Positions 1 through 64,000 of a stretch of 64,000 bases of DNA are shown piece after piece (within the stretch, counting starts at the first letter, position 1; every line of letters starts with the position of its first letter). A model generated the notes under the pieces. That model did no database searches. It was given only the letters and a program-made list of their open reading frames with translations, and had not been told where the DNA came from. The stretch is from Povalibacter uvarum (GTDB lineage Bacteria; Pseudomonadota; Gammaproteobacteria; Steroidobacterales; Steroidobacteraceae): the NCBI RefSeq assembly GCF_014202975.1, contig NZ_JACHHZ010000002.1, forward strand, positions 1,121,018-1,185,017, read 5' to 3'. A program made the translations under genes and the position numbers.

Positions 1-1018
1 TGTCGAACGATGCAGTGCCGATCACATTCTTGCCGACGCCCGGTGCGCTGGCCGAGTAGAGGCCGTTCGCACCGCTGTTGCCGATCGACGTGACGACGAT
101 CATGCCCTTGTTCACGAGCCGCGACGCTGCAGCAGCCGTCGGGTACTGCGGCCACTGATACGGGGCGCCGATGCTCATGTTGAGGATGTCCATGCCGTCG
201 GCCAGCGCGCGCTCCATCGCCTCGAGCATGATCTCGGACGTCGTGGAGCCGTCGCAGCCGAACACACGGTAGGCGCCGAAGCTCACCTTAGGTGCTACGC
301 CGCGGATCGTGCCGTTCGCGCCGACGATGCCGGCGACATGCGTGCCGTGGCCGTTGCAGTCATCCGGGAATGCATCGGGAACAGCGACCGGGTTGTAGGT
401 GGGCGAAGTGTCGTCGGCGTTGAACGCATCGCCAACGAAGTCCCAGCCGGTGAACACGCGGCAGCCCGGACCGAAGCAGCCACCCAGGGCCGGATGGTCA
501 TAGTCGATGCCCGTGTCCATGATCGCGACCTTCACGCCTTCGCCCGTGAGGCCCAGCGTGTTCTGCGCGATGTCGGCGCCGGTCTGCTTGATCGCGGTGA
601 CGAGTTCGATGCCGGGCTGCGTGGAAGCCTTCGGCGGCGTGAACGTCATGACCGGATAGATTGCCTTGACGCCCGCGAGACGCCGCAGCTTGGCCACGTC
701 GTCGGGGTTGATCTCGACGGAGACGCCGTTCCACAGCGTGCTGTAGGAGTAGCGTTCGACGTAGTTCAGTCTTTCAGTAGCCGCTGCTGCGCGGAACGTT
801 TCATGTTCTGCGTTCAGCGAGCGGGCGCTGGTGCCCTCCGTGGCGGGTGCACTGTTGAACTCGACGAACCAGAGGCGGGAGGTTTCGTCGATCGGCCCGG
901 TGTCCTCGACGTCGCTGTCGTCGCCGTAACTTTGCGCCTGCAGCGCCAGCGGCGCGAATGCCGCGGACAGTATGAACGCCGCGAGCGGCCATCGCGGTTT
1001 CGATGCACGTTGATCCAT
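1..1018 (-). CDS. Secreted S8 family serine peptidase (subtilase), C-terminus beyond the window edge
   Basis: Read in the complement from an ATG at 1018 and still open at base 1. Residues 1-29 look like a signal peptide ending near AQA/LQAQS. Residues about 48-128 resemble an I9-type inhibitory propeptide (LWFVEFNSAP... VKAIYPVMTF). The peptidase domain follows, with catalytic Asp168 in AIMDTGID and His224 in NGHGTHVAGI. The oxyanion Asn region (NMSIGAP, TSIGNSG) is visible; the catalytic Ser would lie outside the window. It is probably exported and self-processed. An unusually long 419-bp leader with inverted repeats precedes it. Family assignment is firm; substrate unknown. Confidence 0.93.
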   Translation of the reverse strand, partial: MDQRASKPRWPLAAFILSAAFAPLALQAQSYGDDSDVEDTGPIDETSRLWFVEFNSAPATEGTSARSLNAEHETFRAAAATERLNYVERYSYSTLWNGVSVEINPDDVAKLRRLAGVKAIYPVMTFTPPKASTQPGIELVTAIKQTGADIAQNTLGLTGEGVKVAIMDTGIDYDHPALGGCFGPGCRVFTGWDFVGDAFNADDTSPTYNPVAVPDAFPDDCNGHGTHVAGIVGANGTIRGVAPKVSFGAYRVFGCDGSTTSEIMLEAMERALADGMDILNMSIGAPYQWPQYPTAAAASRLVNKGMIVVTSIGNSGANGLYSASAPGVGKNVIGTASFD

Positions 1019-1437
1019 TGGAAAATCCCCGAAGTTGTTATAGCGCCTGATGCGCTTTCGCCTGGGGGATGTCTGCCGCCGATCGAGCGCGCACACAGCC
1101 CGCATCGAAACCCGCACCTCCATGCGACACAGGCGGCATTGCCCGAATCGCAACGGGACGCGAGCCGCAGCGTTGCCGCACGCAACGGTTGAGTGAAACT
1201 TGCGGGAACTGATCGCGGCTCGCGCAATCGTCGCGACTGACGCTACTCCTGCGATTCTGTGAATTCAATCACATTAAAGGGCGTTGCAAATGCAACGGAG
1301 GCGACCGCGAGAGTCGTGCGAGCTTGTATACAGACGAAGCCGCGAGCGAGGAAGCTACGAGCAGTGAGCCGGACGAAGAAAGCAGGCGGATGCGGCCATA
1401 CGTCGGTGCGCGTGAACCTGCGAACGATCGAGCAGCA
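1019..1437. other. 419-bp intergenic region upstream of the subtilase
   Basis: No credible gene on either strand. It contains two inverted repeats built on the same hexamer CGTTGC/GCAACG (1171-1187 and 1282-1297), a further GCAACG at 1150-1155, and a short AGCGC...GCGCT hairpin at 1042-1056 close to the subtilase start. It probably holds the subtilase promoter; no convincing -35/-10 pair is visible. Confidence 0.6.
1282..1297. promoter_or_regulatory. Operator-like perfect inverted repeat CGTTGCA-AA-TGCAACG
   Basis: Seven-base arms with a 2-bp spacer, perfectly symmetric. The core CGTTGC recurs as a second inverted repeat, CGTTGC-N5-GCAACG, at 1171-1187. Repeated use of one half-site upstream of a single gene suggests a transcription-factor site for the subtilase; the protein is unknown. 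Confidence 0.4.
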
Positions 1438-2424
<987 letters not shown>

Positions 2425-4971
2425 TCACTTGCTCGTCTTCTTGCTCTTCGCCTTCGCCGGGGCCTTTGCTGGAGCTTTCGCCTTGGCGGTTTTCGCTGCG
2501 GGTTTGGCCGCGCTCTTCGCCGGGGGCTTTGCGGATTCGGCCTTCTTGGCGGTTGTTTTCGCCGCCGTCTTCGCAGCCGCCTTGAGGGGCTTTTCCTTCG
2601 GCTCCGCCGCCGTCTTTGCGGGTTCCGCCGTCTTCGCCACCTTCCTGGCGCCGAATCGACCGCGACGTTCCGGAGCGGCTGCGAGCAGCTCGCGGCATTC
2701 ATCGAGCGTCAGCGTCTTCGGTTCGCGTTCCTTGGGAATCTTTGCGTTCTTCACGCGATCGGTGATGTACGGGCCATAGCGGCCGTTCAGCACCTGGATG
2801 CCCGCATCGGGGAAATCGAGAATGATGCGGTTCGCATCGAGCTCTTCTTTTGCACGGATCAGTTCCAGCGCGCGCGGCAGCTCGACTGTGTAGGGATCGT
2901 CATCCTTGATCGACGCAAACTTCTTCTCGCCGTACTGCACGTAAGGACCGAAGCGGCCGATCGCCACCCGGATCGGCTTGCCATCCGGCATGTGACCGAC
3001 CGTGCGCGGCAGCTTGAAGAGCTCGAGGGCTTCCTGCAGGACGATCGTGTCCATGCGCTGATGCGGACGCAGGCTCGCAAACTTCGGCTTCTCTTCGTCG
3101 TCCTTCGTGCCGAGCTGCACGAAGGGACCGTACTTGCCGTAGCGTACGGAAATCGGCTTGCCGGTCACCGGATCCTTGCCGAGCTCGCGGGCTTCCGACA
3201 CATCTTCGCGAGTGACCGATTTGTCGACGAAGTCGACCTGGTGCTTGAAGTCTTTCCAGAAACGGTCGAGCACCGGTACCCACTGTTCCTTGCCGTCGGC
3301 GATCTCGTCGAGATCGTCTTCCATCTTGGCGGTGAAGCCGTAGTCGACGTAGTGCTCGAAGTTGCGGGTCAGGAACTTGTTGACGATCTTGCCGAGGTCG
3401 GTCGGGAAGAAGCGCTTGTTCAGCAGCTCCGAGTACTTCTTGTTGACCAGTGTCTGAATGATGCTCGCGTACGTCGACGGGCGACCGATGCCGTACTCTT
3501 CGAGCGCCTTCACGAGGCTTGCTTCCGAATAACGGGGCGGCGGTTCGGTGAAGTGCTGCTCGGGCCGGATTTCGACGAGCTTCAGCTCGTCGCCGACTTC
3601 CATCGGCGGCAGGATGCGATCGTTGTCGTCGTCGGCCACATCGTCCATGCCTTCCTTGTAGACGGCGATGTAGCCCGGCTTCACGAGCGTCGAACCATTG
3701 GCACGCAGCACCGCGGCGGCGCCGTCGCGCTTCGCGCTCTTGCCGGGAACGAGGTCGATGGCGACCGTGTCGTAAACCGCCGGCTCCATCTGGCTCGCAA
3801 CGGCGCGCTTCCAGATGAGGCTGTAGAGCTTCAGCTGATCCGGATCGATCTTGCCTTCGAGCTTATCGGGCATGACCGCCGCCGAGGTCGGGCGGATCGC
3901 TTCGTGCGCTTCCTGCGCGTTCTTCGACTTCGTCTTGTAAGTGCGTGGCTCGGCGGGCAAGGAGTCCTTGCCGTAAGTGCGTTCGATGACCTGCCGGATC
4001 TCCGTCAGGGCCTCGGCCGCGAGGTTGACCGAGTCGGTACGCATATAAGTGATGAGACCGACGGCGCCTTCGCCGAAGTCGACACCTTCATAGAGCTGCT
4101 GCGCGAGGCGCATCGTGCGTTGCGCGCCGAAGCCGAGCTTGCGCGCGGCTTCCTGTTGCAGCGTCGATGTCGTGAAGGGCGGCGCCGGATTGCGCTTGCG
4201 CTGCTTGCGATCGATCGACGCGACACTCAGGTTGCCAGATGCGGCCTTCTCGATGCTGGCGCGGACTTCGTTGGCCTGCGCTTCATTGGTGACCGTGAAC
4301 TGTTCGACCTTGTCGCCCCGGTACTCGATCAGTCGCGCCGGGAACGCCTGCGCGGCCTTCTGGGCGTCGGCGTCGATGGTCCAGTATTCGCGAGCCACGA
4401 AGCGGGCGATTTCATCTTCGCGCTCGCAGATCATCCGCAGTGCCGGGCTCTGGACGCGGCCGGCGGATGCGCCCGGCAGTCCCGCTTTTTTCCACAGCAG
4501 CGGCGACAGGTTGAAGCCCACGAGATAGTCGAGTGCGCGACGCGCCTGCTGCGCGTTGACCAGATCCCTCGAGATCTCCCGCGGCTGCTGGATCGCCTCG
4601 CGAATGGCGTTGCGGGTGATTTCGTAGAAGACGACGCGATGCACGTCCTTGCCGTCGAGCGCCTTCTGATCCTTCAGCAGCTCGGTGAGATGCCAGGAGA
4701 TCGCTTCGCCTTCGCGATCAGGGTCGGTTGCGAGGTAGAGCGCGCCGGCTTTCTTCAGCGCCTTCGCGATGGCCTGAACGTGCTTCTCGTTCTTCTCGAG
4801 AATCTGATAGCGCATCGCGAACTTGTGCTTCGGATCGACCGCGCCTTCCTTGGGCACGAGATCGCGCACGTGGCCATAGGAGGCCAATACCTCGAAGTTG
4901 TTCCCGAGATATTTCTTGATGGTTTTCGCCTTCGCGGGCGATTCGACGATGACGAGATTCTTCTGGTCCAT
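2425..4971 (-). CDS. topA: DNA topoisomerase I (type IA)
   Basis: Relaxes negative supercoils. The 848-residue protein opens with the Toprim block LVIVESPAKAKTI, has the acidic ATDPDREGEA motif (Asp83, Asp85) and the catalytic tyrosine Tyr309 in GLITYMRTDSVNL. The C-terminal third carries topoisomerase C-terminal repeats (RYGKYGPFVQLG, AIGRFGPYVQYG, NGRYGPYITD). The four-cysteine zinc fingers of the E. coli enzyme are absent; instead the last ~72 residues (about 777-848) are a Lys/Ala/Pro-rich, histone H1-like tail. The start is fixed by the conserved N-terminus. No Shine-Dalgarno is present: a terminator-like hairpin and T-tract directly abut the ATG. Confidence 0.97.
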   Translation of the reverse strand: MDQKNLVIVESPAKAKTIKKYLGNNFEVLASYGHVRDLVPKEGAVDPKHKFAMRYQILEKNEKHVQAIAKALKKAGALYLATDPDREGEAISWHLTELLKDQKALDGKDVHRVVFYEITRNAIREAIQQPREISRDLVNAQQARRALDYLVGFNLSPLLWKKAGLPGASAGRVQSPALRMICEREDEIARFVAREYWTIDADAQKAAQAFPARLIEYRGDKVEQFTVTNEAQANEVRASIEKAASGNLSVASIDRKQRKRNPAPPFTTSTLQQEAARKLGFGAQRTMRLAQQLYEGVDFGEGAVGLITYMRTDSVNLAAEALTEIRQVIERTYGKDSLPAEPRTYKTKSKNAQEAHEAIRPTSAAVMPDKLEGKIDPDQLKLYSLIWKRAVASQMEPAVYDTVAIDLVPGKSAKRDGAAAVLRANGSTLVKPGYIAVYKEGMDDVADDDNDRILPPMEVGDELKLVEIRPEQHFTEPPPRYSEASLVKALEEYGIGRPSTYASIIQTLVNKKYSELLNKRFFPTDLGKIVNKFLTRNFEHYVDYGFTAKMEDDLDEIADGKEQWVPVLDRFWKDFKHQVDFVDKSVTREDVSEARELGKDPVTGKPISVRYGKYGPFVQLGTKDDEEKPKFASLRPHQRMDTIVLQEALELFKLPRTVGHMPDGKPIRVAIGRFGPYVQYGEKKFASIKDDDPYTVELPRALELIRAKEELDANRIILDFPDAGIQVLNGRYGPYITDRVKNAKIPKEREPKTLTLDECRELLAAAPERRGRFGARKVAKTAEPAKTAAEPKEKPLKAAAKTAAKTTAKKAESAKPPAKSAAKPAAKTAKAKAPAKAPAKAKSKKTSK

Positions 4972-4998
4972 AAAAAAAGAAACCGCGGCAGGCCGCGG
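4972..4998 (-). terminator. GC hairpin plus T-tract between smg and topA, abutting the topA ATG
   Basis: On the minus strand CCGCGG, a 4-nt loop and CCGCGG are followed by TTTCTTTTTTT and then immediately the ATG of topA. The form is that of a rho-independent terminator. It would end dprA-smg transcription, or act as an attenuator for read-through into topA. It occupies the place where the topA ribosome-binding site should be. Confidence 0.7.
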
Positions 4999-5030
4999 CG
5001 CACGTCAATTCCAGTTCTCGTTCCTACGTG

Positions 5031-5510
5031 TCAGTGCACGGCATCCAACCGGTTATCGAACACCAGGTCTTCCATGCGCAAGTAGGCACTTTCCTGCCCC
5101 GGCTGGCTGAACAGCACCATCAATACCACCCATTTCACCTGCTCGATATCGATCTGACGTGCATCCAGCGCGAGCAGACGGTCGATGACCAGCTCGCGCT
5201 GCGAGGCATTCAGGATCCCGATGTTCTCGAGGTACAGGATGTACCCGCGGCAATCGGTATCGAGTCGGGCCTGTTCGCGTGGATCGAAGACCCGGATCGC
5301 GCGCGCCGTCGGCACCGATACCACGCGCTGCGGATCCGCCGACAGTTGCTCGAGCCATTCCAGCGCCCGATCGACTTCGCGTTCGGAGAATCCAGCTCGT
5401 TCCAGTTCGTCCTTGAGGGTGTCGCGGTCGGGTTCGGGAGCAGACTCGATATCGGCGTCGAAATAATTCTCGAAAAGATAAATGAGAATATCGAGAACGC
5501 TTTCCTTCAT
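5031..5510 (-). CDS. smg: Smg family protein (DUF494)
   Basis: 159 residues with the typical start MKESVLDILIYLFENYFD and the conserved pattern of an N-terminal helical part followed by ILNASQRELVIDRLLALD and QIDIEQVKWVVLMVLF. The family is small, cytosolic and widespread in Beta- and Gammaproteobacteria next to dprA and topA; its biochemical role is not established. The ATG lies 1 bp beyond the dprA stop codon, so the two genes are translationally coupled. The transcript probably stops at the hairpin before topA. Confidence 0.93.
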   Translation of the reverse strand: MKESVLDILIYLFENYFDADIESAPEPDRDTLKDELERAGFSEREVDRALEWLEQLSADPQRVVSVPTARAIRVFDPREQARLDTDCRGYILYLENIGILNASQRELVIDRLLALDARQIDIEQVKWVVLMVLFSQPGQESAYLRMEDLVFDNRLDAVH

Positions 5511-5511
5511 T

Positions 5512-6645
5512 TCACTGCCTTGGATATGCGCGGACGTAGAGGCCGCCGGGGTGGGATTGGATGTGCCCCTCTAGCTCGAGGATCAGCAACATCGAAGCCA
5601 CCTCGTCGGCCCCGAGCCCGGTACGCACGACCAGAAGGTCCACGCCGGCCGGCTCGAAGCCGAGGGCATCTAACAGGATTTCATACTCTTTGTCCAATGG
5701 GGGCCAAGAAGCGCCTGATATTTCAGGGTTTCTCCGCGGCGTCGCGTTCCGCGACAGAAATACCGACGGATCGAGGACACGGGCGAGCGAGCGCAGTTCC
5801 TCGAAGATGTCGTCGGTCGTTTCGACCAGTTTGGCGCCCTGACGGATCAGCCGATGGCATCCATGGGACAGCGGACTATGGATCGATCCCGGAATCGCGA
5901 AGACCTCGCGGCCCTGGTCGCTGGCGAGCCGCGCCGTGATGAGTGAGCCGCTGCGGATCGCTGCCTCCACGACCAGCGTTCCGAGCGACAGTCCGCTGAT
6001 GATCCGGTTGCGACGAGGGAAATGTCCCTTGAGCGGCGGCGTGCCGAGCGGCAGTTCGCTGATCAATGCGCCGCGCTCGGCGATCTGTGCCGCGAGCGCT
6101 GCGTTCTCGCGCGGGTAGTCCACGTCGACGCCCGTGCCGCATACCGCGACAGTCGTGCCGCTGCTGAGCGCGCCTTGATGGCTCGCGGCATCGATGCCCA
6201 GCGCGAGGCCGCTCGTGATGGTGAGACCGCAGCGCGCGAGATGCCCTGCGAACGCGTAGGCATTCTCTCGGCCCGCGTGGGTCGGATTGCGTGCGCCGAC
6301 CATGGCGAGTTGCGGCATTGCGAGCAGCGACGGGTCGCCATGCACGTGAAGTGCGATCGGCGCATCCGCAAGTTCCTTGAGCAGGGGCGGGTAGCGCGGG
6401 TCGTCCCAGTGAACGAAGTGACGGTTCGGCTGCTCGAGCCAGCGCAACTCAGCTGCGATGGCCGCTTCGGGAGGCGATTCGAGCCACTGATCCAGCCGCC
6501 TGTCACATCCGGCGTCGAGCCGCGAGGCCGGAGAAGCTTTCAGTAGTGCCTGGGCGGAGCCGAATCGCTGGAGCAGCGGGCTTGCAGTGCGCGAACACAG
6601 TCCAGGGGCATGCGCCAGCGTGATCCATGCCGTGAGATCGTCCAT
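5512..6645 (-). CDS. dprA: DNA-processing protein DprA/Smf
   Basis: Binds incoming single-stranded DNA and loads RecA during natural transformation. In the 377-residue product the Rossmann-like DNA_processg_A core runs from YPPLLKELADAPIALHVHG through MVGARNPT, ITSGLALGIDAASHQGAL, TVAVCGTGVDVDYPREN, FPRRNRIISGLS and EVFAIPGSIHSPLSHG. Residues ~310-377 form a winged-helix-like C-terminal domain (LLDALGFEPAGVDLLVVRTGL). I chose ATG 6645 (MDDLTAWITL) over a GTG three codons upstream. It is first in a dprA-smg unit. Competence is not proved by dprA alone. Confidence 0.95.
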   Translation of the reverse strand: MDDLTAWITLAHAPGLCSRTASPLLQRFGSAQALLKASPASRLDAGCDRRLDQWLESPPEAAIAAELRWLEQPNRHFVHWDDPRYPPLLKELADAPIALHVHGDPSLLAMPQLAMVGARNPTHAGRENAYAFAGHLARCGLTITSGLALGIDAASHQGALSSGTTVAVCGTGVDVDYPRENAALAAQIAERGALISELPLGTPPLKGHFPRRNRIISGLSLGTLVVEAAIRSGSLITARLASDQGREVFAIPGSIHSPLSHGCHRLIRQGAKLVETTDDIFEELRSLARVLDPSVFLSRNATPRRNPEISGASWPPLDKEYEILLDALGFEPAGVDLLVVRTGLGADEVASMLLILELEGHIQSHPGGLYVRAYPRQ

Positions 6646-6757
6646 GCACGGCACTGTAGCCCCGCACGAAAGTGCGCGGCGAAGCAGTAAAGAGGAGCGG
6701 AGCGGAGAAATGCAGCGTCAGCCGGATCGCTGACGCTGCGGCAGTTCAGTGGCGGAC

Positions 6758-7906
6758 TTAAGGATTGCGAGCCGAATCGCCCTGGCGGATTTCCTTCTGC
6801 GATTCCATCACCAGCGCATAGCTCATGCGCGGAGTGGTGCTGAAGATCATGACCAGGCCAATGCGTTCGTCCGGCAGCTGCACTTTCGAACCGCTTTTCA
6901 GCGTCGCGTTGCCGGCTGCGCCGAGCCCACCCTTCTTGTACTTGTCGCGGACGACCTCGCCGCGCTCGAGGACAGCCAGGATGTGTCCGGGTTCGAGGCC
7001 CGCGCTCGAGCCGCGATTCAATGCGATGAGCTGGTACTGGCCCATCACAGTCGCTTCCCGGACGGCAATGACCGTCGCCTGCACATCGCTCGTCGGAGCA
7101 TGCGGCACGAAGTCGTCCTTCACATCGGTGACTTCAGGGAAGAGCTTGTCGCCCTGAAGCGCTTCGCGGGAGGTTTCCGTCAGGATGAGCTTGGCCGGAT
7201 CGCCGGTGGCAGCGACCGGGCCCGCGCCCACATAGATACCGGTGTAGCCGAGCACGTCGTTGTTTTCAGGGTCACGCAACTTGCCGTCGACGTGGATGAT
7301 GCTGTAGCGCGCTTCGGCCGCTGCGTCGCCGATGCCCTTCGCGTAGATCTCGTTGCCCGTCGCGCCGATCATGTGGTCGCCGCGCAGGGCGACGACGTAG
7401 GGCGCCTTCTCGACCTGGTCCTTGTCGAGCAGGACCGGACGGGAGGCAAAACCGGCGATGACGTCGTAGGGCACAGCCGTGATCGCCCGGCTCAGCGGTT
7501 CGCGACGGACCTGCGGCTGCAGGCGCTGGCTGCCGTCCCCGCCGCGCTCCGCGACAGTGAGGCGCGGCTGGCCGTCGATATAAATGAGCTTCAGGACGTC
7601 GCCTGGATAAATAAGGTGCGGATTGGCGACCTGGGGGTTCAGGTACCAGATTTCCGGCCAGTACCAGGGGTCGCGGAGGTAAATCTTCGAGATATCCCAG
7701 AGCGTGTCGCCGGGTTTGACGACGTACTCGTTGGGCGCATCGGCGCTCAGGGGGATGTTGCTGCCGGTAGCGATCGTCCGGTTGTCCTGGGCGGAGGAGG
7801 TCAGCGGGACCGTGCCTGCCGCGAAGGTCAGACACGCCATGACGCCGAGCACCATTGCCGGACGGATTTGCGAAGTCGCAGTCTTCATGCGCCGAACACG
7901 CTCCAT
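6758..7906 (-). CDS. LysM domain-containing exported protein
   Basis: 382 residues. A signal peptide lies near residues 7-40 (MVLGVMACLTFAAG... SSAQD). One LysM domain follows (NEYVVKPGDTLWDISKIYLRDP, IWYLNPQVANPHLIYPGD), so peptidoglycan binding in the periplasm is expected. The remaining ~280 residues have no catalytic motif I recognise, but the combination is common upstream of dprA in Gammaproteobacteria. The ATG at 7906 has AAAGG seven bases before it; ATG 7888 (MKTATSQ) is an alternative. It is divergent from def. Confidence 0.88.
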   Translation of the reverse strand: MERVRRMKTATSQIRPAMVLGVMACLTFAAGTVPLTSSAQDNRTIATGSNIPLSADAPNEYVVKPGDTLWDISKIYLRDPWYWPEIWYLNPQVANPHLIYPGDVLKLIYIDGQPRLTVAERGGDGSQRLQPQVRREPLSRAITAVPYDVIAGFASRPVLLDKDQVEKAPYVVALRGDHMIGATGNEIYAKGIGDAAAEARYSIIHVDGKLRDPENNDVLGYTGIYVGAGPVAATGDPAKLILTETSREALQGDKLFPEVTDVKDDFVPHAPTSDVQATVIAVREATVMGQYQLIALNRGSSAGLEPGHILAVLERGEVVRDKYKKGGLGAAGNATLKSGSKVQLPDERIGLVMIFSTTPRMSYALVMESQKEIRQGDSARNP

Positions 7907-8272
7907 TGCCTTTGGACCATCGATACCCCGTGCCGAATCCTGCTACCCGGGCCTTATAATTCCTTCGGCAGGACGGCTCGGACGCCAGATCGGTCGGGGG
8001 CTGCTGCGGCGCGTCAGGGACCGCCGCAAGGCACCTGAGTTCTAGTCAGTCCTCAATGCCGGTCCGGAGTACCTGATCCGCCACCTTGTTCGTGGGGGAT
8101 CGGGGGTCGCCCGGACCGATATTAAGTTCAACGTTGCCCGAACTTTAGCAGCATCATTGCAACGAGTGCACAAATGGGATTCCGGCCCGAGACGTGGTTC
8201 TCATTCCGGTTGAAATCGAGTCCCCGGACGCAATCCTCCGGTGGCAGCATGAGCGAACGCAGGTGAACAGAC
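7907..8272. other. 366-bp divergent intergenic region between the LysM gene and def
   Basis: No gene seen. It must hold the start signals of both divergent units. On the plus strand a TATAAT occurs at 7955-7960 without a good -35. An 8-bp complement, CGGTCCGG (8060-8067) with CCGGACCG (8111-8118), could close a 43-nt loop. Next to it is an inverted repeat AAGTTC-N10-GAACTT (8124-8145). Confidence 0.5.
8124..8145. promoter_or_regulatory. Operator-like inverted repeat AAGTTC-N10-GAACTT upstream of def
   Basis: Six-base perfect arms with 16-bp centre-to-centre spacing, about 1.5 helical turns, lying 128 bp before the def start codon. No matching regulator is in the window. Confidence 0.3.
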
Positions 8273-8803
8273 ATGGCATTACTTCCCATTCTTGAATTCC
8301 CGGATCCGCGCCTGAGGACCAAGGCCCAGCCGGTGAAGGAAGTCGACGCCGCCCTGCGCAAGCTGATCGACGACATGTTCGAGACGATGTACGCGGCGCC
8401 CGGCATCGGCCTCGCCGCGACACAGGTGAACGTTCACAAGCGACTGCTCGTGATCGACATCAGCGAGTCGCGCAAGGAACCGCTGGCGCTCGTCAACCCC
8501 GAGATCCTTTCGCGCACCGGTGTCGAGGAAACCGAGGAGGGCTGTCTCTCCGTCCCCGGGATCTACGACAAGGTTTCGCGCGCCGAGAAGATCCGCGTCC
8601 GTGCGCTCGACCGCAACGGCAAGCAGATCGAGTTCGATGCCGAAGGGCTGCTCGCGGTCTGCATCCAGCACGAGATGGATCATCTCGACGGCAAGCTCTT
8701 CGTGGATTACCTCTCCGAGCTGAAGCGCACGCGCATCCGCAAGAAGCTCGAGAAGGAACACCGGCAGGAGCCCGCAGGCCGCGCGAAAGTTCCGGCACTC
8801 TGA
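8273..8803 (+). CDS. def: Peptide deformylase
   Basis: Removes the N-formyl group from nascent proteins; metal-dependent. The 176-residue sequence has all three signature motifs: GIGLAATQV (motif 1), EEGCLSVPG with the metal-binding Cys (motif 2) and [17 protein letters not shown] with HEMDH (motif 3). It starts [15 protein letters not shown] as usual. It heads the translation-related run def-fmt-rsmB, with fmt beginning 103 bp downstream. Confidence 0.98.
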
Positions 8804-8905
8804 CGACCAGCAACGGTATGCGACTGACGGCGAGCGGTCGATGAATCGCCCGCCGCGGTCCGGTGTCCTTCTTCGAATCCACTCGTCGGCGGCCGTTCTC
8901 CCGTA

Positions 8906-9844
8906 ATGCCTGCTTCCCTCTCCATCGTTTTCGCCGGTACGCCGGAGTTTTCCGTGCCGGCGCTCGAAGCCCTCGTCGCGTCGCGCCATCGCGTCGTGGC
9001 CGTCTATACGCAGCCGGATCGTCCCGCTGGCCGCGGCCAGCAACTCGCCATGAGCGCGGTCAAACAATGCGCGCTCAAGCATTCGCTGCGAGTCGAGCAG
9101 CCACAGACGCTGCGCGATCCGGCCGCAGTCGAGCGCCTCGCGCAAATGCGGCCCGATGTGATGGTCGTCGTCGCCTACGGACTCATTCTTCCTGCCGACG
9201 TGCTGGCGATTCCCCGCATGGGTTGCCTGAATATTCACGCGTCGCTGCTGCCACGCTGGCGTGGCGCTGCGCCGATTCATCGCGCGCTGCTCGCGGGTGA
9301 TTCGCAGACAGGCGTGACCATCATGCAGATGGATGTCGGTCTCGATACCGGCCCGATGTTGCTGGAGCGCACGATGCCGATCGGGAATGACGACACGGCA
9401 TCGAGCCTTCACGATCGGCTCGCGCAAATGGGTGCCGAAGCGCTGCTCGAAACGATCGACGGCCTCCTCGACGGATCGATTGCCCCGCGGACGCAGCCGG
9501 CGGAAGGCGCGACGTACGCCGCGAAGATCCGCAAGGAAGAAGCGTTGATCGACTGGACCCGGTCCGCATCGGAGCTTGATCGCCAGGTGCGCGCCTTCAA
9601 TCCGTGGCCCGTCGCAGAGACTCGATGGAATGGGCAGCAATTGCGGGTGTGGCAAGCGAATCTCGCCGACACGCACAGTTCGGCGGCACCGGGGACGCTC
9701 CTGGGCGGCGATGCCAACGGCATTCGCGTGGCGACAGGTTCCGGCGTGCTCAATCTGACTCGCGTGCAGCTCGCAGGACGCAAGGCTGTCACCGCTGCTG
9801 AGTTCCTGAATGCGCAGCGTCTCGACGGGGCTTCGCTAGCGTGA
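8906..9844 (+). CDS. fmt: Methionyl-tRNA formyltransferase
   Basis: Formylates Met-tRNA(fMet) with 10-formyl-THF. The 312 residues start with SIVFAGTPEFSVPALEAL and carry VVVAYGLILP, the hallmark NIHASLLPRWRGAAPIHRA and GDSQTGVTIMQMDVGLDTG, followed by the C-terminal OB-fold domain (AAKIRKEEALIDWTRSA). It ends in a 4-bp overlap with rsmB (GTGA), so the two are translationally coupled. It pairs functionally with def. Confidence 0.98.
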   Translation: MPASLSIVFAGTPEFSVPALEALVASRHRVVAVYTQPDRPAGRGQQLAMSAVKQCALKHSLRVEQPQTLRDPAAVERLAQMRPDVMVVVAYGLILPADVLAIPRMGCLNIHASLLPRWRGAAPIHRALLAGDSQTGVTIMQMDVGLDTGPMLLERTMPIGNDDTASSLHDRLAQMGAEALLETIDGLLDGSIAPRTQPAEGATYAAKIRKEEALIDWTRSASELDRQVRAFNPWPVAETRWNGQQLRVWQANLADTHSSAAPGTLLGGDANGIRVATGSGVLNLTRVQLAGRKAVTAAEFLNAQRLDGASLA

Positions 9845-11169
9845 GTCGCTCGGCGCAGGTTCGGGCACAAGCGGCGCGCATCGTTGCCCAAGTCGTTACG
9901 AACGGCCGTTCCCTCGATGCCCTGCTTGCTGACGCGCGCGGTGGTTCGCCGCAGGAACGGGGGCTGCTGCGTTCGCTCTGTTACGACAGCATTCGCTGGT
10001 ACATCCGTCTCGATGCATTGCTGACTCGCCTGTTGACGCGGCCGGGACAGGTGCTGGAACCGGAGGTGCGTGCACTTGCGATCGTCGGCTTGTGCCAGTT
10101 GCTGTATTCCGATGTGCCTCCGCACGCGGCGGTCGATGAGACGGTGAACGCTGCACGCGTCCTGAAGCAGCCGCGAGCCTCCGGCTTGATCAACGCGGTG
10201 CTGCGTCGATGCCAGCGCGATGGCGCAAAGCTGGCCAGTGCCGTCGATCGCGATCCGGCGGTTCGCGCTGCGCATCCCCAGTGGATGACTGCGGCGCTGA
10301 ACGCCGACTGGCCGCAACGTGCCGCCTCGATGCTCGACGCCAACAATCAGCGTCCGCCGTTCTGGTTGCGCGTGAATCGGCGTCGCTGCAGCGGCTCTGA
10401 CTACCGGGAGAAGCTGCAGGCTGCGGGACTCGAAGTGATCGACAGCTGGTTCGACGAACACACGCTGCTGCTGTCGCGGGCCGTCGATGTGCACGAACTG
10501 CCCGGTTTCGATTCGGGCCTGGTTTCCGTTCAGGATGCAGCCGCGCAGCTCGCGGCTCATCTGCTGGGGCCGGCGGAGGGCGATCGCGTACTGGACGCGT
10601 GCGCCGCGCCCGGTGGCAAGACTTGCCATTTGCTCGAACTTCAGCCGCGGATCGCGGAACTCATCGCCGTCGATGTGTCCAAAGAGCGGCTGGTCCGCGT
10701 ACACGAGAATCTGCAGCGCCTCGGCCTGTCGGCGACGGTCGTCGAAGGCGATGCATCGACGCCGGAGCGATGGTGGGACCGGCGCGCGTTCGACAGGATT
10801 CTGCTGGACGTGCCGTGCTCGGCGACTGGCGTCATCCGGCGACATCCGGACATCAAGCTGCTGCGGCGACCCGAGGACATTCCCGCGCTCGCCCAGCGTC
10901 AGCGGGAACTGCTGCACCAGGCCTGGGGCCTGCTCAAGCCAGGCGGTCGGCTGCTTTATGCCAGCTGTTCCGTCTTCCGCATGGAAACCACGGCGGTGGT
11001 CGCAGAGTTTCTGACCGCGATGCAGTCGGCACGCGATGTCACAGCGGACAGAATGAAGGAGGTCGGATTGTCGCAGGACGATGCCTTGACGCCCGGCCAC
11101 GCAATTGCCACGGGGACAGCCGGGATGGATGGCTTCTATTATGCTTGCCTGGAAAAGCTAGAAGGATGA
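9841..11169 (+). CDS. rsmB: 16S rRNA (cytosine-967-C5) methyltransferase
   Basis: 442 residues with an N-terminal NusB-like RNA-binding domain (RIVAQVVTNGRSLDALL ... VDETVNAARVLK) and a C-terminal SAM methyltransferase domain. Visible motifs are the SAM loop DACAAPGGKTCHLLEL, LLDVPCSATGVIRRHPDIK with one of the two key cysteines, and LLYASCSVFRMET with the other. The GTG start at 9841 overlaps the fmt stop. It probably belongs to the same transcript as def-fmt and the DUF4390-ntrYX genes that follow. Confidence 0.97.
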   Translation: MSRSAQVRAQAARIVAQVVTNGRSLDALLADARGGSPQERGLLRSLCYDSIRWYIRLDALLTRLLTRPGQVLEPEVRALAIVGLCQLLYSDVPPHAAVDETVNAARVLKQPRASGLINAVLRRCQRDGAKLASAVDRDPAVRAAHPQWMTAALNADWPQRAASMLDANNQRPPFWLRVNRRRCSGSDYREKLQAAGLEVIDSWFDEHTLLLSRAVDVHELPGFDSGLVSVQDAAAQLAAHLLGPAEGDRVLDACAAPGGKTCHLLELQPRIAELIAVDVSKERLVRVHENLQRLGLSATVVEGDASTPERWWDRRAFDRILLDVPCSATGVIRRHPDIKLLRRPEDIPALAQRQRELLHQAWGLLKPGGRLLYASCSVFRMETTAVVAEFLTAMQSARDVTADRMKEVGLSQDDALTPGHAIATGTAGMDGFYYACLEKLEG

Positions 11170-11260
11170 CGGTCAGTTGGGAGCGAGCCGCCCACAGTTT
11201 TCCTGCGATTCGGGGTCGCACGCAGACGATGCCTCACATGGGCTGCCGGGTCGCGCGGCG

Positions 11261-11803
11261 ATGTGGGTCATGGCCGTGCTTTTGCTGCTTTCGTTCGGCG
11301 CCTGGGCTCAGGCACAGCGCTTCGAGATCCGTTCCGCTTACATAGAGCCGTCCGAGGGCGTCTACCAGCTCAATGCGACGCTCGTCTTCGATCTCGCGGA
11401 AGGTGCCCGGGCGGCCATCCGCGAAGGCTCGCCGCTCACGCTCGATCTCGAGATCGTCCTGCATCGTTCGCGCAAGTACTGGCTCGACGAAAACATCGCG
11501 ACGCTCGGCCAGCAGTACGAACTGAACTTTCACGCGCTGAGCGAACGCTACCTGGTCCGCAATCTCAACAGCGGCGAGCAGAACTCCTATCCCACGCTCG
11601 ATGCCGCGCTCGATTCGCTGCGCGTGATCAGCAACCTGCCGATCCTCGACGAGTCACTGGTCATGCCGGGCTCGCGTCATGAGATCAGTCTGCGCGCGCA
11701 CCTCGATGTGCGCACGATGCCGGATGCGTTGCGGTTCATCGTGTTCTGGGCCAACGATTGGCGCCAGACCAGCGAGTGGTACACATGGTCCCCGCAGATC
11801 TGA
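11261..11803 (+). CDS. DUF4390 domain-containing exported protein
   Basis: I chose ATG 11261, which starts a clean signal peptide (MWVMAVLLLLSFGAWAQAQ); a TTG at 11177 in the same frame would add 28 residues unlike a signal. The mature part (~160 residues) is rich in predicted beta strands (RFEIRSAYIEPSEGVYQLNATLVFDL, RSRKYWLDENIATL) and matches the DUF4390 family, regularly found directly before ntrY. Its role is unknown. Its last codons overlap the ntrY start by 19 bp, so it is coupled to the sensor kinase and may act in the same pathway. Confidence 0.85.
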   Translation: MWVMAVLLLLSFGAWAQAQRFEIRSAYIEPSEGVYQLNATLVFDLAEGARAAIREGSPLTLDLEIVLHRSRKYWLDENIATLGQQYELNFHALSERYLVRNLNSGEQNSYPTLDAALDSLRVISNLPILDESLVMPGSRHEISLRAHLDVRTMPDALRFIVFWANDWRQTSEWYTWSPQI

Positions 11804-14022
11804 AGCGCATCATCGTCTCGACGCTGGTTCTCATCGGCTCGGGACTTTGGGTGGCTGCGCTCCTCATGATGGCGCAGACGGTTCAGCAGTCGGCGAACTT
11901 CAGCGACCTGCATCCCTTCATCCTCGGCGTGAACGTCGCGGGCCTGCTCGTCCTGCTGATCCTGATCGGCGGCCGGCTCACGCAGCTCATGCGCGACTGG
12001 CGCAAGCGCGTCGTCGGCTCGAGGCTGGAAGCACGCATGGTGTGGATGTTCGCCACACTGGCGATGATTCCGCTGCTGCTCGTGTTCTATTTCTCGATCG
12101 TGTTCCTGAACCGCGGCATCGACAGCTGGTTCCACGTCGAGATTCGCGCGGGCCTCGAGGACGCATTGACCCTCTCGCGCGCCGCACTCGATCTGCGAAT
12201 GCGCGAGGACCTCGAACGGACGCGGCGCATCGCCGATGAACTGTCGCATCACGCCGCTGATCCCGTCGGTGTGCTCGATGAGCTGCGCCGCTCGAACGAA
12301 GCGCTGGACGTCACTCTGCTCGGCAGCAACAACCGCATCGTCGCCGCGAGCTCCGATCGCATCGGTGAGATCGTGCCCGCCGCACCGAGTGACGAACTCG
12401 TGATGCAGGTCCGGCAGGGACGTCAGTACGTCACGCTCGATCCGCTGGCCGGCGGTGGCTATGTCGTGCGTACTGCGGCGCAGGTGCCAAGGACGCGACC
12501 CGGCGAAGAAGTCCGCATGGTTTTAGCAACGTATGCCATCGAGCGGCGCCTGGGTGAACTGGCGGATACCGTCGAGTCGGCCTACCAGCGCTATGGCGAG
12601 AAGGCGCGCCTGCGCGAACCGCTGAAGGACAGCTTCACGCTGACACTGACGTTGGTGCTGCTCCTCTCATTGTTCGCGGCGCTGTACGGCGCCTTCTGGT
12701 CCGCTCGTCGCCTCGTGCGTCCGATCCAGGACCTCGTGGCCGGCACGCGTGCAGTCGCGAAAGGCGACCTCGACATGCGATTGCCTCTCACCTCGCACGA
12801 TGAGATGGGCATCCTCGTGCATTCCTTCAACGACATGACCAAGCGCCTGGCGCGCAGCCGAGAGGAAGCGCGACGCAGTCAGCAGGCCGTCGAAGCCGAG
12901 CGCACGAATCTCGCCGTCATTCTGGCCCGCCTGTCGACGGGCGTTCTGTCGCTGGAGCCCGATCGCACGATCCGCACCGTCAATCAAGCGGCCGCGGCCA
13001 TTCTCAACGCCGATATCGAGGGTTGTGTCGGCAAACCGCTCGCAGATGCGGCCGCCAGCAGCGCCTTGTTCGGGCAGTTCGAGGATGCGTGCAGCGAACA
13101 TCTGGACGCCGGGCAGACGGAATGGCGGGAGCAGCTCGTTCTGCAGGCTGAGAACAGCCGTCGGGTCCTGATGTGTGCGTGTACGACGCTGTCCGGCGAA
13201 GATCGCAGTCCGGGCGGCTATGTCATCGTGTTCGACGACATCACCGCACTGCTCCAGGCGCAGAGGGACGCCGCCTGGGGCGAGGTGGCACGTCGTCTGG
13301 CGCACGAAATCAAGAACCCGTTGACGCCCATTCAGCTGTCCGCGGAACGGATCCGCAAGAAGCTGCTCGGATCGATGACCGAGAGCCAGGCGCAGGTGCT
13401 GGATCGTGCGACGCACACGATCGTCCAGCAGGTCGAAGCCATGAAGGAAATGGTCAACGCCTTCAGCGAATATGCGCGTGCACCGGATATGGATGTGTCA
13501 CGCTTCGACCTGAACCAGCTGATCGTCGAGGTCGCCGAGCTGTACCGGGCACAGGGAGCTCAGCGACAGCCGCAACTCCAGCTGTCGCCGGGTGTATTGG
13601 AGATCGAAGCGGACCGCGGACGGTTGCGGCAGATTGTTCATAACCTGCTGGCGAATGCGATCGAGGCGCTCGAAGGGGCGGCCGATGCCGCCATCCGAGT
13701 CGAGACCCGCAGAATCGATCGGGAAGAAGGCGGGCATGCCGTGAGTGCCGCCGAAATCATTGTCGAGGATAATGGGCCGGGGTTCAGGCCGGACGTCATC
13801 GGCCAGGTCTTCGATCCTTACGTCACAACAAAACCCAAGGGCACCGGGTTGGGGCTTGCAATCGTGAAGAAAATCGTCGAAGAACACGGGGGAAAGATCG
13901 AAGCGGACAACGTGCGTACCGGCGGAGCCCGCGTACGGATCGAGCTGCCGCTGACCGCAAGTTCCCGGACCGGCGGTCCGATTCGTGAGAGACGGGCGGG
14001 GCCGAGGAGGGAACGGGCATGA
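11785..14022 (+). CDS. NtrY-like PAS/HAMP sensor histidine kinase
   Basis: 745 residues. Three N-terminal membrane helices (IIVSTLVLIGSGLWVAALLMM, FILGVNVAGLLVLLILIGG, MVWMFATLAMIPLLLVFYF) precede a periplasmic region. A fourth helix (near FTLTLTLVLLLSLFAALYG) is followed by HAMP, a PAS-type segment and the kinase core: H-box RRLAHEIKNPLTPIQLSAERI, N-box NLLANAIEAL, and DNGPGF and GTGLGLAIVKKIVEEHGG for ATP binding. The ATG at 11785 overlaps the end of the DUF4390 gene; the end overlaps the response regulator by 4 bp. It is the cognate partner of that regulator; the signal is not deducible from the sequence. Confidence 0.94.
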   Translation: MVPADLKRIIVSTLVLIGSGLWVAALLMMAQTVQQSANFSDLHPFILGVNVAGLLVLLILIGGRLTQLMRDWRKRVVGSRLEARMVWMFATLAMIPLLLVFYFSIVFLNRGIDSWFHVEIRAGLEDALTLSRAALDLRMREDLERTRRIADELSHHAADPVGVLDELRRSNEALDVTLLGSNNRIVAASSDRIGEIVPAAPSDELVMQVRQGRQYVTLDPLAGGGYVVRTAAQVPRTRPGEEVRMVLATYAIERRLGELADTVESAYQRYGEKARLREPLKDSFTLTLTLVLLLSLFAALYGAFWSARRLVRPIQDLVAGTRAVAKGDLDMRLPLTSHDEMGILVHSFNDMTKRLARSREEARRSQQAVEAERTNLAVILARLSTGVLSLEPDRTIRTVNQAAAAILNADIEGCVGKPLADAAASSALFGQFEDACSEHLDAGQTEWREQLVLQAENSRRVLMCACTTLSGEDRSPGGYVIVFDDITALLQAQRDAAWGEVARRLAHEIKNPLTPIQLSAERIRKKLLGSMTESQAQVLDRATHTIVQQVEAMKEMVNAFSEYARAPDMDVSRFDLNQLIVEVAELYRAQGAQRQPQLQLSPGVLEIEADRGRLRQIVHNLLANAIEALEGAADAAIRVETRRIDREEGGHAVSAAEIIVEDNGPGFRPDVIGQVFDPYVTTKPKGTGLGLAIVKKIVEEHGGKIEADNVRTGGARVRIELPLTASSRTGGPIRERRAGPRRERA

Positions 14023-15380
14023 GTGCGGCACGCATTCTGGTCGTCGATGACGAGTCCGAGATTCGCGGACTGCTGAAAGAAATTCTGGCGGACGAAGGCT
14101 ACGAGGTCGACGTTGCCGCCGACGCTGCCGAGGCGCGCGTGCGTCGTGCACAGCACGATCCCGACCTCGTGCTGCTCGATATCTGGATGCCGGATACGGA
14201 CGGCATCACGCTGCTGCGCGAATGGTCTCAGGCCAACGGCACGAGCTGTCCGGTCGTGATGATGTCCGGCCACGGCACGGTCGAAACGGCCGTGGAAGCA
14301 ACTCGCCTCGGCGCATTCGATTTCGTCGAGAAGCCCCTGTCGCTGGCGAAGCTGTTGCGCACTGTCGAGCGCGCGCTCGATTCCGGCCGCAATCGTCGCC
14401 AGGCGGGGCGCACGCTCGTGCCGACGCTGATTGCGCCGGTCGGCAAGAGCCGCGCGATGCACGCGTTGCGCGAACAAGTGCAGCAGGTCGCACCGCACGA
14501 GACGCCTGTTCTGATCATTGGCGAACCCGGCACGGGTCGCGAGGCGTTCGCCCGCTACATTCATTCGATCAGTCCGCGCTCCGCCGGCCCGTTCGTGCAG
14601 TTGGTCGCGACAGGCATGACGGATGACGGCGCCGCAGCCGCACTGCATGGAACGGAAGATCGCGGTGGTGTGCACGCGGGATTGCTGGAGCAGGCCGCGG
14701 GCGGCGTGCTCTTCATCAACGGTCTCGAAGATCTGCCGCAGAAGGCGCAGGGTCTTCTGGTCGCCGCGCTGGAGACGCATACGATCACTCGCGTCGGTGG
14801 CGCCGTGCCCGTGAAGCTGAACCTGCGTGTGATCAGCTCAGCGACGCCGCGCATGCTGAGCGACAACGGCGGCACCGTCCGGCCCGAACTGTTTTCCCGA
14901 CTGAACATCATCACGCTGACCGTGCCGCCGCTGCGCGACTACGCGCAGGACGTGCCGGATCTGCTGCGCTATTACGTCGACCGCCTGGTCGATGAAGAGC
15001 ATCTGCCGTTCCGTCGGTTCGGTGTCGCGGCCCAGAACCGCCTGCGCAACTATCCGTGGCCCGGCAACATCCGCGAATTGAAGAACCTGGTCCAGCGCCT
15101 GCTCATCCTCGGCGGCGAAGAAGAAATCCGTCTCGACGAGATCGAGCGCGAACTGGCATCACAAGCACCGACCACCGAACCCCTCGTTAAGCAGGATCTG
15201 CTCGCCCTGCCGCTGCGCGAAGCCCGCGAACACTTCGAACGCGCCTATCTCCAGCAGCAGCTGATTCTCTGCAACGGCAAGGTGGGGCAGCTCGCAAAGC
15301 GCGTGGGGATGGAGCGAACGCATCTCTATCGCAAGCTGAGATCACTGGGAGTGGATTTCAGGCAGCTGGCGGAAGATTGA
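14019..15380 (+). CDS. NtrX-like response regulator with a degenerate AAA+ domain
   Basis: 453 residues: receiver domain 1-120 with Asp10/Asp11 and phospho-acceptor Asp54 (LLDIWMP), AAA+-like domain ~140-370, and a C-terminal Fis-type helix-turn-helix (GKVGQLAKRVGMERTHLYRKL). The central domain is damaged as a sigma-54 ATPase. The Walker A Lys is Arg174 (GEPGTGRE), the GAFTGA loop that touches sigma-54 is missing, and Walker B reads GGVLFINGLE instead of the usual LDEI. It may therefore regulate by binding DNA without activating sigma-54. Start and stop are clear; it overlaps the kinase gene by ATGA. Confidence 0.93.
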   Translation: MSAARILVVDDESEIRGLLKEILADEGYEVDVAADAAEARVRRAQHDPDLVLLDIWMPDTDGITLLREWSQANGTSCPVVMMSGHGTVETAVEATRLGAFDFVEKPLSLAKLLRTVERALDSGRNRRQAGRTLVPTLIAPVGKSRAMHALREQVQQVAPHETPVLIIGEPGTGREAFARYIHSISPRSAGPFVQLVATGMTDDGAAAALHGTEDRGGVHAGLLEQAAGGVLFINGLEDLPQKAQGLLVAALETHTITRVGGAVPVKLNLRVISSATPRMLSDNGGTVRPELFSRLNIITLTVPPLRDYAQDVPDLLRYYVDRLVDEEHLPFRRFGVAAQNRLRNYPWPGNIRELKNLVQRLLILGGEEEIRLDEIERELASQAPTTEPLVKQDLLALPLREAREHFERAYLQQQLILCNGKVGQLAKRVGMERTHLYRKLRSLGVDFRQLAED

Positions 15381-15402
15381 AGCGACCTCCGTCACCGTGT
15401 TT

Positions 15403-15461
15403 GTCATTCCCGCGCAGGCGGGAATCCGTCGGGAATGGACTCCCGCTTTCGCGGGAGTGAC
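15403..15461. repeat. 59-bp palindromic element of two ATTCCC/ACTCCC hairpins
   Basis: First hairpin ATTCCC-GCGCAGGC-GGGAAT, then ACTCCCGC-TTTC-GCGGGAGT; the outer ends are GTCATTCCCGCG and CGCGGGAGTGAC. It sits between the convergent ntrX-like and SPOR genes and could terminate both. Related copies are at 37943, 44684 and 48860. The core fits the ATTCCC-N8-GGGAAT repeat pattern known from Neisseria and other Proteobacteria. Confidence 0.85.
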
Positions 15462-15472
15462 GGAACCACCAA

Positions 15473-16036
15473 TCATTCGCCTACGCGAATGACCAGCGCC
15501 TCGATCTGCGCCTGCCTGAGCTTGCTCCTCGTCTCTTCCAGCTTCTGCAGGTTCGTGATCGGGCCGATGCGCACGCGGTGCCACGTGTCGTTGTCGACCG
15601 TGACTTTCTGGATTTTCGATTCGACGCCCTGCAGGGCGATCAGGGCGCGGACACGATCGGCGTCGGCGAGTTTGCGGAAGGAGCCGGCCTGGAGCACGTA
15701 TGCGCCGGGCTTCTGAACGCTTTCATTCGTCGAAGGCGCGGCGCCGGTGCCGTCCTTCTCCGGGATGACGACTTCGAACTTCGGCAGCATCTCGTAGAAG
15801 TCGAACTGCGTTTCCGATTCCTGCGACGCAGGGGCGGGCTTCTGCGACGCAGGCTCTTCATCGCTGCTCATCGGCGCTGCTTCGCGCGCAACTCGCGCTT
15901 CCGGGCGCCGGTCATACAAGTACACACCCATCGCCACTGCCAGTCCGAGTGCGAGTCCCAGCACGAATCCGGCAACGCCGGACAATCCGGAGCCGCTGTT
16001 CGAGCGACGAGAGGCATTCTTGTAGTCGCGGGCCAT
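15473..16036 (-). CDS. SPOR domain-containing inner-membrane protein
   Basis: 187 residues. Short basic cytoplasmic start (MARDYKNASRRS), one membrane helix (GVAGFVLGLALGLAVAMGVYLY, ~19-42), an acidic linker and a C-terminal SPOR domain (~110-187; GAYVLQAGSFRKLADADRVRALIAL, WHRVRIGPITN). SPOR domains bind denuded septal peptidoglycan, so a FtsN-like cell-division or wall role is likely. It follows argS on the same strand. The repeat element at 16041 ends 4 bp from its ATG, leaving a pyrimidine-rich leader and no Shine-Dalgarno. Confidence 0.92.
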   Translation of the reverse strand: MARDYKNASRRSNSGSGLSGVAGFVLGLALGLAVAMGVYLYDRRPEARVAREAAPMSSDEEPASQKPAPASQESETQFDFYEMLPKFEVVIPEKDGTGAAPSTNESVQKPGAYVLQAGSFRKLADADRVRALIALQGVESKIQKVTVDNDTWHRVRIGPITNLQKLEETRSKLRQAQIEALVIRVGE

Positions 16037-16040
16037 AAGG

Positions 16041-16154
16041 AGAAGCGGTTAGCGGTTAGCGGTTGGCGGTTGGCGAGAAAAGACGCGCGCACGCGCGAAG
16101 GGCGGGCACTGCCCGCTTCTGACTAACCGCTAACCGCCAACCGCTAACCGCTTC
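16041..16154. repeat. Iterated-arm inverted element 1 (unit RGCGGTT)
   Basis: Left arm 16043-16077: AGCGGTT three times, then GGCGGTT and GGCGAGA. Right arm 16122-16154 is the inverted complement with the same unit. The centre has a perfect GCGGGCA-C-TGCCCGC hairpin. It fills the whole space between the argS stop codon and the SPOR start codon. Confidence 0.85.
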
Positions 16155-16159
16155 TTCCT

Positions 16160-17845
16160 TCACATCTTCTCCGGCGCCGACACACCCAGTAGTTTCAATC
16201 CGTTCTGAATGACCTGCCGTGTCGCCGCGACCAGGTTCAGCCGCGCGTTGCGCAGGTTCACGTCGTCGACGATGAACTGGTGGGCGTTGTAGTACGTGTG
16301 GAGGTCGCCGGCCAGATCGCGCAGATAGTGCGCGACCTGGTGCGGCTCGAGCGCGTTGGCTGCGTTCTCGAGCAGTTCGGGGAAATACGTCAGCCGGCGG
16401 ATCAAGGCTCTTTCCTGCGGTTCGGAAAGCAGCGCGATGTTGCGTTCGCCGATGTCGCGTTCGTGGGTGAAGCCCTTCTCTTGCAGTTGGCGGAAGACGC
16501 TGCACACACGGGCGTGGGCGTACTGCACGTAGTAGACCGGGTTCTCTTCGCTCTGCGCGAGCGCGAGATCGATGTCGAACACGAATTCCGAATCGGCCTT
16601 GCGCGATACGAGGAAGAAGCGCACGGCGTCGCGACCGACCCACTCGATGAGATCGCGCACGGTGACGTACGAGCCGGCGCGCTTGGAGATTTTCACTTCC
16701 TCGCCGCCGCGCATCACTTTGACCATCTTGTGCAGCACGTAGTCCGGATAGCCTTCCGGAATGCCGAGGCCGAGCGCCTGCAGGCCCGCGCGGACGCGCG
16801 AGATTGTGCCGTGATGGTCGGTGCCCTGGACGTTGATGGCCTTGCGGAATCCACGCTGCCACTTCGTGACGTGATACGCCACGTCGGGCACGAAGTAAGT
16901 GAACGTGCCGTCCGACTTGCGCATGACGCGGTCTTTGTCATCGCCGAACTCGGTCGTGCGCAGCCAGAGCGCGCCTTCGTTCTCGTAGGTCTTGCCGCTT
17001 CCGATCAGGCCCTTCACGGTTTCCTCGACCTTGCCGTCCGTGTAGAGGCTCGATTCGAGGTAGTACACGTCGAAGTGCACGCCGAACTTCTGCAGGTCGA
17101 TGTCCTGCTCGCGACGCAGATAGGCGACCGCGAACTTGCGGATCGACTCGAAATCGTCGGGCTTGCCGCTCGCCTTCACCGCCTCGCCGTCGAGCGCATG
17201 CACGGAACTCTTCGCGAGAAATTCCTCTGCGATATCACCGATGTAGTCGCCCGCGTATCCCTCCTCGGGCCAGCCTGCGTCGCCGGGCTTGATGCCGCGA
17301 GCGCGCGCCTGCACCGACAGGGCAAGCTTGTGAATCTGGACGCCGGCGTCGTTGTAGTAGAACTCACGGCTGACTTCGTAGCCCTGCGTCTGGAGCAGCG
17401 ACACGAGCGCGTCGCCGAGCGCCGCCTGACGTCCGTGACCGACGTGCAGTGGACCGGTCGGATTCGCGGAAACGAACTCGACGACGGTGCCGATGCCCGC
17501 ACCGCGTTTGCCGTAGCCGTACACCGGACCGAAATCGAAGACCCGCGACAGCTCGAGCTGGTATGCCGCCGCCGACAGATGAAAGTTGATGAACCCCGGC
17601 CCGGCGATCTCCGTCTTCGCGATCAGGTCGCTCGCAGGCAGCGCATCGAGAATGGCCTGTGCGAGCTGGCGGGGGTTCTTGCGTGCCGGCTTGGCAAGCT
17701 GCAGCGCGATGTTGGTGGCGAAATCGCCATGCGCGGCGTCGCGCGTGCGCTCGACGTTGATCTCCGGTCGGATATCCGCGGGGACGACGTCGGGCGGCAG
17801 GGTCGCAAGCGCGGCCTGCAGCAGTTGTTCGATCTGGTATTTCAC
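16160..17845 (-). CDS. argS: Arginyl-tRNA synthetase
   Basis: Charges tRNA(Arg); class I. The 561 residues carry the N-terminal additional domain (1-110), the HIGH-type motif in [20 protein letters not shown] (HVGH 134-137), the catalytic core ([26 protein letters not shown]), [12 protein letters not shown] at the KMSKS position, and a DALR anticodon-binding C-terminus ([16 protein letters not shown]). The start is GTG at 17845, encoding the canonical MKYQIEQLL-type N-terminus. It lies between priA and the SPOR gene, with an iterated-arm element on each side. Confidence 0.97.
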
Positions 17846-17887
17846 GGGAAGAGAATTGGTCAGCGGTCAGGCGGGCAGTCTAGCGGA

Positions 17888-17995
17888 GCAGCCGGCTAGC
17901 CAGCTAGCAACTAGCCGCTAGCCAGATCAGAGCCTCTCCTGCCGATCCTCATCGGGCTGGCCGGCTGCCTGCTAGCTGGCTAGCCGGCTGGCTCA
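17888..17995. repeat. Iterated-arm inverted element 2 (CTAGC type)
   Basis: Left arm ~17891-17928 has CTAGC at 7-8 bp spacing and ends in AGCCAGA; right arm ~17957-17995 is the inverted counterpart and reaches the priA stop codon. It lies between priA and argS. The inner end AGCCAGA is shared with elements 3, 5 and 8. Confidence 0.75.
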
Positions 17996-20212
17996 GAATA
18001 ATTCCGCCGGATCCACATCAATGGACCACCGCACCTTCCGGCCTTCCGGCAGCGATTCCAGTTCGAGGATCCAGCTGCTCAGCAGGCGCTGCAGCGGGGC
18101 GTGGGTCGGGGCATGGAGAAGCAATTGAGCACGGTGCCGGCCGGCGCGGCGTTCCATTGGCGCCGGAGCGGGGCCAAGCAGTTGTACGCCTTTCACCGCG
18201 TGCCGGTGTGCCGCTGCCAGCGCGGCTTGCAGAAATTTCAAAGGCTCGGCCCGATGCGAGGCTTCGGCACGCAGCAACGCGAGTCGCGAGTACGGCGGCC
18301 AATGAGCCTGCTGTCTTTCCGTCAGCGCTCCCGCGGCAAACGCGTCATAGCCTCCCCGCAGCAGCAGGCTCAGCAGCGGATGATCCGGGTACTCGGTCTG
18401 GATCAGCACTTCACCGGGTTGCTCGGCGCGCCCGGCCCGGCCGGCGACCTGGACGATCGTCTGCGCGAGGCGTTCGCTCGCGCGGAAGTCCGTGCTGAAA
18501 AGTCCCTGGTCGGCGTTCAGTACGACCACCAGCGTGACGTTAGGGAAATGGTGACCCTTCGTGAGCATCTGCGTGCCGACGAGGATGCGGATCTCGTTGC
18601 GATCGACCTGCGCGAGCGTCGCTTCGAGCTCGCCCTTGCGGCGCATGCTGTCGCGATCGATGCGTGCGAGCGGCACCTTGGGAAATATCGCTTCGAGCGT
18701 TTCCTCGATGCGCTCGGTTCCCTGGCCGACGGGCTTCACATCCGAAGAGCAGGTCGGGCAGCGCGTGATCATGTCCTGCTCCGCGCCGCAGTGATGGCAG
18801 AGCAGCGCCGATCGACGATGCACGGTCAGATTTGCGTCGCAACGCTGGCAGCGGGCCGCCCAGCCGCATGACGGACAGAACAGCACCGGCGCATAGCCGC
18901 GTCGATTCAGGAACAGCAGCACCTGGCGACCCGCGTCCAGGTGCCGGCGCATCGCAAGCAGCGTGGGCGTGGAAATTCCCTGCGATTCGCCGTGTTTGCG
19001 CAGGTCGACGAGCGTGAGCGTCGGCGGCTTCGCGTCGGCGGCGCGATGGGGCAGCGACAGCAGCGATCCCGCCTGACGCTGCGCACGTTCGAGGCTTTCG
19101 AGCGACGGTGTCGCCGAACCGAGGACGACGGGGATGCCATGACGCTGCCCGCGAACGATGGCGAGATCGCGCGCCGAGTAACGGAAGCCTTCCTGCTGTT
19201 TGAACGAGCTGTCGTGCTCTTCGTCGACGACGATGAGCCCCGGACGCGCGAGAGGTACGAAAACCGCCGAGCGTGTGCCGATGACGATTCGCGCTGTCCC
19301 GCTGCGTGCGTCGCGCCAGGCCGCGAGTCGTTCGCCGTCGCTCAATCCCGAATGCATGATCGCGAACGGCACATCGAAGCGTTCGCGAAACCGGGTGATC
19401 GATTGCGGTGTGAGTGCAATCTCCGGCACGAGCACGAGCGCCTGCTCGCCGCGCTCGAGAACCGTCGCGATGGCGTTGAGATAAACCTCTGTCTTGCCGC
19501 TGCCGGTAATTCCATGCAGCAGCCAGGTGACGAAGCTGCCGAGAGAACCGCGGATGCGATCGACGGCGGTCTGCTGAGCTTCGTTGAGTGCGGGGCTGCG
19601 CGAAGTTCCGAGGCCTTCGTTCGAAGCTGGCGGCGTTGTCTCGGCCGTGAAGTGCTCGACGTAGCCACGATCTTCGAGTTTTCGCAGCGACTCCCGGCTG
19701 ATGCCAGCCGCAACCAGGTCCTCGGCGCTGCGGTCGGCGACGTCGGTCAGGGCCTCGATTGCCGCTCGCATCTGACGCGCCCGCGCCGGGACCTTTTCCA
19801 ATCCCTGTTCCTTGCCGATGACTGTCAATCGCCAGCGTGTCTCTTCGACTGCGATCGGCGCTCCCTGGCGCAGCGCCGCCGGCAGCGCGGCCGCGATGAC
19901 TTCGCCCACCGGATGCCGGTAGTAGTCGGCCGACCACCGAAGCAGTTCGAGGAAGCCGGCATCGAAAGTCGGTTCGGCCTCCACTCGCTCGAAGGCGAAG
20001 CGGAGTTTGCCCTCGGGGACCGAGCTGCGATCCCGGCATTCAGTGACGACACCGACGACCCGGCGTTTGCCGAAGGGCACCCAGACCCGGTGGCCCGGTT
20101 GGACTTCACCCGCCCAGGCAGCAGGCGCCCGATAGTCGAAGACCCGGCGCAGCGGCGTATCGATCGCAACGACCAGGATCACGCGCGTTGCACCGGCCGC
20201 GGGGTTTTGCAC
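17993..20212 (-). CDS. priA: Primosomal replication protein N' (PriA helicase)
   Basis: Restarts collapsed forks by reloading the replisome. 739 residues: N-terminal 3'-DNA-binding domain (1-110), Walker A GITGSGKT (234-241), DEEH helicase box (VVDEEHDSSFKQQEGFRYSARD) and the zinc-binding cysteine cluster between the helicase lobes (LFCPSCGW, CQRCDANL, LLCHHCG, ITRCPTCSSD). The start is GTG at 20212; the exact start is uncertain by a few codons. A DnaA-box sequence lies 6 bp upstream of the start codon. Confidence 0.96.
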   Translation of the reverse strand: MQNPAAGATRVILVVAIDTPLRRVFDYRAPAAWAGEVQPGHRVWVPFGKRRVVGVVTECRDRSSVPEGKLRFAFERVEAEPTFDAGFLELLRWSADYYRHPVGEVIAAALPAALRQGAPIAVEETRWRLTVIGKEQGLEKVPARARQMRAAIEALTDVADRSAEDLVAAGISRESLRKLEDRGYVEHFTAETTPPASNEGLGTSRSPALNEAQQTAVDRIRGSLGSFVTWLLHGITGSGKTEVYLNAIATVLERGEQALVLVPEIALTPQSITRFRERFDVPFAIMHSGLSDGERLAAWRDARSGTARIVIGTRSAVFVPLARPGLIVVDEEHDSSFKQQEGFRYSARDLAIVRGQRHGIPVVLGSATPSLESLERAQRQAGSLLSLPHRAADAKPPTLTLVDLRKHGESQGISTPTLLAMRRHLDAGRQVLLFLNRRGYAPVLFCPSCGWAARCQRCDANLTVHRRSALLCHHCGAEQDMITRCPTCSSDVKPVGQGTERIEETLEAIFPKVPLARIDRDSMRRKGELEATLAQVDRNEIRILVGTQMLTKGHHFPNVTLVVVLNADQGLFSTDFRASERLAQTIVQVAGRAGRAEQPGEVLIQTEYPDHPLLSLLLRGGYDAFAAGALTERQQAHWPPYSRLALLRAEASHRAEPLKFLQAALAAAHRHAVKGVQLLGPAPAPMERRAGRHRAQLLLHAPTHAPLQRLLSSWILELESLPEGRKVRWSIDVDPAELF

Positions 20213-20604
20213 AAAAGCTGTGGATAAGTCTGTGCATTGATTGGGATCAAACGCTCCAAGTGGGCGTTTCGCGAGCAGCTTTCGATCCTGATCAATATTT
20301 CAGCGCCTTTCATTTTGCAAAGCCAAACAGCAACTTAGCGCTTGCGCAACGCCGCACGACGTGGCAGGGCAGACGGCGCCTTAACGCAACCGTCATGGTG
20401 TGGGCAACCAATGCTGTGCGGTCGGTGACAAGTCGATGATTCTACGGGAGGGGCTGCGAGCTGTGAGCTATGAGCTGTGAGCCAGAGGGGCCCGGGGATC
20501 GGCTCGGGTCCGGACTGTGGGTCCGGCTTTAGCCGGACGTCATCGCGCCAGCGAGCCTCGCTTCCTGTTCCGGCTCATCGCTCACCGCTCATCGCTCGTC
20601 CTGC
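20213..20604. other. 392-bp intergenic region between the pigment operon end and priA
   Basis: No gene seen. It contains a DnaA box at 20219-20227, an imperfect hairpin AAACGC...GCGTTT at 20249-20269, and iterated-arm element 3 (20458-20610) with a central hairpin. It serves as the priA upstream region and the 3' end of the minus-strand pigment operon. Confidence 0.6.
20219..20227 (-). promoter_or_regulatory. Perfect DnaA box (TTATCCACA) just upstream of priA
   Basis: TGTGGATAA on the plus strand is the complement of the consensus TTATNCACA. It is single, 6 bp before the priA start codon, and could let DnaA control priA; a chance match is possible. Confidence 0.4.
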
Positions 20605-20610
20605 TCATCC
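20458..20610. repeat. Iterated-arm inverted element 3 (unit GAGCNNN)
   Basis: Left arm 20458-20489: GAGCTGT, GAGCTAT, GAGCTGT, GAGCCAG. Right arm ~20571-20610 is the inverted array (GAGCGAT, GAGCGGT, GAGCGAT). In the centre is the perfect hairpin GTCCGGCT-TT-AGCCGGAC (20521-20538). The right arm contains the stop codon of the dehydratase-like gene ending at 20605. Confidence 0.85.
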
Positions 20611-21036
20611 CAATGCAATCGCCACCCGTCCCTGGCACAGCAGCCGGTCGCCGGCCCGGACCTCGAATTCGTAGAGCGACCCGCTCGCCTGAGACAGCTG
20701 CCTCCTGGCGGTGATCATCAGCGGCGTATCGAGTGTGTCGATGCGATCGATGAAGAGACGCAGGTCGCGCAGCGCCGCGAGCATGCCGGGACGAGCTGTG
20801 CCGGTGCCGACCAGGGCACCGTGGACGGCGGTTGCCTGCGCTGCATATTCCGCGAGATGCAGTGCGGCGAGTCGGCCGCCGTGTCTCAGCGGATGCGCAG
20901 CATCGCGATGGTTGTCGGCAACGCACACGATTCGATCGGACGCATGCGACAGGACGCGATCGAGCAGGCACATGCTGCCGGCGTGCGGCACTAGCTGCTC
21001 CAGCCGCTCGCGACCGATTTCGCTCTCGGTGCTCAC
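20605..21036 (-). CDS. ApeP-like hot-dog dehydratase, aryl polyene cluster
   Basis: 143 residues with ERLEQLVPHAGSMCLLDRVLSH and LAALHLAEYAAQATAVHG, the pattern of the ApeP family of thioester dehydratases that act beside FabZ-like ApeI on 3-hydroxyacyl-ACP during polyene elongation. The GTG start at 21036 overlaps the stop of the chain-length-factor gene (GTGA), which fixes the start. It is last in the minus-strand operon. A second protein of the same family is encoded at 34210. Its stop codon lies inside a repeat arm. Enzyme activity is inferred from family and context. Confidence 0.8.
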   Translation of the reverse strand: MSTESEIGRERLEQLVPHAGSMCLLDRVLSHASDRIVCVADNHRDAAHPLRHGGRLAALHLAEYAAQATAVHGALVGTGTARPGMLAALRDLRLFIDRIDTLDTPLMITARRQLSQASGSLYEFEVRAGDRLLCQGRVAIALG

Positions 21037-21821
21037 ACCAGACTCAGTTCGACGGCGAGATTGTCGCGTGCACTGGGCAGCACGATGCGGCCTGATCGTT
21101 GCGCGGCAAGGTGCTCGAGCAGCGGCAATGCCCGCGTCGCAGGGTTGCGCAGGCGCAGCGCTTCGAGAGCGGGATCGGTGAGAGCGGATTCGGACTGCGT
21201 CGTCGCGGCGCACCGGATTTCCGCCAGTGAGTTCGGCTGTCGTTCATGCGTGAGCACGAGTGCGACAGCCGCTGGGCAACCGATCGGTCGCTTCGCCAGC
21301 ATCGGCTCCGGCGGCGGCAGGTCGAAGGCCACGAGCAGCGTGTCGTGACCGTCGATCTGCGTGAGCAGGCACGCTTCCAGAAGTCCGGCGGCGAAAGAAC
21401 TGTCGTATGCACTGAGCGTCGATGATGGCGCCCGCGAGCCGACAGCAATACTCCAGTAGCCCGCCGCAGCGTTGTGCACGGAGTTGTGGAAATCGGTGGG
21501 TGATACCAGCCGGGGTGTGATCGTCAGCGCCGTGCTGATCCGATGAATGATGTTCAGGTCGGCGTCGGATGAAGCGAAGACCGTTGCCAGATCGGCGGGC
21601 GGACGCTGCGTCATCTTCATCGCATCTTCAGCCGCCTGGAAGGCGAGCCGCACGGCGGGCGTTGCCCGACGACGCTCGTTCGGTGGCAGAAGCGCCGGTT
21701 GATGAGGCGGCAGAGGCACGTCGTTGTACTGCACGTGTCCCGCAAGGACTTGGCGAGCCTCCGTCCACGACGCAAAGCCTGGGGCCGCGATGCCGACTGC
21801 TTCGATGAAGACGGACTTCAT
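21033..21821 (-). CDS. Ketosynthase-like chain length factor (ApeC-like)
   Basis: 262 residues, much shorter than a full ketosynthase. It matches the beta-ketoacyl synthase N-terminal-like family (FIEAVGIAAPGFASW, FASSDADLNIIHRI, FHNSVHNAAAGYWSIA). At the active-site position it reads SAYDSSFAAGLLEAC, so the nucleophilic Cys is absent. In known aryl polyene systems such a partner (ApeC) pairs with a ketosynthase to set chain length. The ATG at 21821 overlaps the stop of the upstream ketosynthase (ATGA), and its own stop overlaps the next gene. Confidence 0.85.
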   Translation of the reverse strand: MKSVFIEAVGIAAPGFASWTEARQVLAGHVQYNDVPLPPHQPALLPPNERRRATPAVRLAFQAAEDAMKMTQRPPADLATVFASSDADLNIIHRISTALTITPRLVSPTDFHNSVHNAAAGYWSIAVGSRAPSSTLSAYDSSFAAGLLEACLLTQIDGHDTLLVAFDLPPPEPMLAKRPIGCPAAVALVLTHERQPNSLAEIRCAATTQSESALTDPALEALRLRNPATRALPLLEHLAAQRSGRIVLPSARDNLAVELSLV

Positions 21822-22996
21822 GGCGTCTTCCCGAACAACAGGCTGCAATTGCTGCCGCCGAAGCCGAAGGAATTGCTCAGCACGCGATCGACGCTGCCAT
21901 TGCGGCTTTCCAGCAGGATTCCCGCTTCGATCGCCGGATCCTTGCTGCGCGTGTTGAGACTCCGCGGCAGGAAGCCGTGTTCGATGGCCAGAAGGCTGAT
22001 CGCCGACTCGACGATGCCGGCCGCGCCGAGCGTGTGACCCGTCCAGCCCTTGGTGGAGCTGCACGGTGTTCCTGCTCCGAAGACGGTGCAGACGCCGCGC
22101 GCTTCGGCGTTGTCGTTCGCGACCGTTCCTGTGCCGTGCAGGTTGATGTAGTCCACCTGATGAGGTTCGACGCCACCGCGTGCGAGCGCGGCCTGCATCG
22201 AGGCGATTGCTCCGCGGCCATCCGGTTCCGGCGACGACATGTGATAGGCGTCGCTCGATTCGCCATAGCCGATCAATCGAACCGGGGTTCCGGCGTCCGG
22301 CTCGAGCAGGGCGAATCCGCCTGCTTCGCCGATGGAGATTCCGTTGCGCGCCGCGTCGGCCGGCCGGCAGATGTCGGCGGAAACGAGCTGCAGCGAATTG
22401 AATCCATGGAGCGTCGTAAGACAGAGGCTGTCGACACCGCCGACGACGGCTGCATCGCAGGCACCTGCCGCGATGGCGCGGCTGGCCGCGGCGAAAACCT
22501 TGGCGCTCGATGAACAGGCCGTCGAAATCGCGAATGCTGGACCCGCGAGGCCGAGCCAGGCCGCAACGAAGTCGGCCACCGAGAAAATGTTCTGGGTGTG
22601 CCTATGATCGAACCAGTCGGGCAGAGCGTTCGTCGATGCGTCGCGCTCGCGATAGGCGATCTCGGTGTGATGAACGCCGGAGGTGCTCGTGCCGATGAAC
22701 ACGCCGACTCGTGCCGCGCCGTAACGATCGCGACAGCGGCGCACGGAGTCCTCGAAGCCGTCCTGTCGGAGTGCCAGCGCTGCGAGACGATTGTTGCGGC
22801 AGTCCCATCGCGCGGATTCGCCAGTGAGGGCGTTGCCGAGACCTTCGACTTCGCCGAGCCAGCAATCCAGCGTGTTGGTGTCGAACGCGAGCTTGCGCAG
22901 CCCGGTAGCGCCGGATCGCAAGGCATGGAGGTGCGCTGCCCGGCCCGCGCCGAGCGCGGACGTTACCGTGTAAGCGCTAATGGGGAGCGGCCGCAT
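21818..22996 (-). CDS. Beta-ketoacyl-ACP synthase (ApeO-like)
   Basis: 392 residues with an intact Cys-His-His triad: Cys161 (AISTACSSSAKV), His287 (INLHGTGTVAND) and His321 (KGWTGHTLGAAG). It most likely condenses malonyl-ACP onto the growing aryl polyene, forming a heterodimer with the adjacent Cys-less partner. It overlaps the downstream partner by 4 bp and the upstream acyltransferase by 20 bp, so all three are tightly coupled. A separate ketosynthase is at 35575. Confidence 0.92.
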   Translation of the reverse strand: MRPLPISAYTVTSALGAGRAAHLHALRSGATGLRKLAFDTNTLDCWLGEVEGLGNALTGESARWDCRNNRLAALALRQDGFEDSVRRCRDRYGAARVGVFIGTSTSGVHHTEIAYRERDASTNALPDWFDHRHTQNIFSVADFVAAWLGLAGPAFAISTACSSSAKVFAAASRAIAAGACDAAVVGGVDSLCLTTLHGFNSLQLVSADICRPADAARNGISIGEAGGFALLEPDAGTPVRLIGYGESSDAYHMSSPEPDGRGAIASMQAALARGGVEPHQVDYINLHGTGTVANDNAEARGVCTVFGAGTPCSSTKGWTGHTLGAAGIVESAISLLAIEHGFLPRSLNTRSKDPAIEAGILLESRNGSVDRVLSNSFGFGGSNCSLLFGKTP

Positions 22997-23897
22997 CGTC
23001 GGAACCCGTCAGCCAGTAGTCGTAGAAGTTGAACCAATTGTAGGGCGCGAGCTTCGCGTAGTGTTCGAGCCGCTCCGCGTAACGTTGTGCGAGTGCCCCG
23101 ATGGCACCGTCACGATCCTCTCGCGGCAAGCGCACGGATTCCGCGAAGAGCTCGAAATGCGCGGTGTAGCGATTGCCGCCGTGATAGCAGCCGAAGCCCA
23201 GCACGATCGGTACCTGCAGTGCGTGAGCGAGCTGCCACGGACCGACCGGCATGCGCGCGCGTCCACCGAGGAAGTCGACGGTGACCGATCGATCTGTCGC
23301 GAGCGCGCGATCGGCCATGATTCCGATCATGCGGCCCGACTGCAGCGCATCCTTCAGTTTCAGCACGAGCTGCGGGCCGCGTTCGGAGGCATCGATGACG
23401 CTGGCGGCGAGCTGCGGATTCAACTGCTCCAGCAGTTGGGTCAGCATGCGACCGTGATTGCGATCGAGCAGGATCGAGAGCGGCAGGCCGCGGCGATTCA
23501 CGGCAATGAGCCGCAACGATTCGGCGCTGCCGAAATGCGCGACGAACAGCAGGCAGCCGACGCTGCGGGCCACCACGGCACGTACTTCCTCCGGCCGATC
23601 GACATCCACGTCGAGACCTTCGACGCGGTCGGACAGCAGGAAGATGCGATCGAGCGTACAGCTGGCGAACGCGAAGAAATGACGCCACTGGTCGCGCCAG
23701 CGCGGCGTCCGGCCGAGCGCACGTTGCAGATAATCCTTCGATGCCGCGCGGGCTGTCGGGCTCGTCAATATGAAGTACGCGACGATCGGGTACAGCACCG
23801 GGCGCACTGTCGAACGACGCAGGTGAGTGGCGAGCCATACGATCAGCCGCACCATGGCGGGCGTGCTGCGTTCTTTGTGACTGCGCCAGTCGCTCAC
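22977..23897 (-). CDS. LpxL/HtrB-type acyltransferase
   Basis: 306 residues with the lysophospholipid/lipid A acyltransferase fold: HX4E motif at His121-Glu126 (FVAHFGSAESLRL), SILLDRNHGRML and IGIMADRALATDRSVTVDFLGG. Enzymes of this family acylate lipid A; in aryl polyene loci a homologue probably transfers the acyl chain to, or anchors the pigment on, a lipid or sugar acceptor. It has a membrane-proximal N-terminus (MVRLIVWLATHL, LYPIVAYFIL). It overlaps neighbours on both sides. The acceptor is inferred. Confidence 0.88.
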   Translation of the reverse strand: MSDWRSHKERSTPAMVRLIVWLATHLRRSTVRPVLYPIVAYFILTSPTARAASKDYLQRALGRTPRWRDQWRHFFAFASCTLDRIFLLSDRVEGLDVDVDRPEEVRAVVARSVGCLLFVAHFGSAESLRLIAVNRRGLPLSILLDRNHGRMLTQLLEQLNPQLAASVIDASERGPQLVLKLKDALQSGRMIGIMADRALATDRSVTVDFLGGRARMPVGPWQLAHALQVPIVLGFGCYHGGNRYTAHFELFAESVRLPREDRDGAIGALAQRYAERLEHYAKLAPYNWFNFYDYWLTGSDDAAAPH

Positions 23898-24229
23898 GAT
23901 GCGGCCTCGTTGTCCTGGAGCGTGAACACGCCTTCGATCACGGCCGTCGCAGCGCGCAGACCGCGAAAATGCGCGCGGTGTTCCGCGGCGGCGACTGGAG
24001 AGATCCGGATCTCAAGGTCGACGACATCATCCGGCAGGACCGGCTGCAGGAACTTCACGCTCGCAATCGACAACAGCCGGCAGTTGCGATGTGCCTGAAT
24101 CGCCTGCAGGACGTGATCGAGCAGCACGACGCCCGGCACGATCGGATTCCCTGGGAAATGACCCGCGAATGCCGGGTGAGCCGCGGGAATGCGCAGCTGA
24201 GCCTGCAGGGTGTGTGCCGGCGTGTTCAT
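23894..24229 (-). CDS. FabZ/ApeI-like 3-hydroxyacyl-ACP dehydratase
   Basis: 111 residues, a single hot-dog domain with the catalytic His24 in FAGHFPGNPIVPGVVLLDHV. It would dehydrate 3-hydroxyacyl-ACP to the enoyl-ACP that makes up the conjugated chain. It overlaps the AMP ligase gene upstream and the acyltransferase gene downstream by 4 bp each. A second member with the GHFPG motif is at 27863. Confidence 0.88.
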   Translation of the reverse strand: MNTPAHTLQAQLRIPAAHPAFAGHFPGNPIVPGVVLLDHVLQAIQAHRNCRLLSIASVKFLQPVLPDDVVDLEIRISPVAAAEHRAHFRGLRAATAVIEGVFTLQDNEAAS

Positions 24230-25533
24230 GCGTGTCGATGCTGATCGAGCAACTGGAGCAGCGTTGCATGAGGCAGCTTGCCTACGGCGTTGCGGGGCAG
24301 GTGATCGACGACGATCAGCGGCCGGGGGACGAACACCTGTTCGATCCTTTCGCGCAGCGTCGAGAGAACCTGAGCTGCATCGATGCCCGGGGCGACGACG
24401 AGTGCGGCGGGTCGTGCGTCAGGCTGCGGTGCGAATACGACTGCATCGACAACGCCGGGCACAGCAAGAATCTGGCGCGTGATGTCCTGCAGCGACGCCC
24501 GTTTGCCGGCCACCTTGATCATGTCGCCTACGCGTCCGCGCAATGCAAATTCGGTGTCGCTGTACGACTCGATGACGTCCTGCAGTGGTATCGGTTCCGG
24601 CAGCTGCGGCGCGCGGTAGGTTGCGACACCTTCCAGCGTCACGACGCTGCTGCCGTCGAATGCCTGCCATCGCTCAGTCTGTGTCGTGCGTCGATGCGCC
24701 ATGACGCCCGCTTCCGTGCAGCCGTAGATTTCCATGACGGGTGCGCCCCACGCCTGTTCGACGCGGGCGGCGAGGTCGATCGCAAGCGGCGCCGTCGCCG
24801 ACACGATTCGCTGCAGCGGCGGCAAGCCGATGCCGGCTTCGACCAGGATCTTGAGATGCGCGGGCGTCGTCACAAGCGTTCGTGGCGCGGGCACGCTTTC
24901 AAGTGCCGCGCGCACGTCGGCGGGGAAGAACGGTTTGCCATCGTAGAGTCGACATTGCGCCGACAGGGCGGAGACCAGGGAGTTCTCCAGTCCATACATG
25001 TGTTGCGGAGGCACGGTGGCGACGACATTCATCCGTCGACCGCCGAGGACTTCCTGCGCGGCCAACTGCGAGTTGCGTACGAGGCTGCGCCATGTTTTCG
25101 GATGAGGCTGCGGCGCGGCAGTCGTGCCTGAAGTGAAGGCTATGGCGACGATTCTGGTGGCTTCGATGCGCCAGTGCGACGGAGTTTCACTCGCGGGCAG
25201 CACTTGCGAGCGCTCGAGGAATTGCGCCACCGCGTCGTCATCGACTACGTGATGATCGGGATACTCGCGAGCGAGATCTTCCAGCACGCCCGCGGCCTGC
25301 GCGGACGGCAGCAATGTCACCTGGTTGCGCAGGCACGCCGCGATCCATCCGAGCAGAAAGTGATAACGGTTCTCGGCGAGATTGATCGCGTACGAAGCGC
25401 TGGGCAGCGAACGACTGAAGTCGTCGGCGGTCGCGATGAACTGCGCCACACTGATCGATCGCCCGCGATAGTGCGCGATGCAGTCATCGAGCGTGTCGGC
25501 GGAGACGAGCGGTAGCAGGTCGGGCGAAGCCAT
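24226..25533 (-). CDS. AMP-dependent acyl/aryl ligase (ApeH-like)
   Basis: 435 residues of the ANL superfamily: P-loop FTSGTTAAPQPHPK (133-146), EIYGCTEAGVM, RGRVGDMIKVAGKR and the C-terminal catalytic lysine in NAVGKLPHAT (Lys419). It is shorter than typical acyl-CoA synthetases, like ApeH. It probably activates the aromatic starter acid and loads it on an acyl carrier protein; 4-hydroxybenzoate from the cluster-encoded chorismate lyase is the natural candidate (inference). It overlaps the dehydratase gene by ATGA. Confidence 0.88.
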   Translation of the reverse strand: MASPDLLPLVSADTLDDCIAHYRGRSISVAQFIATADDFSRSLPSASYAINLAENRYHFLLGWIAACLRNQVTLLPSAQAAGVLEDLAREYPDHHVVDDDAVAQFLERSQVLPASETPSHWRIEATRIVAIAFTSGTTAAPQPHPKTWRSLVRNSQLAAQEVLGGRRMNVVATVPPQHMYGLENSLVSALSAQCRLYDGKPFFPADVRAALESVPAPRTLVTTPAHLKILVEAGIGLPPLQRIVSATAPLAIDLAARVEQAWGAPVMEIYGCTEAGVMAHRRTTQTERWQAFDGSSVVTLEGVATYRAPQLPEPIPLQDVIESYSDTEFALRGRVGDMIKVAGKRASLQDITRQILAVPGVVDAVVFAPQPDARPAALVVAPGIDAAQVLSTLRERIEQVFVPRPLIVVDHLPRNAVGKLPHATLLQLLDQHRHA

Positions 25534-25548
25534 CGGCAGCGGATCGGT

Positions 25549-26142
25549 TCAGGGCCGGATGCGGGTCTGTGCGAGCCGGCGCAGATACTGCAACAAGCCG
25601 GTGTGTTCGTGGTGACGGAAACGGATCCGCCGGTAAGCGAACTCGATGACGAATACGGCGCCCAGCACGAGGTAGTGCACGATATTCGTCATCAGGGACC
25701 ACAACGGCGGTGAGGCCCAGACCGCGAGCGTCACGGCGGAGATGAACAGCGCCAGGCAGACGGCGCACCACAATTGCGTTACGTGTCGTGTGTAGACCAG
25801 CAGGTCCGGCGGCAGCGGCTCGCCCCGGATCGCCGTGGCGACGTTCGTGACCAGCGGCGTTTCACCCGCGCGCAGGGAACGCGAGAAGAGGATGAACAAG
25901 GCGGCGGGAATCAGAGCCGGTGGCACATAGAGCGCATACAGCCCATGGTTCATCGTGACCAGCGCATACAGGGCCGCCGAACCCAGGATGAAGACGATCC
26001 AGGCCCAGGGTCGCCGGTGCAGGAGCGCGCCGCTCAGGGAAACCATGAGCAGCCAGGCGAGTGCGAGCCATTGCAGCCACCGTTCGTCGAGGATGACGGC
26101 CAGGTGCGCCAGCAGCGGGTAACCCAGAGCGAGCCAGGGCAT
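25549..26142 (-). CDS. Multi-span membrane protein (COG4648 type) of the pigment cluster
   Basis: 197 residues, almost entirely hydrophobic with about five to six helices (YPLLAHLAVIL, WLALAWLLMVSLSGALL, PWAWIVFILGSAALYALV, VPPALIPAALFILF, LWCAVCLALFISAVTLAVW, IVHYLVLGAVFVIEFAYR). It corresponds to the COG4648-type membrane protein (ApeG position) seen in aryl polyene loci; function unknown. It lies 25 bp from the acyl carrier protein gene and 15 bp from the AMP ligase gene. Confidence 0.82.
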   Translation of the reverse strand: MPWLALGYPLLAHLAVILDERWLQWLALAWLLMVSLSGALLHRRPWAWIVFILGSAALYALVTMNHGLYALYVPPALIPAALFILFSRSLRAGETPLVTNVATAIRGEPLPPDLLVYTRHVTQLWCAVCLALFISAVTLAVWASPPLWSLMTNIVHYLVLGAVFVIEFAYRRIRFRHHEHTGLLQYLRRLAQTRIRP

Positions 26143-26167
26143 GGTCAGGCTCGTCCGGGAGCTTCGT

Positions 26168-26446
26168 TCAGCCGCCCTTGCGGCGTTGCAGAACGTGCCC
26201 GGTCAGGGAGCGCAGCGAAGCGAAGGCTGCCTTGACCTCACTGTCGTCCGAGCGCAGTTCGAGCCCGTACTGCTGCTGGACCATCAGCGCGATTTCGAGT
26301 GCATCGATCGAATCCAGGCCCAGACCCTGCGCGCCGCCGAACAGCGGCGCCTCGGGGACGATTGCCTCGGGTTGCACATGATCGAGGTTCAGCGCCTGAA
26401 CGAGGCGCTGCGCCATGAGCAATTCTTCCGCGGTCTGACCGGACAT
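26168..26446 (-). CDS. Acyl carrier protein (first gene of the minus-strand pigment operon)
   Basis: 92 residues from ATG 26446 (MSGQTAEELLMAQ); an upstream in-frame ATG at 26494 seems too long. The phosphopantetheine attachment Ser46 is in GLGLDSIDALEIALMVQ. It carries starter and extender intermediates together with the second carrier at 27580; known systems use two (ApeE/ApeF). It heads the eight-gene minus-strand operon and faces the divergent control region. Confidence 0.92.
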   Translation of the reverse strand: MSGQTAEELLMAQRLVQALNLDHVQPEAIVPEAPLFGGAQGLGLDSIDALEIALMVQQQYGLELRSDDSEVKAAFASLRSLTGHVLQRRKGG

Positions 26447-26639
26447 GCTTGCCAGTTCTCCAGTGAATTTCTTACCGGGCCGACTGCGCTGCATCCGCCG
26501 GGAGAGCCGGCGGGGCTAATCATCGTTGCGTGAGGCGGTCCCGCGTGAGGCGCGACAGTTTATACTCTGACATCACGTCCCGCGATTGCATCGTCGCGGC
26601 TCACATAACGAAAAGTCCACGTACTGAGGTGCCGGTTCG
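26447..26639. promoter_or_regulatory. Divergent control region of the two aryl polyene operons
   Basis: 193 bp between the outward-facing carrier protein and acyltransferase genes. The 10-bp direct repeat GCGTGAGGCG occurs at 26528-26537 and 26543-26552 (15-bp spacing), just before a -10-like TATACT at 26561-26566 on the plus strand, where a -35 box is poor. This looks like an activator-dependent promoter. A GC-rich inverted repeat (CCGCCGG/CCGGCGG) lies at 26498-26514. No regulator gene is in the cluster. Confidence 0.55.
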
Positions 26640-27515
26640 ATGTCGAGAATGGGGCGCAAGCTCAGCACCGCGTGGCGTGTTTTCGCGACGGGGTTTGTGT
26701 TCGTGCTGTTCGGCGTCGGCGCACTGTTCATCAGCCTGACGATGTTTCCGCTGCTGCGCCTGTCGACGTTCGACTCGGACGTGGCCCGTAAGCGGATTCA
26801 GCGCGGAATGCAGCTCACGTTCCGGCTGTACATGGAAGTCATGCGCGTGCTGGGAATCCTGACGTACCGCGTCGAGGGCGGCGCGCGGCTGCGGGAACCC
26901 GGGCGGTTGATAGTGGCGAATCACCCGACGCTTCTGGATGTCGTTTTGCTGGTCTCGCAGATGCCGGAGGTCGACTGCATCGTAAAGCGTGGGCTGTGGC
27001 GCAATCCGTTCCTGCGCTGGCCGGTATCATGGGCGTCCTACATCCCGAACTCGGAGGGCGAGGAGCTCATCGAGGGATGTGCGAAGACACTGCGGCGCGG
27101 CCACTCGCTGCTGGTGTTTCCGGAAGGCACCCGGACGGTGCCGGGCAAGCCGATCCGGATGCAGCGTGGTGCGGCGCACATCGCGCTGGCCGCGGACTGC
27201 GAGATCCTGCCGGTGACGATCACTTGTGATCCCCCGACCTTGTTCAAGGGGAATCCCTGGTATCGCGTGCCGGCACGGCGTTTCCACCTGGATGTGGTCG
27301 TCGGCCAGCCGGTTCCCGCGGGGCAGTTCCGCCGCGAGGATGAACCGCCGGCACGATCGGCTCGCCGGCTGACGCAGTGGTTGCTCGGTTACTACGGCGC
27401 GGCGGAAGCTGCGCTGGCGGGAAGCGAGATTCAGGAACGCATGGTCGCAGTGCCGGATGCGGCCGCAGCGGATGCGCTGCCACGGCGGGCAATCCTGTCC
27501 GGATCGGGACAGTAA
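26640..27515 (+). CDS. PlsC-like 1-acylglycerol-3-phosphate acyltransferase
   Basis: 291 residues. One N-terminal membrane helix (FATGFVFVLFGVGALFISLTM) and PlsC motifs: NHPTLLD (His95-Asp100, HX4D) and FPEGTRT (160-166). It heads the plus-strand pigment operon. In related aryl polyene loci this enzyme is thought to help attach the polyene acyl group to a lipid carrier; it is different in family from the LpxL-type acyltransferase at 22977. Start ATG 26640; downstream carrier protein after 64 bp. Confidence 0.9.
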   Translation: MSRMGRKLSTAWRVFATGFVFVLFGVGALFISLTMFPLLRLSTFDSDVARKRIQRGMQLTFRLYMEVMRVLGILTYRVEGGARLREPGRLIVANHPTLLDVVLLVSQMPEVDCIVKRGLWRNPFLRWPVSWASYIPNSEGEELIEGCAKTLRRGHSLLVFPEGTRTVPGKPIRMQRGAAHIALAADCEILPVTITCDPPTLFKGNPWYRVPARRFHLDVVVGQPVPAGQFRREDEPPARSARRLTQWLLGYYGAAEAALAGSEIQERMVAVPDAAAADALPRRAILSGSGQ

Positions 27516-27579
27516 CGAACCGGAACGTTTTTTCAGGCGGCGGCTCGAAACCCGTCCGCTGCCTGCTCGAGATGCTTAC

Positions 27580-27849
27580 ATGTCAGTGACTACAAAATCG
27601 CGCGAAGAAATCCTGGAGTACCTGCGACAGGTACTGGTCGAGCTGTTCGAGCTCAAGCCCGAGCAGATCGTGCCCGAAGCCCATCTTTACAACGATCTCG
27701 ACATCGACAGCATCGATGCCGTGGATCTCATCCTCAAGCTGAAGGAGCTGACCGGCCGTAAGATCCAGCCGCAGACCTTCAAGCACGTGCGCACTGTCGG
27801 CGATGTGATCGATGCGATCCAGGCGCTGATGGCCAGTCCCGCCGCCTGA
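27580..27849 (+). CDS. Second acyl carrier protein of the pigment cluster
   Basis: 89 residues from ATG 27580 (MSVTTKSREEILEYLRQ). The attachment Ser44 lies in DLDIDSIDAVDLILKLKEL. It resembles ApeF-type carriers more than fatty-acid AcpP. The next gene begins 13 bp after its stop. Confidence 0.93.
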   Translation: MSVTTKSREEILEYLRQVLVELFELKPEQIVPEAHLYNDLDIDSIDAVDLILKLKELTGRKIQPQTFKHVRTVGDVIDAIQALMASPAA

Positions 27850-27862
27850 TGCGGGCCGCAAG

Positions 27863-28213
27863 GTGCTCCGGATTCCCGAGATCGGCCGCGTCCAGCGCAC
27901 GGACACCGGCGTCCGCCTGGATTTCGCGGTGCCTGCGTCACTCGAATATTTCGAGGGGCATTTCCCCGGCTGCGCGCTGCTGCCGGGCGTCGTGCAGATC
28001 GGATGGGCGATCGAGTTCGCGCGCCAGCACATCCCGTTCGACGCGTCGTTCCGTTCGCTGGCTGGCGTGAAGTTCACGCGCGTGATCCAGCCGGGCGCCA
28101 GCATCACGCTGCTGCTCTCGTTCGATCGCGACCGCAACGAACTGACCTTCGAGTACCAGGTGGACGGGCAGCCGTGTTCGGGCGGCCGTGCGCTGTTCGA
28201 AGTGATCCGATGA
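27863..28213 (+). CDS. Second ApeI/FabZ-like hot-dog dehydratase
   Basis: 116 residues, GTG start at 27863. Catalytic-type His33 in YFEGHFPGCALLPGVVQIGWAIEF. It would act in the dehydration step of polyene elongation; alternatively, like some ApeI members, it is called a thioester dehydrase without a proven separate role. The stop overlaps the glycosyltransferase start (ATGA). It is more divergent from FabZ than the copy at 23894. Confidence 0.83.
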   Translation: MLRIPEIGRVQRTDTGVRLDFAVPASLEYFEGHFPGCALLPGVVQIGWAIEFARQHIPFDASFRSLAGVKFTRVIQPGASITLLLSFDRDRNELTFEYQVDGQPCSGGRALFEVIR

Positions 28214-28965
28214 AGCTCTGCATCCTCATCCCGTTCTACAACCACCCCGGCGCCATCGCGCAGGTGGTCGATTCGCTCAAGCCGTTCGGCCTGCCGATCC
28301 GCATCGTCGACGACGGCTCCGATGAGCCATCGCAGCGGGCGCTCGCCGATATCGCTGCCAGGGAACCATCCGTCAGCATCCAGCGGCTCGCGATCAACCA
28401 GGGCAAGGGCGGCGCGGTCATGGTCGGCTGTGATGCAGCGCTCGCCGAGGGCTTCACGCATGCGTTGCAGATCGATGCGGATGGCCAGCATCAACCGGGC
28501 GACGTGCCGCGGTTGATCGAAGCGGCGCGGCGCCAGCCCGCGGCGATGATCAGCGGGCAGGCTGTCTACGACGAGTCGGTTCCCCGATCGCGCCTGTACG
28601 GTCGCTACATCACGCACTTCTGGGTGTGGGTGAATACGCTCTCCTTCGAGATCAAGGATTCGATGTGCGGCCTGCGTGTCTATCCGCTTGCGAGCACCTG
28701 CCAGGTCTGGCGTCGCAATCGCCTCGGGCGGCGAATGGATTTCGACACCGAGATCATGGTGCGCCTGAGCTGGACGGGCGTCGCGATCGTGAGCCTGCCC
28801 ACGCGAGTCACGTATCCCGTCGATGGCGTCTCGCATTTCCAGATGCTCCGCGACAACCTGTTCATCAGTGCGATGCACACGCGTCTGTTCTTCGGCATGC
28901 TGCTGCGATTGCCGATACTGCTGGGGCGACGCGTCGTTCAGCGGCTGCATAAGGTTGCTGCATGA
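28210..28965 (+). CDS. Family 2 glycosyltransferase of the pigment cluster
   Basis: 251 residues, GT-A fold: LIPFYNHPGAI, RIVDDGSDE (32-39) and metal-binding DADGQHQP (89-96), with a C-terminal amphipathic or membrane-associated part (MLLRLPILLGRR). It may glycosylate the pigment or a lipid anchor; known aryl polyene loci carry such a gene next to the thioesterase. ATG 28210 overlaps the upstream stop and its stop overlaps the thioesterase start by 4 bp. Confidence 0.9.
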   Translation: MKLCILIPFYNHPGAIAQVVDSLKPFGLPIRIVDDGSDEPSQRALADIAAREPSVSIQRLAINQGKGGAVMVGCDAALAEGFTHALQIDADGQHQPGDVPRLIEAARRQPAAMISGQAVYDESVPRSRLYGRYITHFWVWVNTLSFEIKDSMCGLRVYPLASTCQVWRRNRLGRRMDFDTEIMVRLSWTGVAIVSLPTRVTYPVDGVSHFQMLRDNLFISAMHTRLFFGMLLRLPILLGRRVVQRLHKVAA

Positions 28966-29378
28966 GGACGGTCGAAGCGCAGGTCGAGATCACAATCCCG
29001 TTCCATGACATCGATTCGATCGGTGTCGCGTGGCACGGTCACTACGCCAAGTATTTCGAGATCGCGCGTTGCGAGATGCTCGACAGTTTCGGGTACGGTT
29101 ACGACGCCATGCGCGCATCGGGCTTCATGTGGCCGGTGATCGACATGCGCATCCGCTACGTCAAACCCGTGCGCTTCGGTCAGCGCGTCCTGGTCAAAGC
29201 GACGTTGCGCGAGTGGGAGAACAGGCTGCTGATCGACTACCTGGTGAGCGATCGGGAAAGCGGCCAGCGCTTGACGAAGGGAACGACGGTTCAGGTGGCG
29301 GTCGACATGAGCAACGGCGAGATGTGTTTCGTGTCGCCGCCGGTACTGTTCGAGCGTCTCGGCCTGCAGCGAGCATGA
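28962..29378 (+). CDS. 4-hydroxybenzoyl-CoA-type thioesterase (ApeK-like)
   Basis: 138 residues of the 4HBT hot-dog family: FHDIDSIGVAWHGHYAKYFEIAR, with the catalytic Asp18 expected in this block. In the E. coli aryl polyene system the ApeK thioesterase hydrolyses aberrant or released chains. Translational overlap with the glycosyltransferase gene; a LolA-like gene follows after 12 bp. Confidence 0.9.
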   Translation: MRTVEAQVEITIPFHDIDSIGVAWHGHYAKYFEIARCEMLDSFGYGYDAMRASGFMWPVIDMRIRYVKPVRFGQRVLVKATLREWENRLLIDYLVSDRESGQRLTKGTTVQVAVDMSNGEMCFVSPPVLFERLGLQRA

Positions 29379-29390
29379 AGCGGTGAACGG

Positions 29391-30053
29391 ATGAAAACTG
29401 CCTGCACGAGCCTGCTCCTGATGTTGCTGTGGTCGCTGACCGCGTACGCCGCCGACCCGTTTGCCCATCCGGCCACCGGCGAGGCGCTGCTTGCCTCTAC
29501 GCTCGCCAAACCCGCGGCACAGCTGTCGAAGGCGCAGGTTCTGAAAGGACGCTTCACACACTCGAAGCATCTGCGCGAAATTCCGCAGCCGCTGGTCGCC
29601 GACGGCGACTTCATCTTCGTTCGCGATCTCGGCGTGTACTGGCACACCCAGCAGCCGTTCGACTCGGTCGTCGTGCTGACGTCGAAAGGGATCGTGCAGC
29701 GCGATGAGGGTTCGCAGACGATGCGACTCTCTTCCGACGAGCAGCCCGCGGTGCGTGTGATCGCCGATGTGTTTCTCGCGCTCTTCACGCTGGACGTCGC
29801 TCGCCTGAATGCGAACTTCGATCTCTACGGCCTGAGCCAGGGCGATCGCTGGATCATCGGCTTGCGGCCGCGCGCGGCGGCGATGAACGCCGTATTCAAG
29901 GAAGCGACCGTGACCGGCGCCAGGGACGTCGAAGAGGTCGTACTCACCGACGTGCACGGTGATCGCACGGTCATCGACCTGTCGGGCATCGAATACTCGG
30001 GTGCCCAACCCGGTGCGGATGTCCGCGCATTGTTCGAGCTGGCACGGCCGTGA
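29391..30053 (+). CDS. LolA-like periplasmic carrier protein (ApeL-like)
   Basis: 220 residues with a signal peptide (MKTACTSLLLMLLWSLTAYA) and a LolA-type body (LKGRFTHSKHLREIPQPLVADGDFIF, GVYWHTQQPFDSVVVLT). It is probably a periplasmic chaperone ferrying the lipidic pigment to the outer membrane, in concert with the MMPL protein. Its stop overlaps the GTG start of that gene. Confidence 0.88.
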   Translation: MKTACTSLLLMLLWSLTAYAADPFAHPATGEALLASTLAKPAAQLSKAQVLKGRFTHSKHLREIPQPLVADGDFIFVRDLGVYWHTQQPFDSVVVLTSKGIVQRDEGSQTMRLSSDEQPAVRVIADVFLALFTLDVARLNANFDLYGLSQGDRWIIGLRPRAAAMNAVFKEATVTGARDVEEVVLTDVHGDRTVIDLSGIEYSGAQPGADVRALFELARP

Positions 30054-32446
30054 TCATCCGACAGGACGCAACACCGGGCTCGATGCGCACGCGCTTCTTC
30101 GCGTGGGGCGCGCTCATGATCGCGCTGCTCGCCGTGTTCGCATTTCATGTCGTTCCCCACCTGCGCGTCGAGACCGACATTCTCGCGTTGCTGCCACGGA
30201 CGCAGCAGGATCGCGCGCTCGATGAGGCGCTCGATGCATTCTCCGCACGGCTCGCACGCAAGCAGATCTTCCTCATCGGCAGCGAAAAGCTCGCCGATGC
30301 TCGTCTCGCCGCCACGAGCTTCGCTGCCGAGCTGCGGGCTTCGGGTGCCTTCGAGAGTGTGCAGCTCGAAGCGGATGAAGCCCTGCGTCAGCGGATCGAT
30401 ACCTACCTCGCGCATCGTGCTTACCTGCTGGCGCCTGAAGATGAGAAGGCGCTCGCGGAAGGAAACACCGACCGGTTGGCGACCCGTGCGCTGCGTGCAG
30501 CCTACACGCCGACGGGACTGATGCAGCCGATCGGCATCGCGGAAGATCCGATCGGGTTGATGAACAACTTCCTCCGCACGCAAGCGCGCGCGGCGGGCAG
30601 GGCGCGGCTGGAAGGATCCATGCTGGTCGTCGAAGGCGAGGAACGATCGTGGGTGCTCGTGCTCACGGAGAACAAAGGCAGTCCGTTCGCTTCGTCCGTG
30701 CAGGAGCAGGTCATGCCTGCGATCGCACAGGCGCGCAGCGCGGCAAGTCGCGCAGCGCCTGCAGCGGTCGAGATCCTGATGTCGGGTGCGATTCAGCACG
30801 CGGCCGCGGCGACTGAGAGGGCGGAAGACGAGATCACCACCTTCGGTACGATCGAGGCCATCGCGGTCGTGTTGCTCCTGCTGCTGATCTTCGGGGCGAT
30901 GCGTCCGTTGCTGCTCGGCCTGATGACGTTGTCGCTGGCTGTCGTCGCGGCATTCACGGCGGTGCATTACATCTTCGGCGAAGTACATCTGCTGGCGGTC
31001 GTGTTCGGTTCGAGCCTGATCGGCAGCGTCATCGACTACTCGATTCATTTCTTCGCGGACCGGTTCCGTGATCCGACGCGCTGGACGCCGGTCGATGCGG
31101 CCCGTCACGTCGGGCCGGCGATCCTTCTTGGCCTGACGACTACGCTCATCGGCTACGCAGTGCTGGCGGTCGTGCCCTTCCCTGGACTCGAGCAGATCGC
31201 GGTCTTCTGCATGATCGGTCTCATCGTGGGATGCGGCTGTGTGCTGTGCCTCTACCCCGTACTCGCGCATACGCGGCGCCAGCGGCTGCCGAAGCTCGGT
31301 GCGAAGATCGGTGGCGCCATCGACGGCGTCCTGCTGCGGTGGCATTGGGGCCCGCTGAAGCTCGCGTTCGTTGCTGCGATCGTTGTGCTGACGGCGATCG
31401 GTCTCACACGCCTGCAGGTTCGCGACGATGTGAAGGCCCTGCAACAGTCGCCGCCCGATCTCATCGCCAGCGAACAACGCGTACGGGAGCTTCTCGGCAG
31501 CGGTATCGAGACTCGATTCTTCCTCGTCTCCGGCGACTCGGCGCAGACGGCGCTCGACAATGCGCAGCAACTCGCCACACAACTCGACCGCCTCGTAGCG
31601 ACGGGCGCGATCGCCTCGTACCAGTCGGTCACTCAGGCGCTGCCCTCGGAAACGCAGCAACGCCGGAATCACGAACTACTCGCGCAGCAGGTGTTTGCGC
31701 CCGGCGCGCTGCTGGACAGGGTGATGGGGTCGCTCGGCTTTCCCGCGGAATCCATCGAGAAGCGTCGCCAGGACTTCAGTGCGGCGAATGCTCCGCTCGC
31801 CGTCGATGAGTGGCTGTCGAGTGCGGCGTCGAAGGGTCTGCGGGATCTCTGGCTCGGGCAAGTCGGCACACGCTACGCGACTGTGGTCGCACTCGGCGGT
31901 ATCGTCGATGTGCCTGCGTTGGGCGCGATCTCGCAGCCGGATGTCCGTCTCATCGATCGCGTCGCCGAGACGACAGCGACGCTGGGGCGTTATCGTCATG
32001 CAATGACGTTGCTGCTCGCAGCGGTCTACGCCGTCGCCGGCATCGTCCTGATGATCCGTTTCGGCTGGCGCGATGCCCCGCGAATGTTGCTGCCTTCCGT
32101 CGCCGCGACGCTGGTGACGCTGGGACTCTTCGGCTGGCTCGGTGTGGGGATGAATCTCTTCACACTGCTCGCGCTCTGGCTCGTGCTCGGGCTCGGGATC
32201 GACTACGGCATCTTCCTGCGCCATGGTCGCGACAATCGTCCGACGGCGATCCTGAGCGTCACGTTGTCCGCCTGCACGACGCTGATCGCCTTCGGCCTGC
32301 TTGCGCTGAGCGCAACCCCCTTCATTCGCAGCATCGGCCTGACGCTGCTGTGTGCAATTTCGTTCTCCTGGCTTTTCGTCCTGTTCAGTTGCCTCACTAC
32401 GTTAGGGCCGCGCACAGCGCGGCGGGAAGAAGCGATTCATGGTTGA
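30050..32446 (+). CDS. MMPL/RND family exporter of the pigment cluster
   Basis: 798 residues. Starts at GTG 30050 overlapping the LolA-like stop (ATG 30083 is an alternative). It has two repeats of six membrane helices (starting WGALMIALLAVFAFHVVPHL and KLAFVAAIVVLTAIGLTRL) with large periplasmic loops after helices 1 and 7, and the MMPL blocks LAVVFGSSLIGSVIDYSIHFFADRF and LALWLVLGLGIDYGIFLRHGRD. It likely moves the lipid-linked polyene out of the inner membrane. It overlaps the oxidoreductase gene by 8 bp. Confidence 0.92.
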   Translation: MIIRQDATPGSMRTRFFAWGALMIALLAVFAFHVVPHLRVETDILALLPRTQQDRALDEALDAFSARLARKQIFLIGSEKLADARLAATSFAAELRASGAFESVQLEADEALRQRIDTYLAHRAYLLAPEDEKALAEGNTDRLATRALRAAYTPTGLMQPIGIAEDPIGLMNNFLRTQARAAGRARLEGSMLVVEGEERSWVLVLTENKGSPFASSVQEQVMPAIAQARSAASRAAPAAVEILMSGAIQHAAAATERAEDEITTFGTIEAIAVVLLLLLIFGAMRPLLLGLMTLSLAVVAAFTAVHYIFGEVHLLAVVFGSSLIGSVIDYSIHFFADRFRDPTRWTPVDAARHVGPAILLGLTTTLIGYAVLAVVPFPGLEQIAVFCMIGLIVGCGCVLCLYPVLAHTRRQRLPKLGAKIGGAIDGVLLRWHWGPLKLAFVAAIVVLTAIGLTRLQVRDDVKALQQSPPDLIASEQRVRELLGSGIETRFFLVSGDSAQTALDNAQQLATQLDRLVATGAIASYQSVTQALPSETQQRRNHELLAQQVFAPGALLDRVMGSLGFPAESIEKRRQDFSAANAPLAVDEWLSSAASKGLRDLWLGQVGTRYATVVALGGIVDVPALGAISQPDVRLIDRVAETTATLGRYRHAMTLLLAAVYAVAGIVLMIRFGWRDAPRMLLPSVAATLVTLGLFGWLGVGMNLFTLLALWLVLGLGIDYGIFLRHGRDNRPTAILSVTLSACTTLIAFGLLALSATPFIRSIGLTLLCAISFSWLFVLFSCLTTLGPRTARREEAIHG

Positions 32447-33671
32447 TGTTCTGATCATCGGTGCGGGTCCGGCGGGGTCGATGTCGGCCGCGCTGCTCGC
32501 CGCCAAGGGCTATGACGTGCTCGTGCTCGAGCGGCAGCAGTTTCCGCGGTTCTCGATCGGCGAGAGCCTGCTCGCCAACAGCGCCGAGTTGCTGCACGAG
32601 GCGGGGATGCTCGAGGCCGTCATGGCATGCGGTTTCCAGTTCAAGAACGGTGCGGCCTTCGTTCACAACGATCGCTACTCGGAGTTCAACTTCGCGGACA
32701 AATCATCGCCGGGCCATCCGTTCACGTTCCAGGTCCCGCGTGCGCAGTTCGATCACGTGCTTGCGAAGGAAGCCGCCAAGCGCGGTGCGAAGATCCAGTA
32801 CGAAGTCGAGATCACGGCGGTCGATGTCTCCGGTGATCGCCCGATCGTGACGGCGAAGGCCGGCGACGAGGTGAGGACGTATCGTCCGCGGTTCGTGCTC
32901 GACGCGAGCGGCTTTGGTCGCACGCTGCCGCGGCTGCTCGATCTGCACCGTCCATCGGATTTCCCCGAGCGCGCGGCGCTGTTCGTCCACGTGAAGGACA
33001 ACATCGTGGCCGGCGCCTTCGATCGCCAGAAGATCCGCATCGGCGTGCATCCTGACAAGTCCGATGTCTGGTCCTGGCTGATCCCGTTTTCCGACGGCAA
33101 TTCGTCGCTCGGTGTCGTCGCTTCGCGCGAGCATCACGCAAAGTTCCAGGGCTCGAACGAGGAGCGGCTGTGGCAGCTCATCGCCGAAGAGCCGAGTCTC
33201 AAGGAGCTGCTGCATGCGGCGCACACCGTGCGTCCTGTCGGCGAGATTGTCGGCTATGCAGCGAAGGTCACGCGCTTGCACGGACCGGGATTCGCACTGC
33301 TCGGCAACGCGGCGGAGTTCCTCGATCCGGTGTTCTCCTCCGGCGTGACCATCGCGATGAAGTCGGCGAGCCTCGCGGCGAACCTGCTCGATCGTCAGTT
33401 CCGCGGCGAAAGCACCGACTGGCAGCGCGAGTTCGCGGAGCCGCTGATGTACGGCGTCGAAACGTTCCGCAGCTTCGTCACGGGCTGGTACGACGGCAGT
33501 CTCCAGGATGTGATCTTCTTCGAGCACAAGGACGCGAACATCCATCGCATGATCTGTTCGGTGCTCGCGGGCTACGTGTGGGACACGAACAATCCTTATA
33601 CGGGACCCCAGTCCGGCCGGCGTTTGCGCGCACTCGCCGCTACGTGCCGTGCGGGAGCTTTGAGCGCATGA
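32439..33671 (+). CDS. FAD-dependent oxidoreductase, putative flavin-dependent halogenase
   Basis: 410 residues. FAD-binding GAGPAG (8-13), FSIGESLLANS and a GNAAEFLDPVFSSG block. The halogenase signature WxWxIP is present as WSWLIP (211-216), and Lys69 in GFQFKNGAAF sits where the catalytic lysine of phenol/pyrrole halogenases lies. The same superfamily includes geranylgeranyl reductases, but those lack WxWxIP. In this cluster it could chlorinate or brominate the aryl head, as in xanthomonadins. No flavin reductase partner is in the window. Halogenation is inference. Confidence 0.85.
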   Translation: MVDVLIIGAGPAGSMSAALLAAKGYDVLVLERQQFPRFSIGESLLANSAELLHEAGMLEAVMACGFQFKNGAAFVHNDRYSEFNFADKSSPGHPFTFQVPRAQFDHVLAKEAAKRGAKIQYEVEITAVDVSGDRPIVTAKAGDEVRTYRPRFVLDASGFGRTLPRLLDLHRPSDFPERAALFVHVKDNIVAGAFDRQKIRIGVHPDKSDVWSWLIPFSDGNSSLGVVASREHHAKFQGSNEERLWQLIAEEPSLKELLHAAHTVRPVGEIVGYAAKVTRLHGPGFALLGNAAEFLDPVFSSGVTIAMKSASLAANLLDRQFRGESTDWQREFAEPLMYGVETFRSFVTGWYDGSLQDVIFFEHKDANIHRMICSVLAGYVWDTNNPYTGPQSGRRLRALAATCRAGALSA

Positions 33672-34213
33672 AATGGGTAGCGGTATTGTCGCTGCTGCTG
33701 GCCGGGTGCGCGGGCGCGCCCCAGAGCCAGCGCACGGCAACCCCGGAACGTCCGCTCGTTGCGCCATCGGCGCTCGGTGCGGAGCGCTCCGTGAACCAGG
33801 TCGTTCGCGGCGCGATCGGCAGTCGCGAGATGACATTGAACTGCGTCGTCACCGTCAAGGACGGACAGATGACCGTCGTCGGCCTGAGCGCGATGGGCGT
33901 GCGTCTGTTCACGATCCACTACGACGGCCGCGATGTGCAGTCGGAGCAGAGCCTGCCGACGCCGGAGCAGCTGACGCCGCGGCGCTTGCTGGCCGATCTG
34001 CAGTTCGTATTCTGGCCGGCGGCTGCGTTGCAGCAGCCCCTGAAACAGCAGGGCTGGGATGTGAGTGACTCGTCCGGAACACGACGGCTGCGCCGCGACG
34101 GGAACCTCGTCGCCGAAGCACATTACGGGGGCGACGATCCCTGGTCCGGTCGCAGCTGGCTGGTGAACCTGGAGTATGGTTACTCGCTGCAGATCGACAG
34201 CAAGGCTCTGTGA
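33668..34213 (+). CDS. DUF3261-type outer-membrane lipoprotein
   Basis: 181 residues from ATG 33668 (overlapping the upstream stop, ATGA). Signal with lipobox LLAGC (MKWVAVLSLLLAGCAG), so the mature N-terminus is lipidated. The body matches the DUF3261 lipoproteins encoded in aryl polyene loci beside the MMPL exporter. It may dock the pigment transport system at the outer membrane. Its stop overlaps the next GTG. Confidence 0.82.
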   Translation: MKWVAVLSLLLAGCAGAPQSQRTATPERPLVAPSALGAERSVNQVVRGAIGSREMTLNCVVTVKDGQMTVVGLSAMGVRLFTIHYDGRDVQSEQSLPTPEQLTPRRLLADLQFVFWPAAALQQPLKQQGWDVSDSSGTRRLRRDGNLVAEAHYGGDDPWSGRSWLVNLEYGYSLQIDSKAL

Positions 34214-34692
34214 CGCGAATGACACCGCAGTTCAGGATCGAAGATGTGCTGCCTCATGAAGGCCGCATGCTGCTGCTCGATGAGCTCGTCGAGTACGGCC
34301 CCGATCACGTGATCTGTGCGCTGACCGTGGATGCCGACACGCAATTCTGCGAGGTCGGACGCGGCGTCCCTGCATGGGTCGGGCTCGAGTACATGGCGCA
34401 GACGATGTGCGCGTACTCCGGCATCGATGAAGCGCGGGCAGGGCAGAAGCCGAGTATCGGTCTGCTGCTGGGATCGCGTCGCTACGTTGCCGAAGTCGAA
34501 TGGTTTCCGCCCGGCACCCGCCTCAGCATCCGCGCCGACCTGCTGCTGCGCGATGAAAGCGACCTGGTCGCATTCGCTTGCACCATCCACGACGGAGCAA
34601 GGGTGCTGGCTCGCGGCGATGTGAAGGCGATCCGACCGAAGGATGTTCTGGCCGTCATCCGCGGCGAACGCGTCGCAGGAGAGGCGAGATGA
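34210..34692 (+). CDS. ApeP-like dehydratase, plus-strand operon copy
   Basis: 160 residues; GTG 34210 overlaps the lipoprotein stop (ATG 34219 is possible). Pattern IEDVLPHEGRMLLLDELVEY and AWVGLEYMAQTMCAYSG, the ApeP family of hot-dog dehydratases. It precedes FabG and the second ketosynthase, the ApeP-Q-R order of E. coli. A 148-bp gap with a repeat element follows, the largest interruption in the operon. Confidence 0.87.
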   Translation: MTRMTPQFRIEDVLPHEGRMLLLDELVEYGPDHVICALTVDADTQFCEVGRGVPAWVGLEYMAQTMCAYSGIDEARAGQKPSIGLLLGSRRYVAEVEWFPPGTRLSIRADLLLRDESDLVAFACTIHDGARVLARGDVKAIRPKDVLAVIRGERVAGEAR

Positions 34693-34717
34693 GGATCATG
34701 AAGATCAAGATGAGGAT

Positions 34718-34829
34718 TTCCACGGGGAACACGGGGTGCACGGGGACAAGAAATCCTTCCCGTGTCGATCACTCAGGTCTCGGTGAATCCAATTTCGCTT
34801 ACCCCGTGCTCCCCGTGTACCCCGTGGAG
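34718..34829. repeat. Iterated-arm inverted element 4 (9-bp unit CACGGGGNN)
   Basis: Left arm 34720-34747 reads CACGGGG three times at 9-bp period; right arm 34798-34827 is its inverted counterpart, also three units. It lies inside the plus-strand pigment operon between the ApeP-like gene and fabG and ends 12 bp from the fabG ATG. Confidence 0.85.
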
Positions 34830-34840
34830 ATTCTTCTCTG

Positions 34841-35575
34841 ATGTCCGAAACCCGCAGCATCCTCGTTACCGGCTCCAGCAGGGGCATCGGGCGCGCCATT
34901 GCCGAGCGGCTCGCGGCCAGCGGCTACCAGGTGATTGTGCATTGCCGCGGGAACATCGCGGCTGCGCAGGAGGTGTGCGCCGCGATCACCGCAGCGAATG
35001 GCCTCGCTCCGCGCGTGCTCTGTTTCGACACCAGCGACCGGGCGGCGTGCCACGACGCCATCACCGCGGATATCGAGACTCACGGCGCGTATTACGGCGT
35101 TGTTTGTAATGCGGGAATCGCGAGGGATGGGGCTTTCCCCGCCCTGAGCCACGAGGACTGGGATGCAGTCCTGAGAACGAATCTGGATGGTTTTTATAAT
35201 GTGCTGCAGCCTGCGGTCATGCCGATGATCCGGCGGCGGGCGCCGGGGCGGATCGTGACCCTGTCGTCCGTCTCGGGTGTGATGGGCAACCGCGGGCAGG
35301 TCAATTACAGCGCGTCCAAGGCGGGTATCATCGGCGCGACCAAAGCGCTCGCCGTCGAGTTGGCGAGCCGCAGGATCACCGTCAATTGCGTCGCGCCCGG
35401 GCTCATCCGGACCGACATGATGAACGATGCCCCCGTGGACGAGGTGGTCAAGGCGATCCCGGCAGGACGGGTCGGAGAACCCGGCGAAGTTGCAGCAGTG
35501 GTAAATTTCTTGATGTCCGATGACGCCGCCTACATCACGCGGCAGGTCATCGGCGTGAATGGCGGGATGGTCTGA
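34841..35575 (+). CDS. fabG: 3-oxoacyl-ACP reductase (FabG/ApeQ-like)
   Basis: 244 residues, short-chain dehydrogenase: cofactor motif TGSSRGIG (10-17), CNAGIARDG, SSVSG, catalytic Tyr156-Lys160 (YSASK). It reduces 3-ketoacyl-ACP in each polyene cycle; here it is the ApeQ equivalent by position. The ATG is preceded by a pyrimidine-rich stretch from the repeat arm rather than a Shine-Dalgarno. The stop overlaps the ketosynthase start by one base. Confidence 0.95.
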   Translation: MSETRSILVTGSSRGIGRAIAERLAASGYQVIVHCRGNIAAAQEVCAAITAANGLAPRVLCFDTSDRAACHDAITADIETHGAYYGVVCNAGIARDGAFPALSHEDWDAVLRTNLDGFYNVLQPAVMPMIRRRAPGRIVTLSSVSGVMGNRGQVNYSASKAGIIGATKALAVELASRRITVNCVAPGLIRTDMMNDAPVDEVVKAIPAGRVGEPGEVAAVVNFLMSDDAAYITRQVIGVNGGMV

Positions 35576-36816
35576 TGAGTGGTTCAGCGAAGCGGGTCGT
35601 CGTCACCGGATTCGGCGGTATCACCGCCCTCGGGCACGACTGGCCGACAATCGCGCGCGCATTGCGCGCCAATATGAGTGGTATCGCGCGGATGCATGAG
35701 TGGGATCGCTACACCGATCTCAACACGCGTCTCGGCGGTCCGGTGCCGCCATTCCAGCTGCCGCCGCAGTACACGCGCAAGGTCACTCGGACGATGGGAC
35801 GCGTCGCGTTGCTGGCGACGCGTGCGACAGAGATGGCGCTCGAAGACGCGGGTCTCACGGACGATCCCGTGGTGACGAGCGGCGCAATGGGCGTTGCCTA
35901 CGGCTCATGCACCGGCAGTCCGGACGCGATTCGCGAATTCGGCTCGATGATCGAAACGGGCGACGTCAGCGGCATCAACGCGACGACTTACCTGCGCCTC
36001 ATGCCGCATACCGCGGCAGCCAACATCGGTGTGTATTTCGGCATCAAGGGCCGCGTGATTCCTGCGTGCAGTGCATGCACGTCGGGCAGTCAGAGCATCG
36101 GCTATGCGTACGAAGCGATCCGCTTCAATCGCTCCAAGCTGATGGTCGCCGGCGGCGCCGAAGAGCTCTGCGCGAGCGAGGCGGCGGTCTTCGACACGCT
36201 CTACGCGACGAGCACGCGCAACGACACGCCGAGCCAGACGCCGAGCCCGTTCGATCGCGATCGCGACGGTCTCGTCATCGGCGAAGGCGCCTGCACGCTG
36301 ATTCTCGAAGAGCTCGAACATGCGAAGGCCCGCGGCGCGACGATCTACGCGGAAATCGTCGGCTTCGGCAGCAACTCCGACGGCGATCACCCGACGCATC
36401 CCAACACGAACACGATGGAAGTCGCGATGAAGCTCGCGCTCGACGACGCGCAGCTGCCGCCTTCGGCAATCGGCTATGTGAACGCTCATGCGACCGCGAC
36501 CGAGCAGGGCGACATTGCCGAGACGCACGCGATGCAGCGGCTGTTCGGCTCGCGCACGCCCGTCAGCTCGGTCAAAGGCCATCTCGGTCACACCCTCGGC
36601 GCATGCGGCGCCATCGAAAGCTGGTTCACGATCCAGATGATGCGCGAAGGCTGGTTCATGCCCACGCTGAATCTGAACAACGTCGATGAGCGCTGCGGCG
36701 AGCTCGACTACGTCATGAACGGCGGCCGGGACCTGCAGTGCGAGTACGTCATGAAGAACAATTTCGCGTTCGGCGGAGTGAACACTTCGCTGGTTTTCCG
36801 CCGCTGGGCTGCCTGA
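35575..36816 (+). CDS. Beta-ketoacyl-ACP synthase II-type (ApeR-like)
   Basis: 413 residues with catalytic Cys168 (SACTSGSQSIG), His305 (VNAHATATEQGD) and His339 (KGHLGHTLGACG), a complete FabF-like enzyme. In E. coli the ApeR homodimer is needed in addition to the ApeO/ApeC heterodimer, probably for early elongation steps. It overlaps fabG and the chorismate lyase gene by one base on each side. Confidence 0.94.
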   Translation: MSGSAKRVVVTGFGGITALGHDWPTIARALRANMSGIARMHEWDRYTDLNTRLGGPVPPFQLPPQYTRKVTRTMGRVALLATRATEMALEDAGLTDDPVVTSGAMGVAYGSCTGSPDAIREFGSMIETGDVSGINATTYLRLMPHTAAANIGVYFGIKGRVIPACSACTSGSQSIGYAYEAIRFNRSKLMVAGGAEELCASEAAVFDTLYATSTRNDTPSQTPSPFDRDRDGLVIGEGACTLILEELEHAKARGATIYAEIVGFGSNSDGDHPTHPNTNTMEVAMKLALDDAQLPPSAIGYVNAHATATEQGDIAETHAMQRLFGSRTPVSSVKGHLGHTLGACGAIESWFTIQMMREGWFMPTLNLNNVDERCGELDYVMNGGRDLQCEYVMKNNFAFGGVNTSLVFRRWAA

Positions 36817-37346
36817 TGCAGCCGACGCCGGAACGCCTCATCGCCGACGACGCATCGCTCAGCCTGCTGCAGAAGATCCTGCTGACCACGGACGGCACGG
36901 TCACTCAGCTCCTCGAGATCTACACGGGCGAGCGGATCCGCGTGGAGAAAATCGAACACACGCTCGTGAAGGGCGGGCCCGCGCCGCTGGGCGTCGCGGC
37001 CGATGAACCGGTGCTCAGCCGGGAGATTCTGCTGCGCGGTGCCGACCGCCCGTATATGTATGCGCACTCCTGGCTCGTTCCCTCTCGTCTGCCGCAGGGC
37101 ATGCAGAACGCGATGCTGCAGACGGACACGCCGATCGGCCAGTTGTGGCGTGCCGCGAAGCTCGAAACCTATCGCGAGATAGTCGACTACCGTCGCGAAC
37201 CGGAAGATCCTGCCGCGCGCCTTTTTCCCGAGCGCAGCGAGCTCCTGTCGCGCAGCTACGTGATCCGTACCGGCGGTGCGCCGATGGGTCTCATCACGGA
37301 AAAATTTCCGGCGACGCTGTTCGGCCGCGGCTTCTCACATCCGTAG
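36816..37346 (+). CDS. Chorismate lyase (UbiC-like), last gene of the pigment operon
   Basis: 176 residues from ATG 36816, sharing one base with the ketosynthase stop (TGATG). It matches the chorismate pyruvate-lyase fold: SREILLRG with Arg69 and ITEKFP with Glu162 at the positions of UbiC Arg76/Glu155, plus PIGQLWRAA. The reaction would give 4-hydroxybenzoate and pyruvate. UbiC normally serves ubiquinone, but its translational coupling here points to aromatic starter supply. No ubiA neighbour is present. Family good, role inferred. Confidence 0.83.
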   Translation: MQPTPERLIADDASLSLLQKILLTTDGTVTQLLEIYTGERIRVEKIEHTLVKGGPAPLGVAADEPVLSREILLRGADRPYMYAHSWLVPSRLPQGMQNAMLQTDTPIGQLWRAAKLETYREIVDYRREPEDPAARLFPERSELLSRSYVIRTGGAPMGLITEKFPATLFGRGFSHP

Positions 37347-37494
37347 ACGAACGGGAAACTGGCTGTAAACAAGCCATAACGGGCCGGAATGGCGCGACGG
37401 GGCGGTGGTCGTTGAGGGAACGGATGCTACACTTCGCCTCGCCCGCGCCAACCGCGGCGACAAGAAGCAAGCCCAAGATCGAGGAGCCTCGAGG

Positions 37495-37932
37495 ATGAAG
37501 ATTCGAACGATCGCCGCAGCGGCGGCGGCTACCGTGCTGGTGTTCAGCGTTGCTCAAGCGCGCGATACGCGTCTGAAGCTTCCGATCAAGGATGCGATGG
37601 CGGCGGCCGAGGCGCAGGCGAAGCTCGGCACCGACGTGAAGTTCTTCTTCGGCCCGCAGGCTTCGCCGCAGGCCACGACGACACTCGGCACCTACACCGC
37701 GAACAAGAAGACCAACTTCGCGAACAAGTCGGACAAGGAAGGCTGCGAATGGGCGTTCCTGTCGGCGATGATTTCGCTGAAGGAGCGTGCGCTCGCCGAA
37801 GGCGGCAACGCCGTCATCAACATCCAGAGCTACTACAAGAAGAACGAGTTCTCCAGCGAGACCGAGTATGAATGCGGCGCTGGTGCGATCGTCGGCGGCG
37901 TGACGTTGCGCGGCACGGTGGTGAAGCTCTAA
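37495..37932 (+). CDS. Small exported protein, family often mislabelled 'excinuclease ATPase subunit'
   Basis: 145 residues from ATG 37495 (GGAG just upstream). Signal peptide MKIRTIAAAAAATVLVFSVAQA; the body has KLPIKDAMAAAEAQAKLG, FNKSD-like FANKSDKEGCEWAFLSAMISLKERA, and GGNAVINIQSYYKKNEFSSETEYECGAGA with two cysteines that may pair. The family is conserved in Gammaproteobacteria, with database names referring to UvrA, but there is no ATPase motif at all. Function unknown; it stands alone between the pigment operon and the transhydrogenase genes. Confidence 0.8.
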   Translation: MKIRTIAAAAAATVLVFSVAQARDTRLKLPIKDAMAAAEAQAKLGTDVKFFFGPQASPQATTTLGTYTANKKTNFANKSDKEGCEWAFLSAMISLKERALAEGGNAVINIQSYYKKNEFSSETEYECGAGAIVGGVTLRGTVVKL

Positions 37933-37942
37933 GCAAGTCGTC

Positions 37943-38008
37943 GTCACTCCCGCGCAGGCGGGAGTCCATCCGGATCTTCGAGGTGGATTCCGTTCGCGCG
38001 GGAATGAC
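37943..38008. repeat. 66-bp palindromic element (GTCACTCCCGCG...)
   Basis: Ends GTCACTCCCGCGCAGGCGGG and CGCGCGGGAATGAC are inverted relative to each other; TCCAT and GTGGATT lie inside. It belongs to the same family as 15403 and 48860. It lies between the small exported protein and the transhydrogenase alpha gene. Confidence 0.8.
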
Positions 38009-38056
38009 AGTGCAGGTGCGGCGTCGCATCCGCTGCAGATCAGTCCCGGGGTATCC

Positions 38057-39181
38057 ATGTCCGTGAAGATTGCCGTGCTGAAAGAAACCCGCGCCAACGA
38101 GCGCCGGGTCGCCATGGTGCCGGCCGTGGCGGACAAGCTGATCAAGCTGGGTGCTCGGATCCAGATTCAATCCGGTGCCGGTGACGCGGTGAAGCTCCCG
38201 GATTCCGCGTTCAAGAATGTTTCCTTCGCGGCGGATGCACGATCGCTCGTTGCCGATGCGGACATCGTCGTCGCCGTTCAGCCGCCGGACATCGAAGTCG
38301 CGCGGTCGATGAAGGAAGGCGCCATCCTCGTCTCCTTCGTTTACGCGCACAAGGAAGTCGAGCTGACGAAACTGCTCCGCGATCGCAAGATCACCTGCTT
38401 CGCGATGGAGCTCGTCCCCCGCATCACGCGCGCGCAGGCGATGGATGCACTGTCGAGCCAGGCCGCATTGGCGGGTTACTACGCGGTGCTGATCGGCGCC
38501 ACCAACATCGCACGCATGCTGCCGATGATGACCACGGCCGTCGGATCGATTCGCCCGCAACGCACGCTCGTCATGGGTCTCGGCGTTGCCGGTCTGCAAG
38601 CGCTTGCGACTGCGCGACGACTCGGTGCCATGACCGAAGGCTACGACGTGCGACCCGAGACGAAGGAACAGGCGGAATCGCTTGGTGCGAAATTCGTCGA
38701 CACCGGCGTCGATGCGCGCGGTGCCGGTGGCTATGCGCGTGAACTGACGGAAGAGGAGAAGGCGAAGATCGCCGCTGTCGTCACCAAGCACATCCAGTCC
38801 GCCGACGTGATCGTCACGACGGCCGCCATTCCAGGTCGTCCCTCGCCGAAGCTGATCAGCAAGGCGCAGGTCGATGGAATGAAGGCCGGCAGCGTGATCG
38901 TCGATCTCGCGGCGGAGGGCGGCGGCAACTGCGAATACACGAAGCCCGGCGAAACCGTGCAGGTCGGCCAGGTCACGATCATTGGCCCGCTCAACGTGCC
39001 GAGCATGCTCGGCGAACACGCGAGCGAGCTGTATGCGAAGAACCAGTTCAACCTGATCGAGCTGTTCCTCAAGGACCAGTCGGTCAAGCTCGACTGGAGC
39101 GATGAAGTCATTGCCAAGACCGCGCTGACGCACGCTGGCGAGATCAAGAACGAGGCGGCGAAAAAGGCCGTCGACGGCTGA
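38057..39181 (+). CDS. pntAA: NAD(P) transhydrogenase subunit alpha part 1 (soluble, NAD-binding)
   Basis: 374 residues. Domain I of proton-translocating transhydrogenase: VLKETRANERRVAMVPAV, SSQAALAGYYAVL, VMGLGVAGLQALATARRLGA (NAD site), TTAAIPGRPSP and VIVDLAAEGGGNCE. It passes hydride from NADH to NADP at the inner membrane. Followed by the two membrane subunits, the three-polypeptide arrangement seen in Rhodospirillum and many Proteobacteria rather than the two-subunit E. coli type. Confidence 0.96.
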   Translation: MSVKIAVLKETRANERRVAMVPAVADKLIKLGARIQIQSGAGDAVKLPDSAFKNVSFAADARSLVADADIVVAVQPPDIEVARSMKEGAILVSFVYAHKEVELTKLLRDRKITCFAMELVPRITRAQAMDALSSQAALAGYYAVLIGATNIARMLPMMTTAVGSIRPQRTLVMGLGVAGLQALATARRLGAMTEGYDVRPETKEQAESLGAKFVDTGVDARGAGGYARELTEEEKAKIAAVVTKHIQSADVIVTTAAIPGRPSPKLISKAQVDGMKAGSVIVDLAAEGGGNCEYTKPGETVQVGQVTIIGPLNVPSMLGEHASELYAKNQFNLIELFLKDQSVKLDWSDEVIAKTALTHAGEIKNEAAKKAVDG

Positions 39182-39213
39182 AGCATCGACTGCCCTACTG
39201 ACGGGACGGAATC

Positions 39214-39534
39214 ATGGATCTAACGACGACACTGACAGGATTCGTGGCCCTGTACATCTTCATGCTGGCCGCGTTCACCGGCTACGAAATCATCGGGCGC
39301 GTGCCGGCCATCCTGCACACGCCGCTGATGTCCGGATCGAACTTCGTGCACGGCATCGTGGTGGTCGGTGCGATGTACGCGCTGCTCAATGCAACCTCGA
39401 CGGTGGAGCAGGTCATCGGCTTCATCGGTGTCCTGCTCGGCGCGGGCAATGCGGCCGGCGGTTACGTCGTGACGGAACGCATGCTGGAAATGTTCAAACC
39501 GAGCGACAAGAAGTCCGATAACGCGAAGAAATGA
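39214..39534 (+). CDS. pntAB: NAD(P) transhydrogenase subunit alpha part 2 (membrane)
   Basis: 106 residues with three membrane helices (TGFVALYIFMLAAFTGYEII, GIVVVGAMYALL, IGFIGVLLGAGNAAGGYVV). It contributes to the proton channel of the enzyme. It lies 32 bp after part 1 and overlaps the beta gene by 4 bp (ATGA). Confidence 0.95.
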   Translation: MDLTTTLTGFVALYIFMLAAFTGYEIIGRVPAILHTPLMSGSNFVHGIVVVGAMYALLNATSTVEQVIGFIGVLLGAGNAAGGYVVTERMLEMFKPSDKKSDNAKK

Positions 39535-40973
39535 GCTCGCCCATGAATCTCCAGCCCCAACTCATCATCGACGCCAGCTACTTCGCCGCGGCGTTCCTGT
39601 TCATCTACGGCCTGAAGCGCATGTCGTCGCCGGTCACGGCGCGCTCCGGCATCGTCGTCGCGGGCGTCGGCATGCTCGTAGCGACACTCGCGAGTTTCCT
39701 GTACGTGTTCGGTGTCAATGAGGCTGCTCAGCCGCATCTCACGACCAACATCATCCTGGCGGCGACGGCGCTGGGTGTGGGCACGCTGTGGGCATGGTGG
39801 AGCGGCAAGCGCGTTGCAATGACGGCGATGCCGCAAATGGTCGCGCTCTACAACGGCATGGGCGGTGGCGCCGCAGCCGCAATCGCGGCCGTCGAGTTGC
39901 TGCGCACGAGCGCGACGCATACGACTATTCCGCTGATCGTGACCATCGTCGGCGCGCTGATCGGGTCCGTCTCGCTGTCCGGCTCGCTGATCGCCTGGGC
40001 GAAGCTCGACGGCAAGATCAACGGCACGTGGCGTGTCAAAGGCCAGCAGGTCATCAACGGCGCGCTGTTCCTGCTGACGCTGGGTCTCGGCCTTTTCATC
40101 GTCTTCGCCGAGCACGGCCACGCCTCGCCGCAGGTCGTTGCGGTGTTCTTCGGTCTCGCATTGATCTTCGGCGTGCTGATGACGATGCCGATCGGCGGCG
40201 CCGACATGCCGGTGGTCATCTCCCTGTACAACGCATTCACCGGTCTCGCCGTCGGGTTCGAAGGCTACGTGCTGCAGAACCCCGCGCTGATGATCGCGGG
40301 CATGGTCGTGGGCTCGGCGGGTACGCTGCTGACGCTCCTGATGGCGAAGGCCATGAATCGCAGCGTGTCGAATGTCATCTTCAGCAACTTCGGCGCGACG
40401 GGCGACGAGAGCCAAGGCGAGATCAAAGGCACGATGAAGGCCGCTGAAGCGGGCGACGCCGCGGTGAACATGCGCTACGCCTCGAAGGTCATCTTCGCGC
40501 CCGGCTACGGACTCGCAGTTGCGCAGGCGCAGCACAAGCTGTTCGAGTTCGTGAAGCTCCTGACCGATGCGGGTGTGGAAGTGAAGTTCGCCATTCACCC
40601 CGTCGCCGGCCGCATGCCGGGCCACATGAACGTGCTGCTCGCGGAAGCCGGCGTGCCGTACGACATGATCTACGACCTCGAAGACATCAACGAGGAGTTC
40701 AAGGAAGCGGATGTGGCCGTCGTCATCGGCGCGAACGACACGGTCAATCCCGCCGCCCGCACGAACAAGTCCTCGCCCATCTACGGCATGCCGATCCTGA
40801 ACGTCGACCAGGCCCGGCAGGTGTACGTCATCAAGCGCGGCCAGGGCAAAGGCTACTCAGGCGTCGAAAACGAGCTCTTCTTCGCCGATAACACCAGCAT
40901 GGTTTACGGGGACGCCCAGAAAGTGATGGTGGCGATGATTCAGGCGGTGAAGCAGTTGGAAGGCGGACACTGA
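39531..40973 (+). CDS. pntB: NAD(P) transhydrogenase subunit beta
   Basis: 480 residues: about nine membrane helices, then the NADP-binding domain III (GYGLAVAQAQHKLFEFVKLL, IHPVAGRMPGHMNVLLAEAGV, VVIGANDTVNP, RGQGKGYSGVENELFF). It supplies NADPH from NADH and the proton gradient. Its TGA stop is the first codon of a repeat arm. Confidence 0.97.
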   Translation: MSSPMNLQPQLIIDASYFAAAFLFIYGLKRMSSPVTARSGIVVAGVGMLVATLASFLYVFGVNEAAQPHLTTNIILAATALGVGTLWAWWSGKRVAMTAMPQMVALYNGMGGGAAAAIAAVELLRTSATHTTIPLIVTIVGALIGSVSLSGSLIAWAKLDGKINGTWRVKGQQVINGALFLLTLGLGLFIVFAEHGHASPQVVAVFFGLALIFGVLMTMPIGGADMPVVISLYNAFTGLAVGFEGYVLQNPALMIAGMVVGSAGTLLTLLMAKAMNRSVSNVIFSNFGATGDESQGEIKGTMKAAEAGDAAVNMRYASKVIFAPGYGLAVAQAQHKLFEFVKLLTDAGVEVKFAIHPVAGRMPGHMNVLLAEAGVPYDMIYDLEDINEEFKEADVAVVIGANDTVNPAARTNKSSPIYGMPILNVDQARQVYVIKRGQGKGYSGVENELFFADNTSMVYGDAQKVMVAMIQAVKQLEGGH

Positions 40974-41090
40974 GCGGCGAGCGATGAGCGGTGAGCGATG
41001 AGCCAGAGGGCTTCGGCGCCGCCTCGATTGCTCTTTATCCGAATCCTCCCTTTCCGGCTCACAGCTCGTAGCTCGTCGCTCGTAGCCCCG
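40972..41090. repeat. Iterated-arm inverted element 5 (unit GAGCNNN)
   Basis: Left arm 40972-41010: GAGCGGC, GAGCGAT, GAGCGGT, GAGCGAT, GAGCCAG, starting at the pntB stop. Right arm 41054-41088 is the inverted array (GAGCGAC, GAGCTAC, GAGCTGT, GAGCCGG). The rest of the gap to 41253 shows no further structure. Confidence 0.87.
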
Positions 41091-41253
41091 CCTCGGCCGG
41101 GATTCCGTCTCTTCTTCCCCACACCTCCGGGATTCCCTTTTCCGCTGAAATACTTGCCCCGTTGAATATCTACACACCCCTCGCGTATCTTAGGTCGCGA
41201 GTCGCTACTCAAGGCCGTGCCAAAGTAGGGCCGGTCGTACTGATTCTTAAGTC

Positions 41254-41868
41254 GTGCAGCAACCGTACAACTTGAATCAAGAGATCCTGCGGACCGACGT
41301 ATCGGGCATGCCCCTGGAATGGATCGATTACAGGGACGCCGTGCGGCTTTACCATACGGAGCAGGTGGCCTACACCTGTGGGACACAGCTCTACACGCTG
41401 TATGGCGGCACCAATGCGAAGTCGGGGCTGCAGACCGCGGTCGAAGTGAATTCGATCATTGCGACCATCGGCCACACGCACAATCCCGGCAACCTGCGCC
41501 AGGACTACACGCCGCCGCTGAACAACCAGACCCTGTTCAAGCGCGATGCGCATCTGTGCCTGTACTGCGGCCAGCGATTCCCTTCCAACCAGCTTTCCCG
41601 CGATCACGTCCGGCCCCTGAGCCAGGGCGGGCGCGACAAGTGGACGAACGTCGTCACGGCGTGCCGGCGCTGCAACAATCTCAAGGCATCGAAGACGCCC
41701 GAGCAGGCCGGTCTGCAGCTCATCGCGGTGCCGTTCACGCCGACCTACGCCGAGTACATCTATCTCAAGAGCCGTCGCGTGCTGGCCGACCAGATGGAAT
41801 ACCTGCTCGCGCATTTCCCCCGCTCGAGCCCGCTGCATGCGCGTTTGAAGGCACACGGAATCCAGTAA
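41254..41868 (+). CDS. HNH endonuclease family protein
   Basis: 204 residues from GTG 41254 (QQPYNLNQEILRTDVSGMPLEW). HNH fold: zinc cysteines Cys102/Cys105 (CLYCG) and Cys137/Cys140 (CRRC), catalytic Asp117-His118 (SRDHVRPLSQGG) and Asn132 (WTNVVTAC). The long N-terminal part (IDYRDAVRLYHTEQVAY, IEVNSIIAT-like VEVNSIIATIG) is typical of a chromosomal single-domain family common in Gammaproteobacteria. No methylase, toxin or phage genes lie nearby. Repeat elements flank it on both sides. Target unknown. Confidence 0.9.
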   Translation: MQQPYNLNQEILRTDVSGMPLEWIDYRDAVRLYHTEQVAYTCGTQLYTLYGGTNAKSGLQTAVEVNSIIATIGHTHNPGNLRQDYTPPLNNQTLFKRDAHLCLYCGQRFPSNQLSRDHVRPLSQGGRDKWTNVVTACRRCNNLKASKTPEQAGLQLIAVPFTPTYAEYIYLKSRRVLADQMEYLLAHFPRSSPLHARLKAHGIQ

Positions 41869-42066
41869 GAAGAAGCGGTTGGCGGTTGGCGGTTAGCGGA
41901 TGGCGAGAGGAACCTCGCTGTCACGGCTCGAGCTTCGCCGTAGTTTCCGGTCGTGCTCCAGCCGGAAATGGCCGAGAATGCAGCGACCCTGATGTCGATT
42001 TCGGGATCGGTTCCGAATTAAGCACTAGTCGCCAACCGCCAACCGCCAACCGCCAACCGCTTCTTC
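41869..42066. repeat. Iterated-arm inverted element 6 (unit RGCGGTT)
   Basis: Left arm 41873-41908 begins right after the HNH stop codon: AGCGGTT, GGCGGTT, GGCGGTT, AGCGGAT, GGCGAGA. Right arm 42029-42066 is the inverted array of five units. The centre has a TTTCCGG...CCGGAAA inverted repeat (41944-41969). It ends 3 bp before the exonuclease ATG. Confidence 0.87.
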
Positions 42067-42069
42067 TTC

Positions 42070-42978
42070 ATGCTCTACCTGATCGATGCCCCCATCTTCG
42101 TCTTTCGCGCCTGGCATACGGTGCCGAACGACGTCGTCGACTACGACGGCAATCCGGTCAATGCGCTGCATGGGTTTGCACGGTTTCTCGGCGATCTGAT
42201 CGAGCGGGAAAAGCCCGGGCACATCGCCGTGGCTTTCGACGAGCGTACTGAGAACTCGTATCGCACCCTGCTGTATCCGGCTTACAAGGCCAATCGCGAC
42301 CCCACGCCGGTGGAGTTGAAGCGGCAGTTTCTCCTGTGCCGGCAGCTGTGCCGTGCGATGGGCGTTCCGAGCTTCACGAGCAACGAATACGAAGCCGACG
42401 ACATCATCGGTACGCTCGCCGAACGGGCGCGGGCCGACGGTCGCAACGTCGTCATTGTCACGCGCGACAAAGATCTTTCGCAGCTCGTCCGTCGCGGCGA
42501 CGTGTACTGGGATTACCTCGACGATCGTCGCTATCGCTACGATGACATCGCCGAGCGGTTCGGCGTTCAGCCCGAGCGAATGGCCTGTTTTCTCGCGCTG
42601 ATGGGCGATGCGGTCGACAACATTCCCGGCGTGCCGGGCGTCGGCCGCAAGACGGCATCGATGCTCTTCAAGCACTTCGAATCGCTGCCGCAGCTCTATG
42701 ACAACCTCGACGCCGTGCTGAAGCTGAAGATGCGCAATGCGGGATTCGTGTGCGGGCAGCTGCGCGACTATCGCGAATCGGCGTTCCTTGCGCGCAAGCT
42801 GACAGGTATCGCGTGCGACATGCCGCTCGAAGTGCAGCTCTCCGACCTGTGGCGCCGGCAGCCGAATCTGACGGCCCTGGGCCGACTCTACGATTCCGTG
42901 GGCTTCGGCCGGTTGCTGCGTAACCAGGCCGAGAGAATCGTCGCGATGCGGCCGACGCCAGCCGCGATTCCTGCGTAA
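42070..42978 (+). CDS. 5'-3' exonuclease (T5 exo/PolA N-domain type)
   Basis: 302 residues, a stand-alone 5' nuclease: MLYLIDAPIFVFRAWH, AFDERTENSYRTLLYPAYKANR, NEYEADDIIGTLAERA, TRDKDLSQLV (acidic metal ligands) and a helix-hairpin-helix GDAVDNIPGVPGVGRKTASMLF. It probably processes flaps or RNA primers in repair. No polymerase domain. Start ATG 42070 immediately after a repeat arm, without a Shine-Dalgarno. It is a different gene from polA by length. Confidence 0.93.
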   Translation: MLYLIDAPIFVFRAWHTVPNDVVDYDGNPVNALHGFARFLGDLIEREKPGHIAVAFDERTENSYRTLLYPAYKANRDPTPVELKRQFLLCRQLCRAMGVPSFTSNEYEADDIIGTLAERARADGRNVVIVTRDKDLSQLVRRGDVYWDYLDDRRYRYDDIAERFGVQPERMACFLALMGDAVDNIPGVPGVGRKTASMLFKHFESLPQLYDNLDAVLKLKMRNAGFVCGQLRDYRESAFLARKLTGIACDMPLEVQLSDLWRRQPNLTALGRLYDSVGFGRLLRNQAERIVAMRPTPAAIPA

Positions 42979-43043
42979 AACACCCGGAAATTCACGGCCA
43001 GGACTGCCGCCGCGGGAGTGACCATCCCGCCAGTTCACTGTGA

Positions 43044-43049
43044 CAGGAG
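43044..43049 (+). promoter_or_regulatory. Strong Shine-Dalgarno AGGAGG
   Basis: AGGAGG five bases before ATG 43055; it decides the start of the following gene over the in-frame upstream codon at 43040. Confidence 0.8.
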
Positions 43050-43054
43050 GTCAC

Positions 43055-43471
43055 ATGAGGCGAAGGATTGCTCTGGTCGCGGCGCTCTCGATCTCTTCGG
43101 CAACCGCCGTTGCGGGTCCTCCACCGACCATCTATCGCTGCAAGACAGATGCGGGAGTGACGTTCGCCGACCGCCCGTGTGGCGCCGATAGCCAGCCGTA
43201 CGACATCGACCTGAGTACCGTCAGCGTCGTCGATACCGTGGCGCCCAGAACGACGCGGGCATCCCCGCCGACGCCCCGGTCTCGCGATCGAGTGAAGGAA
43301 CCGGCAGCAGCGTCGAACACCGCGACGTGTCGGCACCTGGATGAATCGCTGCGGAAGATCCTGTCGACCATGCGAACCGGCTACAGCGCGAGTCAGGGCG
43401 AGAAACTGCGCGAGCGCAAGCGGGACCTGGAAACACGGCGCCGGCAGCTGAAGTGCCGGGCAACCGGCTGA
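43055..43471 (+). CDS. DUF4124-like small exported protein
   Basis: 138 residues from ATG 43055. Signal peptide MRRRIALVAALSISSATAVAG, then a DUF4124-like beta motif (TIYRCKTDAGVTFADRPCGADSQPYDID) with two cysteines. The C-terminal half is a low-complexity Pro/Arg stretch followed by a basic coiled coil (GEKLRERKRDLETRRRQLK). Role unknown; DUF4124 proteins are periplasmic. It stands alone between the exonuclease and TPR genes. Confidence 0.75.
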   Translation: MRRRIALVAALSISSATAVAGPPPTIYRCKTDAGVTFADRPCGADSQPYDIDLSTVSVVDTVAPRTTRASPPTPRSRDRVKEPAAASNTATCRHLDESLRKILSTMRTGYSASQGEKLRERKRDLETRRRQLKCRATG

Positions 43472-43614
43472 TCGTCGCCTGTGCTGCCGCCGTCCGCGGA
43501 TCCGTATTTCCCCGGCTCAGTTCCCCGGTCTCATTCCCCGGCGCATAATCCTGCGCAGACCCGTCTATACGGGCAGGCATAAATCAACAACGTAAATTGT
43601 CTGGGGGATACGCC

Positions 43615-44136
43615 ATGGCTATCGTTCGCGCGTCCAGGATGGTCCTGCAGGTCTTTTCCCTCGTTCTCGCTGCCGCGCTGCTGCCTTCGGGCGTCCAGGC
43701 GCAGGCCAACAGCAAACAAGTCGATGACATGATGACGCAAGCTCAGGCGGCGCTGTCTAAAGGCAAGCCCGAGGAAGCCGTGTCGATCCTGCGCAAGGCA
43801 ATCGACATGGATCCGAACCGGGCGGATCTGTACATGCTGCGATCCCGGGCTCGCGATTCGTCAGGCAAGTTCGATGCGGCGCTCGAGGATGCGACCAAGT
43901 TCATCGAGCTCGAGCCGAACGAGCCGCTGGGCTATTTGAATCGCGCGCGCGTGTACCTGTCGCTCGACAAGAAAGATTCGGCGCTCAACGATGCCAACAA
44001 GGCGATCGAGCTCGCGCCGAACGAGTCGGACGGCTACTACCGCCGCGCCGACATCTACAACGAGATGGGTAAAGAGACGGAAGCCAAGGCCGATGAGGCG
44101 AAGGCCGACGAGCTGGATCGCAAGGCGAGCCGATGA
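43615..44136 (+). CDS. Exported TPR-repeat protein
   Basis: 173 residues from ATG 43615 (GGGGGA upstream). Signal peptide to about VQAQA. Three to four tetratricopeptide repeats: ALSKGKPEEAVSILRKAIDMDPN, RSRARDSSGKFDAALEDATKFIELEPN, LNRARVYLSLDKKDSALNDANKAIELAPN and YRRADIYNEMGKETEAKADEAK. A periplasmic protein-interaction scaffold; partner unknown. It overlaps the Nudix gene by 4 bp. Confidence 0.88.
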   Translation: MAIVRASRMVLQVFSLVLAAALLPSGVQAQANSKQVDDMMTQAQAALSKGKPEEAVSILRKAIDMDPNRADLYMLRSRARDSSGKFDAALEDATKFIELEPNEPLGYLNRARVYLSLDKKDSALNDANKAIELAPNESDGYYRRADIYNEMGKETEAKADEAKADELDRKASR

Positions 44137-44672
44137 CATTTCGCTTCTGCCCGAACTGCGCGGCGCCGCTCGTCGACAAAGCCGTTGAAGGCGAGCCGCG
44201 CCGCATCTGTTCGGCGGGATGCGGCTTCATCTGGTATGACAACCCGACCCCCGTCGTTGCTGCGGTCGTCGAGCACGAGGGGACTGTCGTCCTCGCGCGC
44301 AATCGCGCATGGCCGCGCAGTTTCTACGGCCTGATTACGGGATTTCTCGAGCGCGGTGAAACGCCGCAGCAATGCGTCGTGCGCGAAGTGAAGGAAGAGC
44401 TGAATCTCGACGCCGGCCCGCCCACGCTGATCGGCGTCTATGCGTTCGAGCGCATGAACCAGGTCATCATCGGATTCCACGTCGCCGCCACCGGCACGAT
44501 CGCGCTGAACGAAGAGCTGGACGATTACAAGCACGTGCCATTCGATCAGTGCCGCGTGTGGCCCGCGGGCACTGGCTTCGCGTTGCGTGATTGGCTCCGC
44601 AGCAAAGGATTCGAGCCGCCAATGCTGGAGATGCGCCGCGAATCGGAGTGGGACAAGGCGAAGAGGGAGTAA
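44133..44672 (+). CDS. Zinc-ribbon Nudix hydrolase
   Basis: 179 residues. An N-terminal zinc ribbon with Cys6, Cys9, Cys26 and Cys30 (CPNC...CSAGC), then a Nudix domain with the box starting Gly70-X5-Glu76 and ending REVKEEL (84-90). The architecture resembles NudC-type NADH pyrophosphatases but the protein is shorter and lacks the NudC-specific SQPWPFPxS block, so the substrate is open (a nucleoside diphosphate derivative). Coupled to the TPR gene by ATGA. Confidence 0.9.
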   Translation: MTFRFCPNCAAPLVDKAVEGEPRRICSAGCGFIWYDNPTPVVAAVVEHEGTVVLARNRAWPRSFYGLITGFLERGETPQQCVVREVKEELNLDAGPPTLIGVYAFERMNQVIIGFHVAATGTIALNEELDDYKHVPFDQCRVWPAGTGFALRDWLRSKGFEPPMLEMRRESEWDKAKRE

Positions 44673-44683
44673 CGACCCAGCCT

Positions 44684-44708
44684 GTCATTCCCGCGAAAGC
44701 GGGAAGCC
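44684..44708. repeat. Single ATTCCC-N8-GGGAA hairpin (half element)
   Basis: GTCATTCCCGCGAAAGCGGG followed by AAGCC. It is half of the element family at 15403/37943/48860 and lies between the convergent Nudix and M14 peptidase genes, where it may terminate. Confidence 0.75.
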
Positions 44709-44736
44709 ATCTCACACGTTCGCGCTGCTTCCGCGC

Positions 44737-46542
44737 TTACTCAACAGGCTGAGCAACCCGATACACCGGGTACAGGTTGAACCTCGTATCCCACGACGGC
44801 GAGCGCTGATAGAAAAAGTCGAGCCGCGCCCCCGGATCAGTTGCAAACTTCGGATCGTCCGCCAGGCGGCGTTCGAACTCCTTCTTCACCGCCGGGTCTT
44901 TCTTCAGCATCTCTTCCGCGACTGCCTCCGCAACGTACGCCTCCATGTACTCCTTGCGCTCGAAGGATGTGTTGAAGAAACCCCAGCTCAGATACGAATC
45001 CGGATCCTTCGGTTCGAGCAAAGTCATTGCCAGGTGAGCCTTCGGCTGCGCGATCGGCACGAACAGCGATCCTGCTGGAATCGCTTGCTGTTCGACCTTC
45101 CAGTCGCCTTCGACGACGGCGCGCGTGTGGCCCTCGAATGTTGCTGCCGACAGCTTTACCGAAGTGGCGCGGAACGCTTCCACATCCGTCTTCGCAACGC
45201 CCTGGCGAATGACGCTTGATGCGACGCCGTGCAGCGCCAGCTTCTCGCCAACCCATTGCGCATATGCGGCAGGCACGATGTAGCCGCCCTTCGGGGCGTT
45301 CACGCTGACGGTCGGTATCACTTCGTTTCGCAGCGGGATGCGCCAGATTTGCGGCCGCTTGTTGTTGTAGCGGGTCATTAGCGCGCCGGATACCGCCGAA
45401 GGCTCACGAGTGTACTCATAGCCGCGGAATTCGACTGTCTGGACCCGATCGGTGTTGCCGTAAACGAGCGCGACCGATGAGCCGCCGATCTTCGATGCGC
45501 GCTCATCAGCGACACGTGCCGCTTTCAACCATGCATCTGCGTGCTGTGTCGCCAGCTCCATCATCGAGATGATCGAGTTGCGCGTGATGCGCACCCGCGT
45601 CGGGTAGTCCTTCCAGGAGTGTGTTTCGACGAGCACGCCGATGCGATTGCTGAGTGCCCAGTACTGCTGCGAGAACCAGGCCGGACCGACACCGTCGACG
45701 AAGCCGGACTGCGGATCGTCATCGCGCACGAACGAGGGATAGAAATCCAGCGGCAGCGAGCCGTGCGCGGTCATCCTCTTCAACAGCTCATCGCGAAGAC
45801 TGCTGGCATTGCGCACGAGATCGCTGTCACCTGCGAGCGTGGGTGTGACGTTGTAGGAAACGTCATGTTCGAACTCGGCGCCGTCCGTCACGTGCAGGTC
45901 GACGTAGAGCACCGGATCCCACTCGTTCAACAGCCGCAGCATCGCATGCATTTCCGGAGCATCGGCCTTCGTGTAGTCGCGATTGAGGTTCAGGTTCTGC
46001 GCGTTCGTGCGCCAGCCCATCTCTTCGGGCCCCACCTGGTTCGGACGATTCCAGCGACCGAAGCGTTCGTGACCGTCGACACTGAAGACGGGAACGAAGA
46101 CGAAGGTTGCGCGGGCGAGAGCGCCTTTGGCTGCTCGGCCCTCGAGCATCTCTCGCAAGGCGAGGAAGCCCGCGTCCTTGCCGTCGATCTCCCCGGAATG
46201 AATCCCGCCCTGCATCAGGACGACAGGCCGCTGCTTGCTGCGGGCCGAAGCAGCATCGAGCGTGCCGTCCGCGGAGGCAGCGAGCGCGAGCATCGGGCGA
46301 CCTTCGGGGCTGCGGCCGAATTCGAAGCAGCGCACCTGCGCGGGCCAGGCCTTCTGGAACGCCGGACACAATCGTTCGACTTCTTCGTAACGACCCGTGC
46401 GCTGGTAGCCGGATTGCTCGGCGATCGTGACGAGACCCGAAGCGGACGAAGTGGCGGCCATGCTTGCTCCAGGGAATGCGAGAACCGCGAAGGCGAGACT
46501 TGCCAATGCACAGGGCACGGAAGAGGCGAAACGGCGAACCAT
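44737..46542 (-). CDS. Secreted M14 family zinc carboxypeptidase
   Basis: 601 residues. Signal peptide MVRRFASSVPCALASLAFAVLAFPGASMA. M14 zinc ligands: His115 and Glu118 in GGIHSGEIDG, His217 in YVDLHVTDGAEFEHD; the aromatic/Arg context NLNLNRDYTKADAPEM is also typical. The extra ~300 C-terminal residues (GYIVPAAYAQWVGEKLALHG, LSWGFFNTSFERKEYMEAYVAEAVA) are common in this bacterial branch. Function: periplasmic or extracellular peptide trimming. It is divergent from the dioxygenase gene. Confidence 0.92.
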   Translation of the reverse strand: MVRRFASSVPCALASLAFAVLAFPGASMAATSSASGLVTIAEQSGYQRTGRYEEVERLCPAFQKAWPAQVRCFEFGRSPEGRPMLALAASADGTLDAASARSKQRPVVLMQGGIHSGEIDGKDAGFLALREMLEGRAAKGALARATFVFVPVFSVDGHERFGRWNRPNQVGPEEMGWRTNAQNLNLNRDYTKADAPEMHAMLRLLNEWDPVLYVDLHVTDGAEFEHDVSYNVTPTLAGDSDLVRNASSLRDELLKRMTAHGSLPLDFYPSFVRDDDPQSGFVDGVGPAWFSQQYWALSNRIGVLVETHSWKDYPTRVRITRNSIISMMELATQHADAWLKAARVADERASKIGGSSVALVYGNTDRVQTVEFRGYEYTREPSAVSGALMTRYNNKRPQIWRIPLRNEVIPTVSVNAPKGGYIVPAAYAQWVGEKLALHGVASSVIRQGVAKTDVEAFRATSVKLSAATFEGHTRAVVEGDWKVEQQAIPAGSLFVPIAQPKAHLAMTLLEPKDPDSYLSWGFFNTSFERKEYMEAYVAEAVAEEMLKKDPAVKKEFERRLADDPKFATDPGARLDFFYQRSPSWDTRFNLYPVYRVAQPVE

Positions 46543-46846
46543 GAAGGGCGATCCTGGGATGACGAACGAGGGCGCAAGACTATCGCATCATCGCGTCAGG
46601 ATTTGTCCGGTTCAGAAAGCGCCGGATCGGAAGGGCGGTTTCGCGTCGATCTCCTCGCCGGCCATCTGCTGTCCGGCGAGAGCTTGCTCGTGTTCTCCGC
46701 GATCGCGATTCCCCGTTGAGTACGATCGGACAACGCGCCGCGTGGAATCCACCGGGCGATCTGCCGTATCCCGCGACAACTGTGCCGGTCGGCGATGATT
46801 CAGGCATGGCAGAATTCGCGGCGGCGAACGGATTACGGAGCGGCAA
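46543..46846. other. 304-bp divergent gap between the peptidase and dioxygenase genes
   Basis: No gene, repeat or convincing promoter seen. It must contain the start signals for both divergent genes. Confidence 0.5.
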
Positions 46847-47575
46847 GTGCTGTTGCGCGGTGGGAACGTCGGTCAATCGCTGAGCGAGTCTGGGTGTGCA
46901 CTGGTGCGACCGGAAGAAATGCAGGGCGCCCTGGGCGTGGCGCCGGCTGAGCTCGATCGGCTGGCGCCGTCCTGGTCGGAGCTGCCTCGCGATGCATGGC
47001 TCAAGGACGGCGGTCGATATCGTCACCGCCGCCACAGTTGTTTCGTTCAGGAGATCGCGACCGATGCGCTGCGCCAGGTGCCGCATCGTGCCCATTGGCA
47101 GCCCACGAGCTACAACGCGCTGCACGGAGGCATGGAGCGGTGGTTCGAGCCGATCGACCCGCGGATCGCGACGAACCCCGTGTGGTCTCTTCTGCTTCGG
47201 TCGCTGGGCCAGGCGTTCGCGCGAGTCCGGCCCGTTGTCGAGTGGTACATCGAGGCACACCAGTTCCGCATCGATACCGCCGAAGGCATCGGTCGCCCGA
47301 CACCGGAAGGCGCGCACCGTGATGGTGTCGATTATGTTGCCGTCATTCTCGTCAATCGTGACCGGATCCGCGGCGGTGAAACGCGAGTGTTCGAAGCAGA
47401 GGGCATCGCAGGCGTTCGATTCACGATGACGCAGCCGTGGACGACGCTGCTGCTGGACGACGCGAGGGTGGTCCATGAGACCACACCGATTCAGCCGGAA
47501 GGCGAGGGCGGGGTGCGCGACACACTCGTGCTCACGTATCGCAGTGGGGGCTTCCAGGAGCCCACTTCCGCGTAG
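46847..47575 (+). CDS. 2OG-Fe dioxygenase family protein
   Basis: 242 residues from GTG 46847. Double-stranded beta helix with the facial triad His157-x-Asp159 (GAHRDGVDYVAVILVNR) and His210 (DARVVHET), and Arg224 for 2-oxoglutarate (VRDTLVLTYR). Members of this family hydroxylate free amino acids or unknown substrates. GTG start without a strong ribosome site, so the N-terminus is uncertain. Ends 71 bp before pyrF. Confidence 0.87.
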   Translation: MLLRGGNVGQSLSESGCALVRPEEMQGALGVAPAELDRLAPSWSELPRDAWLKDGGRYRHRRHSCFVQEIATDALRQVPHRAHWQPTSYNALHGGMERWFEPIDPRIATNPVWSLLLRSLGQAFARVRPVVEWYIEAHQFRIDTAEGIGRPTPEGAHRDGVDYVAVILVNRDRIRGGETRVFEAEGIAGVRFTMTQPWTTLLLDDARVVHETTPIQPEGEGGVRDTLVLTYRSGGFQEPTSA

Positions 47576-47646
47576 ATCCCTGGAAATTACTGCATTGGCG
47601 CCGTCGTACATGACACTGCGGCGCCTGGCCCCTACACTTCGCGCCC

Positions 47647-48480
47647 ATGTCTACTTTCGCCGCGCGTCTCCAGCAAGCCATCGCCCAGCACAGCCCGCTC
47701 TGCGTCGGGATCGATCCTTCCGCCTCGTTGCTCAAGAGCTGCGGGTTGCCCGACACGGCCGAGGGCGCATTCGAGTTCGGAAAACGTGTGCTCGAAGCCG
47801 CGCAGTACGAGCTCTCGATCATCAAGCCGCAAGTTGCGTTCTTCGAACGGTTCGGCAGCAGCGGCATCCGCGTGCTGGAAGAACTGACGAAGCTGTCGCG
47901 GTCGCGCGGCGTCATGGTGTTGTCGGACGCGAAGCGCGGTGACATCGACACGACGGCGGAAGCGTACGCTGAAGCGTACTTCTCTCCATCGAGCCCTCTG
48001 CGCACCGACGCGCTGACGACGCATGCCTATCTCGGCTTCGAAGCGCTGGAAAAATTCCTGGCGATTGCCTTGCGTAACGACGGCGGTGTGTTCGTCGTCG
48101 TTCGTTCCTCGAACCCCGAGGGTCGGGAGCTGCAGCAGGCGCGGCTCCAGAACGGCGAGAGCGTTGCCGCGAATCTTTCGCGGTTGATCACCGAACGCAA
48201 TGCGCGCGTCGGCTCCGGACTCGGACCCATCGGTGCCGTGGTGGGTGCTACCTGCGAGGATGCAGCCGAGACCGCCGACCAGCTGCCTTCGTCGTTCATC
48301 CTGGCTCCCGGTGTCGGCGCTCAGGGCGCAACGATTCAGGATGTGCTGCGTCGCATGCCCGCCGCACGCGGCCGCGTGCTGCCGAACGTATCGCGCGCGA
48401 TCCTGGCCAACGGCAGCACGGAATCCGATATCCGCACGACGATCCGTGCGATGCAGGAACAGGCGAAGCAGTTGCTCTGA
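47647..48480 (+). CDS. pyrF: Orotidine 5'-phosphate decarboxylase, type 2
   Basis: Last step of UMP synthesis. 277 residues, longer than the E. coli type (245), with the type 2 markers LCVGIDPS, QVAFFERFGSSGI, the catalytic tetrad region SDAKRGDIDTTA (Asp94, Lys96, Asp99) and ILAPGVGAQGATIQD. Start ATG 47647. The YciI-like gene follows after 28 bp. Confidence 0.96.
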   Translation: MSTFAARLQQAIAQHSPLCVGIDPSASLLKSCGLPDTAEGAFEFGKRVLEAAQYELSIIKPQVAFFERFGSSGIRVLEELTKLSRSRGVMVLSDAKRGDIDTTAEAYAEAYFSPSSPLRTDALTTHAYLGFEALEKFLAIALRNDGGVFVVVRSSNPEGRELQQARLQNGESVAANLSRLITERNARVGSGLGPIGAVVGATCEDAAETADQLPSSFILAPGVGAQGATIQDVLRRMPAARGRVLPNVSRAILANGSTESDIRTTIRAMQEQAKQLL

Positions 48481-48508
48481 CGCTTCGCGTCAGCTTGAGG
48501 AGAGAGCG

Positions 48509-48805
48509 ATGCACTACTTGCTTCTCTACGATTTCGCACCCGACTACCTGGAGCGTCGCGTGCAGTTCCGCGCTGAGCATCTGCGCGGCGCGTGGGCTTC
48601 CGTTGAGCGCGGCGAACTGATTCTCGGCGGCGCATTGGCCGATCCGGTCGACGGCGGGATGCTGCTGTTCAAATGCGATTCGCCGGAAATTCCCGAAGGA
48701 TTCGCCAAGGAAGATCCCTACGTGAAGAGTGGAATCGTGACGCGCTGGCGGGTGCGGCGCTGGACGACGGTGGTGGGTCAGGACGCCGACACGCCGGTGA
48801 GATGA
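48509..48805 (+). CDS. YciI-like protein
   Basis: 98 residues from ATG 48509 (GAGGAGAGAG upstream). Typical YciI fold: MHYLLLYDFAPDYLERRVQFRAEHL, with the conserved Asp-His pair expected (D8, H24), and GELILGGALADPVDGGMLLF, PYVKSGIVTRWRVRRW. Related to dimeric alpha-beta barrel enzymes; exact role unknown. Cotranscription with pyrF is likely. Its TGA runs into a heptamer array. Confidence 0.9.
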   Translation: MHYLLLYDFAPDYLERRVQFRAEHLRGAWASVERGELILGGALADPVDGGMLLFKCDSPEIPEGFAKEDPYVKSGIVTRWRVRRWTTVVGQDADTPVR

Positions 48806-48850
48806 GAGAGAAGCGGATAGCGGATAGCGGATAGCGGATAGCGGATGGTG
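48806..48850. repeat. Iterated-arm element 7, single arm (unit AGCGGAT x5)
   Basis: Starts right after the YciI stop codon with GAGAGAAGCGG and has five AGCGGAT units, the last changed to GGTGACC. No inverted partner arm follows; a 67-bp palindromic element of the other family sits next to it instead. Confidence 0.8.
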
Positions 48851-48859
48851 ACCAGGAAC

Positions 48860-48926
48860 GTCATCCCCGCGCACGCGGGGATCCATCCCGTAGACAAAGA
48901 TGGATTCCCGCCTGCGCGGGAATGAC
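48860..48926. repeat. 67-bp palindromic element (GTCATCCCCGCG...CGCGGGAATGAC)
   Basis: Long terminal inverted repeats: GTCATCCCCGCGCACGCGGG then ATCCATC, mirrored by GATGGATTCCCG and CTGCGCGGGAATGAC. It lies between the convergent YciI and DUF4097 genes. The best preserved copy of the family in this window. Confidence 0.85.
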
Positions 48927-48932
48927 AGGTTT

Positions 48933-49760
48933 CTACCGCTCCGCCACCTGCACCGTTCCCACCACCCGCGAATGACGCACGCTGCCGCTGCTGTCGGCGC
49001 CGACAGAGAAGTTGCCGCCGACGTCTTCGACGTTGATGTCGCCGGAGCTGTCGACGTCCACGCGCACATCGCGGTTGACGTTGCGAACAAAGATCTCGCC
49101 GGACGTGTCGTTGCGGATGTGCACGCTGCCAACCTGCACGATGCGGATGTCGCCGGAGCTGTCGATCGGAATGACGACGTCGCCCTTTACGCCTTCCACG
49201 TGGATATCGCCGGAGCTGTCAGAGAGCTTGAGGTTGCCCGCGACCTGTTCGATCTCGATATCGCCCGAGCTGTCCGTGACTTCGAGATCGCCCTGGATGT
49301 CTTCGATCTCCATTTCGCCGGAGCTGTCGGCGACGATCGCTGACCTCACTTTGTGCAGTTCCAGGTCGCCGCTCGAATCTTCGAGCTCGATCGGAATCGA
49401 ATCGGGCAACGCGATCACGAGATCCATCGTGGCGTAGGTCGAGCCGAACCAGCTGCCATCCTTCATCTCCGGCATCAGGGTCTTCAGGTAGACGGTCTCG
49501 CCGTCGCGACGGGTCTCGAGCTGGATCTTGCCGAGCAGCTCTTCGTTCGAAGCACACGCCTCGCCCTTCGCCTCCACCTTGCTGCGCCCGGATTCGCCCC
49601 GGACCTTGAGATCGCCGGCACCGGTGCCGATCACGACGCGCCTGGCACCCGTCGTGTCGATGCTGGCCGAGCGGTCGGCTTTGTGTTTGCACCAGTCGTC
49701 CGCTTGCGCGACTGAAGTCAGGCTCAGGCCGGCCACGAGAATGGGCAGCAATCTGTTCAT
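48933..49760 (-). CDS. DUF4097 exported beta-strand repeat protein
   Basis: 275 residues: signal peptide MNRLLPILVAGLSLTSVAQA, then from about residue 125 eight tandem repeats of 17-19 residues each opening DSSGD or a variant (DSSGE, DTSGE, DSSGS) with alternating hydrophobics, which predicts a right-handed beta-solenoid. DUF4097 proteins of this kind are periplasmic or surface proteins of unknown function. It faces YciI convergently. Confidence 0.88.
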   Translation of the reverse strand: MNRLLPILVAGLSLTSVAQADDWCKHKADRSASIDTTGARRVVIGTGAGDLKVRGESGRSKVEAKGEACASNEELLGKIQLETRRDGETVYLKTLMPEMKDGSWFGSTYATMDLVIALPDSIPIELEDSSGDLELHKVRSAIVADSSGEMEIEDIQGDLEVTDSSGDIEIEQVAGNLKLSDSSGDIHVEGVKGDVVIPIDSSGDIRIVQVGSVHIRNDTSGEIFVRNVNRDVRVDVDSSGDINVEDVGGNFSVGADSSGSVRHSRVVGTVQVAER

Positions 49761-49837
49761 GAGGAGGTCCTTTCTTGGTCGAGGGGTCCAGGTTTTGGTT
49801 TGGATGCGGGAAAGGGGGCAAAGGTTGCGAGGAGGCA

Positions 49838-49990
49838 GCCAGCTAGCGACTAGCCAGATTCAGGAAGTCATAGGAGTCGGCGGCCCCGGCTTCTGCTGTG
49901 GGTCCGGCTTCAGCCGGACGTCATGCGAAGCATCCGTCTCCAGGCCTCGCAAGCGGCCTCTGGCTAATGGCTAGCCGGCTAGCCGGCTCC
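49838..49990. repeat. Iterated-arm inverted element 8 (CTAGC type)
   Basis: Left arm 49838-49860 (CAGCTAGCGACTAGCCAGA), right arm 49957-49990 inverted, reaching into the coding end of the next gene: its TAG stop and last residues (LAG) are written by the arm. The centre has a perfect GTCCGGCT-TC-AGCCGGAC hairpin (49902-49919), nearly identical to that of element 3. Confidence 0.8.
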
Positions 49991-52166
49991 GCTTCAACGC
50001 CGCTATCACCACCCTCTGCAGCAGCCGCTCCCGGGTCGAGCGAGGGTTCGCCAGCTCCATCCGCACCAGGTAGGGCCGCCATTCGTCCGAGCCGTCCGCT
50101 GAGAGCATTTCACGGGCGACCGCGATTCGGCCGCCCCACGTCTCGGCCTCGGTCGCCAGCCCTTTCAGCGCCCGCGCAAGGACGAGTTCCTCCTCGGTGA
50201 AATCCGTGCCAAACGGCAGAGCTGCGAACAGACCGCGCTCGCGCCAGGGCGCGAAACGGGCTGCCAGGTTTTCCGGGGTGTTCGTGCGGGCCACGGGAGC
50301 GATCTGGAAGTCGGTTGGAAGTTTGCCCGCCCGCTGGGCCGCTGCGACGAAGGCTTCCTGGAAGCGTGCATCCATGACGCCGATCAGCGCTTCGACGACC
50401 TCGGCGTCGGTCTTGCCACGCAGATCGGCGATGCCGTACTCGGTGACGACGATATCGCGCAGGTGGCGCGGGATCGTCACGTGTCCGTAGCTCCACAGGA
50501 TGTTCGACGACACGCGACCTTGCGCCGTGCGAGTTGCCCGCAGACACAGGATCGACCGGGCTTCCGGCAGCGCGTGCGCCATCGCGACGAAATTGTATTG
50601 TCCGCCGACGCCGCTCACGACGCGGCCGTCTTCGAGTCCATCGGAAACCGCGGCGCCGAGGCCGGTCACCATCATCGTCGTGTTCACGAAGCGGGCGTGG
50701 CGCCGCTGGGCGACCTTGAGCTCCCATTCATGGCCGTAGAGTTCGTTGACGAAGCTGATGCCTCTCATCGCGAACAGGCGGCGCTGCTCTGCCGCGAGCG
50801 CGCGCATGCCCGCGTAGAAGCCCTTCGGCCCGAAGAAGAAACCGGCGTCGACGAGCACACCGTTACGAAGTCGTTCGCCCAGGCAGGATTTCGCAATTGC
50901 GGCGCGATGTGCCGGATCATCGAAGCTCGCAGCGAGCAGCGCACCGTCGGGCGCGATGAGCATACCGCGCTCGTATTGCACGTCGTCACGGAACACCCCG
51001 ACGTCACGCAGCTCGTTGAAGTCGACATACGACATGCGATTCATGCCGGCGGCGCTCAGTGCATCGAGAGTGCGCTGGCTGACCTTCTCGTCGATGTGCC
51101 CGTCATCGAGCAGACGTTGCAGTCGCGCACTCGGGTACACGCAGCGTTTCAGGATGCCGCTGCGATACAGATCCAGAAATCCGTCCACGAGCATTTCGGA
51201 GCAGCCGTACAGCCCGCGATCGAAAGGCGCGGTACCGCCTTCGGTTTCGATCAGGCGCCGATGACGTTCCAGAATGCCCGTGTTTTCTAGGATCTCTCGA
51301 TACACGGCCGGCTGCTGGTGGCGCAGCTGCGCTGCATAAACGATGGCATCTCCCAGTTCGCCGATGCCGAGCTGCAGCGTGCCGCCGTCACGAAGCAGCG
51401 TGCTGACGTTCAGCGCGATCGCATGCTCGGTCGTCGGAATCGGCATGTTCGGCGGACAGAACAGCGGGAACTCCTGCTTCGCATCGTCGACCAGAAAGTC
51501 GAACGTATCCGAGGCCACGAGGGCATCCCCGTACGTGAACGGCAATTCGCGGTGCACCTGGCCGATGAGCACGAAGGGCTTGCCGCTCGCGCGCATCGCT
51601 GCGATCTGCGGCAGCAGATCGGCCGTCAGGTCCGGATTCGCGCCGAGACTCAGGATGCCTGCTGGCATTTCTCCCGCTGGCGGCGGCGCGACGAGCTGGG
51701 CAACGACATTCATTCCGCGCTTCAACGCATCGCGCGCAACGTGCGTGTAATTCGCGCTCAGATAATGTTGCTGCAGGTGCTCATTTCGCAGCCACGCGCC
51801 GGGCTCCAGAAAGAACTCGATCACTTCGATATTGCGGGGCAGGCGCTTGCGTTCGATCAGCTGCACGTATTCGAGCTCGGGATAATTGCCGAACACGCGC
51901 TTGGTGAAGGGTTCGAGGAGCCTGCGCTGCAACTCTCCGTGCGAGCGCGGCGCCCGCAGCGACAGCGCGGTGACGATCGTAAGACTCAAGGTCGGGTCGT
52001 TCACCGCGCGGCGAACGAATGCATTGACGACGGGATTGGGTTTGCCGATTCCGACAGGTAAGCCGAGCACGATCCGCTTGCCGACGCGGCTCAGCGTGGC
52101 TTCAACACAGGCGTCGGGGTCGGCAAAGCGGACAGGCGCGACTTGGTTCATGTCCCCAGGGTTCAT
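49971..52166 (-). CDS. Acetyl-CoA hydrolase/transferase family protein
   Basis: 731 residues, well above the ~500 of succinyl-CoA:acetate CoA-transferases. The class I CoA-transferase blocks are present (QLGIGELGDAIVYAAQL, VDAGFFFGPKGFYAGM, SGVGGQYNFVAMA, VVTEYGIADLRGKT), with a long middle region (residues ~290-480) and an extended C-terminus. Start ATG 52166 or, with a better GGGGA ribosome site, ATG 52151. It would move CoA between short acids or hydrolyse acyl-CoA; substrate unknown. Confidence 0.85.
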   Translation of the reverse strand: MNPGDMNQVAPVRFADPDACVEATLSRVGKRIVLGLPVGIGKPNPVVNAFVRRAVNDPTLSLTIVTALSLRAPRSHGELQRRLLEPFTKRVFGNYPELEYVQLIERKRLPRNIEVIEFFLEPGAWLRNEHLQQHYLSANYTHVARDALKRGMNVVAQLVAPPPAGEMPAGILSLGANPDLTADLLPQIAAMRASGKPFVLIGQVHRELPFTYGDALVASDTFDFLVDDAKQEFPLFCPPNMPIPTTEHAIALNVSTLLRDGGTLQLGIGELGDAIVYAAQLRHQQPAVYREILENTGILERHRRLIETEGGTAPFDRGLYGCSEMLVDGFLDLYRSGILKRCVYPSARLQRLLDDGHIDEKVSQRTLDALSAAGMNRMSYVDFNELRDVGVFRDDVQYERGMLIAPDGALLAASFDDPAHRAAIAKSCLGERLRNGVLVDAGFFFGPKGFYAGMRALAAEQRRLFAMRGISFVNELYGHEWELKVAQRRHARFVNTTMMVTGLGAAVSDGLEDGRVVSGVGGQYNFVAMAHALPEARSILCLRATRTAQGRVSSNILWSYGHVTIPRHLRDIVVTEYGIADLRGKTDAEVVEALIGVMDARFQEAFVAAAQRAGKLPTDFQIAPVARTNTPENLAARFAPWRERGLFAALPFGTDFTEEELVLARALKGLATEAETWGGRIAVAREMLSADGSDEWRPYLVRMELANPRSTRERLLQRVVIAALKRSRLAG

Positions 52167-52244
52167 GCACCCAGCGTTCCGGGCTTCGGGATTCTTTTCA
52201 TCTTCTTCGCGAAAGCGGCCGTGGTCCTGTCGAGGACGACAGTA

Positions 52245-52805
52245 CTACTGTTTCAGCAGCAGTGCGAATCGGATCTGGACTTCGTTGGCGACGGTCTCGG
52301 TGTCTTTCCACTCACCCTGGCCCACGCCGAAGTCGAGACGCTTCAAGGAGGCGCTGCCCTTGAGCCACGACTTGCCATCCTTGCTCTCGAATGTGAAATC
52401 GATGGGAACGGGACGCGACACGCCGCGCAGCGTCAGTTGTCCCGTCGCAGAGAATTTCCCTGCACCCTTGTCGGTGAACTTCTCAGCGATGTAATGCGCC
52501 GTCGGGAACTGCTTGGTATCGAACAGCTCCGAACCCTTGATCGTGTCGTCGCGTTCGCTGTCCCGCGTATTCACGGAGCCGGTTTCGATGCGGACGTCGA
52601 AGCGGCTGGTCGCGAGATCTTTCGGATCGAAGCGGATGTCGGCGGTGAACTTCTCGAACGCACCTTCGAACTGTGCGCCTGCCTGAGTGCCGACGAAGGC
52701 CAGCGTGCTCTCCTTCGGTTCCATCGTCCATTGCGTCGCGGCGAAGGCAACGCCGAGTGATGCGATGAGGAGCGACAAGGCAAAGATGCGTGAACGTGCG
52801 GTCAT
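52245..52805 (-). CDS. YceI family periplasmic protein
   Basis: 186 residues: signal peptide MTARSRIFALSLLIASLGVAFA, then a YceI lipocalin-like barrel (WTMEPKESTLAFVGTQAGAQFEGAFEKF, DIRFDPKDLATSRFDVRIETGSV, FDTKQFPTAHYIAEKF, GQLTLRGVSRPV). YceI proteins bind isoprenoid or lipid ligands. It lies 8 bp downstream of a cytochrome b561 gene on the same strand, a very common pairing. Confidence 0.93.
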   Translation of the reverse strand: MTARSRIFALSLLIASLGVAFAATQWTMEPKESTLAFVGTQAGAQFEGAFEKFTADIRFDPKDLATSRFDVRIETGSVNTRDSERDDTIKGSELFDTKQFPTAHYIAEKFTDKGAGKFSATGQLTLRGVSRPVPIDFTFESKDGKSWLKGSASLKRLDFGVGQGEWKDTETVANEVQIRFALLLKQ

Positions 52806-52813
52806 GGCGGCCT

Positions 52814-53368
52814 TTACTGCCTGGGCTTTACGGGAAGCATACGGCGCAGCAGGCCGTCGCGGTCGAGGAACTGGTGTTTCAGCGCAGCCAGAGCGTGAAC
52901 GATCGCGATGACGACCAGCGTCTTCGCCACCAGCTCATGGGCGCCGTGGAAGAATTCATAGCGGGCCTTGTCGGGTTGCACGAGGTCCGGGAAAGTGAAG
53001 ACGCCAAACCAGCTCACCGGGAAATTTCGCGCCGAGGACATCAGCCAGCCGAAAAGCGGCGTGATGAGGATGAGTGCGTACAGCGCGCCATGCGAAATGT
53101 GCGCTGCGACTCGCTGCCACGCGGGCATGCCAGAGGGCAACGGGGGCACCGGATTGACGAACCGCCAGAGCAATCGAACGACTGCCAGCATGAAAATCGT
53201 CATGCCGACGGATTTGTGCTGGGCCAGCACCGCGATCTTCGCCGGCCCCAGTGGCAGGCCATCCGCTTTTTCGGCGAGGATGACCTGGGTGATGATCAGC
53301 ACGACGATCGACCAGTGGAACAACTGGGCGGCCACGCCGTAACGTACTGCGGTGTTTCTGATCTGCAT
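52814..53368 (-). CDS. Cytochrome b561
   Basis: 184 residues from ATG 53368 (MQIRNTAVRYGVAAQLFHW). Four helices with heme-ligand histidines at the expected places (LFHWSIVVLIITQV, QHKSVGMTIFMLAVVRLLWRF, VAAHISHGALYALILITPLFGW, FFHGAHELVAKTLVVIAIVHALAALKHQF). Diheme quinol-to-heme electron carrier in the inner membrane. It heads the b561-YceI unit and is divergent from a second YceI gene. Confidence 0.93.
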   Translation of the reverse strand: MQIRNTAVRYGVAAQLFHWSIVVLIITQVILAEKADGLPLGPAKIAVLAQHKSVGMTIFMLAVVRLLWRFVNPVPPLPSGMPAWQRVAAHISHGALYALILITPLFGWLMSSARNFPVSWFGVFTFPDLVQPDKARYEFFHGAHELVAKTLVVIAIVHALAALKHQFLDRDGLLRRMLPVKPRQ

Positions 53369-53445
53369 TCGAGGCCTGCAACGAAGGCACCGGACCTGCA
53401 GTGTACGGCATTGCGCGGCGATGACCCATGTCGCAGGGGAGAGCC

Positions 53446-54177
53446 ATGTCGAAGCGTGTCGGGAAATTGTCCGTTGGAAAGCTGGCGCAAGGCCTTGGTA
53501 TTTGCGCCGTTGCTGTGTTGCTGACTGCTTGTCCTGCGCCGCCACGGCCTGCGCCGTCGGAAAAGCCGGTCGTTCCCGAGGTGCCGGGCAAGGACCTGCG
53601 CGGCGCGACGGTTTACAACGTGAACCCGCAGGCGTCCACAGTGCACATACTCGTTTATCGCGGCGGCACGCTCTCCCGGCTGGCTCATAACCACGTCATG
53701 ACCGTTGCGAATCTGCAAGGGGAAATCTGGACGCACCCGACACTCACGCGCTCCGGTTTCGATCTGGCGTTCCCGGTCGGCGACCTCGTCATCGATGACT
53801 TGCGGGCGCGTCAGGCGGCGGGCAGTGATTTTTCTTCGGAGGTATCGCAATCGGATCGCGAGGGCACACGCAAGAATATGCTGCGCGCCGAAGTGCTGAA
53901 CGGCGAACGTTATCCACGGATCTCTCTGCGATCCGTAACGGTAGGCGGGACCGCGCAGAAGCCGGAAGTGTCAGCGCGAATCACGATCCGCGATGCTTCC
54001 CACGACGTCGCCGTCAGGCCAACGGTCGCGATCGACGGAGCGCGAATCACCGTGTCAGGTGAATTCGACCTGCTGCAGACCGATTTCGGAATCAAACCCT
54101 TCAGCGCCGCGCTGGGGGCATTGCAGGTGCAGGATCGGGTGCACTTGAAGTTCAGCGTGGTCGGGCAGAAGAGGTAG
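53446..54177 (+). CDS. YceI-like lipoprotein
   Basis: 243 residues from ATG 53446, chosen for the AGGGGAG ribosome site; ATG 53428 is upstream. Lipobox VLLTAC (cleavage before Cys) after a signal, followed by a Pro-rich linker and a YceI-like barrel (NPQASTVHILVYRGGTLSRLAHNHVM, FDLAFPVGDLVIDDL, GEFDLLQTDFGIKPFSAALGALQVQD). An outer-membrane-anchored relative of the periplasmic YceI protein; possibly the two share a ligand. Confidence 0.87.
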   Translation: MSKRVGKLSVGKLAQGLGICAVAVLLTACPAPPRPAPSEKPVVPEVPGKDLRGATVYNVNPQASTVHILVYRGGTLSRLAHNHVMTVANLQGEIWTHPTLTRSGFDLAFPVGDLVIDDLRARQAAGSDFSSEVSQSDREGTRKNMLRAEVLNGERYPRISLRSVTVGGTAQKPEVSARITIRDASHDVAVRPTVAIDGARITVSGEFDLLQTDFGIKPFSAALGALQVQDRVHLKFSVVGQKR

Positions 54178-54201
54178 CGCCATGGCCGGATTCGTTTGAA
54201 C

Positions 54202-54233
54202 GTTGTGGGTCCGGCTGAAGCCGGACCCACAAC
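54202..54233. repeat. Perfect 14-bp stem hairpin GTTGTGGGTCCGGC-TGAA-GCCGGACCCACAAC
   Basis: Between the convergent YceI-like lipoprotein and S46 peptidase genes; each strand would form a very stable stem-loop after its gene. No T-tract. It shares GTGGGTCCGGCT with the centres of elements 3 and 8. Confidence 0.85.
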
Positions 54234-54261
54234 AAGGGCCGGAGCCTGGCGCCTCGCCGCT

Positions 54262-56346
54262 TTATTCCGTGCCTTTCCCGGCACCAAGAATCTCATTGGC
54301 GATCGACGTCGCGCCGTACACATCGCGAAGTGCGGCGATGATGATGCGCGGGTGGACTGCGACCGCGCGATTCTTGCGCTCGTCGTACCAGTAGCTGCCG
54401 GCGATCGAGTGAATGTTGCCGTCGAAGGCGAGCCCTACGACCCGTCCTTTTGCGTCCACGACGGGGCTGCCGGAGTTGCCGCCGACGATGTCGTTCGTCG
54501 TCGTGTAGTTGAATGGCGTTTGCGGATCGAGTTTGCTGCGCGCGTCGAGCCACGCCTGCGGCAACGCGAAGGGATCCTTGCCCGTGGTGCGTTCGTAGAG
54601 GCGCGCCAGTGATGTGAACGGCACTACGTCCTCGCCTTTCTCGTTCCATCCTTCGACAGCACCGTAGCTCACGCGCAGCGTGAAGTTGGCATCCGGGTAG
54701 ATATTCGTGCCGAGCGCTGCGAAGCGGGCTTTCGCAATGCGCTCCTGGCCCGAGGCGATAGGCGCCTGCACTTCATCTTCATAGATCTTGCGCAGTCCGC
54801 GTGCAGTGGTGTCGATTTCGCGGGCCAGCACGATCATCGGATCGCTCGACGCTGCGACCGCCGACGCGCCGCCTTCCCACAGAGTCTTGCGCAGCGCCGG
54901 ATCGGCGAGCTTGCTGCCGCCGACCAGCTTCGTCGCCAATGAATCGGGCGATTCGCTGCCGAGCAACTGGCGCACGACGGGATCATCCGGGCCGAGGATC
55001 TCGCGCAGCTTGTCGAGCGAGAAGGACAGCGACATTTCCTCGAAGTCGTTGTGGATCGGTGTGCTCGCGAGCAGATTTCCTTCGATCTTCGGCAGGTTCG
55101 ATTCCGCGTATTCGCGCAGGCGCTGCTCGTTGGGCTTCCCGCGTTCAGCGGCACCGCGCACCAGCTGGCGCGCGTAGGTGAACAGCTTGCTGGAGAAGCC
55201 CACGCCGCTTTCGAGATAGAGGTAACGATCGTAGATTTCGCGATAGCGCGTTTCGGCGTTGTCGATGTCGGTCCACGCCTTGGCTGCGCCGCCGGCAGCC
55301 CGCAACTGATCTTCCTGCTTGCGCTTGGCGTCGAACAGCGCATCGTCCAGCAGGGCGCGCTGGAAACCGCGATAGACCTTCAGCGAGTTTTCGACGTGCA
55401 GCAACGGGTCCTGACTGATGCGTGCGGGTTCGTCGCCGGTCTTCGACCACTGAATCAGGCGACCGCGATACTCCGTGTTGCGGATGACGTATGCGGGTAC
55501 CGACGTGTCACGCTGGAACTGCAGTTGCGCGACCGTGTAGAGACGATTCGTGTTGCCCGGATGTCCGACGACGAAGACCGGTTCGTTCGCGGCCGGGCCT
55601 TCGGCGCGCCACGGGAGATGGTTCGGCGTTCGTGCGGGCTTGCCGTTCTCGTAAACGCGCAGCAGGCTGAAGTCGAGACACCAGCGCGGGAAGTTGAAGT
55701 TGTCGGGATCGCCGCCGAATGCCGCGATCGCTTCATGCGGCGCGAATACCAGGCGCACGTCGTCGTAACGCTTGTACTTGTAGAGGTGGTACTGGCCACC
55801 CTGGTACAGATTCACCGACTCGCAGGCCAGCGCGCCGTGAGGCGACTTCTTCGACGCCGCGGTGCATTCGGCTTCGAGGCGGCTCAGCGTCTGCTTCCGT
55901 ATCGTATTTGCTTTCGCGTCGTCCAGGCCGGCGGTGGCTGCGTTCACCTTGTCCGTGACGTTCTCGGTCTCCATCAGCACGGAGATCATTTCGGTGGGGC
56001 ATTTCTTCTCTTCGGAACGCTGGCGCGCGTGGAAGCCCTTGCCGAGCAGATCGTCGTCCTTGCTCGACAGATCGGCGAGGCATTCGACGACGCAGTGATG
56101 GTTCGTCAGGACCATGCCGTCCTTGGAGATGAACGAGCCCGTGCATCCCCCCTCGAGCCGGGTCGTCGCGCGCTGTACGCGCTGCAGCCAGGCCTCGTTG
56201 ATGTCGACGTTGTATTTCTGTTTGACGGCGGCCTTCGGGAAATTGAACGTCGTCCACATGCCTTCGTCTGCCTGAGCAGCGGGCGAGAGGCCGGCGGCGA
56301 ATACCATTGCTGTGACGAGAAGCGTGTGGGTCGTGCGTTGAGACAT
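54262..56346 (-). CDS. S46 family dipeptidyl-peptidase (DPP7/DPP11 type)
   Basis: 694 residues with signal peptide to AAQA (MSQRTTHTLLVTAMVFAAGLSPAAQA). Chymotrypsin-type triad of S46: His83/His84 in VLTNHHCVVECL, Asp in GDPDNFNFPRWCLDFSLLRV, Ser625 in GGNSGSPVVDAKG. It releases dipeptides from the N-terminus in the periplasm. Specificity (hydrophobic or acidic) rests on one residue near the C-terminus that I did not assign. Stand-alone gene. Confidence 0.94.
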   Translation of the reverse strand: MSQRTTHTLLVTAMVFAAGLSPAAQADEGMWTTFNFPKAAVKQKYNVDINEAWLQRVQRATTRLEGGCTGSFISKDGMVLTNHHCVVECLADLSSKDDDLLGKGFHARQRSEEKKCPTEMISVLMETENVTDKVNAATAGLDDAKANTIRKQTLSRLEAECTAASKKSPHGALACESVNLYQGGQYHLYKYKRYDDVRLVFAPHEAIAAFGGDPDNFNFPRWCLDFSLLRVYENGKPARTPNHLPWRAEGPAANEPVFVVGHPGNTNRLYTVAQLQFQRDTSVPAYVIRNTEYRGRLIQWSKTGDEPARISQDPLLHVENSLKVYRGFQRALLDDALFDAKRKQEDQLRAAGGAAKAWTDIDNAETRYREIYDRYLYLESGVGFSSKLFTYARQLVRGAAERGKPNEQRLREYAESNLPKIEGNLLASTPIHNDFEEMSLSFSLDKLREILGPDDPVVRQLLGSESPDSLATKLVGGSKLADPALRKTLWEGGASAVAASSDPMIVLAREIDTTARGLRKIYEDEVQAPIASGQERIAKARFAALGTNIYPDANFTLRVSYGAVEGWNEKGEDVVPFTSLARLYERTTGKDPFALPQAWLDARSKLDPQTPFNYTTTNDIVGGNSGSPVVDAKGRVVGLAFDGNIHSIAGSYWYDERKNRAVAVHPRIIIAALRDVYGATSIANEILGAGKGTE

Positions 56347-56418
56347 GCCTATCCCCGCGGGTTGAAAATGGAATCGGGCCGGCCTGCTGCGCCGCCCGAA
56401 GGATTCGCATAGAAGAAA

Positions 56419-57138
56419 TCAGAAGTCGGATTGCATCAAGAGCAAACGGGTTCCTTCCGGCGCTTCCACGATGGCGTTGGTCGCGTCGTCCAGACTGTCC
56501 GGCATCTCGTCCGAGAGCTTCAAACCCCGTTCCTTCAGCCGCGCCAGGCGCTCGCGCATATCGGGGTCTTCGAAAGTGAGGACGGGCTGGCGCAAAGCCC
56601 GCGTCCGGTACAGCCCGAGATTGAGGTGATCGCTGGTGACCGGCGTCCGGGAAAACGGCTGCGATTCCTCATCCATCGCGACGAAGCCGAGGGGTTCCCA
56701 GAAAGCCCGACTCGCCGCGGCATCGCGCACCGGGATACCGAACTCGGTGAAGTAGCCGCACGTCGTAGCGATCTCCGCGTCGGTAGCCGGTGGCGAGAAT
56801 GTGCGGGCCTCGACGAGGCTCACGCAGATGCCGCCTGGATCGGTGAACGCTGCCTGGTTGAAGACATCGGTGCCGAGACGCTCCTGATCGAACTGGATGC
56901 CTGCTTCGCGGAGCGCCTCGATGCTGCGAGAGAGTTGCGGCAGCACGAAGGTCAGTGCGGGCGAACGGATGTACGCACCATGCAAGCCGAGAAACAGCCG
57001 CCCGTCAGTGATGACTGCATAAGGGTAGGGCCAGGTCTCGCTCACACTCGTCTGCTGAAACCCCAATGATTCGTAAAACTCGAGCGACGCCTGGATATCC
57101 GGTGTGTGCACGCTGATTTCGAGGAAGCGGCCGAGCAT
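56419..57138 (-). CDS. VOC (glyoxalase/dioxygenase-fold) protein with two modules
   Basis: 239 residues from ATG 57138. Two VOC modules: 1-115 (MLGRFLEISVHTPDIQASLEFYESLGF ... FTDPGGICVSLVE) and 120-239 (TEFGIPVRDAAASRAFWEPLGF ... VEAPEGTRLLLMQ). The metal ligands are only partly conserved, so the enzyme class is unknown. It begins 2 bp after the ferrochelatase stop and is translationally coupled to it. Confidence 0.88.
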   Translation of the reverse strand: MLGRFLEISVHTPDIQASLEFYESLGFQQTSVSETWPYPYAVITDGRLFLGLHGAYIRSPALTFVLPQLSRSIEALREAGIQFDQERLGTDVFNQAAFTDPGGICVSLVEARTFSPPATDAEIATTCGYFTEFGIPVRDAAASRAFWEPLGFVAMDEESQPFSRTPVTSDHLNLGLYRTRALRQPVLTFEDPDMRERLARLKERGLKLSDEMPDSLDDATNAIVEAPEGTRLLLMQSDF

Positions 57139-57140
57139 GA

Positions 57141-58226
57141 TCAGCGGCCCGCGCCGCCACGCACCGCGCGCGCTTTGCTCTGCGGATCCGCGACTTCCGA
57201 CACCGGCCAGCCTTGCGCATGACGCAGGGTGAGGTCGGCGAGCAGCTGAACGTGGGCCGGCGTGGCGTTCAATGCAGGAATGTAGTCGTACGCTTCGCCG
57301 CCGTTCTCCAGGAAGGGCGCGCGATTGCGAATCTCGATTTCTTCGAGGGTTTCGAGGCAGTCCGTCGCGAAGCCGGGGCACACCACGCTGATGCGCTTCG
57401 GACCTTCTTTCGCGTACCGCAGCAAGAGCTCGTCGGTGTAGGGGCGCAGCCATTCCTCCCGGCCGACCTGCGATTGGAAACTCACGCTCCAGTCGCCTTC
57501 GGCGAGGCCGAGACGCTCGCTGACCAATCGAGCCGTCTTCAGGCACTGGCAGTGATAGGGATCGCCTGCGAGCAGGTAGCTGCGAGGCACGCCATGGAAT
57601 GAGAACAGCAAGTGCTTGCGCCCGTGCGTCTGCCAATGCGCCTGAATGCTTGCGGCGAGGGCGGCGATGTATGCGCCGTCATCGTGGTACTGGGTGATGA
57701 ACCGGAATTCGGGCAGCCAGCGAAAGCGCTGCAGTGTCCGGGTGACGCGGTCGAAGACGGACGCTGTCGTCGTGCCCGAGTACTGGGGATAGAGCGGCAG
57801 CACGATGAGACGGCGAACTCCTTCGCGATGCATTCGTTCGAGCGTTCCGGGAATGTCGGGCGAGCCGTAGCTCATGCCGAGGCCGACGACGACTCTTCCC
57901 TGTCCCAGCCGTTCGGTGAGTTCCTTCTCGAGACCTACGGCGAGCGCCTTGGTGTGCAGCAGAAGGGGAGAGCCCTGCGGGGTCCAGATTTGCTGGTACG
58001 CGTGCGCGCTCTTGCTCGGTCGAATACGCAGGATCACGCCGTGGAGGATCAGCCACCAGAGCCAGCGGGGTGATTCGATGACGCGGGCGTCCCAGAGGAA
58101 CTCCGCGAGAAAGCGCCGCACGTCGCCAGGGCTGGGAGAGTCGGGCGTGCCCAGATTGACCAGCAGGACGCCGGTACGGGGCGCGGAGGCGTGGTCGAAG
58201 TCTGACAGGCCGAGGTAATCGGGCAT
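57141..58226 (-). CDS. hemH: Ferrochelatase
   Basis: Inserts iron into protoporphyrin IX. 361 residues: GVLLVNLGTPDSPSPGDVRRFLAEFLWD, GLGMSYGSPDIPGTLERM, LPLYPQYSGTTTASVFD, catalytic His211 in FSFHGVPRSYL, GDPYHCQCLKTARLV, SFQSQVGREEWLRPYT and CPGFATDCLETLEEI. The start is the first ATG giving the family N-terminus. Together with hemF (1438) it covers two late steps of the same pathway. Confidence 0.97.
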   Translation of the reverse strand: MPDYLGLSDFDHASAPRTGVLLVNLGTPDSPSPGDVRRFLAEFLWDARVIESPRWLWWLILHGVILRIRPSKSAHAYQQIWTPQGSPLLLHTKALAVGLEKELTERLGQGRVVVGLGMSYGSPDIPGTLERMHREGVRRLIVLPLYPQYSGTTTASVFDRVTRTLQRFRWLPEFRFITQYHDDGAYIAALAASIQAHWQTHGRKHLLFSFHGVPRSYLLAGDPYHCQCLKTARLVSERLGLAEGDWSVSFQSQVGREEWLRPYTDELLLRYAKEGPKRISVVCPGFATDCLETLEEIEIRNRAPFLENGGEAYDYIPALNATPAHVQLLADLTLRHAQGWPVSEVADPQSKARAVRGGAGR

Positions 58227-58292
58227 GAGGAACGCGGTCGTGGTCGAGGCGCCGTAGTCTGGCGTAACGGCTCCCGCAAGTCATGACCGCCC

Positions 58293-58324
58293 AAAAAAAC
58301 GAACCCCGCACTAGGCGGGGTTCG
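58293..58324 (-). terminator. Strong rho-independent terminator downstream of the PEP-CTERM gene
   Basis: On the minus strand CGAACCCCGC-loop-GCGGGGTTCG (58300-58324) is followed by seven T residues (58293-58299). It separates the PEP-CTERM gene from the hemH operon. The best intrinsic terminator in the window. Confidence 0.93.
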
Positions 58325-58349
58325 TGGGGAGCTTTGAGAAGCTTCTGGC

Positions 58350-58892
58350 TTACTTGGCGGCCTTCCGGCGGCGGGCGGTCAGGCCCACGCCGAGGAGTCC
58401 GAGACCGAGCAGCGCCAGCGTTGCGGGTTCCGGAACGGCTGCTGCTGCAGCGTAGCCGTTGGCAACCAGGCTCGAGCCGCCGAAGATGAAGTCGCCGAAC
58501 ACGGAGGTGATGGTCACGCTCAGTGTGCCGAAGGCGTTCAGTTCGAGCAGGCCGGCAATCGACCAGCCCTGGTAGGCGTCGTTGCCGAAGTTGAAGACGA
58601 CGCGGTCGCCGAGCACGCCCGGGATGTCGACGAAGGCGGCTTCGAGGTCGTACCACTTGTCAGCGGCATCGTCATACAGGTCGATGCTCAGCAGGAAGTC
58701 CGTGACCACATCCGTGCCGACGCGGAAGCCGTCGAGCGTGATGTCGTGCGAGTAGTCCAGCGACTTGCCGGCGGTGAGCGTCTGTCCACCCGCCACGCTG
58801 CTGTCCCAGGTAGCCGGGATGTAGGACGCGTTGGCGACGCCGGAGAACCCTACGACGGCGGCCAGTGCGATGAGAATCTTCTGAAGGGACAT
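58350..58892 (-). CDS. PEP-CTERM sorting domain protein
   Basis: 180 residues from ATG 58892 (GGGAG upstream). Signal peptide MSLQKILIALAAVVGFSGVANA, a beta-rich body (GKSLDYSHDITLDGFRVGTDVVTDF, VVFNFGNDAYQGWSIAGLLELNAFG), and the PEP-CTERM tail at 153-180: VPEP motif, hydrophobic helix (LALLGLGLLGVGLT) and a RRRK cluster. It should be processed by an exosortase and exported to the envelope or matrix; no exosortase is in the window. Closed by a strong terminator and led by an own promoter: a one-gene unit. Confidence 0.93.
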   Translation of the reverse strand: MSLQKILIALAAVVGFSGVANASYIPATWDSSVAGGQTLTAGKSLDYSHDITLDGFRVGTDVVTDFLLSIDLYDDAADKWYDLEAAFVDIPGVLGDRVVFNFGNDAYQGWSIAGLLELNAFGTLSVTITSVFGDFIFGGSSLVANGYAAAAAVPEPATLALLGLGLLGVGLTARRRKAAK

Positions 58893-58983
58893 GTTTCGTT
58901 GCTCCCCAAGGCCAGACAAGAACAGGAAAAAGGGCGTTGGCTTTGTTGTCCTGTAAGAGTGCAACGAGCGTGCCGTTCCTGGA

Positions 58984-59011
58984 ATTATCTTTAAATTCAT
59001 AAGCTTGAAAA
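58984..59011 (-). promoter_or_regulatory. Putative sigma-70 promoter of the PEP-CTERM gene
   Basis: On the minus strand TTTTCA (complement of 59006-59011), 16-bp spacer, GATAAT (complement of 58984-58989). The segment is strikingly AT-rich in a GC-rich surrounding. Start codon ~92 bp downstream. Confidence 0.5.
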
Positions 59012-59181
59012 AATCGCATGACGTTCGTAGTCGGACGGCTGTAATGACCCCCGACAGGCGACATAACACACCAAAGGCACTTCCACACCGGGTCGATGAA
59101 AGGTCAGTGAGGGAGTTTTCCGGCCTTTGTCGCTTTACTCAGTAGGACACGCGTGCGGTGACATGGACCACCTCACAAGGA

Positions 59182-59196
59182 CCCGAATGGTTCGGG
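59182..59196. promoter_or_regulatory. Perfect hairpin CCCGAA-TGG-TTCGGG
   Basis: Six-base arms around TGG in the long region upstream of the PEP-CTERM gene, ~290 bp from its start. An operator or structural element; nothing else supports a specific role. Confidence 0.3.
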
Positions 59197-59419
59197 GCAT
59201 GCAAACGGGCAGGGATGCCCTTCAGATTTTTCAGGTGCCAGCCGGCCGAGCCCACGATTCGCTACTGCCCCCCTCCCCGGGATCGTGATGCTCTGTCGGA
59301 CGGCATGTTGCCTTCACCCCAATGCTGTGGGGTTCGGGCAGCTGCCTGGGACGGCGGTCGGTTGTGACGGATGCGCTACCGCCCAAGCGTTTCCCGGCAC
59401 TTCCGGCCGCCTCCGCTTT

Positions 59420-59455
59420 AGGAGAAGCGGTTGCCGGTTAGCGGTTGGCGGTTAG
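59420..59455. repeat. Iterated-arm element 9, single arm (unit RGCGGTT)
   Basis: AGAAGCGGTT, GCCGGTT, AGCGGTT, GGCGGTT, AG at 7-bp period; 27 bp past the thiolase stop codon. No second arm seen within 300 bp. Confidence 0.75.
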
Positions 59456-59482
59456 TTCAGAAACGGAACATTAACCCGGTCG

Positions 59483-60760
59483 CTACCGCTCCAGGATTGC
59501 TGTTACGCCCATGCCGCCGGCGGTGCAGATCGAGATCAGACCGCGGCCCTTTCCTCGTTGAGCCAATAATTTTGCCAGTGTTGCCACGATTCGCGCGCCC
59601 GTCGCTGCGAAGGGATGGCCGATCGCCACGCTGCCGCCCTTCAGATTCATCTTGCTGCGGTCGATCGGGCCCAGCGGCTCGCTGAGGCCCAGCCGCTCGC
59701 GGCAGAACTGCGGCGATTCCCACGCCTTCAGCGTACAGAGCACCTGCGCTTCGAAAGCCTCGTGGATTTCATACACATCGAAGTCCTGCAGGCGCAGGCC
59801 CGCGTCGCTGAGCATGCGCGGCACCGCGTACGCGGGCGCCATCAGCAATCCTTCCTTGTTGACGAAATCGACGGCAGCGACCTTGCCGTACGTGAGATAC
59901 GCGAGCACTGGCAGGCCGCGGCTGCGCGCCCAGTCTTCGCTGGCGAGAAGCACTGCCGAAGCGCCGTCCGTCATCGGTGTCGAATTGCCGGCGGTCAAAG
60001 TGCCGGTCGCATCGAACGAGGGCTTGAGCTTCGCGAGCTTTTCGATCGACGTGTCGCGACGCACGTTGTTGTCGCGCTTCAGTCCGGCGAACTCGACGAT
60101 CAGGTCATCGTAAAACCCTTCGTCGTACGCAGCTGCAGCCTTGAGATGACTGTGCAGTGCGAGCTGGTCCTGCTCTTCGCGCGAGATCTGCCAAGTCTTC
60201 GCCATCTGTTCGCAACTCTGTCCCATCGACAAACCCGTGCGCGGCTCGCTCACGCCCGGCAATTGCGGTTTGAAGTGTTTCGGACGCACGCCGAACCAGG
60301 GCCCGATGCGTTCGCCGAGACTTCTTCCGCGGGCGCTCGCGAGCAGCAGCTTGCGATAAGAATCCGGATAGACGATCGGCACATCGCTCGCGGTATCGAC
60401 GCCGGCCGCGATCGCGGAATCGATCTGGCCCGCGGCGATCTTGAGTCCCAGGATGATCGCCGTCTCGAGGCTCGTGCCGCACGCGCGCTGCAGGTCGAAT
60501 GCGGGTGTTTCCGGAGCGAGGCCGCTGCCCAGCACGGCCTCACGCGTGAGATTGAAATCGCGCGAATGCTTGAGCACCGCGCCTGCGCCGACATCGCCGA
60601 GCGTCTCGCCTTTGAGCTGATAACGATCGACCACTCCGCGCAATGCTGCTGTCAGCATGTCCTGGTTGCTGGCCTGTGCGTACGCGCCCATCGAGCGGGC
60701 GAAGGGGATGCGCATGCCGCCGATGATGGCGACCCGTCGAGGGGAAGATCCGACAATCAT
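59483..60760 (-). CDS. Acetyl-CoA C-acyltransferase (thiolase, FadI-like)
   Basis: 425 residues. Thiolase triad: nucleophile Cys94 (QRACGTSLET), HEAFEAQ, GHPFAATG with His382, and Cys412 in CTAGGMG. Length and start (RRVAIIGGMRIPFARS) resemble FadI-type enzymes of fatty-acid beta-oxidation that act with a FadJ partner; no such partner is next to it. Starts at ATG 60760. It cleaves 3-ketoacyl-CoA or condenses acetyl-CoA. Confidence 0.93.
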   Translation of the reverse strand: MIVGSSPRRVAIIGGMRIPFARSMGAYAQASNQDMLTAALRGVVDRYQLKGETLGDVGAGAVLKHSRDFNLTREAVLGSGLAPETPAFDLQRACGTSLETAIILGLKIAAGQIDSAIAAGVDTASDVPIVYPDSYRKLLLASARGRSLGERIGPWFGVRPKHFKPQLPGVSEPRTGLSMGQSCEQMAKTWQISREEQDQLALHSHLKAAAAYDEGFYDDLIVEFAGLKRDNNVRRDTSIEKLAKLKPSFDATGTLTAGNSTPMTDGASAVLLASEDWARSRGLPVLAYLTYGKVAAVDFVNKEGLLMAPAYAVPRMLSDAGLRLQDFDVYEIHEAFEAQVLCTLKAWESPQFCRERLGLSEPLGPIDRSKMNLKGGSVAIGHPFAATGARIVATLAKLLAQRGKGRGLISICTAGGMGVTAILER

Positions 60761-60827
60761 GCGAGCCTCGCTATGAGAGAATCGGCGGGCTGAGAAGAAT
60801 GCCGCGCCGTTTTGGCCGGGTCAAAGC

Positions 60828-62219
60828 TTGATCCCGATGTCTACCCCTCCCACTCGCGCGCAGATCGTTGCGGACGCCGCTTCCATCGCGCGTCTGGGCG
60901 GTCCGTTGCTCATCAACAATCTTGCCGCGGCGGGTATGTCGTTCACCGACACGGTCATGGCCGGACAGCTCGGCGCGCGGGATCTTGCTGGTCTTGCCAT
61001 CGGCGCTGCCTGGTACAACCTGTTCCTCTTCATCGGAATGGGTCTCTTCATGGCCGTCTCGCCTGCAGTCGCGCATGCGTACGGCGCAGAGGATCCGCGT
61101 CGCGTCACTCGCTACATGAGGCAATCCTGGTGGCTCGCGTTGGTGACAGCCTGCGTGCTGGTCGCGGGCATGTGGCAAGCGCGCTGGTTCCTGCCGATGA
61201 TCGGCATCACCCCGGACATTCTGCCGGTCGCAATCGGGTATGCAGAAGCCATCAGCTGGGGATTGCCAGGGATGCTCGCGTTCTTTTCGCTGCGGTATGT
61301 CAGCGAGGGCATCGGGCACACGCGGCCCATCATGTTCATCGCAAGTGCCGCGCTCGTCTTCAACGTGTTCGCAAACTGGGTTTTCATGTACGGGAAATTC
61401 GGGATGCCCAAACTCGGAGCGGTCGGCTGCGGAGTCGCATCCGCGATTGCGATGTGGCTGATGTTTGGCGCCATGTGCTGGTACGTGAAGTGGCAGAAGC
61501 TGTACCGACCGTACGCGTTCTTCGATCGGATCGATCGGCCGGAGCTGCGAACGCTCGGCGAACTTCTGCGCCTCGGCGTCCCGATCTCCGGCAGCATCCT
61601 CGCCGAGGGCGGCCTGTTCGTGGCTGCGGCGTTGTTGATGGGCTCGATGGGGGCAGTGACGGCGAGCGCGCATCAGATCGCACTCAACTACGCGAGCTTC
61701 ATGTTCATGATCCCGCTGGCGATCAGTTCTGCCACGACCATCCATGTAGGGCACACGATCGGGCGCGGCGAGATTGCTCATGCCCGCAGCGCTGGATTCA
61801 CGGGAATCGGCATGTGTTCCATCGTGATGGCGATCTCCGCCTGCTTCATGGTGCTGTTGAACGACCAGATCGCGTCGCTCTATACGCGCGATGTGGTCGT
61901 GCGCGATCTGGCCGCCACGCTTTTGCTGGCTGCTGCCGTGTTCCAGATTTCCGACGGCGTGCAAGTGGGGGCTGCAGGCGCGCTGCGAGGATTCAAGGAC
62001 ACCGCGATTCCCATGGCGCTTTGCTGGTTCTCCTACTGGGCCGTGGGATTTTCGCTCGCGTACGTGATGGGTGTCGTGCGCGGGGGCGGGCCTGTGCTGG
62101 TCTGGGCTGGTCTGATCGCCGGGCTCGCCGTATGTTCGGTGTTGCTGGTCACGCGCTACACGAGCATCACGAAATCACGCGTCCGCGCGGCGACGGATCA
62201 CTCGTCATTTGTGCGATAG
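60828..62219 (+). CDS. MATE family multidrug efflux pump
   Basis: 463 residues with twelve predicted helices (NLAAAGMSFTDTVMAGQLGARDLAGLAIG at helices 1-2, GSILAEGGLFVAAALLMGSMG at helix 7, GAAGALRGFKDTAIPMALCWFSYWAVGFSLAY near the end). Two MatE halves. It probably exports drugs or toxic metabolites by Na+/H+ antiport. The last codons overlap the 3' end of the convergent DUF2845 gene by 22 bp. Confidence 0.94.
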   Translation: MIPMSTPPTRAQIVADAASIARLGGPLLINNLAAAGMSFTDTVMAGQLGARDLAGLAIGAAWYNLFLFIGMGLFMAVSPAVAHAYGAEDPRRVTRYMRQSWWLALVTACVLVAGMWQARWFLPMIGITPDILPVAIGYAEAISWGLPGMLAFFSLRYVSEGIGHTRPIMFIASAALVFNVFANWVFMYGKFGMPKLGAVGCGVASAIAMWLMFGAMCWYVKWQKLYRPYAFFDRIDRPELRTLGELLRLGVPISGSILAEGGLFVAAALLMGSMGAVTASAHQIALNYASFMFMIPLAISSATTIHVGHTIGRGEIAHARSAGFTGIGMCSIVMAISACFMVLLNDQIASLYTRDVVVRDLAATLLLAAAVFQISDGVQVGAAGALRGFKDTAIPMALCWFSYWAVGFSLAYVMGVVRGGGPVLVWAGLIAGLAVCSVLLVTRYTSITKSRVRAATDHSSFVR

Positions 62220-62539
62220 CCGTAGCCGAGCGTCTCGATTTCTTCGACGAGGCCGTCGACGAACCGCACGCGCCGCATCAATTTGTACGGCCCGAAGTTG
62301 TACGTCCAGACTTCGACCGGCACTTCGACCATCGCATCGCCGTAGTAATAGTAGCGGCCGTTGAGGAAGTACGAAGGCCGACGCAGGATCGAACGCGACT
62401 GCACATCGCTGGGTTCACCGCAGAGATCGCGCACCGCGCTGATCGTGTCGCCATCGCTGATCAGGCGGCTGCCGCAGCGCATCGCATCGGCGAAGGCCGA
62501 TGGGCTGATGAGCAGTGCAAGGACGATCAGAGTACGCAT
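62198..62539 (-). CDS. DUF2845 domain-containing exported protein
   Basis: 113 residues from ATG 62539. Signal peptide MRTLIVLALLISPSAFA, then the DUF2845 body (MRCGSRLISDGDTISAVRDLCGEPSDVQSR, VEVWTYNFGPYKLMRRVRFVDG) with two cysteines likely to pair. Function unknown. It overlaps the convergent MATE gene by 22 bp at its 3' end. Confidence 0.85.
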   Translation of the reverse strand: MRTLIVLALLISPSAFADAMRCGSRLISDGDTISAVRDLCGEPSDVQSRSILRRPSYFLNGRYYYYGDAMVEVPVEVWTYNFGPYKLMRRVRFVDGLVEEIETLGYGYRTNDE

Positions 62540-62608
62540 GAACGGGATCGTGTGACTGCCGTGATGAACGAAAGATGAAGGCAAACCGATCAGTTCTGCC
62601 CAGCCAAT

Positions 62609-62640
62609 TGGCCTCGCGCCTCAGGCCTCGAGCCTCCCCC
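62609..62640. repeat. Iterated-arm element 10, single arm (unit GCCTCNN)
   Basis: GCCTCGC, GCCTCAG, GCCTCGA, GCCTCCC at exactly 7-bp period, straddling the stop codon of the alcohol dehydrogenase (minus strand, TGA at 62621-62623). On the minus strand the unit reads GAGGCNN, close to the GAGCNNN type. Confidence 0.65.
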
Positions 62641-63790
62641 CAATACAGTTCTCATAGAGCCGCGCAAACTTCTCGACGCTCATCGGCAGCGGATTACCGC
62701 CCGTCGACGGATCGTCGAATGCCTGGGGAGCGAAGGCGGCAGCGTGCTCCGGACGAACGCCGATGTCGGCCAGCGTCCGCGGAATCTCGATCATCTGTCG
62801 CAGCTCGAGAATCCACTCCATCACGCCGTCGAAAGAATGTTTGCGAAGACCAAGGAATGCGGCGAGCCGCACCATCTTGTCCTCGATGGCCTGCCGATTC
62901 CACGCCAGCACGTAAGGCATGACGACTGCGTTCGTGAGACCGTGATGAGTGTTGAGATTCGCGGAACACGGATGACTCAGGCTGTGCATTGCACCGAGAC
63001 CCTTCTGGAATGCGGTCGCGCCCATCGATGACGCCACCATCATGTGGGAACGGGCTTCGAGATTGCTGCCTTCCTTCACGGCGACGGGCAGCCATTCCTT
63101 GATGAGCCGCATGCCTTCGACGGCTATGCCTTCCGCCATCGGATGATAGAAGGGCGAGCAGTAGGCTTCGAGATTGTGTGACAGCGCATCCATGCCGACG
63201 GCCGCTGTCACCTTCGGCGGCAGCCCGAGCGTGAGCTGCGGATCGGCGATCACGAGGGCGGGCTGCATCTTCGGATGAAAGATGATCTTCTTCGTGTGAT
63301 CGCGCACGTCGGTGATCACCGAGGCGCGGCCTACTTCGGAGCCCGTGCCCGAAGTCGTCGGTACAGCGACCGTCGGCGCGATTCCGGCGACGTTCACGCG
63401 GGTGAACCAGTCTTCGCGATCTTCGAAATCCCAGATCGGACGCGACTGCCCGACCATCAGGGCGATGGCCTTGCCTGCATCGAGTGCGCTGCCGCCGCCG
63501 AACGCGATGACGCCGTCATAGCCGCGCTGGTGATAGAGCGCGACGCCCGCTGTGATGTTCGCTTCGACCGGATTCGCCTGAACCGATGAAAACACTTCGC
63601 ACGGCAGTCCGGCCTGCCGGCACCGCTCGACGGCGTCGGCGATCATGGGCAGCGCGGCCAGCCCCGGGTCCGTGACCAGCAGAGGCTTGCGAATGCCGAG
63701 CGTCTTGCAGGCGTCCGGGAGTTCAGCGATGCGACCCGCGCCGAAGCGGATCGATGTCGGGTAGTTCCAGTTGCTTCGCAGGGTGGTCAT
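62621..63790 (-). CDS. Iron-containing alcohol dehydrogenase
   Basis: 389 residues from ATG 63790 (MTTLRSNWNYPTSIRFGAGR). Group III ADH: GGGSALDAGKAIA (NAD), PTTSGTGSEV, and metal ligands Asp201, His205 (DALSHNLEAY), His269 (GAMHSLSHP) and His283 (THHGLTNAV). It lies 16 bp downstream of an aldehyde dehydrogenase gene on the same strand, so the pair could oxidise an alcohol to its acid. The stop codon lies in a heptamer array. Confidence 0.95.
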   Translation of the reverse strand: MTTLRSNWNYPTSIRFGAGRIAELPDACKTLGIRKPLLVTDPGLAALPMIADAVERCRQAGLPCEVFSSVQANPVEANITAGVALYHQRGYDGVIAFGGGSALDAGKAIALMVGQSRPIWDFEDREDWFTRVNVAGIAPTVAVPTTSGTGSEVGRASVITDVRDHTKKIIFHPKMQPALVIADPQLTLGLPPKVTAAVGMDALSHNLEAYCSPFYHPMAEGIAVEGMRLIKEWLPVAVKEGSNLEARSHMMVASSMGATAFQKGLGAMHSLSHPCSANLNTHHGLTNAVVMPYVLAWNRQAIEDKMVRLAAFLGLRKHSFDGVMEWILELRQMIEIPRTLADIGVRPEHAAAFAPQAFDDPSTGGNPLPMSVEKFARLYENCIGGRLEA

Positions 63791-63806
63791 GGCGCGCAGC
63801 CTCGGA

Positions 63807-64000
63807 TCACGTTCGGGTTCGCAGGTGAAATGACTTCGGTCGCGTGAGATGTTCGTAGCCGACGACGGACAGCGTGCAGCCACGGCCCGAATCCTTCACG
63901 CCCACCCATGCGAGCGCGGGATCGAGATAGTCGCAACGATTCATGAAGAATGTACCCGTCTCGATGCGATCTGCGATCGACAGCGCAGCGTCCGTGTCGG
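63807..64000 (-). CDS. Aldehyde dehydrogenase family protein, C-terminal fragment at the window edge
   Basis: Open from base 64000 to a TGA at 63807-63809, 64 residues. The translation has the ALDH C-terminal signature (DAALSIADRIETGTFFMNRC, YLDPALAWVGVKDSGRG, TRPKSFHLR). The rest lies beyond the right edge. It directly precedes the iron-dependent alcohol dehydrogenase gene on the same strand, an operon by spacing. Confidence 0.9.
   Translation of the reverse strand, partial: DTDAALSIADRIETGTFFMNRCDYLDPALAWVGVKDSGRGCTLSVVGYEHLTRPKSFHLRTRT

Follow-up and report, generated by a model that had tools for sequence, protein, structure and literature searches.

The PF05635 family is that of the four-helix-bundle protein (S23/IVP) of 23S rRNA intervening sequences (IVSs), and its gene is known mainly from rRNA inserts. 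Cutting of the RNase III type has been published for rRNA IVSs only. The 23S IVS of Coxiella is termed a selfish element and is described with a purine-rich AGAAGA end, tandem GACAGAT heptamers, 28-bp terminal inverted repeats and an S23p ORF in the loop (PMC4990558). Heptameric repeats of the types GGGAATC and GGGGA(C/T)T are known from Xanthomonas and Nostoc (Rehm 2015); they form convergent inverted pairs (70 and 75 cases), follow stop codons at short distance and are few between divergent genes. The study presents single G-rich units as candidate G-quadruplexes, quotes a polymerase-slippage hypothesis for heptamer arrays, and in the sections at hand makes no link to S23 (PMC4692102). Multicopy intergenic tandem heptanucleotides have likewise been described in Geobacter metallireducens, with 49 sites of four GGGACCG-type units and a class of paired sites of five MTYCTGA units; these are read as regulatory or IHF/HU-binding, and S23 is not mentioned in the part at hand (PMC2700814).

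We analysed a window of 64 kb of the Povalibacter uvarum genome (the whole stretch of DNA under study), in which the initial annotation had named ten array-bearing places, seven of them with two inverted arms. An array is present at 10/10 of these places, and inverted-repeat detection recovered all seven two-armed elements with both arms. The unit RGCGGTT builds the element at 16041..16155, located between the argS stop (16160) and the start of an ftsN-like gene (16036) and predicted to fold strongly as RNA (z -10.8), as well as that at 41867..42068, which has a 122-nt loop and spans the gap from stop to start. The unit CTAGC / AGCCNGCT (period 8) is found at 17889..17990, between the priA stop and the argS start (z -6.98), and at 49837..49980, whose loop holds a REP-like palindrome. 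GAGCKRY occurs at 20457..20598, also with a REP-like palindrome in the loop (z -4.37), and at 40962..41098 (z -3.25), where the arrays proper occupy 40972-41003 and 41057-41086 and the stop codon of a pntB-like gene lies within an array. Finally, the element at 34708..34839 consists of the 9-bp unit CACGGGGNN and ends 1 nt ahead of the next start codon (z -7.86). A single recognisable arm is present at 48799..48846 (five perfect AGCGGAT units, then an inverted palindrome pair), at 59426..59455 (RGCGGTT, with a CAGAA-like inner end) and at 62611..62636 (a C-rich arm of GCCTCGN, the reverse of YGAGGCN, crossing the stop codon of the gene that ends at 62621), and the best inverted repeat of each of these gaps is unrelated to the arm.

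The architecture had been thought to belong to no named repeat class; in fact it is in print for a single unit, the GGGAATC of Xanthomonas (PMC4692102), and for the Coxiella 23S IVS (PMC4990558). Like the IVS, the window elements have terminal inverted repeats forming a long stem and heptamers in their arms, with the exception of the 34708 element (9-bp period) and the CTAGC elements (8-bp). Unlike the IVS, known from 23S rRNA genes, they all lie between protein genes, are mostly non-coding and occur in many copies and many unit types in each genome; searches of the whole window with Rfam and for tRNAs gave no match and no rRNA. None is long enough for an S23p/IVP gene in its loop, a gene that other elements do carry, including two in the P. 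uvarum genome. We consider it likely that the window arrays belong, as non-coding members, to a widespread class of small insertion elements whose coding members carry S23/IVP in the loop, and that the rRNA IVSs are of the same kind. Common membership of rRNA IVSs in this mostly intergenic class would follow from the shared anatomy, while it is observed that elements present in one genome are absent from its relatives, that units are specific to species, that elements sit at gene ends and that PF05635 is linked to them in controlled comparisons.

The array scan covered the window and 40 grid stretches (864 kb), using intergenic gaps from a custom gene caller plus 30 nt on each side, a score threshold of 11 and 20 dinucleotide shuffles as control. 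At lag 7, 72 arrays were observed against a shuffle mean of 0.8, more than expected by chance; the corresponding values were 19 versus 0.6 at lag 9, 11 versus 0.3 at lag 8, 8 versus 0.5 at lag 12, 2 versus 0.6 at lag 6 and 1 versus 0.6 at lag 5. Two-armed elements, counted in gaps of 20 to 800 bp, number 61 in 721 gaps (1.264 Mb) of P. uvarum, with 0, 0 and 3 in three shuffles. The relatives G012 and G002 have 88 in 251 and 38 in 268 gaps, respectively (0, 0 and 0 in the shuffles of each), densities that are biased upward because most of their stretches were taken from contigs on which arrays had been seen before. The family is thus real and genome-wide, and its unit differs from element to element. 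As for the period, given earlier as 7 and once 9, both values hold and 8 must be added, since 39, 8 and 14 elements of P. uvarum have periods of 7, 8 and 9, respectively. The common anatomy is a purine-rich outer end, about 3-5 degenerate units of 7-9 bp and a CAGAA-like inner end, followed by a loop and by the same parts in mirror image. A second hairpin between the arms, said to be frequent, is seen in some elements only. Nearly all elements use the same unit type in both arms, but not always, as had been claimed: arms of mixed units, judged by eye in part of the element list, occur at L228:4980 in P. uvarum, at L247:879, L251:8382, L254:6574 and L256:10858 in G012, and at L262:11896 in G002, and the detector, which needs arm complementarity, would miss strongly mixed elements.

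The elements start close behind stop codons (median distance 6 nt in P. uvarum and 4.5 nt in G012) and are depleted in divergent gaps (p 0.004 in P. uvarum, 0.001 in G012, 0.07 in G002); the tandem 7-nt unit, the convergent inverted pairs and the position within 50 nt of a stop codon are shared with the Xanthomonas and Nostoc repeats. This placement, together with the strong folds (z -3.25 to -10.8 for the window elements given a value), would also suit hairpins made by the host, in which inverted arrays arose behind stops under selection for transcription terminators or for the protection of mRNA ends, S23 being incidental. Xanthomonas transcripts do start or stop more often at such repeats (PMC4692102). 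However, we regard this origin as improbable, considering that sense-strand mismatches show no wobble preference (142 G.U versus 151 A.C, p 0.64), that the enclosure of S23 by arms and the species-specific units are left unexplained, and that the element between argS and ftsN was inserted at a site where the genes overlap in relatives.

Comparison of orthologous gaps revealed both presence/absence of elements and different units in the same gap. The argS-ftsN element of the window is missing from G002 and from three distant relatives (L036, L079 and L084), whose genes overlap or abut there. One G011 element occupies a site with only 0-5 nt in G001, G003 and G010, and another a site that measures 13-14 nt in G001 and G003. 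In the priA-argS gap, sister species carry different units, concordant between the two arms; in the gap of the 40962..41098 element, G012 holds RGCGGTT instead of GAGCKRY, and in that of the 41867..42068 element it holds AGTCYGY, while predicted genes overlap there in G010 and G003. The unit families are species-specific: the counts for GAGCKRY are 105 in P. uvarum, 1 in G002 and 0 in 58 other relatives; for CACGGRG 111 in P. uvarum, 255 in G002, 9 in G004 and 0 in 57 others; and for RGCGGWT 141 in P. uvarum, 93 in G012, 32 in G011, 7 each in G006 and G007, 2 in G003 and 1 in G002.

Like MITEs, the elements have terminal inverted repeats and insert as units. In the sampled stretches, only 6/40 loops of P. 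uvarum and 10/64 of G012 have any match, mostly to REP-like repeats or arrays, and the loop of one recent insertion is unique in its genome. The loops of these two species thus appear non-homologous, unlike those of ordinary MITEs, which counts against the proposed class; in G002, 10/15 loops from the sampled stretches have matches that are real copies, of the CACGGGG family. Two insertions were compatible with an ATG duplication (L279) and with a replacement of 13-14 nt (L278), with no clear target-site duplication in either.

Arms of one element match each other far better than arms of other elements, as the initial annotation had held, with mean scores of 23.2 versus 4.0 in P. uvarum, 22.1 versus 3.9 in G012 and 28.1 versus 6.5 in G002, the partner scores being inflated since the arms were delimited by pairing. 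For the covariation tests, arms were defined by the array alone. Variants at the level of unit type (TT/AT in GCGGWT, A/G in CACGGRG) are common to both arms in every register. The annotation had concluded that such likeness can only come from pairing between the arms, from gene conversion or from compensatory change, and this part mostly fails. In the inner register, the free positions do not covary in GAGCNNN (57/132 = 0.43 versus 0.52 permuted), GTGACNN (46/82 = 0.56 versus 0.62), AGTCNNN (31/60 = 0.52 versus 0.53) or G002 CACGGRGNN (70/177 = 0.40 versus 0.42), nor do they in any other register tested. The arms of G002 GGCNNCN do share them (43/66 = 0.65 versus 0.45, p 0.01; six elements of two sub-types), P. 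uvarum RGCGGWT has a weak register-free excess at R (0.592 versus 0.493, p 0.012) that is not seen in G012, and P. uvarum CACGGRGNN has a near-significant one (0.370 versus 0.332, p 0.07). A founder-copy test gave a same-register signal for GAGCNNN, probably due to the constant terminal GAGCCAGA, and a small one for CACGGRGNN in G002 and P. uvarum; other families had none of note. Within units, the free positions are in equilibrium in P. uvarum GAGC only and are linked in the AGTC, GTGAC, CACGGAG and GCGG units. A process that maintains the likeness of the arms (arm-to-arm gene conversion, correction of quasipalindromes or compensatory change) would agree with the shared type-level variants and with GGCNNCN; nevertheless, the independent free positions, the lack of preference for G.U over A.C, and two young G011 insertions in which the order of A and G is already unlike between arms (in one, the unit numbers too) make it very improbable.

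The same low probability applies to ordinary heptamer microsatellites produced by slippage. Some arrays are indeed long and perfect (L146:10473-10571, or 48812-48846 in the window), and the likeness of neighbouring units exceeds the random level in G012 GTGAC (0.756 versus 0.621) and G002 GGCNNCN; but it falls below that level in GAGC, CACGGAG and GAGGC of P. uvarum, G002 CACGGGG and G012 GTGATG. Moreover, slippage yields neither paired inverted arms nor a single unit at some 50 or more places in a genome. Slippage is insufficient alone, and may have lengthened some arrays. Overall, slippage, arm-to-arm conversion and selection for RNA pairing were tested and are unsupported as general makers of the pattern, exceptions such as G002 GGCNNCN existing. 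A 7-bp period imposed by the need for stop codons in all frames was dropped because several units hold no stop, and adenine mutagenesis of the DGR type, as a source of unit degeneracy, does not fit RGCGGTT.

An inverted repeat (score at least 14) flanks 74 of the 86 S23 loci tested, and 69/86 have the same 7-9-bp period in both arms, compared with 44/324 and 1/324, respectively, for shifted intervals in the same loci and 96/600 and 0/600 for random intervals; L334, too short for the period test with shifted-interval controls, was scored as a miss. By set, the repeats were found at 12/19 genus loci, at 24/29 class loci (29 new loci from 40 rows), at 30/30 loci of the family of G423 (the best 30 of 65 rows) and at 8/8 plasmid loci, picked from 32 records to represent diverse taxa with no prior view of their flanks and called S23 by tblastn similarity (6/8 also by annotation), not by the PF05635 model. 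Two adjacent PF05635 rows of G013 were merged as L303. Loci of one bacterial family are possibly orthologous, hence not independent. No such repeat was detected at 12/86 loci, including those of G001, G008, G010 and the only S23 gene of the element-rich G002. Of 1622 genes in element-rich genomes, 10 were flagged as enclosed by arms; one is an S23 gene, and for each of the other nine, comparison by eye with the element list assigns at least one arm to a complete element in a gap nearby.

Many arms in the family of G423 are of the GGGAATC type, the published Xanthomonas repeat. A reading of all these arrays as G-quadruplex repeats, proposed for the Xanthomonas and Nostoc heptamers, could invoke the G-rich 5′ arm of 174/187 elements and the G runs of CACGGGG and TAGGGGG. 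This reading is already not general and has hardly any probability here: most of the units found lack G runs, RGCGGWT, GAGCKRY, GGCKRCW, GTTGACN and AGTCYGY, like CTAGC, keep the architecture with no GGG run, and S23 arms can be C-rich or AT-rich (L318, L330, L333).

A profile search of the P. uvarum genome found two PF05635 matches (L294 and L306); the unit types of their arms, and those of all four S23 genes of G012, also occur in empty elements of the same genome. Units are alike among close S23 relatives (similarity above 0.85), with a mean of 6.3 of 7 positions versus a background of about 3.4, and S23 similarity correlates with unit likeness (rho 0.20, p 0.026) over the 42/67 usable loci, those with no usable array or with a stop codon in the chosen frame being dropped. 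On the other hand, the GAGCKRY, GCGGTT and CACGGRG families of P. uvarum have no S23 partner among the two matches of that genome. An autonomous partner is not established for every unit family, which counts against the proposed class. Alternatively, S23 could be a passenger, its gene inserting into, or being captured by, the loops of hairpins made by another process. Most elements are empty, several families lack an S23 partner in the same genome, and loops also host REP-like palindromes and nested elements, as such a passenger would predict; yet nearly all tested S23 loci, in other phyla too, lie in such loops, which is unexpected if other landing sites existed, and units are alike among close S23 relatives. 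We consider the passenger role unlikely.

Under the insertion-element interpretation, both arms and the loop would insert as a whole, with mobility presumably aided in trans by IVP. Insertions inside genes would be purged and the transcribed hairpin tolerated, possibly through cutting of the RNase III type by analogy with rRNA IVSs, and because of this the survivors would be those located behind a stop codon and ahead of the following gene. The likeness of the arms in unit type would stem from the element family, which sets the unit, and not from the copying of one arm by the other. The units of REPINs are palindromic REPs with a RAYT transposase, whereas here the units are periodic and the protein is S23. 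The likeness lies in small hairpins, scattered over the genome, that would rely on a single protein with its gene at another site (PMC3116915).

In the open-licence literature, we found no link of S23/PF05635 to heptamer arms outside rRNA. The interpretation would join three puzzles, namely the excess of heptamer repeats across bacterial genomes, the GGGAATC arrays of Xanthomonas, and the 23S IVSs with an S23 of unknown function. If true, S23 proteins are part of a mobile-element class seen in Proteobacteria, Cyanobacteria and Gemmatimonadota that occupies 88/251 sampled gaps in one species (a biased sample), and the origin of rRNA IVSs and the role of S23 become testable. These data suggest that a large class of mobile DNA has gone unnoticed.

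A bolder and doubtful version is a mobile hairpin class with an S23/Avd-like four-helix bundle as its only protein, in which the arms, instead of being copies of a donor's, are newly written at the target. Each end would be given tandem copies of the degenerate unit of the family, perhaps by an activity of the reverse-transcriptase type that the S23 pentamer recruits, in the way that Avd serves its retroelement enzyme. Writing at the target would explain the common unit type with independent free positions, the non-homologous loops and the recent insertion with no donor. PF05635 is said to resemble Avd of diversity-generating retroelements (4DWL versus 2GSC; PMC10053308), and the IVP of P. uvarum matches structure 2gsc at 2.5e-24.

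The genome holding the window comprises 6.32 Mb and lies near Steroidobacter; the window's argS matches a Steroidobacter MAG at 88% and S. agaridevorans at 81%. Every array listed in the initial annotation proved to be real, and in the gaps of the window plus 40 grid stretches an excess over shuffled sequence was found at lag 7 (72 arrays vs 0.8) and lag 9 (19 vs 0.6), as well as at lag 8 (11 vs 0.3). A search for inverted repeats with arms containing lag arrays, run on the gaps of this genome and of the relatives G012 and G002, yielded 61 two-armed elements in 721 gaps, 88 in 251 and 38 in 268, respectively, most stretches of both relatives having been drawn from contigs in which arrays had already been seen. 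Unit types include RGCGGWT, GAGCKRY, YGAGGCN, GGCKRCW, AGCCNGCT and CACGGRGNN in the genome of the window, and GTGACNR, AGTCYGY, GTTGACN, GSGATAG, TAGGGGG and the 8-9-bp GTGATGNN in G012. As judged by eye and uncounted, a purine-rich GAAG-like stretch precedes many arms and a CAGAA-like stretch closes them. The RNA folds of five window elements are strong (z -3.25 to -10.8), as the arms would lead one to expect.

Exact unit patterns were counted in this genome and 59 relatives. GAGCKRY occurs 105 times here, once in G002 and in none of the 58 others; CACGGRG 111 times, with 255 in G002, nine in G004 and none in 57 others; RGCGGWT 141 times, with 93 in G012, 32 in G011, seven each in G006 and G007, two in G003 and one in G002. 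The comparison of orthologous gaps proposed initially did reveal gain and loss, the unit differing by genome at two junctions. Between priA and argS, the unit is CTAGC in this genome, GGCTACA in G002 and TAGGGGG in G012, and three other relatives have 36 bp with no array. Between argS and ftsN, it is RGCGGTT here and GSGATAG in G012; the genes abut or overlap in G002 and in loci L036, L079 and L084, and the gap of 65-117 bp in G003, G010 and G011 lacks an array. Likewise, two RGCGGTT elements of G011 occupy sites with 0-5 nt (L279) or 13-14 nt (L278) in relatives. A 68-base stretch across the L279 loop is single-copy in G011 and without a counterpart in G001, G003 and G010; the search gave two short matches, of 18 and 24 nt (E near 0.8).

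Another G011 element (L287) encloses an ORF matching PF05635 (S23), the 23S rRNA-intervening-sequence (IVS) protein, at 1.6e-33. The S23 protein of the window's genome matches the sequence of the solved Xcc0516 structure at 2.5e-24, and PF05635 resembles Avd of diversity-generating retroelements (PMC10053308). Within the genus, 12 of 19 S23 loci had flanking inverted repeats (score at least 14), and across the class the figure was 24 of 29; all 30 loci tested from the family of G423 (best 30 of 65) had them, as did all eight from plasmids (8 of 32 records), which belong to six cyanobacteria, Azospirillum and Gemmatirosa. Overall, 74 of the 86 loci carry them, 69 with two arms that agree in their 7-9-bp period, although the 86 are not all independent, since loci of one family may be orthologous. 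The corresponding counts were 44/324 and 1/324 for intervals shifted by 800 or 1100 nt within S23 loci, and 96/600 and 0/600 for intervals drawn at random from beta- and gammaproteobacterial loci; among 400 random intervals of the window's genome, 8.5% reached score 14 (maximum 17). No flanking repeat was scored at L298, L300, L301, L302, L307, L310 and L311 in the genus, or at L316, L334, L338, L340 and L341 in the class; L310, which is cut by a contig end, shows a heptamer array matching over 10 bp, whereas L338 scores 13 with period 7. Among 1622 genes sampled from this genome, G002 and G012, ten were flagged as arm-enclosed: one is an S23 gene (L118:5557-5937), and the other nine each take at least one arm from a complete element next door, as matched by eye. 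The arm units of S23 loci vary greatly from genome to genome, with similarity seen among close S23 relatives only. Many arms in the family of G423 are GGGAATC, GGGATTC or GGGAATG, the repeat type of Rehm et al. (PMC4692102), and because of this repeat type the family is probably that of Xanthomonas. On a Pseudanabaena plasmid, an S23 gene with TTAGCTT-type period-7 arms (L385:1513-1872) is flanked by annotated cas6 and cas4.

The simplest reading is that hairpin insertion elements form a broad class, with rRNA intervening sequences as one niche and the window arrays as non-coding intergenic members. Since both the rRNA location and an S23 gene in the loop, features of 23S IVSs, are absent from the window elements, we file these as IVS-like insertion elements and not as 23S IVSs. 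Given the resemblance of PF05635 to Avd, the elements may be mobile through S23; alternatively, S23 may ride in hairpins that something else makes. Heptamer repeats, IVSs and S23 were already known one by one; no earlier account of a link between S23 and heptamer arms outside rRNA was found in the openly licensed literature searched. Other beta- and gammaproteobacteria also have inverted elements of period 7 that lack an S23 gene, each with a distinct unit (L041:18227, L061:14493, L079:1837, L098:19453 and L104:12446). TAAGGGN, a reversed control pattern, gave 30 matches in G142 and 23 in G095; both genomes therefore have their own heptamer family, and S23 genes are present in both.

The initial annotation held that the arms of one element share a unit type through arm-to-arm pairing, gene conversion or compensatory change. 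Type-level variants are indeed common to both arms, but free positions within a type are mostly not shared: covariance showed no clear excess in any register for GAGCNNN, GTGACNN, AGTCNNN or the CACGGRGNN of G002, and sharing was present in G002 GGCNNCN and weak in the RGCGGWT of the window's genome. Adjacent units resemble one another less than expected at random in its GAGC, CACGGAG and GAGGC arrays and in those of G002 CACGGGG and G012 GTGATG; they are more alike in G012 GTGAC (0.756 vs 0.621), in G002 GGCNNCN and in GCGG arrays (0.83 vs 0.64, the excess including TT/AT types). Sense-strand mismatches in co-directional elements show no preference for G.U (142) over A.C (151). Together these data speak against both arm copying and selection for RNA pairing as general causes of the pattern. 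Some arrays may have been lengthened by slippage. At L146:10473-10571, one arm has 13 AGCGGAT units vs five in the opposite arm, likely a slippage expansion.

The elements sit at gene ends. In co-directional gaps, the median distance from stop codon to element is 6 nt in this genome, 4.5 nt in G012 and 29 nt in G002; in convergent gaps, a stop codon is no more than 30 nt away from either end of the element in 13/16, 15/18 and 12/16 cases, respectively. Divergent gaps are poor in elements (p = 0.004, 0.001 and 0.07), and 174 of 187 elements of the three genomes begin with their G-rich arm. Such placement would follow from purifying selection.

Other repeats accompany the elements. Two window loops (20515-20543 and 49896-49924) hold a REP-like palindrome, TGTGGGTCCGGCTT(T/C)AGCCGGACGTCAT, with similar copies elsewhere in the sample of this genome. 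Concentric elements occur in G002 (L202:4368-4613, L258:15146-15364, L265:6520-6760 and L270:8964-9139), with outer CACGGAG arms and a loop holding a complete CACGGGG, CACAGAG or CGCAAAAAG element; the CACGGGG family there has homologous loops in both orientations. A 54-bp tandem repeat of 2.3 copies (window 49203-49328) lies inside a predicted minus-strand gene (48933-49760). Finally, paired palindromes GTCATCCCCGCG...GCGGGGAT, which we take to resemble Neisseria dRS3-like repeats, are found at window 48860-48926 and within 15381-15472, with many copies in the sample of this genome.
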